37,210 nt of DNA from positions 1 through 37,210 of IMG/VR virus record IMGVR_UViG_3300021091_000193; one strand, written 5' to 3'. The DNA is from a virus. A model generated the notes under the pieces. That model searched no databases. It was not told the origin of the DNA and saw nothing but the letters and a program-made list of their open reading frames with translations. This document shows positions 1 to 37,210 of the stretch, one piece after another (positions within the stretch are counted from its first letter, which is position 1; every line of letters starts with the position of its first letter). Made by a program: the position numbers and the translations under genes.

Positions 1-113
1 ATCTAGTTATGATTCTTGCAGATTATCAATACAAGGCAGCCTTTGTAGTCGATCATGAAATCAATATGGCAGCCTGCATGACGCAAATCATGGTCGATTG
101 TGAGTTCAAGTGA
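1..113 (+). CDS. 44: Clamp-loader large subunit gp44, C-terminal end (partial)
   Basis: The frame is open from the window edge to a TGA at 111-113. The last residues, ending in EINMAACMTQIMVDCEFK, align by eye with the C-terminus of T4 gp44 (TELHLAYLFIQLACEMQWK). gp44 is the AAA+ ATPase that, with gp62, loads the sliding clamp gp45 at primer ends. The ATPase core lies outside the window. The next gene, gp62-like, overlaps the stop codon, matching the T4 order 44-62-regA-43. The assignment rests on about 24 residues plus gene order. An ATG at 9 is almost certainly internal. Confidence 0.75.
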   Translation, partial: LVMILADYQYKAAFVVDHEINMAACMTQIMVDCEFK

Positions 114-541
114 GTAAGATAAATCCGTTTATCTATGTCGATGCCATCAGCTTTTCCAAAAAAGACTTGATGCGAAATACAGAGAATGACCTATTGGCCG
201 AGAGCAGCTATGTCCCGTTCATGACGAATCGCGCTTTATCATATCACGCCGACACGATAACATATGCTAATGAAATGAATTTACGTAGCCATATTGATAA
301 TCGGCCTCAAAATGATTTTTATATAAATACTATTCGACCAAGAAAGAGATTTGCTAAGTGGAGTAAAGCATCTACAAGTTTCGATCTGGAATCAGTTATG
401 ACCTATTTTGGATATAGTAGATCGAAAGCCGAGATGGCCCTAAAAATACTATCGCCGGATAATATCATTATGATTCATAATAGTCTTGCAAGAGGCGGTA
501 CGAATAATGATAAACGAAGCTCTAATAAAGGATCTGATTGA
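110..541 (+). CDS. 62: Clamp-loader small subunit gp62-like
   Basis: This 143-residue protein starts at a GTG that overlaps the gp44 stop. The stretch YVPFMTNRALSYHADTITYA followed by NEMN and then RPRKRFAKW matches the T4 gp62 pattern YSKFMVENALSQ...YAMN...PRGKRYGKWAK. gp62 is the non-ATPase clamp-loader subunit that bridges the gp44 ring and helps open gp45. T4 gp62 is about 187 residues, so this version is shorter at the C-terminus. The 3' end overlaps regA in another frame, suggesting translational coupling. Identity rests on motif plus the conserved neighbourhood. Confidence 0.85.
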   Translation: MSKINPFIYVDAISFSKKDLMRNTENDLLAESSYVPFMTNRALSYHADTITYANEMNLRSHIDNRPQNDFYINTIRPRKRFAKWSKASTSFDLESVMTYFGYSRSKAEMALKILSPDNIIMIHNSLARGGTNNDKRSSNKGSD

Positions 542-932
542 GATTCGCCTTAAGGCGCCAGAAGATTTTCTTAAAGTTCGCGAGACTCTTACTCGAATGG
601 GCGTGGGCCGTAAGTCCGATAAGAAATTATACCAATCGTGTCATATATTACACAAGCAGAAAAGATATTTCATAGTTCATTTTAAGGAGCTTCTCGCCCT
701 AGATGGCAAAGAGACTAATTATTCAATTCAGGATAAGCAGAGGCGCAATACCATCGCGGGTTTGCTATTCGAATGGGGATTGATTGAATTGTTAGATGCA
801 TCACAGATAGCAGACAAGGCTCCAATGTCTTTGATTAGTATCATTCACCATAAAGAAAAACACGAATGGAAATTATATACTAAATATAATATCGGCGGAT
901 ATGGAAGGAATCGAGATGATACCATTTCTTAA
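507..932 (+). CDS. regA: RegA translational repressor
   Basis: This 141-residue protein contains IEIRLKAPEDFLKVRETLTR, LYQSCHILHKQ, YFIVHFKELL, GLLFEWGLIE and KHEWKLYTKYNIGG, each a close match to T4 RegA. RegA binds the initiation region of many early phage mRNAs and blocks translation; T4 RegA also represses some replication genes. I chose ATG 507 because GAGG lies at 492-495; an in-frame TTG at 486 is less likely. T4 RegA starts near the IEI motif, so this protein has a short N-terminal extension inside the gp62 overlap. Its targets may be unusual here, because several replication genes look leaderless. Confidence 0.95.
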   Translation: MINEALIKDLIEIRLKAPEDFLKVRETLTRMGVGRKSDKKLYQSCHILHKQKRYFIVHFKELLALDGKETNYSIQDKQRRNTIAGLLFEWGLIELLDASQIADKAPMSLISIIHHKEKHEWKLYTKYNIGGYGRNRDDTIS

Positions 933-1893
933 ATATATAAAAGAAACCGCAGAAGCTGGTCTCGCGGCAAAATCAGCTAAGTCAGGCATTCCGATTGGTA
1001 TATTACGTAAAGTTTATCGTCGTGGTGTAGCCGCATGGAACTCTGGGCATAGGCCCGGCACTACTCCGCAGCAGTGGGGTATGGCTCGCGTGAATTCTTA
1101 TATTACCAAAGGTAAGGGAACTTATTATGGTGCGGATAAGGATCTTCGTGAAGAAGTAGAACTGGATGAAGCGACTCTAAAATCGACACATTATGCGACC
1201 ATTCATTCTTCAAGTAGAAAAATAGTTGCTAAAGGCAATAAAAAAGAGATGCTGAAAAAAATGAAGGAGTTAAATAACAAAGAAAAAGGAAGTCATCATT
1301 TAGGAGTGACACATAGAGGTAAAGTTGGCGATACTTTTGGTGCTCCCAAATCAGAAAGTGTTACGGAAAAGCTATCAAGAGTTGCCAGAGACAAAGAGTC
1401 TGGTCTGCCAAAGAAGTACGTGACCGGGTTGTCTTCTACTACTGCAAAAGCAAGAGCGGCACATTGGAAAAAGATGGATAAAAAAAGCGATAGTGACCCT
1501 GCGGCATATAAACCTGCGCCTGGAGATGCAACTGCTAAAACAAAACCGAGTAAGCATACATTAAAGTATCGCGAAATGTTTGGTGAAGTTATCAGGAATG
1601 GAGTCAAGCAAATCGCTAAGACAACCGTTCAAGCAGAACAAGTTGAAATTCAAGAAAGTAATGTCATGGACCAGTTATATAAAATTGTTCAAGGAAAACA
1701 AGCTCAAACAGTTAAATTTGCCAATGGTCAAACTCGTAAAGTTGATCACTACACAGCATCAGCAATTACACAGGTGCATAATGCAGCAAATGATGAAAAT
1801 AAAAAGAAATTGGCAGATATGGTTCACAAATCGCCTGAACACTTGCAAAAAGTATCAGATTTTGCTTTTAAAAGAGCTGTAAAACATAGGTAA
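916..1893 (+). CDS. Probable packaged/head-core mosaic protein with T4-like capsid-targeting N-terminus
   Basis: 325 residues. ATG 916 is chosen over 901 because GGAAGGA at 903-909 precedes it by 6 nt. The first ten residues, MIPFLKYIKE, fit the T4 internal-protein targeting pattern M-x2-[FY]-x2-[FY]-I-x-E, whose Glu is the prohead-protease cleavage point. The next module, about residues 15-75, holds AAWNSG...QQWGMARVNSYITKG, and a related module lies near residue 815 of the 925-residue protein at 14906. A middle stretch with STTAKARAAHWKK...YKPAPGDA...TKPSKHT resembles a module of T4-type phage proteins. The C-terminal module has VKFANGQTRKV and is also related to part of the 14906 product. 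The sequence is Lys-rich, and parts (about 1180-1340 and 1600-1890) are more A-rich than the neighbours. Function unknown; packaging is inferred. Confidence 0.7.
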   Translation: MIPFLKYIKETAEAGLAAKSAKSGIPIGILRKVYRRGVAAWNSGHRPGTTPQQWGMARVNSYITKGKGTYYGADKDLREEVELDEATLKSTHYATIHSSSRKIVAKGNKKEMLKKMKELNNKEKGSHHLGVTHRGKVGDTFGAPKSESVTEKLSRVARDKESGLPKKYVTGLSSTTAKARAAHWKKMDKKSDSDPAAYKPAPGDATAKTKPSKHTLKYREMFGEVIRNGVKQIAKTTVQAEQVEIQESNVMDQLYKIVQGKQAQTVKFANGQTRKVDHYTASAITQVHNAANDENKKKLADMVHKSPEHLQKVSDFAFKRAVKHR

Positions 1894-1901
1894 GTGATAT
1901 T

Positions 1902-2282
1902 GTGCCATATTCAGATAAGTTAATAGATCACTTCGAGAACCCGCGCAACGTCGGCGCATTCGGCAAGACCGAAGAGAATATTGGTACGGGCCTTGTCGGC
2001 GCACCGGCTTGTGGTGATGTCATGAAACTACAAATTAAAGTTGACGTAGATGGAATAATTGAGGACGCCAAGTTTCGAACATTTGGATGCGGGTCGGCGA
2101 TTGCATCAAGTTCACTTATTACTGAATGGGTTAAGGGCAAGACTCTACACGAAGCTGCGACGATTAAGAATACGGACATAGCAAAGCATCTTTCTCTACC
2201 GCCAGTCAAGATTCATTGTTCGGTTCTCGCAGAAGATGCCATAAAAGCAGCTATTGCTGATTATCAGTCCAAAATAAAATAA
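1902..2282 (+). CDS. iscU: IscU/NifU-type Fe-S cluster scaffold
   Basis: 126 residues, starting at GTG 1902; the N-terminus PYSDKLIDHFENPRNVG is the standard IscU start. The three scaffold cysteines are present: C37 in PACGD with D39, C63 in FGCGSAIASSS, and C106 in KIHCSVLAEDAI, with H105 before it. IscU assembles [2Fe-2S]/[4Fe-4S] clusters using sulfur from a cysteine desulfurase. No desulfurase, HscA/B or ferredoxin gene lies here, so it would have to use host IscS. It is followed after 2 nt by an A-type carrier, forming a two-gene Fe-S unit next to replication genes. All key residues are intact, so I expect a functional protein. Its phage role is unknown. Confidence 0.93.
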   Translation: MPYSDKLIDHFENPRNVGAFGKTEENIGTGLVGAPACGDVMKLQIKVDVDGIIEDAKFRTFGCGSAIASSSLITEWVKGKTLHEAATIKNTDIAKHLSLPPVKIHCSVLAEDAIKAAIADYQSKIK

Positions 2283-2284
2283 TC

Positions 2285-2716
2285 ATGAAGATTACGGAAA
2301 TTACACGCAGCGAAGAGGCGCGCCTAGAGATATATCGTGATAGAATGCAGTCTACCTCGCCGAGAGCACCTCGCGAGGTTCGACCGATTATGACAGTAAC
2401 TTCAGCGGCCGCTCAGCGTATTGCGGCCATCTTCGAAAGTAGAGACAAGGATAAGTCATCTGTTGGTATTCGAATAGGTGTGCGCGGAGGAGGATGCAAC
2501 GGCATGAGCTATACGCTTGAATTTGCCGAAAAACTGGAGCCCATGGACGAGATTGTTCTGGTGGGCGATATTAAAATATTAATCGATTCTAAAGCGGCCA
2601 TATTTCTAATCGGCACAGAGATGGATTACGAAACTGATTTTATGAAGTCCGGTTTTCTATTTCGTAATCCCAACGAAAAGGGTCGGTGTGGATGCGGAAA
2701 CTCATTTAATGTCTAA
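2285..2716 (+). CDS. iscA: A-type Fe-S carrier protein (IscA/SufA/ErpA-like)
   Basis: 143 residues. The C-terminal 108 residues align with E. coli IscA: IRIGVRGGGCNGMSYTLEFA with C71, then GRCGCGNSFNV with C135 and C137, the three cluster-binding cysteines. A-type proteins pass Fe-S clusters from scaffold to target apoproteins. The first 35 residues have no counterpart in IscA. An in-frame ATG at 2390 (MTVTSAAAQR) would give a standard-length protein and has GAGG upstream, so the true start is uncertain. The gene follows iscU by 2 nt, so it is probably co-transcribed and works with it. IscA, SufA and ErpA cannot be separated by eye. Confidence 0.92.
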   Translation: MKITEITRSEEARLEIYRDRMQSTSPRAPREVRPIMTVTSAAAQRIAAIFESRDKDKSSVGIRIGVRGGGCNGMSYTLEFAEKLEPMDEIVLVGDIKILIDSKAAIFLIGTEMDYETDFMKSGFLFRNPNEKGRCGCGNSFNV

Positions 2717-2809
2717 CGAGTTGTGCGGAGCTTTTACCAATTATATCAATGCGGTACATCTGGTTTTGATAACATACTGCATTCAAATCTAAATGATAAA
2801 AAAATATAC

Positions 2810-2838
2810 TTGACATTACGAAATCAATGCTATATAGT
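2810..2838 (+). promoter_or_regulatory. Early sigma70-type promoter for hsp20
   Basis: TTGACA at 2810-2815, a 17-nt spacer and TATAGT at 2833-2838 make a near-consensus bacterial promoter in the 179-nt intergenic gap. The predicted start is near 2845. That leaves a leader of about 50 nt with AGGAGA at 2885-2890 ahead of the Hsp20 ATG at 2896. This gene therefore has a normal Shine-Dalgarno leader, unlike several replication genes here. Confidence 0.8.
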
Positions 2839-2895
2839 ATGATATGAGTTGCCATTGTGGGGCTCACATCATAACTCGCTTAATAGGAGAAATAT

Positions 2896-3366
2896 ATGAA
2901 CACTTTAATTGGAGACTTTACTAAGTACGACCCATTTTTCATCGGATTTGATGACGTATGGAAGCGCTTAAACCTCGCCGCAAGTCAGACCGCGACCGCG
3001 ACAACTTATCCTCCGTATAACATTCGCAAGATCGAAGACAATCGATACGTACTAGAACTGGCTGTTGCTGGATTCGCGCGCACCGATATAGACATCGATA
3101 TTGCCGCCGGCGTGCTAAAGATTGTCGGTAAGATCAATCACGTAGAGAAGGAATCTCGTTTTCTGCACCGAGGTATCGCCGAACGAGCCTTTACGCGCAC
3201 ATTCAATTTGGCCGATAATGTCAAAGTACAAAATGCCGAAATGACCGACGGTATGCTTCGAATTTGGCTTGAAGCCGTTGTGCCTGAACACAAGAAGCCC
3301 AAGAAGATTCCTATCGGCGATGGTTCCGGAGTCAAGTCGACCAAATCCGAATTTCTGTCAGAATAA
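2896..3366 (+). CDS. hsp20: Small heat-shock protein, Hsp20/IbpA-like
   Basis: 156 residues with an alpha-crystallin domain from about residue 37 to 138. It includes YPPYNIRK, YVLELAVAGF, LKIVGKI, RGIAERAFTRTFNLADNV and the family signature AEMTDGMLRIWLE. The tail PKKIPIG resembles the I-x-I anchor of IbpA/IbpB. Hsp20 proteins are ATP-independent holdases that keep unfolding proteins soluble and are frequent in T4-like phages of marine bacteria, where they may assist virion assembly or host stress survival. It has its own strong promoter and AGGAGA ribosome site. Confidence is high for the family, low for the phage role. Confidence 0.93.
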   Translation: MNTLIGDFTKYDPFFIGFDDVWKRLNLAASQTATATTYPPYNIRKIEDNRYVLELAVAGFARTDIDIDIAAGVLKIVGKINHVEKESRFLHRGIAERAFTRTFNLADNVKVQNAEMTDGMLRIWLEAVVPEHKKPKKIPIGDGSGVKSTKSEFLSE

Positions 3367-3370
3367 GACA

Positions 3371-3562
3371 ATGAAAAATTCTCATAGGGTAATTGGTCCG
3401 CTAATATTGAGTGTAATTTCTCGCGTTAAGAAATACTTTGCTCGAACCAATACTAGTGATATTGATCAGTATCTAAGTAATTCGGTCGATCACTGCGATC
3501 TTCAAAAGCGTATGAATATCATACACTATAATATGAAGGGTCATAGACGCTTCTATCCATGA
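3371..3562 (+). CDS. Small DUF3563-like protein
   Basis: 63 residues, beginning 2 nt after the hsp20 stop. The stretch DIDQYLSNSVDHCDLQKRM resembles the short bacterial family DUF3563 (yLa.S.D..DLErR), a helix of unknown function. The N-terminus is basic and hydrophobic (VIGPLILSVISRVKK), possibly amphipathic. There is no clear Shine-Dalgarno sequence; translation may be coupled to hsp20. A longer reading of this frame upstream (from 3269) lies inside hsp20 and is unlikely. Confidence 0.6.
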   Translation: MKNSHRVIGPLILSVISRVKKYFARTNTSDIDQYLSNSVDHCDLQKRMNIIHYNMKGHRRFYP

Positions 3563-3588
3563 TAGAAATCATATATATTTTATAGTGG

Positions 3589-3915
3589 ATGGCGAACTTC
3601 AGTATGAACATTATCGTTATTCGTCTTATTACAAGTGAAGAAATTATTGCTGAAGTTCGCCCAGAAAAAAATGCGAATGCGCTGTTTGGTAAACTAAAAC
3701 TTATCAACCCCGCGGCCATCATTATGAGACAAGATCCTGGAGGGCAGCCAAAAATGGGTTTGGCTGATTGTGTCCCGATGGCCGACGCAAAGGAAGTACT
3801 CATAAATGAGAATGTGATTCTGTTCACCTACAAGCCCGTTGTTGAACTTATTAATGCATACAACAAGGCGTTTGGTTCTGGATTGATAGTGTCTGGAGCT
3901 AAATTCACCGCTTAG
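3589..3915 (+). CDS. LSm-like small conserved phage protein
   Basis: 108 residues. The pattern MNIIVIRLITSEEIIAEVR, a middle strand LINPAAIIM and a late ILFTYKPVVELINAYNKAFG resemble a small beta-barrel (Sm/LSm-type) protein that recurs in T4-like phages of aquatic bacteria. No catalytic motif is visible. The start could be ATG 3589 or ATG 3604; homologous proteins as I recall them begin at the MNIIV methionine, so 3604 is plausible. It precedes the polymerase gene. A role in RNA binding is speculation from the fold guess. Confidence 0.6.
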   Translation: MANFSMNIIVIRLITSEEIIAEVRPEKNANALFGKLKLINPAAIIMRQDPGGQPKMGLADCVPMADAKEVLINENVILFTYKPVVELINAYNKAFGSGLIVSGAKFTA

Positions 3916-3941
3916 GGAAATCAGTCTCTTTGAAATTTATC

Positions 3942-3970
3942 TTTACAAAGACTCAATAATATAGTACAGT
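3942..3970 (+). promoter_or_regulatory. Promoter abutting the gp43 start codon (leaderless)
   Basis: TTTACA at 3942-3947, a 17-nt spacer and TACAGT at 3965-3970, followed by 6 nt and the gp43 ATG at 3977. The predicted transcription start coincides with the ATG. There is no Shine-Dalgarno sequence before the ATG. A 6-bp inverted repeat, TCTTTG (3927-3932) and CAAAGA (3946-3951), overlaps the -35 element and could be an operator, although it is weak. Confidence 0.65.
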
Positions 3971-3976
3971 CATAAT

Positions 3977-6538
3977 ATGAACTTTTATACTAGTGCTATT
4001 GAGAACCGCGGTCAGATTCTGTTACGTGGATATGAGAACGGTCGGCAATTCACTCGCAAAGTGAAATACGAACCCACATTATTTGTTTCTAACAATAAGC
4101 CCGATTCTCCCTGGAAGTCTATTCATGGTAAGCCTCTTGCGCCAATGGTCTTCCCATCAATATATGACGCAAAGGAATTCTTAAAGAAATACGAGAACGT
4201 AACGAACTTTGAGATATGTGGGTTAACCCGTTTCGTATACGCATATCTCAATGAAGAATACTTAGGAGAAGTTCGATATGATCGCGAACTGATTCGAGTA
4301 GTCAACATCGATATCGAGGTCGCATCGAACAATGGCTTTCCGTCCGTTGACGCCGCGACCCAAGAAATCACAGCCATCACACTTAAAAAAAATAATATAT
4401 TTTACGTATTTGGTTGTGGCGTATTCAATACGAATAGAGCAGATGTTAAGTATGTTCGCTGTAAGAACGAGCGCGAACTTCTATTGGCATTCATTGCGGA
4501 GTGGAGTCGAGGTGGATATCCTGACGCAGTGACTGGTTGGAATATTGCGTACTTTGATATTCCATACATTATCAATCGAATGAAGCATATATTTGAACAG
4601 TCTACAATTGAGCAGCTATCTCCATGGAAAGCCTTTAGTAGTCGCGTCGTTAAAATAAACGGACGCGAAAACACCACAATTTCTATTTTGGGTGTAGCCA
4701 CTCTCGACTATCTCGAAATGTACCGTAAATTTACGTACACTCAGCAAGAATCATATCGTCTGGATGATATAGCGCAAATCGAGTTGGGTGATCAAAAGCT
4801 TGACTATTCGGAATATGAAACTCTACATGAATTATATGAGAAGAACTTTCAAAAATTCATAGAGTATAATATCCATGACGTTGATATTGTCGATCGGCTA
4901 GACGACAAGATGAAGCTGATTGATATGGTACTCACTCTAGCATATGATGCGAAAGTCAATTATGAAGATGTATTTTCGCAAGTACGCATGTGGGATGTCC
5001 TAATTCACAATCATTTGTGGGCCAAGAATATCGCGGTACCGCCCAACAAGGAATATAAAAAAGACGCGGCGTATACGGGAGGCCACGTTAAGTTTCCTAA
5101 GATCGGTATGCACGATTGGATTGTCTCGTTCGATTTGAATTCGCTATATCCTCATTTGATCATGCAGTTCAATGTCGGACCTGACACTATATCAGGACTT
5201 GGTTCTCCGGGCACGGCAATCAAGGATATTGATATTAGTATAGATGATCTTCTAGATGAGAATAAAGAGCTACCGATCATCGAGGGCCATAGCCTAGCGG
5301 CTAATGGCGTCTATTTCTCAAACGAGAAGCGTAGCTTTTTAGCTGAAATGTTGCAACGTCTATATGAAGATCGTGCGCGATATAAAATTAAAATGATTGA
5401 AGCGCAGAAAGCATATGAAACTGAGATCGATAACAAGAAGAAGCGTGAGCTAATTAAGAACATATCTCGGTATAAGAATATGCAGATGGCCAAGAAAATT
5501 CAATTGAATAGTAGCTATGGTGCTATCGGCAATCCACATTTTAGATATTTCGATTTGCGACTGGCTATGGCGATTACTCTAGGCGGGCAGCTAGCTATTC
5601 GTTGGGCCGAGAATGGCATAAATAAATATATGAATACGCTATTAGGAACACAGTCATATGACTACGTTATTGCGGCGGATACAGATTCTCTATATATCGA
5701 CTTTAGTGGGCTGGTACGTAAGGTCTTTAAAGATCCAAGCGCTGTATCAAAGGCTCGCGTGGTCTCCTTTCTGGATGATGTGGCTAGAGAAAAGTTTAAA
5801 CCGCTTATCGATTTACTGTATAAGAATCTTGCTATTCGAACAAATTCGTTCCAACAAAAAATGAACATGACCCGCGAGTCTATTGCGGATCGAGGACTAT
5901 GGACAGCCAAGAAGCGATACATTCTAAACGTATACGACTCCGAGGGCGTGCGCTACAACGAGCCTAAGTTAAAGATCATGGGCATCGAAGCCGTGAAATC
6001 ATCTACGCCAAAATCATGTAGATCAGCCATTAAGACTGCCATAAATATCATTATGACTGGCACGCAAGAATCATTGCATGAATATATTATTCAATTTCGC
6101 AAGAAGTTTAATACTTTACGATTTGAGGACATTGCGTTTCCGCGCGGAATAAATTCGGAGTTATATAAACAAGACGGCGGCGGCGATCAAGCTCAGCGGC
6201 AACTTCCCGGACAATCTCCTTCTCGCGATACTGTTCCCATTCACGTTCGCGGCGCTCTATTATTCAATAAGAGTATTAAGAGTCTTAACTTGACGCGCAA
6301 ATATGAGTTAATCAAAAGTGGAGAGAAGATTAAATTCTGCTATCTTCTTCTTCCCAATCCCATGAATGATAATGTAATTTCAATTTTATCCACGTTACCC
6401 AAAGAATTTAATCTAGATAAATATATCGACTATGACACACAATTCGACAAGGCTTTTCTAGGCCCAATGCGTACTATTCTCAATGCAATCAAGTGGTCAG
6501 AAGAAAAGAGAAACACAGTTGAGGACTTCTTCGCATGA
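3977..6538 (+). CDS. 43: Replicative DNA polymerase gp43 (family B)
   Basis: 853 residues; T4 gp43 has 898. Exonuclease motifs: ExoI IDIEVA (D112, E114, the same numbers as in T4), ExoII GWNIAYFDIPYI (D194) and ExoIII YNIHDVDIV (D301). Polymerase motifs: A FDLNSLYPHLIM (D386), B KKIQLNSSYGAIGNP (about 506-520) and C AADTDSLYID (D568, D570). All catalytic residues are present, so proofreading and synthesis should be active. It would work with gp44/62 and clamp gp45. A promoter ends 6 nt before the ATG and there is no ribosome-binding site, so translation looks leaderless. T4 gp43 represses its own translation through a leader hairpin, which would not be available on such an mRNA. Confidence 0.98.
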   Translation: MNFYTSAIENRGQILLRGYENGRQFTRKVKYEPTLFVSNNKPDSPWKSIHGKPLAPMVFPSIYDAKEFLKKYENVTNFEICGLTRFVYAYLNEEYLGEVRYDRELIRVVNIDIEVASNNGFPSVDAATQEITAITLKKNNIFYVFGCGVFNTNRADVKYVRCKNERELLLAFIAEWSRGGYPDAVTGWNIAYFDIPYIINRMKHIFEQSTIEQLSPWKAFSSRVVKINGRENTTISILGVATLDYLEMYRKFTYTQQESYRLDDIAQIELGDQKLDYSEYETLHELYEKNFQKFIEYNIHDVDIVDRLDDKMKLIDMVLTLAYDAKVNYEDVFSQVRMWDVLIHNHLWAKNIAVPPNKEYKKDAAYTGGHVKFPKIGMHDWIVSFDLNSLYPHLIMQFNVGPDTISGLGSPGTAIKDIDISIDDLLDENKELPIIEGHSLAANGVYFSNEKRSFLAEMLQRLYEDRARYKIKMIEAQKAYETEIDNKKKRELIKNISRYKNMQMAKKIQLNSSYGAIGNPHFRYFDLRLAMAITLGGQLAIRWAENGINKYMNTLLGTQSYDYVIAADTDSLYIDFSGLVRKVFKDPSAVSKARVVSFLDDVAREKFKPLIDLLYKNLAIRTNSFQQKMNMTRESIADRGLWTAKKRYILNVYDSEGVRYNEPKLKIMGIEAVKSSTPKSCRSAIKTAINIIMTGTQESLHEYIIQFRKKFNTLRFEDIAFPRGINSELYKQDGGGDQAQRQLPGQSPSRDTVPIHVRGALLFNKSIKSLNLTRKYELIKSGEKIKFCYLLLPNPMNDNVISILSTLPKEFNLDKYIDYDTQFDKAFLGPMRTILNAIKWSEEKRNTVEDFFA

Positions 6539-6915
6539 CTGCATCTACAATAGTAATTCCCGCAGAATACCAGGCCTTCGATTATGGATTTTCCGGAGTA
6601 GATTCGCCTGAAGTTAGAGTCGAAGTACCTGTAGCAGTTTCTCCTGGCTCTCCGGCACTTGAAGATAAAATTGACGATCTAAAAAGCAAGATCGATGTCC
6701 TGTCGAAGCTCATGTATCGACTTGAAGAAACAGATAATGAAAATACAAATGAAGCTGAGCTACGCGACAAGATTCGTATGCTAGAAGCCATTACTGTACC
6801 TCTCCTTAATAATCTTCTTAAGACAGCAGATAAGGATTATATTTATTGGCCTAATCGTGGACCTACCATCGAGAAACAGTTACAGAAGGTTCTTGAAATT
6901 ACTCGCGGCAAATGA
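6535..6915 (+). CDS. Conserved T4-family coiled-coil protein
   Basis: 126 residues, overlapping the gp43 stop by ATGA. After a Pro/Val-rich N-terminus, residues about 43-95 form a predicted coiled coil (LEDKIDDLKSKIDVLSKLM...). The C-terminal motif YIYWPNRGPTIEKQLQKVLE is one I recognise as recurrent in small T4-like phage proteins of unknown function. It is probably cotranslated with the polymerase and with the downstream membrane protein, whose ATG overlaps its stop. I cannot assign a function. Confidence 0.65.
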   Translation: MTASTIVIPAEYQAFDYGFSGVDSPEVRVEVPVAVSPGSPALEDKIDDLKSKIDVLSKLMYRLEETDNENTNEAELRDKIRMLEAITVPLLNNLLKTADKDYIYWPNRGPTIEKQLQKVLEITRGK

Positions 6916-7793
6916 AAAACAAATCTTCAATTGAGATAGACGGAGTATTGGCACTGTCAGCAGGTATAGCGATATCCGCGATCTCTGCATGGTATTCTAT
7001 AATAGGGCTTACCGCTATATTTGCTGGTGCGTTTTGGTCTATCGTAATCATGGGCGCCACGTTAGAAGTGGGTAAAATAATTACGGTGACCTATCTCTAT
7101 CGAAACTGGAAATCATTATCAGTATTCATAACAGCGTATTTTATATCGGCCGCAGTGATTCTAATGGCCATAACGAGCATGGGCACATTTGGATATTTAA
7201 GTAGGGCTCATATTGAACATACATCTGGCTCACAAAATATAGTTGCGAAATTAGAACGTATAGATCAGATGATTGCCCGCGAACGCGAGCGCATAGTTCG
7301 TACTGAGCGAGTACTATTCCAGCTTGACGCGAGTATCAACAGTCTGATTGAACAGAAATATGTGGTAGCAGGATTAGAGGCTAGACGCAAACAAGAAGGT
7401 GAGCGTAAGGATATAGCCGAAAGAATTAGAGAATATCAGATCACTATCGATAAGCTTACGGACGAAAAGATGCCTCTACAGCAATCGCTGCGGGATACTC
7501 AGCGAGAAATTGGACCTATTCGATATGTCGCTGAATTGATATATGGATCAAGCGATACTGAATTAATGGAAAGATCAATTCGAGGAATCATCATATTGTT
7601 GGTTCTCGTGCTTGATCCTCTAGCCATATTGCTAATTATGGTATCGACACGTAGATCAATTCCAGTCGTGGCCATGTCCAAGATTAAATATAACAGGTGG
7701 CTTAGAGAAAACGCAAACGCCGTAGAGACAGATGGAAAAGAATGGAACAATGTGGGCGTGGTAATTAGGAAAAAACAACTTTACAATGAATAG
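6912..7793 (+). CDS. Membrane protein with central coiled coil
   Basis: 293 residues. Hydrophobic segments lie near residues 10-30, 32-52, 64-88 and 225-245. Between them, residues about 110-210 form a charged coiled coil (ERERIVRTERVLFQLDASIN..., RREQEG-like heptads). The topology resembles DUF4407-type proteins, and similar proteins occur in T4-like marine phages. The motif MGTFGYLSRAHIEHTSG between the third membrane segment and the coil is probably conserved. The ATG overlaps the preceding stop. It is likely inserted in the inner membrane. Function unknown; a link to replication at the membrane or to lysis control cannot be tested here. Confidence 0.65.
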   Translation: MKNKSSIEIDGVLALSAGIAISAISAWYSIIGLTAIFAGAFWSIVIMGATLEVGKIITVTYLYRNWKSLSVFITAYFISAAVILMAITSMGTFGYLSRAHIEHTSGSQNIVAKLERIDQMIARERERIVRTERVLFQLDASINSLIEQKYVVAGLEARRKQEGERKDIAERIREYQITIDKLTDEKMPLQQSLRDTQREIGPIRYVAELIYGSSDTELMERSIRGIIILLVLVLDPLAILLIMVSTRRSIPVVAMSKIKYNRWLRENANAVETDGKEWNNVGVVIRKKQLYNE

Positions 7794-7808
7794 TAATTGC
7801 GCTATACT
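7780..7808 (+). promoter_or_regulatory. Early promoter ahead of a small ORF and uvsX
   Basis: TTTACA at 7780-7785, a 17-nt spacer and TATACT at 7803-7808. The predicted start is near 7815, leaving a leader of about 10 nt that still contains AGGAG (7814-7818). It lies at the very end of the membrane-protein gene and would drive the 56-residue ORF and then uvsX. Confidence 0.75.
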
Positions 7809-7824
7809 AAACTAGGAGTGAGAG

Positions 7825-7995
7825 ATGAATACCGTCGTTATGATAATAATGATATATGTGGGCAATAGTGTTGATTGGCACATAGTGCCATATAGCAGCT
7901 ATGCCCAGTGTCATAAATCTCTGGAATATCCAATGACGATTAGTGAACAATCCATGCGCTGGTGCATGGATTCTGAATATCTATACAGAAAGTAA
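7825..7995 (+). CDS. Small protein of 56 residues upstream of uvsX
   Basis: This ORF is short but has a strong promoter and AGGAG 6 nt before its ATG. The product begins MNTVVMIIMIYVGNSVDWHI and ends SEYLYRK. It has a short hydrophobic N-terminal stretch and Cys/Trp residues (C29, W46, C47). It ends 6 nt before the UvsX ATG, which has no good ribosome site of its own, so coupling is likely. No recognised family. It could act as a leader peptide that sets UvsX level. Confidence 0.65.
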   Translation: MNTVVMIIMIYVGNSVDWHIVPYSSYAQCHKSLEYPMTISEQSMRWCMDSEYLYRK

Positions 7996-8001
7996 TTTAT
8001 T

Positions 8002-9069
8002 ATGGCTAAGGCAAAAAACAATTTCTTCCGCAATATGGTTAATGATATTGGTGATATCGATACTCATATTATGGACGATGGGCTAAACTCTTCTGAATTT
8101 ACGGGAACGATTGATACTGGCTCGTATATCCTAAACGCAGCTATTTCTGGTAGTATCTACGGTGGTGTGCCGGATAACAAGATTATTGCGATTGCAGGCG
8201 AAACGGCAACAGGCAAGACATTTTTTGTTCTTGGTATTGTAAAGCGGTTCCTAGATGATAATCCCGAAGCCGGTGTGATATATTACGATACCGAAGCGGC
8301 TGTCACAAAAGCCATGATGGTTGATCGTGGAATCGACACCTCTCGCGTCATTGTGTCAGAACAAACTACGGTGCAGGGCTTTCGAACTCATGTTATGCGA
8401 ACGCTAGATAAGTATATCGCAAACGACGTGTCTGCGCGGCCACCTATGATGATCGTTCTAGATTCTCTGGGAATGCTTTCGACGGAGAAAGAAATTTCAG
8501 ACATCGGAGAAGGTAAAGATGCTCGCGACATGACTCGGGCTCAGCTTATTCGAGGTACATTTCGTGCGCTATCTCTACGAATTGCAAAGGCTCGCTCGCC
8601 CATGCTAATCACAAATCATACATATGCTGTAATTGGTGCTTATGTCCCGCAGCAAGAGATTAGTGGCGGATCGGGCTTAAAATACGCAGCATCCCAAATC
8701 GTAATGTTATCTAAGAAAAAGGATCGCGTGGGTACCGATGTAGTAGGCAACATCATTCATTGTAAGATGTATAAAAGTCGCTTCACTAAGGAAAATAAGA
8801 TGGTAGATGTGCGACTATCATATGATACGGGATTGGATCGCTATTATGGGCTACTTGAATTAGCAGAGAAGTATAATTTAATCAAGAAGGTTGCAACCCG
8901 ATACGAACTTCCTGATGGTAGTAAGGTTTTTGCTAAGCAAATTCTCGAAGACCCAGATAAGTATTTCACCAAAGAATTTCTCGACGCCCTAGATGTCTTT
9001 GCTGGGCAAGAATTCAAGTATGGTAGGGCTGAAGTTGGCTCAGAATCCATGAATAATGACGAAGAGTAA
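8002..9069 (+). CDS. uvsX: UvsX recombinase (RecA family)
   Basis: 355 residues. Walker A AGETATGKTFF (about 65-75) and Walker B MMIVLDSLG (about 149-157) are intact. Further RecA/UvsX features include IYYDTEAA with a likely catalytic Glu, ITNHTYA and SGGSGLKYAAS. The C-terminus is acidic, as in T4 UvsX. UvsX forms presynaptic filaments on ssDNA, driving strand exchange and recombination-dependent replication with gp41 and gp61, both in this window. The Shine-Dalgarno sequence is weak, and translation is probably coupled to the small ORF 6 nt upstream. T4 UvsX is about 390 residues. Confidence 0.96.
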   Translation: MAKAKNNFFRNMVNDIGDIDTHIMDDGLNSSEFTGTIDTGSYILNAAISGSIYGGVPDNKIIAIAGETATGKTFFVLGIVKRFLDDNPEAGVIYYDTEAAVTKAMMVDRGIDTSRVIVSEQTTVQGFRTHVMRTLDKYIANDVSARPPMMIVLDSLGMLSTEKEISDIGEGKDARDMTRAQLIRGTFRALSLRIAKARSPMLITNHTYAVIGAYVPQQEISGGSGLKYAASQIVMLSKKKDRVGTDVVGNIIHCKMYKSRFTKENKMVDVRLSYDTGLDRYYGLLELAEKYNLIKKVATRYELPDGSKVFAKQILEDPDKYFTKEFLDALDVFAGQEFKYGRAEVGSESMNNDEE

Positions 9070-9106
9070 TGCTAGTCACTAGTGAGCAGCATATTAGGAT
9101 AAAGAC

Positions 9107-9322
9107 ATGACATGGGATTGGGATTTTTATAACTTACTCACATCTACTATTGTCGGTATAGGTCTTTTGATGTGTGGAGCTATGCTCGGAAAAAATTATT
9201 GGATGAATAAAGGTGCGATGCGAGCATTGGAAATTCTTATTACACAAGGATATGCTCGATATCGTATTGTAAACGGGGAATATGAACTAATTAAGCTTGA
9301 CATTGCAGATAAATTGGACTAA
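9107..9322 (+). CDS. Small single-pass membrane protein
   Basis: 71 residues. One hydrophobic segment (about residues 9-27, LLTSTIVGIGLLMCGAMLG) is followed by a soluble tail that includes GYARYRIVNGEYELIKLD. AGGATAAAGAC precedes the ATG. The 3' end of the gene contains the -35 element and spacer of the gp41 promoter. No family recognised; similar small membrane proteins are common between T4-type replication genes. Its location suggests early expression. Confidence 0.6.
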   Translation: MTWDWDFYNLLTSTIVGIGLLMCGAMLGKNYWMNKGAMRALEILITQGYARYRIVNGEYELIKLDIADKLD

Positions 9323-9325
9323 TAT
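9297..9325 (+). promoter_or_regulatory. Promoter abutting the gp41 start codon (leaderless)
   Basis: TTGACA at 9297-9302, a 17-nt spacer and TAATAT at 9320-9325 (4 of 6 in the -10), then 6 nt and ATG at 9332. The -35 and spacer lie inside the preceding gene. The predicted transcription start falls on the A of the gp41 ATG, and no Shine-Dalgarno sequence is present. Confidence 0.6.
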
Positions 9326-9331
9326 TATTAA

Positions 9332-10750
9332 ATGCGTATTGAACAAACTATTCTTCGTCATCTCATGCATGACGATGTTTATGCTCGTAAGGTCATTCCT
9401 TTTTTAAAGAGCGAATACTTTAATAGCGCGCCAGAGCAATTGATATTTGACAAGATCAATGCATTCATACTAAAGTACAATACCATACCGACATGTGAGG
9501 CTTTACATATTCAGATCGAGGAACAGACTGGATTAAGTGAGGATACACATAAGCAGGCCAGTTCTATTCTGATAGAACTAAAGCAGAAGCCAGAAAAAAC
9601 AAACGTAGACTGGCTTCGTGATAGCACAGAAAAGTTCTGCCAGGATCGTGCCCTCCATAATGCCATTATGGATAGCATCACCATTCTGGATGGTAGAAAT
9701 AAGTTGCACACAAAAGAACATCTACCCGAAATATTGAAGACGGCGTTGGCCGTATCATTCGATTCGCATATTGGTCATGACTTTCTTGACGATTACTCAG
9801 AACGATATGATTTCTATCATCGCGTAGAGGAAAAGATACCGTTCGATCTTGAGCTTATGAATAAGATTACCTATGGAGGATTATCCAAGAAATCTCTGAA
9901 CATTATATTGGCAGGTACTGGCGTAGGTAAATCTTTGGCTATGTGTCATATGGCCGCGGCCAATCTCACTATAGGCAAGAAGGTATTATATATTACGCTA
10001 GAAATGTCCGAAGAGAAGATTGCCGAGCGTATCGATGCAAATCTACTAAATGTGTTAATATCGGAGCTGAATACTCTACCAAGAGACTCATACGAAAAGA
10101 AGATATCTCGTATACGTGACAAGACTGTAGGTAAGCTTATCATCAAAGAGTATCCTACCGCAAGCGCACATGTCGGGCATTTTCGCCATTTGTTGAATGA
10201 GCTAAATCTAAAGCGTGAATTCATTCCCGATATCATATATGTCGATTATCTAAATATCTGTATGTCCTCGCGTATAAAGCAGGGCTCAAATATAAATAGC
10301 TATACATATATCAAGTCTATTGCAGAGGAACTAAGAGGTCTAGCCGTCGAACGAAATGTACCAATCATGAGCGCAACACAAACGACTAGATCTGGCTTTG
10401 GATCATCTGACCCTGGGCTTGAGGATACATCTGAGTCTTTCGGGTTACCGGCCACCGCCGACTTTATGGTGGCATTGATTGCGACTGAAGAACTGGAAGA
10501 CCTTAATCAAATAATGGTCAAACAATTGAAAAATCGTTATGCTGATCCCACGACTAATCGACGGTTTGTGATTGGTGTAGACAAAGCACGAATGAAGCTA
10601 TATGATCTAGAAGATGATGCACAGAAAGATATACATGATATTCCGATCATGGACAAAACCACATTTGGAGAAAGGCGAAAAGAAGAAGAAACAATGAAAT
10701 GGACAACAAAGAAGATGGGCCGTAAAGATTTTTCGAGCCTAAAGGTGTAA
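9332..10750 (+). CDS. 41: Replicative DNA helicase gp41 (DnaB family)
   Basis: 472 residues. Walker A ILAGTGVGKS lies at about 192-201, followed by the DnaB-type motifs YITLEMSEEKIAERIDANLL, Walker B IIYVDYLNIC and MSATQTTRSG. The N-terminal about 150 residues form the helical domain. T4 gp41 is a hexameric 5'-3' helicase that moves on the lagging-strand template and binds primase gp61, also in this window. The start lies exactly at a predicted transcription start, without a ribosome site. Length is close to T4 gp41 (475). Confidence 0.96.
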   Translation: MRIEQTILRHLMHDDVYARKVIPFLKSEYFNSAPEQLIFDKINAFILKYNTIPTCEALHIQIEEQTGLSEDTHKQASSILIELKQKPEKTNVDWLRDSTEKFCQDRALHNAIMDSITILDGRNKLHTKEHLPEILKTALAVSFDSHIGHDFLDDYSERYDFYHRVEEKIPFDLELMNKITYGGLSKKSLNIILAGTGVGKSLAMCHMAAANLTIGKKVLYITLEMSEEKIAERIDANLLNVLISELNTLPRDSYEKKISRIRDKTVGKLIIKEYPTASAHVGHFRHLLNELNLKREFIPDIIYVDYLNICMSSRIKQGSNINSYTYIKSIAEELRGLAVERNVPIMSATQTTRSGFGSSDPGLEDTSESFGLPATADFMVALIATEELEDLNQIMVKQLKNRYADPTTNRRFVIGVDKARMKLYDLEDDAQKDIHDIPIMDKTTFGERRKEEETMKWTTKKMGRKDFSSLKV

Positions 10751-10751
10751 T

Positions 10752-10964
10752 ATGTCTAAGACATGGCATAGAAAGCGTAGTTGGGGTGACGAGTACGACT
10801 TTGATCATGAGTCGTCGGGCTCTCGTCATGATCTTGCGCGCGCCGCAAAGAAACAACGAATCCGAGAAGAGAGAATGCGGAAGCGGCAATTACAGAGAGA
10901 AGAGAAAGACGATAATAGTTCTTATTTCGAGCATAAATCACATCGGTTGGGGCGTTGGATATAG
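10752..10964 (+). CDS. Small highly charged protein after gp41
   Basis: 70 residues, starting 1 nt after the gp41 stop with AAGGTG as a possible ribosome site. It is rich in Arg, Lys, Asp and Glu (LARAAKKQRIREERMRKRQL), probably helical and possibly nucleic-acid binding. Comparable short basic proteins follow helicase genes in T4-like phages. No family assigned. Confidence 0.6.
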   Translation: MSKTWHRKRSWGDEYDFDHESSGSRHDLARAAKKQRIREERMRKRQLQREEKDDNSSYFEHKSHRLGRWI

Positions 10965-11024
10965 GCGGACTCCGCTTAATCCTCGAGCCGGTGCTTCCAA
11001 AAAGTCAATATAAGACTAAAGCTT

Positions 11025-11032
11025 AATAAATA
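11025..11032 (+). promoter_or_regulatory. Possible T4-type late promoter
   Basis: AATAAATA, one mismatch from the T4 late consensus TATAAATA, in the 120-nt gap before the 11085 gene. TTGGAGA precedes that gene's ATG. One mismatch and an AT-rich background make this a moderate call. If real, it would drive 11085-14733, including a gene with a capsid-targeting N-terminus. Confidence 0.4.
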
Positions 11033-11084
11033 GCACGTACTATCTACGACATATTATGATATAACTCTATTTTTTGGAGAATAT

Positions 11085-11570
11085 ATGGCTAATATTACCA
11101 TTAGAGGTGTCGATAAGATAGATAATCGGCGTCTTTTCCGAGAGGCTGCTCATTGGATAACGAATGATATTCTGGGATCCAAGATGAATGTTGATATACT
11201 AATACGATTTGGTGATATGAGCGATAAATCGTTGTTAGCTCATTGTGAATGGGTAGGCGATGCGATCAGGCCGCGCGATTTTCAAATTACCATACGCGAC
11301 AGTTTGTCTATACGTAACAAGCTTAAGTGCATGATACATGAAATAGTACATGTCAAGCAATATAGTCGTAATGAACTATACGATTATCAACGCGGCGATT
11401 TGAACAAAACCCGTTGGCATAAGCAAATCATAATACAAAATGATAATTGTACTCTTAAAAGATACATGAACTACCCGTGGGAAAAAGAAGCATATGAAGC
11501 TGAAGTACCCGTGCTTAGGAAATTTCTTAGATCAAATAAACACATTGATCTAAAAAATTATACGTCATGA
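11085..11570 (+). CDS. Putative zinc-metalloprotease-like protein (HExxH)
   Basis: 161 residues. The motif MIHEIVHVKQY gives H85-E86-x-x-H89, the zincin zinc-binding signature, and a later YPWEKEAYEAE could supply the third ligand (Glu). The arrangement resembles SprT/WLM-like small peptidases found in T4-type phages of aquatic bacteria. The substrate is unknown. A good ribosome site (TTGGAGA) precedes the start. The next gene overlaps by ATGA, so the two are probably translated together. The protein could be a protease or an inactive relative. Confidence 0.65.
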   Translation: MANITIRGVDKIDNRRLFREAAHWITNDILGSKMNVDILIRFGDMSDKSLLAHCEWVGDAIRPRDFQITIRDSLSIRNKLKCMIHEIVHVKQYSRNELYDYQRGDLNKTRWHKQIIIQNDNCTLKRYMNYPWEKEAYEAEVPVLRKFLRSNKHIDLKNYTS

Positions 11571-12139
11571 CGACAAGTCTAACAGTATTCGATATAGACG
11601 ATACTCTATTTCATACCACCTCGAGCGTATACGTAATGCGCGGTGGGCGCATAGTTCAAAAATTGAACGCGGCTGAATTTAATGTATATAAATTGAAGAC
11701 TGGTGAACATCTGGACTTTCGAGAATTTCGATCTGCCGCTCACTTTGCGGCCACAGCTAAGCCAATAACAAATATGTTCACGACGGCCAAAAAAATGATG
11801 AAGCGCCTATCTGGCCCAGATACTCGATTTATCATTATCACCGCGCGGGCCGACATGGATGATAAGCAACTATTTGTTGATACCTTTCGAAAATATGGAT
11901 TTGACATAGACCGATCTCACATATATCGTGCAGGGAATATCGCTAAGCCTGGAGCCATAGCCAAGAAACAGATAATTCAAAGAGAACTGAAAAAACATAA
12001 ATATGACATAGTACGCATGTTTGATGATGCTAGGGCTAATCTGGACAAGTTTATTGAATTGCGTATCGAGTTTCCGAAGACCAACTTCGAGGCGTTTTTA
12101 ATTCACGAGGACGGAAAAATAACCCGCTATAGCGGATAA
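11567..12139 (+). CDS. HAD-superfamily phosphatase-like protein
   Basis: 190 residues. HAD motif I is FDIDDTLFHT (D9, D11), motif II is IITARAD (about 85-91), a Lys lies in the AKKQIIQREL region, and motif III is VRMFDDARANLD. All catalytic positions of a HAD phosphohydrolase are present. The closest types I recall are the polynucleotide-kinase-like or acid-phosphatase-like HAD proteins of T4-like phages. The substrate cannot be told. It overlaps the previous gene by 4 nt. Its neighbourhood with a ligase-like protein (13418) would fit a nucleic acid end-repair role, as an inference. Confidence 0.75.
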   Translation: MTTSLTVFDIDDTLFHTTSSVYVMRGGRIVQKLNAAEFNVYKLKTGEHLDFREFRSAAHFAATAKPITNMFTTAKKMMKRLSGPDTRFIIITARADMDDKQLFVDTFRKYGFDIDRSHIYRAGNIAKPGAIAKKQIIQRELKKHKYDIVRMFDDARANLDKFIELRIEFPKTNFEAFLIHEDGKITRYSG

Positions 12140-12153
12140 CGTCTGATAAGAGT

Positions 12154-12432
12154 ATGACCATGACACAAGCTGTTAGCACACCACATAGCGAGCGATCTGT
12201 TCTTAAGCTAAAGATACCTGCCGATTGGGCAGAGCGTCATATGGATGCTAATCTTCGCGGCAATATGGGTGATGCCAAACGCCGCATGATGAGAAAGAAT
12301 GAATATATCAAATGGGCTTCTGCGAATCCAGAAAAGTCAGATTTCGAATATTATATGGCCACAGAGGTTCGATTTAAGAAACCTATCCCGCCCGAATTTA
12401 TTGAATGCCATATGAAAAAGTTTGAGGGATAA
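12154..12432 (+). CDS. Unknown small protein with two similar ends
   Basis: 92 residues, no family recognised. Two short stretches resemble each other: KIPADWAERHM near residue 20 and PIPPEFIECHM near residue 78, which may be an internal repeat. The middle is basic (GDAKRRMMRKNEYIKW). AAGAG precedes the ATG. It lies between the HAD-like gene and another unknown gene, in the same operon. Confidence 0.55.
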   Translation: MTMTQAVSTPHSERSVLKLKIPADWAERHMDANLRGNMGDAKRRMMRKNEYIKWASANPEKSDFEYYMATEVRFKKPIPPEFIECHMKKFEG

Positions 12433-12433
12433 G

Positions 12434-13363
12434 ATGGCCAACTTATCTGCTGCGGAGATTATGAAGGCTGGGCGTGAATATCGAGCAAATGTCATAATAG
12501 AAAAGATTGCAGATAAGAGCCCATTTGAGATGTCAAATGGTAAAAAAATTGTTTTAAGAGCTAGCACCTCTGTCATATCAATATTGAAAAAGGTGAATAA
12601 GTCCTCCACTGAACTAAATAGTATGAAATTTTTAGGTAGTGATGGTAAAGAATATAAATTATCTGATATAAAGAAAAACAATGAGTTTGGTGGTAAGGGT
12701 GATCGATCTGGTGTAGCAAAGGAAGATGCTGCATTAGAAAGTTTGAAGAAGCAAATTGCCTTGGCGAAAAAGAAAGAATCATCTGCTGTGATACCAATTC
12801 GAATTGGTAATAAAACCTACAAAGTTACAATTGCGGAGAGTACACCCGGAACACCAAAATCAGATTTTCATCTTCTAGATATTGATGGTAAAGAGGTTGT
12901 GTGGATATCACATAAAGACGGTAGAACACCGAGAGATTTCCAACAATGGGGTGGAATATCGCAGCAAAAAGAACCGTCAGTTTTTTCTCATCCGGAGACA
13001 CAGAAATTTATTAGAGATTTAAAAATTATCCATCCGAGAGGGTTGCCACCGGCAACGACCCTTTACAGAAAGATAAAAGACGAAAAATTGAAAATGCTTT
13101 CCGTATATGGTAACAAATTTGGCGGTTCACTAGGTCAACAAAATGTAAGTATATTATTACAGGGCCCAATAACATTAGAAAAATCAGGTGCATTTTATAG
13201 ATTAGGAGCAAATCATGTTCACTTTAATAGTGAATCTGTCGATGCTGGTGGATTTGAGCCCGTCTTGATGGCAATATATAAAGGTGATCGTTCTGATGCT
13301 GGTGTTCCCGGAACGAGAATAGTAATATCTCCAATTGAGGGTAGAAAAGGTTCTCCTTTCTAA
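12434..13363 (+). CDS. Unknown protein, 309 residues
   Basis: Starts at ATG 12434, with GAGG at 12424-12427; an in-frame TTG at 12422 is less likely. The N-terminus is Lys-rich and helical, with NNEFGGKGDRSG near residues 82-93, then a long helix of charged residues. A beta-rich part contains PIRIGNKTYKVTI and WISHKDGRTPRDFQQWGG (H160, W172), and the C-terminal part holds FYRLGANHVHFN. The EFGGKG and HKDG...QWGG motifs look conserved, and I have a weak memory of EFGGKG in phage nuclease-like proteins, which I cannot confirm. The DNA looks somewhat more A/T-rich than its neighbours, hinting at separate origin. No function assigned. Confidence 0.6.
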   Translation: MANLSAAEIMKAGREYRANVIIEKIADKSPFEMSNGKKIVLRASTSVISILKKVNKSSTELNSMKFLGSDGKEYKLSDIKKNNEFGGKGDRSGVAKEDAALESLKKQIALAKKKESSAVIPIRIGNKTYKVTIAESTPGTPKSDFHLLDIDGKEVVWISHKDGRTPRDFQQWGGISQQKEPSVFSHPETQKFIRDLKIIHPRGLPPATTLYRKIKDEKLKMLSVYGNKFGGSLGQQNVSILLQGPITLEKSGAFYRLGANHVHFNSESVDAGGFEPVLMAIYKGDRSDAGVPGTRIVISPIEGRKGSPF

Positions 13364-13417
13364 TGATTAGTTTTAAAGCACATTTCATTTATTCTAACAT
13401 CGATACGGGCTCAGACT

Positions 13418-14653
13418 ATGTTAAATTTTAAATCCTTTATTATAGAATCTAAAGACAAGAATCTTCATATGGAGCATATCGACGACCTTATTTTCAATAA
13501 GGGAATTGTTGGTGCCCAAGAAATATTTGCATATATGTCGTCGCTGCGCAATATGCTTTCCGGAAAGACAAAGACAAAGATTACAGCCACAGTAAAGTAT
13601 GACGGTGCACCGGCCATGTTTGCCGGCATCGACCCAAGCGACGGTAAATTCTTCGTGGCCAAAAAAGGCCTATTCAATGTCAAACCAAAGCTATATAAAA
13701 CACAGAAAGATATCAAGGCCGACTTGTCGGGCGATCTAGCCAGAAACTTTTCTATTGCGCTTAAGGAGTTTGCCAAGCTTGGTATAACTTCTGGCGTATA
13801 TCAGGGCGATTTGATGTTCGTTAGGGCGACTCTTAAGAAGACGACCATAGATGGCGAGACATATTTAACTTTTCAGCCGAATACAATCATGTACGCTGTT
13901 CCATATGCAAGCTCATTAGCTCAGCGCATTAGGGACGCTCAAATCGGTATAGTCTGGCATACGACATATACCGGCAAAACGATTGCTGATATGAAAGCTT
14001 CTTTTGGTAAACCTATCATAACCAAGATGAACAAAATCAAATCGGTTTGGATGGACGATGCTACATTCAAGGATGTATCTGGTGCAGCCACGATGACGGC
14101 TCAAGAAACAACAGAATTAAATACCATATTGTCAAAAGCCGGAGTTATACTAAGGACAATACCAACAAACATACTGAATGCTATTTCGTCCAATGAAGAA
14201 CTTCTTATGCGTATTAAGACCTATAACAATACAAAGATCCGTGAGGGTGTGGCCATAACGAACACGAAAGCTCATGTGGCGGGATTATTGGATTATCTTA
14301 ACGATTATTTTGCCGCAGAAGAAAGTGCAAGAAAGACGGATAAGGGTAAGCTTGCTGTTCGCGAACGTCGCAAGCTTACATTAGGTCCAATTGCAAATAA
14401 TGCGGGCGACATGCATAAGATATATGACTTCTATAATGCTATTGTTGACGCAAAGAATATCATTGTGACTAAGATGAATCAGGCTTCGACCGTTGGAACA
14501 TTCATTCGCACAGCTAACGGCTATAAGGTAACCACTCCCGAAGGGTATGTGGCCATCGATCATCTTACTGGAGGAGCAATAAAGCTAGTCGATAGATTGG
14601 AATTCAGTAAAGCCAACTTCTCAAAGGATGTAATTAAGGGATGGACTAAATGA
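13418..14653 (+). CDS. Ligase-like nucleotidyltransferase (KYDG) with capsid-targeting N-terminus
   Basis: 411 residues. The N-terminus MLNFKSFIIE matches the T4 internal-protein pattern M-x2-[FY]-x2-[FY]-I-x-E. The next region carries a KxDG nucleotidyl motif, TVKYDGAPAMFAG with K60 as the candidate AMP-accepting lysine, then a VYQGDLMF strand and an EGVAI motif near residue 278. These resemble ligase motifs I, III and IV. I recall this as a conserved DUF of T4-like phages (DUF6267). The activity (DNA or RNA ligase, or capping-like) is unknown. There is no obvious Shine-Dalgarno sequence. The C-terminus FSKANFSKDVIKGW is probably family-specific. A packaged enzyme is my inference. Confidence 0.7.
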   Translation: MLNFKSFIIESKDKNLHMEHIDDLIFNKGIVGAQEIFAYMSSLRNMLSGKTKTKITATVKYDGAPAMFAGIDPSDGKFFVAKKGLFNVKPKLYKTQKDIKADLSGDLARNFSIALKEFAKLGITSGVYQGDLMFVRATLKKTTIDGETYLTFQPNTIMYAVPYASSLAQRIRDAQIGIVWHTTYTGKTIADMKASFGKPIITKMNKIKSVWMDDATFKDVSGAATMTAQETTELNTILSKAGVILRTIPTNILNAISSNEELLMRIKTYNNTKIREGVAITNTKAHVAGLLDYLNDYFAAEESARKTDKGKLAVRERRKLTLGPIANNAGDMHKIYDFYNAIVDAKNIIVTKMNQASTVGTFIRTANGYKVTTPEGYVAIDHLTGGAIKLVDRLEFSKANFSKDVIKGWTK

Positions 14654-14733
14654 TTGATGCGTATATTATAGGATTAATACTGGGTTTCATACTAGGATTG
14701 CTATTATATAATTTAAATTATACCCGTAAATAG
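14650..14733 (+). CDS. Tiny membrane peptide, 27 residues
   Basis: ATG overlaps the preceding TGA (ATGA), with AAGGGA at 14635-14640. The product MIDAYIIGLILGFILGLLLY followed by NLNYTRK is a single hydrophobic helix with a GxxxG-like repeat and a charged end. It is too short to assign, but the coupling and clean membrane helix support a real gene. Confidence 0.45.
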   Translation: MIDAYIIGLILGFILGLLLYNLNYTRK

Positions 14734-14789
14734 TCTTCTATTACTTATTCCATATCTATTTTATCTTGTTTCTACTCTATATGTAACCT

Positions 14790-14799
14790 TCTCTAGAGA
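14790..14799. promoter_or_regulatory. 10-bp perfect palindrome, possible operator
   Basis: TCTCTAGAGA is a perfect dyad located at about +4 to +13 of the predicted minus-strand transcript. This is a typical place for a repressor site. No regulator gene is identified. Confidence 0.35.
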
Positions 14800-14809
14800 G
14801 CTACACTCT

Positions 14810-14837
14810 ATTATACCATAATAAACGCAAATGTCAA
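14810..14837 (-). promoter_or_regulatory. Consensus promoter on the minus strand
   Basis: Read on the minus strand, TTGACA (14837-14832), 16 nt and TATAAT (14815-14810), with TGG just before the -10 giving an extended -10. Both hexamers are perfect. It fires leftward from about 14803 into the 3' end of the ligase-like gene, where there is no minus-strand gene. It would make an antisense or small RNA. Confidence 0.65.
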
Positions 14838-14867
14838 GCATTATTTTGATATGAGGATATGAAAAAT

Positions 14868-14875
14868 TATAAATA
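14868..14875 (+). promoter_or_regulatory. T4-type late promoter
   Basis: Perfect TATAAATA in the intergenic gap, 31 nt before the start of the 925-residue gene, with AAGGGA as its ribosome site. T4 late promoters consist of this octamer and need the gp55/gp33/gp45 machinery, whose genes (other than clamp-loader parts) lie outside this window. Confidence 0.7.
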
Positions 14876-14905
14876 TCATTACCTGTATACCTAAGGGAAA
14901 CCAGA

Positions 14906-17683
14906 ATGGCTAAGAGAGTTGTATTTTCATTTGGACGTTTTAACCCTATCACTATTGGGCATGAAGTTCTGGTGAATAAGGTCGTATCTGTAGCCAGAAG
15001 CCAGAGTGCAATTGCGCGAATCTATCTATCTCATACCCAAAATAGCAATAAAGATCCTCTATCATACTCCGAGAAAATGACATTTGCTCGGGCCGCATTT
15101 GGTAATGTCGTTATCAAATCGAATGCCAGAACAGTCATAGAGATCATGCAATCCCTCGATAAGGAAAAGTTTACCGATGTAACGATGATTGTGGGCTCGG
15201 ATCGCGTAAAGGAATTTGAAGTATTATTAAATAAATATAATGGTAAAGAGTATAAGATGAATACCATCGCCATTGTATCAGCCGGCGAGCGCGACCCAGA
15301 TGCAGAAGGGGCTATTGGTATGAGCGCAAGTAAAATGCGACAATTGGCTAAAGATAAAAAAGAAAAAGAATTTATTGCGGGCGCCGCGTCAAAAATGCCT
15401 CTGTCGATAAAGAAGAAAATGTATAAAGCAGTAATATCTGGATTAACTGAATCCGTGGAGAGTGTCATGACCCTAGACGAAATGTTTGAGCAGCTAGTCG
15501 AAGCCGATGAAGAAGGCGATTCTGAGCTTATGCTATCGGTTGCTGACGCCAAGAAGATGCTAGATGATCTTGATGTCGTGGAGTTGGATCCGCATACCGA
15601 CGATGCGTATTTTCTACATGTGATTGGTCGAGAATATCTTGACTCCGACGATCCGGATGCAGTTGAACCACAAGATGATGTGAACGAATCGACTGATCTA
15701 GTTGATGAATCTGAACAGATAGATGAGGCTGGAGTATTTTCGGCCTCTCGGCGCATGAAGCTAAGTATGCGTATGCGTCGTATGGCCAAGAGATACGCAA
15801 GGATTCGACAACTAAAAGCCAAGAGAATGGCACCAGCTGACAGACTGAAATATAGAGCGCGTAAGGCCGCGTTGATGTCTATTCGTAAAAGAATAGTAGG
15901 CAAGACTAAGAAATATGAGGATCTACCCAGAACACAGAAAATATCAGTCGATCAGCAGATTGCACGCCGTTTTGGTAAAAAGTTAGGTGCGCGAATCTCA
16001 ATGCTATCTACTCGACTATTACCTATGATTCGAAAAAAGGAGATGGAGCGTCTTGCTTCGGCTCGTTCTGCGCCTATGTCTCAGCCCAAGACTGAAGGAA
16101 ATATGAATAAAGATAACTTGCATTTATCTTCTATCAGTAGCTTAATAAAGAAAAGGCGAATGTTCGAGGAACTATTTCTCGAAGCTCGAAAATCGGCAGC
16201 GGCTAACCAAGGAGACGCAGGCGATCTTAATATAATATATCAGCTTCGCAAGGTTCAACGCCTTGGCCCAGCATTTAAGGTTACATGGGCCGATGGGACA
16301 AAGACCTCTGTTAGCGTTCAGCACGCAATGAAAGCGCAAGACATGTACCGGAATATGATGAATACGCCTGGTGTTTCCGGCGCTCAGAAGCAAAGATTTG
16401 TGCGTAAGTTAGGAAAAAACGAAAAGTCATTTATGTCAGTCATCAAGGAAGATATGTATTATAGTGAGGACGGTAAGGATGGTAAATGTGATTACTGTGA
16501 TATTGCCGAGCCACATACGCACAATATCGCCGACATTGACTTTGCTAACGGTTGTTTGAAGTCTGACATGAAAGAGGCCCTAATTGGTAACCAGGGGAAG
16601 CTCGACGTCAATCGCAACAATAAGATTGATGCTCAGGATTTTAAAATTCTGAAAGCCATGAAAAAGCAAAAGCAGGCACCGGGCGCACATATGAGTGTTG
16701 ACGACAAAGCGACAACAAGAAAGCTTGTTGGGGAATCGCCTGTTTCGCCCGCCATGCGTAGAGCGCAGCTTATAGCTAAGATGGCCAAGCATTCTCCTAA
16801 GTTTGCTGCGGCTATGGCAAAACCTAAGCCTAAGCCTGCCGAAGACAAGAAAGTTGAAGAAGCATCTTTCGATAATACCGATAGCCGTCTTACACCCAAG
16901 GTCGATATGCTATTGCGGTTAGGCCTGGTTAGTGCAGATTCGATCAATAAATATCGTGCTGCTCTTAGAGGCGGCGAAAAGTCTCTTGCAAATCCAGAAC
17001 TGCGTCGTAGGCTTTCTGATCTATTAGATCGGCTACTCGATTTATCAACACAGGATCCGCAAACATTTAATCGTTTACGTACAACAATTCGCGATACGAA
17101 TCCCATGCGTGAAGCCGCGCGAAGCGCACTGGATACTAAACACGACTCTGAGCAAGATGCTATGGCTATTCGCCACGCTCGCGAGAAGGCAAACGCAGCT
17201 GCCCGAGATATCGTCAGAAAAACGATTAAGAAGGAACTCAAAGACGAAGTTCAGTTAACTGATAGTGCGCTAAAGAATCTGAATGAGAAAGCTATTAAGC
17301 ATAATATCGATATCGATATCATTCTAGAAGTATATGCTCGCGGAATAAATGCCTGGAGCGATTCTTCGCGAAAGCTAACCCGCGAACAGTGGGCATTCAA
17401 TCGCGTAAATAGTTTTCTTTCTGGCGGCAAAACTCAAGCTGTAGCTGACGCTGATTTATGGGAAAGAGCGTTGGGTGGTGGTGAATTTGGATCGGATGAG
17501 CTTCGTAAAAATTATTCTAATGCTACTCCAGGCCAAAAAGAAGAAGTAATACTAGCTTCGTTTTCTGCGCGCAAGCCCTGGGTGGGCCCCAACGAAGAAA
17601 ATACGATAGATACAGGAAAGACTCCAAAAACATATCAGGATATTAGGAAAGCAATTTCTGGTATTCGGAAAGAAGGACAATAA
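14906..17683 (+). CDS. 925-residue mosaic head/packaged protein with adenylyltransferase-like N-terminus
   Basis: Residues 1-180 look like a nucleotidyltransferase alpha/beta domain: VVFSFGRFNPITIGHE (a TIGH variant of HxGH) and GMSASKMR (138-145, the ISSTxxR counterpart), as in NMN or cytidylyl transferases. Residues about 275-390 are very basic (MRMRRMAKRYARIRQLKAKR). A beta-rich module near 435-465 (FKVTWADGTKTSV) is related to the 916 gene. C528-x2-C531 and H537-T-H539 may bind zinc, and LDVNRNNKIDAQDF (567-579) is an EF-hand-like calcium loop. A module near 815 (NAWSD...EQWAFNRVNSFL) also recurs in the 916 gene. Several LxE/IxE sites before small residues (LTE-S, LVE-A, IDE-A, FLE-A) resemble prohead-protease sites. 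Late promoter upstream. Function unknown. Confidence 0.75.
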   Translation: MAKRVVFSFGRFNPITIGHEVLVNKVVSVARSQSAIARIYLSHTQNSNKDPLSYSEKMTFARAAFGNVVIKSNARTVIEIMQSLDKEKFTDVTMIVGSDRVKEFEVLLNKYNGKEYKMNTIAIVSAGERDPDAEGAIGMSASKMRQLAKDKKEKEFIAGAASKMPLSIKKKMYKAVISGLTESVESVMTLDEMFEQLVEADEEGDSELMLSVADAKKMLDDLDVVELDPHTDDAYFLHVIGREYLDSDDPDAVEPQDDVNESTDLVDESEQIDEAGVFSASRRMKLSMRMRRMAKRYARIRQLKAKRMAPADRLKYRARKAALMSIRKRIVGKTKKYEDLPRTQKISVDQQIARRFGKKLGARISMLSTRLLPMIRKKEMERLASARSAPMSQPKTEGNMNKDNLHLSSISSLIKKRRMFEELFLEARKSAAANQGDAGDLNIIYQLRKVQRLGPAFKVTWADGTKTSVSVQHAMKAQDMYRNMMNTPGVSGAQKQRFVRKLGKNEKSFMSVIKEDMYYSEDGKDGKCDYCDIAEPHTHNIADIDFANGCLKSDMKEALIGNQGKLDVNRNNKIDAQDFKILKAMKKQKQAPGAHMSVDDKATTRKLVGESPVSPAMRRAQLIAKMAKHSPKFAAAMAKPKPKPAEDKKVEEASFDNTDSRLTPKVDMLLRLGLVSADSINKYRAALRGGEKSLANPELRRRLSDLLDRLLDLSTQDPQTFNRLRTTIRDTNPMREAARSALDTKHDSEQDAMAIRHAREKANAAARDIVRKTIKKELKDEVQLTDSALKNLNEKAIKHNIDIDIILEVYARGINAWSDSSRKLTREQWAFNRVNSFLSGGKTQAVADADLWERALGGGEFGSDELRKNYSNATPGQKEEVILASFSARKPWVGPNEENTIDTGKTPKTYQDIRKAISGIRKEGQ

Positions 17684-17685
17684 TC

Positions 17686-18468
17686 ATGAAGCCCAATAAT
17701 AATTTCAATTTAACTCACTCTCTACTACAGACGGTTCGCGAAGTAGTGGCTCAAGAAGCGAGTGAGCAGAATCGACAATCGATTAAGCAAAAAAAGAAGG
17801 CTATGCCGAAGAAGAAAGAATCGACGGTCATGATCGCTCATGGCACGGGAGGCGGAGTAAGGGTTATTCCTAAGAGTCAATATAATCCAAAGATTCATGA
17901 TCTGGCAGACGAAAAAGAATCCACGGCAGCTCCAGTCGCTAAGGTCGATGCTAAAAAGATGGATCGCCGTAAGATTATAGCAAAGACTATGGAGAAGAAA
18001 AAGAATGGCTTCAAATTGAGCGGTAAGGCCGAATTTGTCGATATTCGCCCAAAGATGTATGAAGAGGTTGAGCAGATTGACGAGCTATCTCCCAATAAGC
18101 TTAAGAATTATGTTTCTGGTGCCAAGAAAAGTTATGATAATCTAAAAAGTGTAAAGATAGCTGGTGACGATGAGACCGCTGCTATTAAAACTCGTATGAT
18201 GCGTAATCGCACAAAAGGTGTTAATCGTGCAATAAGACGATTAGTTAAAGAAAATATCGATTTATCTGAGCGAAAGATGTCTGATACTGAGATGAAGAAA
18301 CGCGAGCACATTGTCAAGGGAATGAAGAAGAAACTTAGTGACTTTCGCTCTCGCTATGGATCACGCGCCAAGGAAGTAATGTACGCCACTGCTACCAAGC
18401 AGGCGATGATGGAAAATTCCGCGCAGGAGGAAATCGCTAAGACAACCGATAATCTAATTAAAACGTAA
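17686..18468 (+). CDS. Lys-rich T4-family head-core-like protein
   Basis: 260 residues, starting after AAGGA. Features: an N-terminal basic helix (KQKKKAMPKKKE), a motif EQIDELSPNKLKNYVSGAKK near residues 128-147, and a C-terminal module MSDTEMKKREHIVKGMKKKL followed by RYGSRAKEVMYATATKQAM. These last two occur in internal or scaffold-like proteins of T4-type phages, as far as I recall. It follows the 925-residue protein and precedes virion genes, so it is probably a late head or core component. IDE-L and similar Glu sites could be protease sites. No enzyme motif is visible. Confidence 0.65.
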   Translation: MKPNNNFNLTHSLLQTVREVVAQEASEQNRQSIKQKKKAMPKKKESTVMIAHGTGGGVRVIPKSQYNPKIHDLADEKESTAAPVAKVDAKKMDRRKIIAKTMEKKKNGFKLSGKAEFVDIRPKMYEEVEQIDELSPNKLKNYVSGAKKSYDNLKSVKIAGDDETAAIKTRMMRNRTKGVNRAIRRLVKENIDLSERKMSDTEMKKREHIVKGMKKKLSDFRSRYGSRAKEVMYATATKQAMMENSAQEEIAKTTDNLIKT

Positions 18469-18477
18469 ATAATAAAG

Positions 18478-18485
18478 TATAAATA
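18478..18485 (+). promoter_or_regulatory. T4-type late promoter before virion genes
   Basis: Perfect TATAAATA, just after the previous stop, 60 nt before the next start. The leader holds a hairpin: ATTAT-g-CCGA-GTAG-TCGG-ATAAT (18495-18517), about 9 bp with one bulge and a 4-nt loop, located near the expected 5' end. It may stabilise the mRNA. Ribosome site AAAGGAAA follows. Confidence 0.75.
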
Positions 18486-18544
18486 CACAAGTATATTATG
18501 CCGAGTAGTCGGATAATTTGACGAAATGCGAAAGGAAATTACAA

Positions 18545-19258
18545 ATGCCATTATGGAGCTTTAATAAAGATTCAACAAAGACTGTTAGTGGAGCAAATAC
18601 TCTTGCGGGTTTAGTTGCGGGTCAACAGCCCAGAGGAGGGTTTCATTCCGGCACAGGAAAGCGTAATGTAATTGCTACCAGCGCGGGTTGGGTTCGTCGG
18701 CAAAATAAGACAGACTTGAATTCAAATAGTCGTCAGATGGACGAAATTCTGGTGGCTGCTAATCCGGGTACCTCAGATGTATCCGATGGTTATGCAAATA
18801 GCGCACATCTCGGTTTCCCTGACATTGTGGAAATGTATTTATCTTCCAATTCTACCGGTGGCAATGCTCTGGCAAGAACGGCCACAGCTAATCTTTATAT
18901 CGTATTTAATGAGCCCGTACGTCATAAGGGCGGCGCCGGATATATGAGAGTTAGAGTAGCCAACACGGTCACGGGTAATACTGTGATTGCGACAGGCAGT
19001 GCTTTTACGACAGTTCCAGGCAATATCATCAATGCAAATAATACTCTTGTATTGAGTTTCAAGCCTAGCGTGGCCGGCACTTATAAGGTCAATTCGAATA
19101 CCATTCAGTTCAGCAGCGCATCTGGCGGTGCATTTACATCCAATCTCGTTAGCCTGAACATTTCTACCAATGGCGCTGAATCGGCCAATCTGGTGATTAG
19201 CGGTGCGGTATCTAACAATATGGGTACGTTCACTGTTCGCTCCGCAACTTCAGATTAA
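18545..19258 (+). CDS. Virion structural protein (T4-like)
   Basis: 237 residues; ATG 18545 (MPLWSFNKD) is chosen for AAAGGAAA at 18531-18538, over an upstream TTG at 18518. The product is rich in Ser, Thr, Asn, Gly and Ala with beta-strand character, and contains TSAGWVRRQNKTDLNSNSRQ and MDEILVAAN. A similar GWV...ETLVA pattern occurs in structural proteins of T4-like cyanophages. The C-terminal half looks like an Ig-like beta sandwich (LSFKPSVAGTYKV, NLVISGAV). It sits immediately after a perfect late promoter. A decoration or tail-associated role is likely; the exact location in the virion is unknown. Confidence 0.7.
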   Translation: MPLWSFNKDSTKTVSGANTLAGLVAGQQPRGGFHSGTGKRNVIATSAGWVRRQNKTDLNSNSRQMDEILVAANPGTSDVSDGYANSAHLGFPDIVEMYLSSNSTGGNALARTATANLYIVFNEPVRHKGGAGYMRVRVANTVTGNTVIATGSAFTTVPGNIINANNTLVLSFKPSVAGTYKVNSNTIQFSSASGGAFTSNLVSLNISTNGAESANLVISGAVSNNMGTFTVRSATSD

Positions 19259-19275
19259 TATTCGGAGAATTTAAT

Positions 19276-19683
19276 ATGGCCGATAAAAAGGTATCTGCAC
19301 TTACGGCCGCGACATCAACGACCAGCGAAGATTTATTGCTGGTCATTGATGATCCTAACGGTACGCCGGCATCGAAAAAAATCACAGTGCGAAATTTCTT
19401 TGGGGCAATTCCATCTAATACAGTATTTAATGCCCGCGTAAATGTTAAAGCCAACACGACAATTCTATGCAGCAACACACTCATAACAAGTAATGTCAAT
19501 TTAACTACGGCTGGCTTATTTAAGGCCAATAACGTAATGATAACTGTTCGCTCGAATCCCGGTTCAAATAACGCGCTAAGCGCCGGATATAAAGTTGGAC
19601 AGATATTTTTTAGCAACACACATCTATATGTTGCAGTCAACACTACGACACTAAAGCGTGTAGCTCTGAGCGTGTTCACCTAA
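19276..19683 (+). CDS. Virion/fibre-type structural protein
   Basis: 135 residues. The N-terminus KVSALTAATSTTSEDLLLVI then DDPNGTPASKKITVRNFFG is a recurrent phage module found at the head of tail-fibre or structural proteins, where a small beta domain is followed by fibre strands. The rest is Thr/Asn-rich beta (NVKANTTILCSNTLITSNV, YVAVNTTTLKRVAL). GGAG precedes the ATG. It follows the 18545 protein in the late operon. Confidence 0.7.
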   Translation: MADKKVSALTAATSTTSEDLLLVIDDPNGTPASKKITVRNFFGAIPSNTVFNARVNVKANTTILCSNTLITSNVNLTTAGLFKANNVMITVRSNPGSNNALSAGYKVGQIFFSNTHLYVAVNTTTLKRVALSVFT

Positions 19684-19706
19684 TGGAGTAGAGTAGAGTT
19701 TATATT

Positions 19707-20096
19707 ATGAATTATGTTTCGAATGAAAATTTTATGTTATATGCGGCTCGTCATTATGATAATCCATTCTGTACTACAGAAAAAGAATTTCTTGAAGACT
19801 TAAATCGCATAAAGCTCATACATAAGATGTTTAGGCGATACGACAACGATAAGGTGATAAATGAGCGATTGATACTAAATCACCTACGATTATTATATAA
19901 TGTTTTTGATGCTACGCACTTAACGAGAATGTTGGTATTTCGATTTAGGGATCATCTACATTATCTAAAACCTTTTTTGATATTACTTGGATATTGGCCC
20001 GAAAAAATAACAAACGTAGGCGGTCCTGGCACTAACATAATCGGAAGTGATATAGTAATGGATATCAAATTAGTAGAGTTTCTTAGGAGAATTTAA
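19707..20096 (+). CDS. Conserved T4-family protein of unknown function
   Basis: 129 residues. The N-terminus MNYVSNENFMLYAARHYDNP followed by FCTTEKEFLEDLNRIK and RLILNHLRLLYNVFDA is a pattern I recognise as conserved in T4-like phages. Mainly helical, no catalytic motif. AGAGTAGAG precedes the ATG. Its stop overlaps the next start (TAATG), giving a coupled pair. Probably late and virion-related from position. Confidence 0.7.
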   Translation: MNYVSNENFMLYAARHYDNPFCTTEKEFLEDLNRIKLIHKMFRRYDNDKVINERLILNHLRLLYNVFDATHLTRMLVFRFRDHLHYLKPFLILLGYWPEKITNVGGPGTNIIGSDIVMDIKLVEFLRRI

Positions 20097-20719
20097 TGTC
20101 TGGGTTTGTAGTAGATATCTTTATGGTGTATCAGTTCATAAAACGACTGGTAACACCATTTGATCAGACGCCCGCATATAAACTCGGATTGATCGACTCC
20201 GAAGGTAAGAGGCTTCGCAAAGCGCAGACAGCCGAAGAAAAACGAGCTTTAGGATATTTCGATAGACTAGTATTTAATCTCAAACGACTACTGGGTGGTT
20301 TGCCAGGAGGCAAAACTACTTTGGCTTCATACGCGGCCGCTCTGCTTCTTCTTCGCGAAGAAGATGAGCGTCTAATTACCGATGATGAATATCTACTAGA
20401 AGAATTTCGTAAAGTAATTGACAACATCGATATGACCGCGTATAATAAACTCATGGAAGATGCTCCCGCAAATATGACTGGCGCAAGTGTAGTCGGAACT
20501 GGTGATAATATAGTTCATTGGTCTAAGCGGCAGCCTAAGCTTGGCGACAAGGGTAAGATAAAGAAATACGGGCAGGCCATGGACGGAGTATTGTATTTGC
20601 GTCGTCGAAAGAATGAACAGATTCGTCTTGAAAAGAAAAATATGGTTTTTTATAAGATGCTTGGGCGAAAAGTTCTAGCCAGCAAAAGCTCATCTTCAGC
20701 AGGCGATAATGGAGAATGA
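20096..20719 (+). CDS. Conserved T4-family protein with an internal promoter
   Basis: 207 residues. Residues about 10-90 hold the family pattern FIKRLVTPFDQTPAYKLGLI, then EKRALGYFDRLVFNLKRLLG and ASYAAALLLL, common in T4-like phages of marine bacteria; function unknown. The C-terminus is basic (LRRRKNEQIRLEKKN). Inside the gene, TTGACA-N17-TATAAT at 20418-20446 is followed 6 nt later by an in-frame ATG at 20453 (MEDAPANM), which could yield an 88-residue C-terminal isoform. The full gene starts at the TAATG overlap with the gene before it. Confidence 0.7.
   Translation: MSGFVVDIFMVYQFIKRLVTPFDQTPAYKLGLIDSEGKRLRKAQTAEEKRALGYFDRLVFNLKRLLGGLPGGKTTLASYAAALLLLREEDERLITDDEYLLEEFRKVIDNIDMTAYNKLMEDAPANMTGASVVGTGDNIVHWSKRQPKLGDKGKIKKYGQAMDGVLYLRRRKNEQIRLEKKNMVFYKMLGRKVLASKSSSSAGDNGE
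20418..20446 (+). promoter_or_regulatory. Perfect consensus promoter inside the 20096 gene
   Basis: TTGACA (20418-20423), exactly 17 nt, TATAAT (20441-20446), then 6 nt and an in-frame ATG at 20453. Same geometry as the promoters of gp43, gp41 and the deaminase gene. It would start a leaderless mRNA for a short isoform, and also transcribe 20722. Confidence 0.6.
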
Positions 20720-20721
20720 AT

Positions 20722-21162
20722 ATGCCCATTGATATCCAAACCGATGTTGCCCTTCTTAAGAGAGATATAGATCGTATGAGTGAGTTGTTTGATAAGATAG
20801 ACATTACCATTGAAAAATTGTCTGATGTGTCGATGGGCTTAAATCGTATGATAGCAGTTCAGGAAACTCGATTAATTCAGCAAGAAGACACAACACGTAG
20901 AATATTTACCATAATAGAAGAACAGCGCAGGCAAACGGAAGATAGGTACGATGCCCTAAACACTAGGCTCAATCGAATTCGTGACGAAGTAAAAGACGAT
21001 ATGCTGGTGGTAACAAATAAGATGACAGATAAAATAGACAAACTAACCACGTGGATTACACATATAGATCGTTGGAAATTTTCCATAGTTGGTGGAGCTC
21101 TAGTAATTGGATTTTTGATATCTCGCCTGCCTATTCTCGAAAATCTAACTTCTAAGTTATAG
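20722..21162 (+). CDS. Coiled-coil protein with C-terminal membrane anchor
   Basis: 146 residues. ATG 20722 is chosen because GGAG (20711-20714) is 7 nt upstream; ATG 20716 is the alternative. MPIDIQTDVALLKRDIDRMS followed by coiled-coil heptads is conserved in T4-like phages. Residues about 124-136 (FSIVGGALVIGFLI) form a single membrane segment near the C-terminus. Topology suggests a membrane-anchored cytoplasmic coiled coil. Function unknown. It precedes the gp61 promoter. Confidence 0.65.
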   Translation: MPIDIQTDVALLKRDIDRMSELFDKIDITIEKLSDVSMGLNRMIAVQETRLIQQEDTTRRIFTIIEEQRRQTEDRYDALNTRLNRIRDEVKDDMLVVTNKMTDKIDKLTTWITHIDRWKFSIVGGALVIGFLISRLPILENLTSKL

Positions 21163-21169
21163 TTATCTA

Positions 21170-21198
21170 TTGACATTCAGTCATCGTCATGATATTAT
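21170..21198 (+). promoter_or_regulatory. Promoter abutting the gp61 start codon (leaderless)
   Basis: TTGACA (21170-21175), 17 nt, TATTAT (21193-21198), 5 nt and ATG at 21204; the mRNA would begin at or next to the ATG. An inverted repeat GTCAT-N6-ATGAC (21186-21201) covers the -10 element and may be an operator. No Shine-Dalgarno sequence. Confidence 0.7.
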
Positions 21199-21203
21199 GA
21201 CGT

Positions 21204-22226
21204 ATGCTCTGGATTGATCACAAATACGTAGGCCTAATATGTAATAGGCTACCTAAATTTAAGAAGAAAAGTGATAAATTATATAATTTTCGCTGTGTCT
21301 TTTGTGGCGATTCCCAGAAAGACAAGAACAAAGCTCGAGGCTATTTGTATGTGCATAAAGATCGAATCGCATACAAATGTCACAATTGCAATATATCCAC
21401 TTCTCTCTACAAGTTACTGAATCATCTTGATCCATCTCTGGGTAATGCATATAAGCTTGAGCAGTTTTCAAATTCAAACAACCATTCAACTTTCGTGCAT
21501 AAGCTATCGGCAGTATTAGAGAATAAACAAAAAATAGAGCCGCCCGAAAGTAATATACTGATCGATTTGGGTCTGATTCCCGCACATCTACTTGCGGAGG
21601 ACCATAGGATTGTTAGTTATTTACAATCTCGTAAAATACCACGCTCTCGCTGGGCAGATTTGTATTATGCTCACGATATGCGGGTTCTTGAGAAGCTTAA
21701 TAAAAGCTATGAAAACCGATTAATATCGGAAGAGCGTATGGTAATTCCATTTCGTGATATGGCAGGTAATATCACCGGCGTAACTGGGCGCGCCATCGGA
21801 AATAATAAGTTGCGATATGTTACGGTGCGTGTAACCGATGACGTTATGATCTATGGCTTAAATATTCTTGATTTATCTCGGACGATCTATGTAACTGAGG
21901 GTCCAATAGATAGCATGTTTGTGGATAATGCGATTGCGGCGGGCGGATCTGACTTCAAGCGCGCTGTAATGCAATTCGATAGAAATAAAATTATTCTTAT
22001 ATTCGATAATCAGCCAAGAAATAAACAACTTGTTGATATCATGAATCGGATGATAGCACAGGACTATAAGATGGTCATATGGCCTTCGAATTGGCGGTAT
22101 AAAGATATTAATGAATCGATTATCGACGGAGTAACTTCCTCGGCACTAATGCAGACACTGCATACACATAGTCACCAACATCTTAATCTAAAACTTGCAA
22201 TGAGGGAATGGAATAAATGCCGGTGA
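21204..22226 (+). CDS. 61: DNA primase gp61
   Basis: 340 residues, T4 gp61 has 342. An N-terminal zinc finger CVFC...YKCHNC (C31, C34, C59, C62) recognises the template, and a TOPRIM-like region IYVTEGPIDSMFVDNAIAAGG carries the metal-binding catalytic site. VTGRAIGNNKLRYV lies between. gp61 makes short RNA primers and works with helicase gp41 (9332). The gene begins at a predicted transcription start, without a leader. The stop overlaps the thyX start. Confidence 0.93.
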   Translation: MLWIDHKYVGLICNRLPKFKKKSDKLYNFRCVFCGDSQKDKNKARGYLYVHKDRIAYKCHNCNISTSLYKLLNHLDPSLGNAYKLEQFSNSNNHSTFVHKLSAVLENKQKIEPPESNILIDLGLIPAHLLAEDHRIVSYLQSRKIPRSRWADLYYAHDMRVLEKLNKSYENRLISEERMVIPFRDMAGNITGVTGRAIGNNKLRYVTVRVTDDVMIYGLNILDLSRTIYVTEGPIDSMFVDNAIAAGGSDFKRAVMQFDRNKIILIFDNQPRNKQLVDIMNRMIAQDYKMVIWPSNWRYKDINESIIDGVTSSALMQTLHTHSHQHLNLKLAMREWNKCR

Positions 22227-22888
22227 AGCTTGTATCGTATTCGCAGAATGCTAATATTGTCGATTGTGATAGTCGCTATAGCGCACAGGATCTTATCGCA
22301 TTTTGTGCGCGAGTATCAAACCCAAGCAATCAAATTAATACTAAAACATCCGAAAAGCTCATCAAGTATCTTATCAAACATAAGCATTGGAGTCCACTAG
22401 AAATGGTCTCGGTCTGCTGTGAAATTACTACAACAAGAGATATCGCGCGACAAATTCTTAGACATAGAAGCTTTAGCTTTCAAGAATTCAGCCAACGATA
22501 TGCAAACCCAAAGGAGTCGTTAGGATTCTCTCGCAGACAAGCCCGATTACAGGATCCCAAAAATCGACAAAATAGTATCGATGAAGTAGATCATGATACC
22601 CAGATGATTTGGCAGGAGCAGCAACAGATGGTTATCGACGCCGCAACTAAAGCATATGATTGGGCGATTGCGCGAGGCATCGCAAAGGAACAGGCGCGCG
22701 CAGTATTGCCCGAGGGACTGACGATTAGTCGCATGTATATAAGTGGAACACTGAGAAGTTTTATTCACTATATACAATTACGTTCCGGTCCCGAGACGCA
22801 AAAAGAACATAGAGAAATTGCAGTAGATTGTGCAAATGAGATTGCTAAAATATTTCCATTAATTTCCCAGATTAATCGTGGAGAATAA
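22217..22888 (+). CDS. thyX: Flavin-dependent thymidylate synthase ThyX
   Basis: 223 residues with the ThyX signature RHRSFSFQEFSQRY (R82-H83-R84 and S92), plus YISGTLRSFIHYIQLR and the late EIAVDCANEIAKIFP. ThyX makes dTMP from dUMP using FAD, NADPH and methylene-tetrahydrofolate. It is distinct from T4 Td (ThyA-type). GAGGGAATGG precedes the ATG, overlapping gp61. The operon gp61-thyX-nrdA-nrdB couples priming with dNTP supply. dUMP could come from the deaminase at 34579. Confidence 0.96.
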   Translation: MPVKLVSYSQNANIVDCDSRYSAQDLIAFCARVSNPSNQINTKTSEKLIKYLIKHKHWSPLEMVSVCCEITTTRDIARQILRHRSFSFQEFSQRYANPKESLGFSRRQARLQDPKNRQNSIDEVDHDTQMIWQEQQQMVIDAATKAYDWAIARGIAKEQARAVLPEGLTISRMYISGTLRSFIHYIQLRSGPETQKEHREIAVDCANEIAKIFPLISQINRGE

Positions 22889-22889
22889 A

Positions 22890-24674
22890 TTGAATTCAGA
22901 TCCTATTATAGATACCACTCGCGATTCTCTTTTTGATGCGCTGGGAATTAAACGTCTAAAAGAATCGTATATGAGAGACGATGAGGTATCTCCTCAGGAG
23001 CGATTTGCGTATGTAAGTAAGGCCTTCGGTAGCAATTCTGAACACGCTCAGCGGCTATATGATTATTCATCGAAACATTGGTTATCGTACTCGACGCCAA
23101 TTTTATCATATGGGCGTAGTAAGCGTGGGCTACCTATTTCGTGTTTTCTTCCCTATTTGCCCGATACGGCCGAAGGGTTGGTCGAATGCATGTCAGAAGT
23201 AAATTGGCTTTCGATGCTTGGGGGTGGAATTGGTATTGGTATTGGTATCCGAGCGGCCGACGACAAATCGGTTGGTGTGATGCCTCATCTTCGTACATAT
23301 GACGCTGCGTCTTTGGCATACCGTCAGGGAAGAACCCGCCGAGGTTCGTATGCGGCGTATCTGGATATTTCGCATCCAGACATTGCGATGTTTCTTGAGA
23401 TGCGTAAGCCGACGGGCGATCCCAATATGCGCTGTATGAATATGCATCACGGCATTAATGTGCCGAATGCATTTATGCGGATCATTGAAAACTGCATGAT
23501 CGATCCTAAAGCCGAAGATAAATGGGAACTTAAGAACCCTAACAACGGTGCAGTAGTCGATACAGTATCGGCCAAGGAATTATGGCAACGCATTCTGGAA
23601 ATACGTATGCAAACGGGCGAACCCTATCTGCATTTTATCGATACGTCTAATGATAATATGAATAAGAATCAGAAGAAGCTAGGGCTATCAATTAAACAGT
23701 CAAATCTCTGTAGCGAAATTATACTTCCCACAGATGAGAATCGTACAGCCGTATGTTGTCTATCGTCCGTAAATATTGAATACTATGACGAATGGAAGAA
23801 CAATAAGAAATTTCTTCGAGATGTAGCTGAGATGCTTGATAATGTTCTTCAAGTATTCATCGACAATGCTCCCAAACAAATAAAGCGCGCGAAGTATTCG
23901 GCCATGCGCGAAAGGTCTATTGGTATAGGTGCTCTGGGCTTTCATGCATATCTGCAAAAGAATAATATTGCATGGGAGGGAGCGCTGGCCAAATCCGCAA
24001 ACATGCGTATATTCAAGCATATTCGGGCTGGGCTAGACAAGGCTAATCTGGAGCTTGGTGAAGAACGCGGCGAAGCTCCTGATGCGGCTGGATCGGGCAT
24101 GCGATTCTGTCACATGACTGCAATTGCGCCAAATGCGTCATCTTCTATCATCATGGGAAACACATCTCCCTCCATCGAACCGTATAGAGCCAATGCATAT
24201 CGTCAAGATACTCTATCGGGCTCACATCTAAACAAAAACAAATATCTAAACAATATCATTATAGCCGAGTGTGAAAAGAATAAGAATCTGGATTATGATG
24301 ACATATGGTCTTCTATCATTGCGTCAGATGGATCAGTTCAACACCTATCCATGCTTGATGATCACACAAAGGACGTATTCAAGACTGCCATGGAGATCGA
24401 TCAACGATGGCTTATCGAACACGCGGCAGATAGACAAGAGTATATTGATCAGGCGCAAAGCTTGAACGTATTCTTTCGGCCTACGACCAACATCAAGTAT
24501 CTACACGCAGTTCATTTTCTGGCCTGGAAACGAGGCCTAAAAACACTATATTACTGCCGAAGCGAAAAGATTGCGCGGGCCGATAAAGTATCTAAGCGCA
24601 TTGAGCGTGAGATTATTCAAGAGATTGATTTAAAACAAATCGTCGAGGGTGAAACCTGTCTGGCTTGCGAGTAG
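22890..24674 (+). CDS. nrdA: Ribonucleotide reductase class I large subunit, ATP-cone missing
   Basis: 594 residues from TTG 22890, which has GGAG 6 nt upstream; GTG 22878 is the alternative. Counting from GTG 22878, C89 in PISCFL and C294 in TAVCCLSSVN form the redox pair, N276-L-C278-S-E280 is the catalytic triad (radical Cys C278), and the C-terminal CLACE provides the reducing pair. The usual N-terminal ATP cone (about 90 residues, activity control) is absent, so the enzyme should escape dATP inhibition. It pairs with NrdB downstream. E. coli NrdA has 761 residues. Very confident family; allosteric consequence is inferred. Confidence 0.96.
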   Translation: MNSDPIIDTTRDSLFDALGIKRLKESYMRDDEVSPQERFAYVSKAFGSNSEHAQRLYDYSSKHWLSYSTPILSYGRSKRGLPISCFLPYLPDTAEGLVECMSEVNWLSMLGGGIGIGIGIRAADDKSVGVMPHLRTYDAASLAYRQGRTRRGSYAAYLDISHPDIAMFLEMRKPTGDPNMRCMNMHHGINVPNAFMRIIENCMIDPKAEDKWELKNPNNGAVVDTVSAKELWQRILEIRMQTGEPYLHFIDTSNDNMNKNQKKLGLSIKQSNLCSEIILPTDENRTAVCCLSSVNIEYYDEWKNNKKFLRDVAEMLDNVLQVFIDNAPKQIKRAKYSAMRERSIGIGALGFHAYLQKNNIAWEGALAKSANMRIFKHIRAGLDKANLELGEERGEAPDAAGSGMRFCHMTAIAPNASSSIIMGNTSPSIEPYRANAYRQDTLSGSHLNKNKYLNNIIIAECEKNKNLDYDDIWSSIIASDGSVQHLSMLDDHTKDVFKTAMEIDQRWLIEHAADRQEYIDQAQSLNVFFRPTTNIKYLHAVHFLAWKRGLKTLYYCRSEKIARADKVSKRIEREIIQEIDLKQIVEGETCLACE

Positions 24675-24683
24675 GAATGAAAA

Positions 24684-25673
24684 ATGAATAAGAAAGAATT
24701 TCGTGATCTACGGATAACGGACACAAGATCATATTATAAGCCATTTAAATATGCTTGGTGTTTCGATGATTGGCTGAGGCATGAACAAAGTCATTGGATT
24801 CATACAGAAGTTTCCATGCTTGATGATGTCAAGGATTGGAAGAATCACCTATCGAAGGAACAGAAACTTTTTCTGACTCATATCTTTCGATTCTTCACTC
24901 AGGGTGATTTGGATGTAGCCGGTGGCTATGTGCATAATTATCTGCCGCATTTTCCGCAGCCCGAAGTACGCATGATGCTTTTAGGTTTCGCGGCTCGCGA
25001 GGCCTTACATGTGGCCGCGTATTCACATTTGATTGAAACTCTTGGTATGCCGGAATCTACGTATAACGAATTTCTCGAATACAGCGAAATGCGAGAGAAG
25101 CACGAATACGTTATGAACATATCGAACAAGAATGGTGATTTGCAATCCACAGCCAAGCATATTGCAGTATTCTCGGCCTTTACCGAGGGTATGCAACTAT
25201 TTAGTTCATTCATCATGCTTCTTAATTTTCCCAGACACGGACACATGAAAGGTATGGGGCAGATAATCAGTTGGTCGATTGTCGATGAAACACAACATAG
25301 CGAATCCATGATAAAGCTATTTCGTGTCTACATCGAAGAGAATCGAGAAATTTGGAATGATAAGTTAAAAGAAAATATATACATTATCGCAACGAAGATG
25401 GTTGAACTAGAAGATAAATTCATCGACTTGGCGTTCTCTATAGGCCCGATGGAAAATCTATCGGCCGATGATGTAAAGCATTATATTCGATACATCGCAG
25501 ATAGACGGCTCATATCTATGGGCATGAAGGGCATTTTCAAAATCAAAAAGAATCCTCTGCCGTGGGTAGAGTCGATGATCAACGCTCCCTCGCACACCTC
25601 GTTTTTCGAAAATCGCTCGACGGATTATGCGAAGGGCGCGCTACTTGGAGACTGGAAAGGAGTGTGGGCGTGA
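24684..25673 (+). CDS. nrdB: Ribonucleotide reductase class I small subunit
   Basis: 329 residues. Iron ligands align with E. coli NrdB: D75 (FTQGD), E106 and H109 in REALHVAAY, E168 in FTEGM, E202 and H205 in VDETQHS. The radical tyrosine is present as Y113 (E106+7). It builds the di-iron tyrosyl radical needed by NrdA. AGGAATG precedes the ATG. Its stop overlaps the next GTG. Iron is a recurring theme with the IscU/IscA pair, though NrdB iron is not an Fe-S cluster. Confidence 0.96.
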   Translation: MNKKEFRDLRITDTRSYYKPFKYAWCFDDWLRHEQSHWIHTEVSMLDDVKDWKNHLSKEQKLFLTHIFRFFTQGDLDVAGGYVHNYLPHFPQPEVRMMLLGFAAREALHVAAYSHLIETLGMPESTYNEFLEYSEMREKHEYVMNISNKNGDLQSTAKHIAVFSAFTEGMQLFSSFIMLLNFPRHGHMKGMGQIISWSIVDETQHSESMIKLFRVYIEENREIWNDKLKENIYIIATKMVELEDKFIDLAFSIGPMENLSADDVKHYIRYIADRRLISMGMKGIFKIKKNPLPWVESMINAPSHTSFFENRSTDYAKGALLGDWKGVWA

Positions 25674-25837
25674 CAATTAAATACGAAGAAGAAATAATAT
25701 GTAAATTTTGTGAATCTAGATATCGCGTTATCTACGGTACGGACACGGTGAGTAATAAGTTATTGTTCTGCGCGTTCTGCGGCGAAGAGTTAAGCGACGA
25801 CTATATAGAAGAGAACAGTGAACCAGATGATCAATGA
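25670..25837 (+). CDS. Small zinc-ribbon protein, 55 residues
   Basis: Starts at GTG 25670, overlapping the NrdB stop; AAGGAG at 25657-25662 is 7 nt upstream. Two CxxC pairs (CKFC and CAFC, about 23 residues apart) indicate a zinc ribbon, followed by an acidic tail. It could bind DNA, RNA or another protein, or act as a redox partner of the reductase. The stop overlaps the next ATG. Confidence 0.7.
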   Translation: MTIKYEEEIICKFCESRYRVIYGTDTVSNKLLFCAFCGEELSDDYIEENSEPDDQ

Positions 25838-26265
25838 CATACGACAACCCATGGACATTCGACGGCATAGAATTCACCGATAAAGATATCGGAGATTCGA
25901 TTGGCTTTGTCTATGTTATCACCAATCTAATAACGAATAAGAAATATATTGGCCGAAAATATTTTTATTTCACACGAAAGCAAAAACGATCTGACACACG
26001 GCGCAAAAGTAAATCTAGTGATTGGAAAACATACTACTCATCGTCTGACGATGTATTGGCGGAAGTAGAAAAATATGGTACCAAGAATTTTCGAAGAGAA
26101 ATATTGTCGCTACATAAAACAAAGGGTGATACGAATGTAAGTGAAGTTAAAGAGCAATTTAGTAGAAACGTATTGGAAGACGATATATATCTAAACGCAA
26201 ACATAAACGGAAAGTGGCGAAGACCTCCTAAGCATATTATAAATGCGAGACGATATCATAGATAG
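25834..26265 (+). CDS. GIY-YIG-like endonuclease family protein
   Basis: 143 residues. GFVYVITNLITNKKYIGRKY (24-43) is a GIY-YIG type motif, followed by DWKTYYSSSDDV, EKYGTKNFRREIL and VSEVKEQFSRNVLEDD. Similar short proteins are frequent in T4-like phages. Nuclease activity needs the Arg and Glu that appear in place, but I cannot confirm cutting. It starts by ATGA overlap after the zinc-ribbon gene. Could be a homing-type or repair-type nuclease. Confidence 0.65.
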   Translation: MTYDNPWTFDGIEFTDKDIGDSIGFVYVITNLITNKKYIGRKYFYFTRKQKRSDTRRKSKSSDWKTYYSSSDDVLAEVEKYGTKNFRREILSLHKTKGDTNVSEVKEQFSRNVLEDDIYLNANINGKWRRPPKHIINARRYHR

Positions 26266-26273
26266 GATTTATT

Positions 26274-26837
26274 ATGGATGAATTACCTGAACATCTAGGC
26301 GGACACTTAGATAGAACCCATGTCGATAGAGGGGTTCTTGACTTAATTAATAGAAAATACTCTATTGCATCAATGATTGATATTGGCTGCGGTCCAGGCG
26401 GCATGTATTTTATTGCCAAAGATTACGATATTGACTGGCGCGGAATAGATGGTGATTACACTCTGAAATATTCAGAAGAAGTGAAGCCTCTTGTCACGAT
26501 TCATGATTTTGTCGAACCATATATTCCACAACATATTGCCGATAGTCAATTTGATTTAGCTTTTTCCGTAGAATTTCTTGAGCATGTCGAGGAACGATAC
26601 GTACCTAACTTCATGAAAGTATTCAAGAGGGCTCGATATGCTGTGGTCACTGCTGCTCCTCCTGGCGCTGGTGGCCATCATCATGTAAACTGTCGCCTGG
26701 AAGATTATTGGATTGGTGTATTTGCCGCCAATGGATTTAAGTACAATCATAAAATGTCTATGGAAATGAGAAAGTGTTCAACTATGGCTAAGGGATTTAT
26801 GGCGCGAACGGGCATGTTCTTTGAGAGATATTCATGA
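26274..26837 (+). CDS. SAM-dependent methyltransferase
   Basis: 187 residues. Motif I IDIGCGPGGMYF lies at about 35-46, the acidic ribose position is IDGDY, and FDLAFSVEFLEHVEE follows as motif II/III. AGGATT precedes the ATG. This is a class-I methyltransferase (type 11-like); the substrate is unknown. Four overlapping genes from here on encode two GT-A-like proteins and a KpsS-like one, so the target could be a sugar. Confidence 0.8.
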   Translation: MDELPEHLGGHLDRTHVDRGVLDLINRKYSIASMIDIGCGPGGMYFIAKDYDIDWRGIDGDYTLKYSEEVKPLVTIHDFVEPYIPQHIADSQFDLAFSVEFLEHVEERYVPNFMKVFKRARYAVVTAAPPGAGGHHHVNCRLEDYWIGVFAANGFKYNHKMSMEMRKCSTMAKGFMARTGMFFERYS

Positions 26838-27559
26838 CAATAAGAATGTTCATCGGTACGTCGGCCAATGGTGAAGACGCCGAGGCCGAAATGGTGTATG
26901 AGTATAGCATTCGGAAGAACACTTCGGAGGATGTGAATATTACGTGGATGAGACAAACACACGATGTCGAAAGTATATGGGGCGGATGGAATACGCGTAG
27001 ATGGTCCACACCATTTAGTGGATATCGCTGGGGTATTCCTGCTGCATGTAATTTTGAAGGTAGAGCCATTTATACAGACTTAGACATGATTAATTTTCGT
27101 GATATCGCCGATCTATGGAATACCGATCTGAAGAATAAGCCAATTGCTGCTCGACGCGGTAAACGCTTCGATGGGCATGAATTTTGTGTAATGGTCATAG
27201 ACTGTGCTGCGATAGCATCGCATCTTATTCCTCTTAATCGAATGAAGATCATTGAGGAACATCATCATAGAATGATTCATAAGTTTAGTGGAAATGATGA
27301 TCTTGTATGTGATTTAGATCCGCGATGGAATTGTCTCGATGGAGAAGATCGCGCGGTGAGTGATATGTGGATATTACACTACACTAATATGGCCACGCAG
27401 CCCTGGAAACCCACTTGGTATAGAGGTAAGCATGAGACGCATCCGCGACAAGACATGGTCGATCTGTGGTATTCGATGAAAAACGAAGCATTGAATTCTA
27501 ATTACGTTCCTAACATTCCAAGTGTTGTTTTTGGCCCCTATGACATTATAGGTCGGTGA
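26834..27559 (+). CDS. Putative GT-A glycosyltransferase
   Basis: 241 residues. YRWGIPAACNFEGRAIYTDL followed by DMINF contains a DxD-type DLD motif for metal and nucleotide sugar, as in GT8-like enzymes. ILHYTNMATQPWKPTWY near the C-terminus resembles the sugar-acceptor end of that family. The start overlaps the methyltransferase stop by ATGA and the end overlaps the next gene (TGATG), so these are translated together. The sugar and acceptor are unknown. Confidence 0.7.
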   Translation: MTIRMFIGTSANGEDAEAEMVYEYSIRKNTSEDVNITWMRQTHDVESIWGGWNTRRWSTPFSGYRWGIPAACNFEGRAIYTDLDMINFRDIADLWNTDLKNKPIAARRGKRFDGHEFCVMVIDCAAIASHLIPLNRMKIIEEHHHRMIHKFSGNDDLVCDLDPRWNCLDGEDRAVSDMWILHYTNMATQPWKPTWYRGKHETHPRQDMVDLWYSMKNEALNSNYVPNIPSVVFGPYDIIGR

Positions 27560-28284
27560 TGCCTGAGACTTCATTCACTACGCTTGTTTCCTGTGATTCT
27601 GTATATCTACACGAGCATGCTCCAGCCTTTGTGGCCTCGGCTGCGGTATACGATAATAAATCACATATACACATTATTAATCCCGCGGCCGGCGATCTAG
27701 ATTTTGCATATAAGATTAGAGACAACATGAAACGTATAACTAAAACCGAACTTCTTACAATAACGTATGAAAACACCGACCTATCTACTTTATCGCAGGA
27801 AGAACGTCGAACATATTATGCGTGTAATAGATTTCTACTCGCGGATAATCTATTCGATTCAAATTCAGGTTCGTTGTTCATCACAGACATAGATTCAGTA
27901 TTCATGGGTCATATCGATGAACCAAATGCTCAGCTGGGATTATTTCTGCGCGAATCACTAGACAATACGATTGGCTGGGAACAAGAAGGCACTAAGGTTG
28001 CGGCCGGCGCGGTGTACTACAATAAGTCTATTGCCTGGTTTGCTAAGAAAGTGGCGAATGTTATTCGTAATAATAAGCTTATGTGGTTTCTAGATCAGAT
28101 GGCGATTAATAGCGTTTATCAGAAACATAAGCATGAGATTACGAAATTTCATCAATTTACGCCGCAGTTTCTGGACTGGGAATTCAATGAGGGAACAAGT
28201 ATATGGACAGGTAAAGGCCCTCGTAAGTACGATAATCCACGCTATATTTCGCAAAAGAATTCATTCGGAAAATTGGTATCATGA
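27559..28284 (+). CDS. Putative GT-A-type glycosyltransferase-like protein
   Basis: 241 residues from ATG 27559; an in-frame GTG at 27556 is also possible. ACNRFLLADNLF and FITDIDSVFMGHID carry a DID motif like GT-A enzymes, followed by AAGAVYYNKS and FLDQMAINSVY, which resemble the donor-side helices. No membrane segment is visible. It overlaps both neighbours, so it belongs to the same unit. A role in glycan synthesis is inferred from the motif and context. Confidence 0.65.
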   Translation: MPETSFTTLVSCDSVYLHEHAPAFVASAAVYDNKSHIHIINPAAGDLDFAYKIRDNMKRITKTELLTITYENTDLSTLSQEERRTYYACNRFLLADNLFDSNSGSLFITDIDSVFMGHIDEPNAQLGLFLRESLDNTIGWEQEGTKVAAGAVYYNKSIAWFAKKVANVIRNNKLMWFLDQMAINSVYQKHKHEITKFHQFTPQFLDWEFNEGTSIWTGKGPRKYDNPRYISQKNSFGKLVS

Positions 28285-29246
28285 ATATTTTGATTTTGCA
28301 GCCTCGAATGGACGTGGCTTTCAAGGAAGGAATAGTGTCTGATGTGCGCGGCCCGATTCCTCCAATTCGACAGCACTGGCTCAAGTTTGTAGAAATGTGT
28401 GCGAATGAGCATCGGCGCCGTAAGGATAATGTCACGATTCTAGAATTACCACTATGGCAATTTACGCCCGACATGGTAGTAAAGCTTAACCCAGATGTGG
28501 TATATGTTCCTCATCGTGAAAAACATAGCTTTACTGTGCCGTCGAAAAAGATTCGCGTCTTGTATTATATGCAATCAGTCTTTCCGTGGATATTCTATGT
28601 CGATCCTCTAGGATTTGCTGGCGGCGCCAGCATCTATCCAATGGATATAAAGAGCGGTAATAGTCGATCTTCTCGATTTGATGTCTTACGAAAGTACGTG
28701 CATACCGGAGCCAGTAAATTCGAACAGCCTCCGACTAGAGGATTTGATGAAACCGATTATGTTCTATTTCTATGTCAATTACCTCATGATCAGACTATTC
28801 TGTATCATTCGGACGTAACCGTGGAACAGGCCCTACAAGAAACATGTGAAGTTACAAAAAAACTCAACGTGCGTCTGATCGTGAAAGGGCATCCTGTTAA
28901 TCCGGGTAGCATGATGGGATTAAAATCATTATGTGCTAAATACACTCATTCGGAATGGTATGACAACATATCAATACACGATCTAATACCTAATGCGCGA
29001 GTGGTTGTTGTAGTAAACTCTGGAACAGGTATGGAAAGTCTATTATATCTAAGACCTGTTGTGACTTATGGACGATGTGAATATGATGCGGTTACCATGA
29101 AAGTAAAATTAAACGATAATTTAGAGCAATGCATTACTAATCCTACAATAAATAAGAAAAATGTTAGGAAATTCTTTGATAGATGGAGTTCCCTAACTTA
29201 CGATACGACGAATGCTATGGGATTTAAACACTTGGGAGTACAATAA
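28281..29246 (+). CDS. Capsule-synthesis type (KpsS-like) GT-B glycosyltransferase
   Basis: 321 residues. RLIVKGHPVNPGSM followed by SIHDLIPNARVVVVVNSGTG and MESLLYLRPVVTYGRCEYD matches the capsule polysaccharide (KpsC/KpsS) family in which HP and an NSGTGxE motif bind CMP-Kdo. The family adds beta-Kdo to lipid for capsule or other glycans. It is unusual in a phage. ATG overlaps the preceding stop by ATGA, making a four-gene block with the methyltransferase and two GTs. Acceptor unknown; could be host surface glycan or a virion glycan. Confidence 0.7.
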   Translation: MNILILQPRMDVAFKEGIVSDVRGPIPPIRQHWLKFVEMCANEHRRRKDNVTILELPLWQFTPDMVVKLNPDVVYVPHREKHSFTVPSKKIRVLYYMQSVFPWIFYVDPLGFAGGASIYPMDIKSGNSRSSRFDVLRKYVHTGASKFEQPPTRGFDETDYVLFLCQLPHDQTILYHSDVTVEQALQETCEVTKKLNVRLIVKGHPVNPGSMMGLKSLCAKYTHSEWYDNISIHDLIPNARVVVVVNSGTGMESLLYLRPVVTYGRCEYDAVTMKVKLNDNLEQCITNPTINKKNVRKFFDRWSSLTYDTTNAMGFKHLGVQ

Positions 29247-29247
29247 A

Positions 29248-29604
29248 ATGGCAAAACACTGGGGCTATCATCTAATCGTTGACGCGGCTAGTTGCGATAT
29301 ATCGAAAATTACGAATGCTGATCATATTGCTAATTTTGCGCGTGAGTTAGTCAAACGTATCGATATGGTAGCTTATGGCGAACCTCAAATTGTTAACTTC
29401 GGTTCAGGTAACAAGGCCGGCTTTACGTTGGTGCAGCTAATCGAAACCAGTAATATTGTGGCTCATTTCTGCAACGATTCGGGCGATGCATATCTGGACG
29501 TATTCTCCTGTAAGAGTTTTAGCATGGACACCGTGATGGATGTATTTGATGAATACTTTAATCCCATGACAATGCGTCCAAATTTCATGACGAGGCAGGC
29601 CTAA
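29248..29604 (+). CDS. speD: S-adenosylmethionine decarboxylase-like protein (SpeD)
   Basis: 118 residues; GGGAG (29234-29238) precedes the ATG. Residues HWGYHLIVDAASC, YGEPQIVNFGSG and LIETSNIVAHF...LDVFSC match the bacterial SpeD fold. The catalytic residues are in register with T. maritima SpeD: S68 (pyruvoyl-forming), H73 (Ser+5) and C88 (Ser+20). The residue before the cleavage Ser is Thr rather than the usual Glu. Decarboxylated SAM feeds spermidine synthesis, which could help DNA packing. Activity is plausible but unproven. Followed by the first hairpin-promoter module. Confidence 0.85.
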   Translation: MAKHWGYHLIVDAASCDISKITNADHIANFARELVKRIDMVAYGEPQIVNFGSGNKAGFTLVQLIETSNIVAHFCNDSGDAYLDVFSCKSFSMDTVMDVFDEYFNPMTMRPNFMTRQA

Positions 29605-29612
29605 ATCATTAC

Positions 29613-29697
29613 GTAATATTATTGCTTACGCTATCTCGACAAAACAATAATATTACCAAAGATTTTGCTAGACAAACGCCATACGGTACGTTATAAT
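29613..29697 (+). repeat. Hairpin-plus-promoter module, copy A
   Basis: GTAATATTATTG (29613-29624) and CAATAATATTAC (29645-29656) form a perfect 12-bp stem with a 20-nt loop. Then GATTTTGC, TAGACA (29669-29674), 17 nt and TATAAT (29692-29697). Copies B and C share the stem, the GATTT(T)..TAGACA block and spacing. It lies right after a stop codon and before a new gene set, in the manner of PeSL cassettes of T4-type phages. Confidence 0.75.
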
Positions 29698-29766
29698 CAT
29701 ATTTGATGAATAATGTGCTTAGACCGATAGGATTTTTCATAAACATCAGGATATCTAGACTGATCT

Positions 29767-30108
29767 ATGTCCCGCCAACAAAAAAAGATCGAAACTGAAA
29801 CCCAATTAGTTCTGATAGAATGCGTCTCATCCTATCGAATTCGATATATGGTCGAAGTACCTAAAGGAATTGATACGCTGGGCAATGACAAATCATTGTG
29901 GGCCCTCGATACCGTAAGCATGAACGAAGCTCGCGAATTCAGCCAGGAACATATTGGCGAACAGATTATCAGCCACCGTGTTGTTAGCCGTAATGAAGCA
30001 CTAGCTATGTGCGATCAAGATAACGAGTATGCTTATACTTGGACTGATGACATGAAAGCTTTGACATTCTTTACTCCATGGCGGCCGGCCGATCTAAGTG
30101 ATAAGTGA
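29767..30108 (+). CDS. Conserved phage protein of unknown function
   Basis: 113 residues. YRIRYMVEVP, LWALDTVSMNEAREFSQEHI followed by GE, and ISHRVVSRNEALAMCDQDNE are motifs I recall from a small phage family whose function I do not know. AGGAT lies 14 nt before the ATG, which is a weak ribosome site. Its promoter is probably copy A of the hairpin-promoter module about 70 nt upstream. A 30-residue ORF (29706-29798) also starts 8 nt after that -10 and overlaps this gene, which might be a leader. Confidence 0.6.
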   Translation: MSRQQKKIETETQLVLIECVSSYRIRYMVEVPKGIDTLGNDKSLWALDTVSMNEAREFSQEHIGEQIISHRVVSRNEALAMCDQDNEYAYTWTDDMKALTFFTPWRPADLSDK

Positions 30109-30120
30109 AAGTGAAATAAC

Positions 30121-30504
30121 ATGACAATGCATCTTGTTGGTCCACATATGACCACGACTAATTATAAGAAGCGTCGAAATATCAGGTTCAAGAGCGCAGC
30201 CCAAAAAGCTAGATATATGGTCGAGCAAAAGGCATTGGCTCAGCTACATATGAAGTACAACGTAGGAAAGAAGATATCGATTCAGCCTGTAAAATATAGC
30301 GCCGACTTTTCTGCAAACCATAATCCGACTGCTGAAATTCCCTCACATTCAAAATATGGCATTACATCGGGCGCGTGCGCCAAACCAGAGCCTAAGACCT
30401 ATACGGGAAATAAGTTGATCGGCATTGCTACGATGCACAAAAGTAACATGGTTCCCGTATTTAATCATGATGACGCCAAAGAAATTGCAAAAATGCGTCG
30501 ATAA
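30121..30504 (+). CDS. Conserved phage protein of unknown function
   Basis: 127 residues. The N-terminus MTMHLVGPHMTTTNYKKRR is basic, and the C-terminus TYTGNKLIGIATMHKSNMVP followed by VFNHDDAKEIAKMRR is a strongly conserved pattern in diverse phages, of unknown role. No catalytic motif. The gap after its stop (30505-30560) shows no clear promoter. Confidence 0.7.
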   Translation: MTMHLVGPHMTTTNYKKRRNIRFKSAAQKARYMVEQKALAQLHMKYNVGKKISIQPVKYSADFSANHNPTAEIPSHSKYGITSGACAKPEPKTYTGNKLIGIATMHKSNMVPVFNHDDAKEIAKMRR

Positions 30505-30560
30505 TACCGCCATAGCTTGCGCTATATACGAGTTGATGGTTCTAACAGAATAGGAATGTA

Positions 30561-31250
30561 ATGATGGACACACACTTTCAATTCCCGACGGTCGATGACA
30601 TTAATAGTAGCATGGTACGCGTGTATAACCACATGGCATCAGGCGTGGCTATATCCGGTGCTGTTTCGTGGATAATCTCGCAGAATTTAGAGCTAATGGC
30701 GATATTATTCAAGACATGGTTAATGTGGCCAGTGATTCTATTGCCTCTGGGTTTTGTTCTCGTTATGAGTTTTGGTGCAGAAAAACTAAGTGCGAAAACT
30801 CTTGGTGTATTGTTCTATTTGTATTCAGTAGCCAGTGGTGCTAGTCTCGCGACTATTTTTGCAATATATACCGCCGATTCGCTCATCACTGCGTTTTTTG
30901 TAAGTTCTGCATTATTTCTTTCGATGAGCGCGTATGGGTATTTCACTAAACGAAGCCTAGAAAGTTTCGGACAATTTCTAATCGTCGGTCTTATTGGTAT
31001 TTGTTTGGCTGCTATTGTGAATATATTTCTACAAAATAGCATGATGCAAATGCTTATTAGCATACTGGCGGTGATCATTTTCACAGGGCTTACTGCCTAT
31101 GATACACAACGCATTCGTATCCAGATTTATTCGGGCAAGGGAGATTACGACAGAGCTGAGATTATGGGGGCGCTAACACTATATCTAGACTTTATTAACA
31201 TCTTCATTCATCTTCTACAGATATTCGGTGACCGTAAATCCGACGACTAA
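30561..31250 (+). CDS. Bax inhibitor-1/YccA-like integral membrane protein
   Basis: 229 residues with about seven hydrophobic segments and the family signature FTGLTAYDTQRI plus GALTLYLDFINIFIHLLQIF near the C-terminus. The charge pattern of the loops (DYDRAEIMG) fits BI-1/YccA. Bacterial YccA binds and modulates the membrane protease FtsH. AGGAATGTA precedes the ATG at 30561; ATG 30564 is a close alternative. Whether it acts on FtsH in the host is an inference. It is in the accessory region. Confidence 0.9.
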   Translation: MMDTHFQFPTVDDINSSMVRVYNHMASGVAISGAVSWIISQNLELMAILFKTWLMWPVILLPLGFVLVMSFGAEKLSAKTLGVLFYLYSVASGASLATIFAIYTADSLITAFFVSSALFLSMSAYGYFTKRSLESFGQFLIVGLIGICLAAIVNIFLQNSMMQMLISILAVIIFTGLTAYDTQRIRIQIYSGKGDYDRAEIMGALTLYLDFINIFIHLLQIFGDRKSDD

Positions 31251-31259
31251 ATTAATATC

Positions 31260-31288
31260 TTGACAACGGAGTAAAAATTATGTAATGT
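31260..31288 (+). promoter_or_regulatory. Probable promoter for the outer-membrane protein
   Basis: TTGACA (31260-31265), 17 nt, TAATGT (31283-31288). The -35 is perfect, the -10 is poor (3 of 6). The leader of about 50 nt contains AAAGGAA before the ATG at 31345. Confidence 0.45.
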
Positions 31289-31344
31289 ACATATACGTAA
31301 CTTATCTACCGACACTCAATTGAAACAATCAAAGGAATATTAAT

Positions 31345-31824
31345 ATGAAGAATATTTTTGCACTCGCCGCCGCCTCTCTCGTCATGATGACGACTTTCGA
31401 TGCTGCGGCACAGGAAGTACGCTCGTCATCATACGTTTATGCTGGTCCGACGGTTGGCGCTGCGCTTAATCAGGGCGCGCTTGCTATTGGCGCTCTTGGT
31501 GGCTATCAGGTCAATCGATATGTGCGTGGCGAAGCGAACTTCGACCATGTAGTTAGTACACAGCCATACTCGTCCAAGTACCTTACTGGTAACGTAATTG
31601 TTCAGTATCCTATTTCGGGTCTTAGGGTGACACCCTACGCGCTGACTGGTCTAGGTTATCAGTGGCAGAATGGCCTTAATCAGGGCGTCTGGAATGTTGG
31701 CGGAGGTATGCGAACTGCGGTTACTCCAAACACAGACCTTGATCTTCGCTATCGTTACCTTCAGGGCATGACTAATCAGGCAAACGAGAATGTCGTAACC
31801 ATGGGTACTACATTCAGGTTCTAA
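31345..31824 (+). CDS. Outer-membrane beta-barrel protein
   Basis: 159 residues. A signal peptide MKNIFALAAASLVMMTTFDA with a cleavage site near AAAQ-EV (about residue 23) precedes alternating strands of aromatic and hydrophobic residues (YVYAGPTVGAAL, ITPYALTGLGYQWQ-like). It ends in MGTTFRF, with the terminal Phe that BAM recognises. It resembles small OmpA/OmpX-like 8-stranded barrels. AAAGGAATATT precedes the ATG. A perfect terminator follows, so it is a single-gene unit. Phage-encoded outer-membrane proteins can block superinfection; that is an inference. Confidence 0.85.
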   Translation: MKNIFALAAASLVMMTTFDAAAQEVRSSSYVYAGPTVGAALNQGALAIGALGGYQVNRYVRGEANFDHVVSTQPYSSKYLTGNVIVQYPISGLRVTPYALTGLGYQWQNGLNQGVWNVGGGMRTAVTPNTDLDLRYRYLQGMTNQANENVVTMGTTFRF

Positions 31825-31830
31825 TCTATG

Positions 31831-31867
31831 AACTGTCAGATAGGTTTATGATCTATCTGACAGTTTT
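31831..31867 (+). terminator. Rho-independent terminator after the outer-membrane gene
   Basis: AACTGTCAGATAG (31831-31843) and CTATCTGACAGTT (31853-31865) form a perfect 13-bp stem with a 9-nt loop, followed by TTTC. The T-run is short, but the stem is strong. Confidence 0.8.
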
Positions 31868-31917
31868 CATGTGGTCTATGAAATATAAGGCGACAGCTTA
31901 CGTACTAAGAACTATAT

Positions 31918-31994
31918 GGGCTCGTAGTTCAGTTGGTCAGAACGAGCCGCTCATAACGGTTATGTCGCAGGTTCGAGTCCTGCCGGGCCTACCA
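31918..31994 (+). tRNA. tRNA with anticodon CAU (Met or Ile2)
   Basis: 77 nt with encoded CCA. Acceptor GGGCTCG with CGGGCCT (G-U at 1-72), D-arm GTTC/GAAC, anticodon stem AGCCG/CGGTT around the loop CTCATAA, and T-arm GCAGG/CCTGC. Anticodon CAU could be elongator Met or Ile2 (lysidine-modified, reading AUA); C4-G69 is compatible with the latter. The phage genes use ATA often, so an AUA-reading tRNA would fit. Confidence 0.95.
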
Positions 31995-32044
31995 ATACGG
32001 TAAAATGTGAAGATGATAGTTTATGTGAGACTCTGTAGGAATCA

Positions 32045-33466
32045 ATGAAGAGCATTATTAAAGAATCCACAGTATACGATAATTGCATGGATCTCAAGGC
32101 TACAGAGTCGATGCCGACTGTAGCCAATTTCATCGATGATCCAACTTTTGCCAATCAGACACCGAAGTACAAATCGACGATCAAAAATATTGGCGGCGCT
32201 TATAAGTCAATCTATGTCAGCTTTCGCACCAAAGAAGACTTGCGAGAATTTGCCAATCTTATTAAGCAAGACGTATTGATCGATGAGATTTGGTATCCAG
32301 AATCCAGATCATTACTATTCGATAGTACTGATAAGGTTAGTGAGTATAAGTTTCTAGATAAGGACGCTATACCCAAGAAACCTAAGAAGAAACTGAAGCC
32401 TAACGCCGATAGTAAGTGGCGCAAGCTTTGGACAGGCATGCCTGAGTACGAGCAGGAAGACTGTGAGCCGTATCATAAAATTGATATGCGGTTTTATGAT
32501 AAAGCTGGATACATTGCGTTTGCGAAGATTGTTCAGCAAAATCTATCTGAAAACACCAGCAGCATTTGGTATCCTAAGCTAGATCGTGACGCCAACGCAA
32601 AGAAGCGGTGGGTAGAATCCAATGGTAATCACACCAACCCACAGTATCCACTCTATATCGTATCGAAGGGTCGTGCTGATAGTCGATTGACGGCACGATC
32701 ACTTGAACGTATGCAGGTACCATATTATATTGCTATTGAGCCACAAGACTATGAGTCCTATGCGGCCGTCATCGACCCCGCGAAGATTTTGGTACTGCCG
32801 TTCTCCAATCATGGCGATGGCCCGGGCCGTGCGCGTAACTGGTGTTGGGATCATGCTATCGCCCTAGGGGCAAAGCGCCACTGGGTGCTAGATGATAATA
32901 TCTCCGACTTCTATCGATTGCACCAGAACTTTCGTATTCGCACAGAGAGTGGTGCTATCTTTCGCGCAGCCGAAGACTTTGTAGATAGATTTGAAAATGT
33001 GCCTATCTCTGGTTTTCAGTATCGATTCTTCATTGCACCCAATGGCAAATATCCTGCATTTGTGACAAACACTCGCATTTATTCGGTGTTATTGATTGAT
33101 AACACCTGTAAGTTTAGATGGCGCGGTAGATACAATGAAGATACCGATATCTGTCTCCGCGTATTGAAAGCTGGGCAATGTACCATCCAGTTCAACGCAT
33201 TTTTGCAGGGCAAGGCCGCAACGCAGACACTCGGTGGTGGTAATACCGCAGAGTTCTATGCGGCTGAGGGCACTGATCCTAAGTCTCATATGCTCTATCA
33301 GATGCATCCAGACGTTACAACAAAGGTCATTCGGTATGGCCGCGAACATCATTATGTTGATTACAATCAGTTTAAAAAGAATAAATTGATCATGAAGCCG
33401 AACATTTCGATTCCAGTAGGCATCAATAACTACGGTATGGAATTGATTACTGACTTTAAGGGCTGA
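32045..33466 (+). CDS. TET-associated glycosyltransferase (TAGT-like)
   Basis: 473 residues. Residues about 200-473 match the TAGT pattern: YPLYIVSKGRADSRLTARSL, VPYYIAIEPQDYESYAAVID and PAKILVLPFSNHGDGPGRAR, then HWVLDDNISDFYRLH, RWRGRYNEDTDICLRVLKAG and LGGGNTAEFYAAEG. TAGTs glycosylate 5-hydroxymethylpyrimidines in DNA, usually with a TET/JBP oxygenase, which is not in this window. Residues about 25-190 contain two copies of a W-x2-MP/WYPE-like module (SIYVSFRTKEDLREFANLIK...IWYPE and KIDMRFYDKAGYIAFAKIVQ...IWYPK). AGGAATC precedes the ATG. DNA hypermodification is inferred. Confidence 0.85.
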   Translation: MKSIIKESTVYDNCMDLKATESMPTVANFIDDPTFANQTPKYKSTIKNIGGAYKSIYVSFRTKEDLREFANLIKQDVLIDEIWYPESRSLLFDSTDKVSEYKFLDKDAIPKKPKKKLKPNADSKWRKLWTGMPEYEQEDCEPYHKIDMRFYDKAGYIAFAKIVQQNLSENTSSIWYPKLDRDANAKKRWVESNGNHTNPQYPLYIVSKGRADSRLTARSLERMQVPYYIAIEPQDYESYAAVIDPAKILVLPFSNHGDGPGRARNWCWDHAIALGAKRHWVLDDNISDFYRLHQNFRIRTESGAIFRAAEDFVDRFENVPISGFQYRFFIAPNGKYPAFVTNTRIYSVLLIDNTCKFRWRGRYNEDTDICLRVLKAGQCTIQFNAFLQGKAATQTLGGGNTAEFYAAEGTDPKSHMLYQMHPDVTTKVIRYGREHHYVDYNQFKKNKLIMKPNISIPVGINNYGMELITDFKG

Positions 33467-33467
33467 T

Positions 33468-33548
33468 GTGGCAAAAAATAATGCTCTTGATGAATATCTA
33501 AATCTATGTGCTAAATTTTGCGATGAAGAGTTGATCATAATAATTTAA
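33468..33548 (+). CDS. Possible small ORF (26 residues), low confidence
   Basis: GTG 33468 lies 1 nt after the TAGT gene stop. Product MAKNNALDEYLNLCAKFCDE then ELIIII has two Cys and a hydrophobic C-terminus. No ribosome site beyond the coupled stop. Could be a translational tail or noise. Confidence 0.25.
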   Translation: MAKNNALDEYLNLCAKFCDEELIIII

Positions 33549-33577
33549 CATCTTGGATTTAGTCAAGACCGATATTT

Positions 33578-33664
33578 CAATAATATTATTGTGTGTGCTG
33601 CCCAAACAAAGTAACAATATTATCAGCGATTTCACTAGACAATCGTGTCTGATCATGTTACAGT
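33578..33664 (+). repeat. Hairpin-plus-promoter module, copy B (variant stem)
   Basis: The left arm CAATAATATTATTG (33578-33591) is a 14-bp palindrome in itself. The right arm AACAATATTATC is 3 nt shorter, so the stem has a bulge. Then GATTTCAC, TAGACA (33636-33641), 17 nt and TACAGT (33659-33664). It would transcribe the tRNA at 33724. A separate TATAAT at 33710-33715 without a good -35 is also near the tRNA start. Confidence 0.65.
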
Positions 33665-33723
33665 GAGTGAACATTTATGATCTTCGGCACCAATTCAAAT
33701 TAGGGATAGTATAATTTACTAAT

Positions 33724-33815
33724 CGGCGTGACACCGGGATGGTGGGGAGGCCCTTATAAAGCCTTTAGCAGTGGACGACTGTTTCTTGTGGGTTCGAATC
33801 CCACCGCGCCGACCA
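33724..33815 (+). tRNA. Unusual tRNA-like gene with long variable arm, anticodon probably UAU
   Basis: 92 nt with encoded CCA. Acceptor CGGCGTG/CGCGCCG (with one G-U) and T-arm GTGGG-TTCGAAT-CCCAC are intact. The D-arm CACC-GGGAT-GGTG has a loop of only 5 nt and lacks the usual GG. Stem AGGCC/AGCCT has a C-A mismatch at 31-39, loop CTTATAA. The variable arm (AGCAGT-GGACG-ACTGTT) is class II length. Anticodon UAU would read AUA (Ile), which is odd for a class II tRNA. It may be a novel type or a decaying gene. Confidence 0.6.
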
Positions 33816-33844
33816 AATTTTAACTCTTTACTCGGTAAAGTATT

Positions 33845-33946
33845 ATGAAATATAAACTCCTAATCAAATCCGGTAATGAGCACCGAGGCGGTGAGCGCGG
33901 CTTACATATACGGCGAAGTATGAAAAACAAAGAAGTAAAATTATGA
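33845..33946 (+). CDS. Possible small basic peptide, 33 residues
   Basis: ATG 33845 follows the tRNA; product MKYKLLIKSGNEHRGGERGL then HIRRSMKNKEVKL, basic. Its stop overlaps the next ATG (ATGA), suggesting coupling. GGTAAAG might serve as ribosome site, and a hairpin CTTTAC-TCG-GTAAAG (33826-33840) just upstream may trim the tRNA 3' end or shield this site. Confidence 0.35.
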   Translation: MKYKLLIKSGNEHRGGERGLHIRRSMKNKEVKL

Positions 33947-34509
33947 AAATTTATATGGGTCCCTATAGGAGTTTGTATATTAGCCCATACATGTTGACTG
34001 ACTGTCTAAAGATATTTGGCGTATCGGAAGAACGTCGCGACACAATCGCAGTATATTTATGCGACACTTGGGTAAACACTTTCTGTGAGTGGGTGATGGC
34101 CCGCTCTATATTCAAGCGAAGAATTAAGATTAGAATCGATCATTATGATATCTGGAATATGGACGAGACTATTTATAGTATCGTTCATCCCATGCTGATT
34201 CAATTAAAGTTAAAAAAATGTGGAGCTCCTTATGTAAAAGATTCGGATGTTCCCGAGCATCTTCGTTCGACCGCAGCTCCAGCTAAAAAGAACGAGTGGG
34301 ATATTGATGATTATCATTTCGATAGATTCAATTGGATATTGGATGAAATGATCTGGGCGTTCGATACTGATGCACGAAACAAAGAGGAAGATATTTATTT
34401 TTCCATTCTCCCAGAAGAGCGCGGAAGAGAGTTACTGGAAATCATGCAGGATCGTAAACAGAATGCTAATCGCCTATTCGGAGTATATCTATCTTCTTTA
34501 TGGGATTGA
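33943..34509 (+). CDS. Conserved phage protein of unknown function
   Basis: 188 residues. MKIYMGPYRSLYISPYMLTD, FKRRIKIRIDHYDIWNMDET, HPMLIQLKLKKCGAPYV, VPEHLRSTAA and WILDEMIWAFDTDARN are landmarks of a family seen in many dsDNA phages. The function is unknown. The family's pattern (RxKIRID.YDxWxMDxT, then PMLxQLKxxKxGxPxVxDxDVPExLRST) is complete, so the gene should be intact. Co-translation with the small ORF before it (ATGA) is likely. Confidence 0.75.
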   Translation: MKIYMGPYRSLYISPYMLTDCLKIFGVSEERRDTIAVYLCDTWVNTFCEWVMARSIFKRRIKIRIDHYDIWNMDETIYSIVHPMLIQLKLKKCGAPYVKDSDVPEHLRSTAAPAKKNEWDIDDYHFDRFNWILDEMIWAFDTDARNKEEDIYFSILPEERGRELLEIMQDRKQNANRLFGVYLSSLWD

Positions 34510-34543
34510 TAGTTTACAATTTTAGCAATAAGTCAACCATGGC

Positions 34544-34572
34544 TTGACAATATGACTATGACTGTGTATAAT
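34544..34572 (+). promoter_or_regulatory. Perfect promoter abutting the deaminase start codon (leaderless)
   Basis: TTGACA (34544-34549), 17 nt, TATAAT (34567-34572), 6 nt and ATG at 34579. Perfect consensus with the predicted start on the A of the ATG, and no Shine-Dalgarno sequence. It is one of the two clearest examples of the pattern. Confidence 0.85.
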
Positions 34573-34578
34573 AATAAT

Positions 34579-34974
34579 ATGAAGCTTCATCAAGACTATG
34601 TAATTTCTATTGCCAAATCGGCTAATGCGTCTGGATACCATTTTGGTGCCGTTATATTTGATCGGCGGAGTGTGATATCTACCGGATGGTGCCAGAAAAA
34701 GACTCATCCACGGCAAGCCCGCTATATGATGCGCTGGGCTCATTCATATAAGCGCAACAATACTTGGCTACACGCCGAAATGCACTCTCTTATTTGTGCG
34801 CGGACGGATGTTACGGGTTGCGATATGATCGTGGCTCGGTGGGCTGCCAATAGGATCAGGGCCAGTCACCCGTGTATGGCGTGCTGGCAGGCCATAACCG
34901 TAGCCGGTATTCGTAGAGTGTGGTATTGGTCAGAACATGATAATGCCTGGGTATATCGCAACGTAAATCAGTAG
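34579..34974 (+). CDS. Cytidine/deoxycytidylate deaminase-like protein
   Basis: 131 residues, starting at ATG 34579 where the promoter geometry predicts the mRNA end; an in-frame ATG at 34552 lies within the promoter. Zinc motif H65-A-E67 (TWLHAEMHSL) and P-C99-x2-C102 (HPCMACWQAI) give the deaminase site. The family converts dCMP to dUMP or similar. With ThyX it would supply dTMP. T4 Cd is longer (193 residues). Substrate (dCMP, cytidine or other) is not certain. Copy C of the hairpin-promoter module follows. Confidence 0.85.
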   Translation: MKLHQDYVISIAKSANASGYHFGAVIFDRRSVISTGWCQKKTHPRQARYMMRWAHSYKRNNTWLHAEMHSLICARTDVTGCDMIVARWAANRIRASHPCMACWQAITVAGIRRVWYWSEHDNAWVYRNVNQ

Positions 34975-34975
34975 A

Positions 34976-35060
34976 GTAATATTATTGCTCATAATACCTT
35001 AACAAAGCAATAATATTACCGTCGATTTTGGTAGACAAATGCCCTAAGCTATGTTAGGAT
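34976..35060 (+). repeat. Hairpin-plus-promoter module, copy C
   Basis: GTAATATTATTGCT (34976-34989) and AGCAATAATATTAC (35006-35019) form a perfect 14-bp stem with a 16-nt loop. CGTCGATTTTGG, TAGACA (35032-35037), 17 nt, TAGGAT (35055-35060) and 6 nt to ATG 35067 follow. Closest in sequence to copy A. It starts 1 nt after the deaminase stop, so it could also serve as the end of that transcript. Confidence 0.8.
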
Positions 35061-35066
35061 TATAAT

Positions 35067-35303
35067 ATGATGAAACTTACACGAATGTCTAACAATGTCG
35101 CGGTTCTTGCATTACCTGAGGGTGTGGAAGTTCTTTTCTCGTATGATACTCCGATTGCGGCGTTTGTGCCGGGTCAGGGCTATATGATCACTAGCACCAA
35201 ATATAGTAAAACTACTACAAAGCATGGTAATTCTTGGGGACCAAAGGTAAAGACTATTGTGCCTCAGACAGTGATAGACCAGCTTATGAGTGTAAAGTCC
35301 TAA
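35067..35303 (+). CDS. Small conserved phage protein, 78 residues
   Basis: MMKLTRMSNNVAVLALPEGV then EVLFSYDTPIAAFVPGQGYM, with KYSKTTTKHGNSWG, is a short pattern shared by many phages (YF/SYxTPVAA...TTTKHxNxW). The function is unknown. The ATG lies at the predicted start of copy C's transcript, without a ribosome site, so it looks leaderless. Short beta-rich protein; no enzyme motif. Confidence 0.65.
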   Translation: MMKLTRMSNNVAVLALPEGVEVLFSYDTPIAAFVPGQGYMITSTKYSKTTTKHGNSWGPKVKTIVPQTVIDQLMSVKS

Positions 35304-35337
35304 TCATTACGCTGAAAACAAATATACAGAGTAAATT

Positions 35338-36087
35338 ATGTCTACACAACTTCATTCGTTTATCACTAATGTTCTTAAAATGCCGCATTATGCTAACGAT
35401 GCCGCCGGTTCCGGTGTGAAACATAATTCACACGAAGATGCATTGACCGAGGAACTAGTAAAAGTTGGTTATGTAGAGATTGTTCAGGATTCGGTTGGTC
35501 TTAATCGAAACAACAAACCTAAGAAAATCAAGAGGTTTCCGAAACTTAGACGAAGCACCCTAAAAGCGGCAATCCAGTCTAATGATCAACAGCGCGAGAT
35601 TGCAAAACTCGTCAATGGAATGAATCCTGGAGACTTTATTCGCCAGCCCTGTGGTAGCCAGAGTTTTCCGGACTTTCTTGTATGTGATTTTTCTGGTAAT
35701 TTTGTGCTCGCTGAAGCCAAAAGCGGGGGAGATCGGACAAAGGGTGGCAGGGTTCCTGCTTGGAATGATAGCCTTATCAAGCAAGATGCTGTCTATATTT
35801 TTAGTTCAGGATTCTATAACCAAACAACAGTTTTTCTTGGTCAAGACGTGCTTGATCATGCCCGAGAACAAGTTTTGAATGCCCGACATCAAATGATTCG
35901 GGACCTTGTCGAAAAGACCAAAGCGATTTTAGATTCAATGCCTGACCCTTATAACCGAGGATTCAATCTTGCTTATGCTCGTCCTAAGTTTGAACAACGC
36001 GGCGGCAACAACAAAGTAGATTACTTCGCTCATTCCGATCGGAAGAATTGCGAACAGAATGTTCTTAAGTTTGCTCTTGAGCAATAA
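35338..36087 (+). CDS. PD-(D/E)XK restriction-endonuclease-like protein
   Basis: 249 residues. The catalytic signature is P111-D112 ... E126-A-K128 in SFPDFLVCD...VLAEAKSGG, preceded by PGDFIRQPCGSQ. The later WNDSLIKQDAVYIFSSGFYN resembles type II restriction enzymes of the same broad type. Only 11 nt separate its stop from a DNA methyltransferase, so this is probably a restriction-modification pair. Recognition site unknown. Ribosome site is weak. The nuclease might degrade host or rival DNA; the phage genome would be protected by methylation. Confidence 0.75.
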   Translation: MSTQLHSFITNVLKMPHYANDAAGSGVKHNSHEDALTEELVKVGYVEIVQDSVGLNRNNKPKKIKRFPKLRRSTLKAAIQSNDQQREIAKLVNGMNPGDFIRQPCGSQSFPDFLVCDFSGNFVLAEAKSGGDRTKGGRVPAWNDSLIKQDAVYIFSSGFYNQTTVFLGQDVLDHAREQVLNARHQMIRDLVEKTKAILDSMPDPYNRGFNLAYARPKFEQRGGNNKVDYFAHSDRKNCEQNVLKFALEQ

Positions 36088-36098
36088 TAAATACTACT

Positions 36099-37034
36099 AT
36101 GAAGAATAAATTTAATCTAATCTGTGGCGACAATGTTGCTATAATGAAGCAACTACCCGAAAACTCAATTGATGCTTGTATCACCGATCCGCCCTACGGT
36201 ATGGACATAGCTGGTGTCGGGTGGGATCACAATGTTCCTCCAGTTGACACTTGGCGAGAAGTTTATCGTGTGCTTAAGCCAGGTGCCTTTGTGCTTAGTT
36301 TTTGTTCGCCTGAATTTTATCATCGAATGGCTGTAGCGGTAGAGGATGCCGGGTTTCGTCCCTTAGATATGGTAGTGTGGATGGTCACTACAAAGATGGC
36401 TAAGGCTAATCGACTGAAGCCGGCACATGAGCCAATCTTTGTAGCACAAAAGCCACTTGACGGAAGCATTGAGAAGAATTTTGAAAAGTGGGGTTGTGGC
36501 AAGATTAACACTTCGACTACTCGTGTACCATGGGATGGTAAACCGCCAACTGGTTGGATTAAAGGTGGAACTAAGCGCAGGGCGTTTGGTGGCGCAGTCG
36601 AAAAAGCTTCAGATCAACTTGTAAAAGAAACCGAAGATGCTAACCCGAATGGACGCTACCCTAGTAATATCATTGGTTACTTCGACGAACCCGATCATCA
36701 GAAATATTTCTATGCGCCTCGGGCGACCCGCAAAGAGCGAGGAGAGTATAATGATCATCCTACACCTAAGCCTATTTCATTGATGAGATATTTGTGCCGA
36801 GTGTATTCTCCAAAAGGCGGATTGATTATTGATCCTTTTATGGGTTCCGGCACAACTGGTATAGGTGCTCTTCATGAAGGATGTGATTTCATTGGCATAG
36901 ATATGACGCAACATTATGTTGATATTACGACTCGTCGTATAAATGACAATTATAACTCTAACGAAGTTATTGAAAAATTATTTGAATACGAAAATGAGAG
37001 ACAGACAGAGCGCCTTTCTACTCTATATCTATAA
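36099..37034 (+). CDS. DNA methyltransferase (N6-adenine/N4-cytosine type)
   Basis: 311 residues. Motif IV ITDPPYGMDI (DPPY 30-33) comes first and motif I DPFMGSGTTGIGAL (about 245-258) comes last, giving the beta-type order. HPTPKPISLMRYLCRV precedes motif I. It methylates the exocyclic amine of adenine or cytosine in a sequence-specific way. Its nearest partner is the nuclease upstream. The 3' end of the nuclease gene contains AATAAATA, which resembles a late promoter but is too close to the ATG to trust. Confidence 0.9.
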   Translation: MKNKFNLICGDNVAIMKQLPENSIDACITDPPYGMDIAGVGWDHNVPPVDTWREVYRVLKPGAFVLSFCSPEFYHRMAVAVEDAGFRPLDMVVWMVTTKMAKANRLKPAHEPIFVAQKPLDGSIEKNFEKWGCGKINTSTTRVPWDGKPPTGWIKGGTKRRAFGGAVEKASDQLVKETEDANPNGRYPSNIIGYFDEPDHQKYFYAPRATRKERGEYNDHPTPKPISLMRYLCRVYSPKGGLIIDPFMGSGTTGIGALHEGCDFIGIDMTQHYVDITTRRINDNYNSNEVIEKLFEYENERQTERLSTLYL

Positions 37035-37058
37035 GAAAGCCATGCTCAAAAGGAGATT

Positions 37059-37210
37059 ATGTTGTTAGACTGTATGATAATTGGCGACTCAATAGCCGTT
37101 GGCACTCAGATGTTCTGGAAAGAGTGCGCGTTATACGGCAAGGGAGGTATCAACTCCTGGCAGTGGAATCAGTCATGGAACGTGCTTACAAAAAACGCCG
37201 ACCGAGCAGT
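37059..37210 (+). CDS. SGNH/GDSL hydrolase-like protein, N-terminus (partial)
   Basis: Open to the window edge. AAAAGGAGATT precedes ATG 37059; TTG 37062 would give a better spacing. The product begins MLLDCMIIGDSIAVGTQMFW followed by KECALYGKGGINSWQW. GDSIAVG is the block I motif of SGNH/GDSL esterases with the nucleophile Ser. The fold and the rest of the motifs lie outside the window. It could act on glycans or cell-wall esters. Confidence 0.7.
   Translation, partial: MLLDCMIIGDSIAVGTQMFWKECALYGKGGINSWQWNQSWNVLTKNADRA

Follow-up and report, generated by a model that had tools for sequence, protein, structure and literature searches.

The window, meaning the whole 37,210-nt stretch analysed, derives from an uncultured T4-like phage (IMG/VR IMGVR_UViG_3300021091_000193) and encodes DNA polymerase, replicative helicase, primase and dCMP deaminase, along with hsp20, a RegA homologue and accessory ORFs (Table 1). 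Five gene starts (gp43, gp41, gp61, dCMP deaminase and ORF 35067) lie directly behind a sigma70-type promoter, whose -35 and -10 hexamers are separated by exactly 17 nt in five out of five cases. A sequence-only reading of the window had proposed this arrangement, with the ATG 5-6 nt behind the -10, and all five sites are found where it placed them. Instead of a MotA box at -30, all sites carry a TTGACA-like -35 at the 17-nt spacing. Taken on their own, the -10 hexamers of gp43, gp41 and ORF 35067 are weak; in close relatives, the gp43 site reads TATAGT or TATAAT and most copies of the cassette ahead of ORF 35067 read TATAAT, at unchanged spacing. In many sites, the -35 follows closely behind the stop codon of the upstream gene.

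Table 1. Genes, promoters and repeated elements of the window (positions in the 37,210-nt stretch)
Feature	Position	Strand	Details
gp43 promoter, fused to ATG 3977	3942..3979	+	TTTACA (-35, 3942-3947)-N17-TACAGT (-10, 3965-3970)-N6-ATG
gp43, family B DNA polymerase	3977..6538	+	PF00136; start is the predicted +1
gp41 promoter, fused to ATG 9332	9297..9334	+	TTGACA (9297-9302)-N17-TAATAT (9320-9325)-N6-ATG
gp41, DnaB-like replicative helicase	9332..10750	+	
gp61 promoter, fused to ATG 21204	21170..21206	+	TTGACA (21170-21175)-N17-TATTAT (21193-21198)-N5-ATG
gp61, DNA primase	21204..22226	+	phrog_47
dCMP deaminase promoter, fused to ATG 34579	34544..34581	+	TTGACA (34544-34549)-N17-TATAAT (34567-34572)-N6-ATG
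dCMP deaminase	34579..34974	+	
Repeated cassette	34976..35075	+	Stem-loop (GTAATATTATTGC..GCAATAATATTAC); TAGACA (35032-35037)-N17-TAGGAT (35055-35060)-N6-ATG; ATGATGAA at 35067
78-aa ORF without known function	35067..35303	+	phrog_5643; predicted to be cassette-driven
Cassette copy 2	29613..29701	+	First ATG degenerate (TTG)
Cassette copy 3	33580..33668	+	Decayed, 62% identity
hsp20 promoter region	2810..2898	+	TTGACA 2810-2815, TATAGT 2833-2838
Promoter-like perfect match inside the 20096 gene	20418..20455	+	In-frame ATG; judged a coding coincidence
RegA translational repressor homologue	486..932	+	PF01818 (E 2.5e-41), phrog_242

A strict rule (-35 with at most one mismatch to TTGACA, spacer of 17 nt, TANNNT, start codon following at 5-6 nt) is passed by 5 of the 47 window starts, where a Markov null built on upstream sequence predicts 0.022 (P about 3e-11); sliding the promoter to other offsets leaves 0-1 passing starts. 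A scan against a null had been proposed as the check on the idea, and it bears the idea out beyond the window as well: the pattern matches 71 times in 0.96 Mb of relatives (partly redundant records), compared with about 1 match for the reversed pattern. Seven isolate phages (Syn9, S-PM2, P-SSM2, HTVC008M, T4, DSL-LC03 and S-CREM1) contain 16 matches in 1.29 Mb.

Uncultured T4-like relatives share the fused arrangement, down to a protein identity of 32-45%; as these phages are related, their sites do not count as fully independent. The gp43 promoter retains its N17 and N6 distances in close relatives, where the hexamers are better, and relatives at 57-58% display TTGACA-N17-TACTAT-N5/6-ATG. The gp41 layout is kept in three relatives at 71% (L206, L214 and L224) with a diverged spacer. 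For gp61, relatives at 42-45% carry TTGACA-N17-TATAAT-N6/7-ATG, and those at 32% an extended -10 only. The dCMP deaminase promoter of a 92% relative is invariant in its -35, -10 and N6 and changed in its spacer; in the window, this spacer contains an upstream in-frame ATG (34552). Throughout the phage group, gp43 is mostly leaderless in layout or without a promoter of its own. Well-supported branches of the gp43 tree force at least six changes between leaderless layout and its absence, indicating that the fused layout was gained or lost several times.

Distinct sites with an exact TTGACA (65 in total) offer a closer look at the predicted transcription start. The spacer is 17 nt in 60 of the 65 and the distance to the ATG 6 nt in 50, so that here, as in the window, the -10 lies where it does in leaderless genes. 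A pyrimidine occupies -1 in 52 of the 65 sites (background 49%, P 6e-7), and an SD-like sequence occurs in only one, leaving 64 without an upstream SD. Over the first 45 nt, RNA structure is weaker than at starts led by an SD (-3.6 against -5.2 kcal/mol, P 3e-4), in agreement with Caulobacter leaderless mRNAs (PMC4117421). The -1 pyrimidine, the missing SD and the low 5' structure all point to the A of the AUG as the putative +1. Together with the enrichment and the spacing conserved in diverged relatives, these independent signatures strongly support the original proposal of a promoter class that places +1 on the ATG.

With the start codon beginning about six nt past the -10, host RNA polymerase would be expected to initiate at the A of the AUG, or within 1-2 nt of it. 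A message that begins at its start codon would lack the leader to which ribosomes normally bind; the host ribosome, probably in its 70S form, would start at the 5'-terminal AUG with no SD. The fused-promoter genes may in addition be present on longer transcripts that read through from genes upstream.

The same reading had held that none of the five ATGs has an SD and that other genes of the window do. The first part stands for four of the five, the fifth having a weak AGGA within its own -10; the second is true only in part, as binding to the anti-SD is stronger than -4.5 kcal/mol at 12 of the 38 other starts. Mean SD strength is -1.5 kcal/mol at fused starts and -3.6 kcal/mol at the others, a weak difference (P 0.07). 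Nor is a separate standing of SD-led genes supported. The hsp20 promoter has an ATG at its predicted 5' end (2844, opening a 26-codon frame), and hsp20 itself starts further on, at 2896, behind an SD; in relatives, too, many genes with an SD have this kind of promoter, with a 5'-terminal AUG in addition to the SD. In the window's group (group A), an AUG follows the -10 by 5-7 nt at 24 of 44 SD-led promoters, where 6.7% is expected (nominal P 3e-17, some of the 44 being orthologues). These promoters and the window SD strengths rule out a clean dichotomy between SD-led and leaderless genes.

A division of the genome is better supported along another line. The 139-kb relative G005 has 14 AUG promoters outside its virion block (27-103 kb) and 0 within it; the block contains late TATAAATA promoters, several of them followed by SD leaders. 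Hence, the proposed split survives as one between pre-replicative and virion genes, while the leaderless/SD split is leaky. That virion genes are served by putative late TATAAATA promoters with SD leaders holds on this reading of the promoters.

The class was also described as one of replication genes, which proved too narrow, since the ORF 35067 promoter belongs to a repeated accessory-gene cassette, and peptide deformylase and DNA methyltransferase carry the fused promoter in relatives. The cassette consists of stem-loop, promoter and ATGATGAA and recurs ahead of different accessory ORFs; the window has three copies, G024 about eight, G036 three and G025 two. There is about an even chance that the promoter before ORF 35067, with its other copies, has nothing to do with the replication-gene promoters and is a recombination cassette of the PeSL type, whose stem-loop would then terminate transcription and mediate the shuffling of genes. 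PeSLs occur in T4-type phages according to work cited in PMC4503421, and resemble the cassette in combining a repeated stem-loop with a sigma70 promoter before accessory genes; within the window, this combination is confined to the 34976, 29613 and 33580 copies. Against an unrelated origin, the N17/N6/ATG geometry is common to cassette and replication promoters, and RB49 displays no AUG-fused enrichment. The cassette differs from PeSLs in ending in ATGATGAA, which supplies the start codon.

We consider it very likely that this T4-like group uses sigma70-type promoters fused to its genes, giving rise to leaderless messages for pre-replicative and accessory genes. The class would drive DNA polymerase, helicase and primase and, in relatives, UvsY, an SbcD-like nuclease and the clamp-loader subunit gp62, presumably with middle timing; accessory genes would be driven behind the stem-loop/promoter/ATG cassette, and virion genes would use TATAAATA late promoters and SD leaders instead. 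Geometry, enrichment, conservation and the genes served are read directly from the sequence.

Whether the fusion amounts to a regulatory class is less certain, and simple compaction, in which a promoter squeezed between genes runs right up to the following start codon and hosts tolerant of leaderless mRNA allow it, is a serious contender somewhat short of even. It agrees with the proximity of the -35 to upstream stop codons, the state of gp43 in the group and the translation of 375 leaderless mRNAs in Caulobacter as well as leadered ones (PMC4117421). Moreover, 153 strong promoters in a general IMG/VR virome sample display an ATG peak at 6-7 nt and a second rise from about 20 nt; 5'-AUG promoters are thus not confined to this phage group, and their uniqueness to it is ruled out. 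On the other hand, the layout recurs in one set of replication genes across phages that have diverged and is missing from the virion block, which suggests functional sorting, and the cassette brings its own ATG.

A 5'-terminal AUG might also be general to the group's transcripts, as a ribosome-loading aid or preferred initially transcribed sequence, with the true start often a downstream SD-led AUG and leaderless genes a coinciding subset. This we regard as credible but rather doubtful. The SD-led promoters of group A, with hsp20 in the window, speak for it, as do E. coli mRNAs that combine a 5'-uAUG with an SD, which bind 70S ribosomes and can serve as leaderless messages (PMC4965119); those share the 5'-terminal AUG before an SD-led gene, a feature that here marks about half of the SD-led promoters in one phage group. 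Because of these SD-led promoters, an AUG at +1 alone is no proof of the start used. For gp43, gp41 and gp61, homologous N-termini settle the fused AUG as the predicted start: the conserved sequence begins there (that of gp43 aligns with S-PM2 gp43 from residue 1), with no SD-led start after it. For the small ORFs, they do not. The near-complete lack of upstream SDs in the 65-site set argues in the same direction. It is unlikely, as a stronger formulation would have it, that a lineage-wide rule selects sigma70 promoters so that pre-replicative transcripts open with AUG, as gene start or ribosome-loading AUG before an SD, forming a translational class apart from SD-led late messages and without the upstream sequences on which T4's repressors RegA and gp43 rely. 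That upstream operons read the genes, the matches being fossils or chance AT-rich sequence, is very improbable: gp43 and gp41 do overlap upstream genes in several sister clades and some window hexamers are weak, but against it stand the enrichment (P 3e-11), the strand bias, a spacing kept where the spacers themselves have diverged, and how rarely the pattern occurs in known isolates.

The fused-promoter class is a variant of known leaderless and host-like promoter kinds, new in its particulars. Pre-replicative genes of the T4-like cyanophage Syn9 are reportedly transcribed from host-type -35/-10 middle promoters without a MotA box, and its late genes from TATAAATA-type promoters (Doron et al. 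2016 is said to describe both). The present phage group resembles it in placing sigma70 -35/-10 promoters ahead of T4-like replication genes and TATAAATA-type ones ahead of late genes; in contrast, Syn9 and S-PM2 display no enrichment of -10-to-ATG distances at 5-7 nt, and their gp43 overlaps the preceding gene. In the Thermus phages P23-45 and phiYS40, experimental data identify a temporal class with leaderless transcripts, which is the likeness; phage group, host and promoter differ. T4 middle promoters (MotA box plus -10) serve replication, recombination and nucleotide metabolism genes (PMC2988021), the same gene set, but in the window a sigma70 -35 at 17 nt replaces the MotA box and no leader is predicted. 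Leaderless promoters of Deinococcus-Thermus, mycobacteria and Caulobacter have TANNNT near the ORF and no SD (PMC12340547, PMC4117421); the present ones differ in belonging to a T4-like phage, in their near-consensus -35 and in serving a defined gene class.

T4 replication genes are controlled largely at the leader, with MotA-dependent middle promoters yielding leadered messages and RegA and gp43 acting as translational repressors on sites that lie at the AUG or ahead of it (PMC2988021, PMC3014915). If our reading is true, a T4-like group without leaders on the same genes has dropped or rebuilt leader-level control and uses 5'-AUG initiation as a temporal class. The geometry also provides a sequence rule by which start codons and promoters can be corrected in many contigs from uncultured phages, and close relatives with and without a fused gp43 promoter form natural pairs for testing leaderless translation.

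A sixth site had been reported inside the 20096 gene. It exists, as a perfect consensus at 20418 with an in-frame ATG at 20453, but is probably not a start: its hexamers lie in conserved codons (I-D-N...Y-N), which explain the match, and relatives at 68% (L530 and L531) have ATA in place of the ATG, plus a 12-nt insertion. As to the host, psbA is absent from 13 of 13 group records, which speaks against a cyanobacterium, and the IscU gene is closest to Alphaproteobacteria, which serves as a lead only. A leaderless message may, as the sequence-only reading suggested, escape or alter RegA control. RegA is encoded in the window and in relatives both with and without leaderless gp43, so leaderless genes are not tied to its absence.

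All five promoter/ATG units proposed in the sequence-only reading were found in place, and they precede the genes for the polymerase (gp43), helicase (gp41), primase (gp61), dCMP deaminase and a small ORF, 35067. With a -35 element of at most one mismatch to TTGACA, a spacer of exactly 17 nt, a TANNNT -10 and 5-6 nt to the start, 5/47 plausible gene starts in the window pass, against 0.022 expected from a Markov null of upstream sequence (P 3e-11, an optimistic value because the rule was set after the sites were known). At other promoter-to-start offsets, 0-1 starts pass. A looser test, counting promoter-to-start matches ahead of open frames of 40 codons, finds 8 in the window against 1.3 expected, and 4-6 against 4-6 expected in Syn9, S-PM2, T4, DSL-LC03 and HTVC008M.

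Features of the window and their coordinates
Feature	Coordinates
gp43 promoter/ATG	3942-3979
gp41 promoter/ATG	9297-9334
gp61 promoter/ATG	21170-21206
dCMP deaminase promoter/ATG	34544-34581
ORF 35067 promoter/ATG	35032-35060 (ATG at 35067)
Match inside 20096 gene	20418-20455
Cassette copies (three)	29613-29701, 33580-33668, 34976-35064
IscU-type scaffold (NifU_N) and IscA/ErpA-type protein	1902-2716
S-adenosylmethionine decarboxylase	29212-29604
Bax1-I family membrane protein	30561-31250
OmpA-like beta-barrel	31345-31824
Antisense promoter (- strand)	14837-14809

Relatives provide an independent test. Across 24 records of uncultured T4-like relatives, which are fragments and partly redundant, TTGACA-N16-18-TANNNT-N5-7-ATG occurs 80 times and its reversed control once; 71 matches in 0.96 Mb persist after dropping three records chosen for having the pattern. 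Seven isolates (Syn9, S-PM2, P-SSM2, HTVC008M, T4, DSL-LC03, S-CREM1) hold 16 matches in 1.29 Mb (reversed, 4), and RB49 holds 2 (reversed, 1). A peak of ATG 6-7 nt after strong promoters is also present in a general virome sample, so phages probably often have leaderless genes that go unreported.

The sixth proposed start, inside the 20096 gene, matches the pattern perfectly and is retained in 96% relatives. In 68% relatives ATA replaces the ATG, a 12-nt insertion follows the -10, and the hexamers remain as conserved codons for I-D-N and Y-N; we take this site for a coding coincidence.

In a set of 65 distinct sites whose -35 is exactly TTGACA, the spacer is 17 nt in 60, the -10 lies six nt from the ATG in 50, and an SD-like sequence occurs in one. 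A pyrimidine directly precedes the A of the ATG in 52 (background 49%, P 6e-7), which fits a pyrimidine-purine transcription start and supports this A as the probable +1. The first 45 nt also fold less stably than those at SD-led starts (-3.6 vs -5.2 kcal/mol, P 3e-4), although their GC is slightly lower. Leaderless mRNAs of Caulobacter likewise have their unstructured region shifted 3' of the AUG, and their translation matches that of leadered mRNAs (PMC4117421).

The proposed division from SD-led genes held only in part: Hsp20 is SD-led as claimed, and an AUG also lies at its predicted 5' end. The same is true of 24/44 SD-led promoters in the window's own group, against 6.7% expected (nominal P 3e-17, overstated as some are orthologues). 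E. coli mRNAs with a 5' AUG plus SD can serve as both leaderless and leadered messages (PMC4965119). In four relatives (G005, G006, G008, G010; e.g. G005 position 219, - strand), a conserved in-frame 5'-AUG peptide, MLKDWFFLRRG, precedes the SD-led UvsX start, a candidate N-terminal extension or leader peptide.

The gp43 promoter is TTTACA-N17-TATAAT-N6-ATG in 91% relatives, TTGACA-N17-TATAGT-N6-ATG in 98% relatives and TTGACA-N17-TACTAT-N5/6-ATG, with unrelated spacers, in 57-58% relatives. For gp41, TTGACA-N17-TAATAT or TATATT-N6-ATG is retained in three 71% relatives, and in other clades the gene overlaps the preceding one. For gp61, 42-45% relatives retain TTGACA-N17-TATAAT-N6/7-ATG and 32-33% relatives carry an extended -10, TGATATACT-N7-ATG. 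In a tree of 71 polymerases, one clade of 24 has leaderless gp43 in all but one member; it occurs elsewhere too, and at least six gains or losses are needed to account for the well-supported branches. In most sister phages lacking it, no promoter was seen at that distance from gp43, and gp43 of the annotated isolates overlaps or abuts the gene before. Four contigs (L164, L167, L169, L171) carry the fusion inside a clade otherwise without one, an apparent recent gain and natural comparison.

AUG promoters in relatives serve UvsY, peptide deformylase, an SbcD-like nuclease, DNA methyltransferase, exonucleases and the clamp-loader subunit gp62. In the 139-kb relative G005, 14 lie outside and 0 inside a 27-103 kb block of portal, tail sheath and baseplate genes (chance ~1e-5 by simple arithmetic, assuming even spread). 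Most TATAAATA motifs fall in this block, where the coding strand has 11 and the opposite strand 0; SD-led starts follow several of them.

The sequences themselves show the geometry, its enrichment and conservation and the distribution over genes; from these we infer the polymerase, start point, timing and translation mode. Most probably, host RNA polymerase with the housekeeping sigma would bind a -35/-10 promoter sited directly after the upstream gene and begin transcription at the A of the AUG that opens the following gene, and ribosomes would initiate on the 5'-terminal AUG of a message without leader. Host-like middle promoters are known in Syn9, and leaderless messages in several bacteria and some phages; the literature searched yielded no description of AUG-fused promoters as a class in T4-like phages. 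T4 RegA binds an A+U-rich sequence overlapping or just 5' of the AUG, and T4 gp43 an upstream hairpin (PMC3014915). A leaderless message would be without the 5' part of both T4-type sites.

The 35067 promoter belongs to a repeated 100-bp cassette comprising an inverted repeat, CGTCGATTT and TAGACA-N17-TATAAT-N6-ATGATGAA. Relatives also carry copies (about eight in G024, IMGVR_UViG_3300005582_000027; three in G036; two in G025), preceding different or paralogous small ORFs. From its sequence, the stem-loop/promoter/ATGATGAA unit reads as a portable expression cassette. It resembles the PeSL cassettes known in T4-type phages (cited in PMC4503421), but carries its own start codon.

The 37,210-base viral fragment derives from a T4-like phage and encodes gp62, RegA, IscU, an IscA/ErpA-type protein, Hsp20, gp43, UvsX, gp41, gp61, ThyX, ribonucleotide reductase and dCMP deaminase. 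Its polymerase is <50% identical to those of isolate phages throughout (top, S-PM2, 49.5%); no nucleotide match to its first 25 kb was found in the phage collection, nor psbA in the group records searched. IscU is nearest to Alphaproteobacteria (80-85% identity), a hint at the host. Its gene adjoins that of the IscA/ErpA-type Fe-S protein, a phage-borne pair for Fe-S cluster assembly. The Bax1-I protein, OmpA-like beta-barrel and S-adenosylmethionine decarboxylase are odd cargo close to nucleotide-metabolism genes. Within the 14.65-14.9 kb intergenic region, a perfect TTGACA-N16-TATAAT points in the antisense direction; because no ATG lies in the next 20 nt, it may yield an antisense or small RNA.
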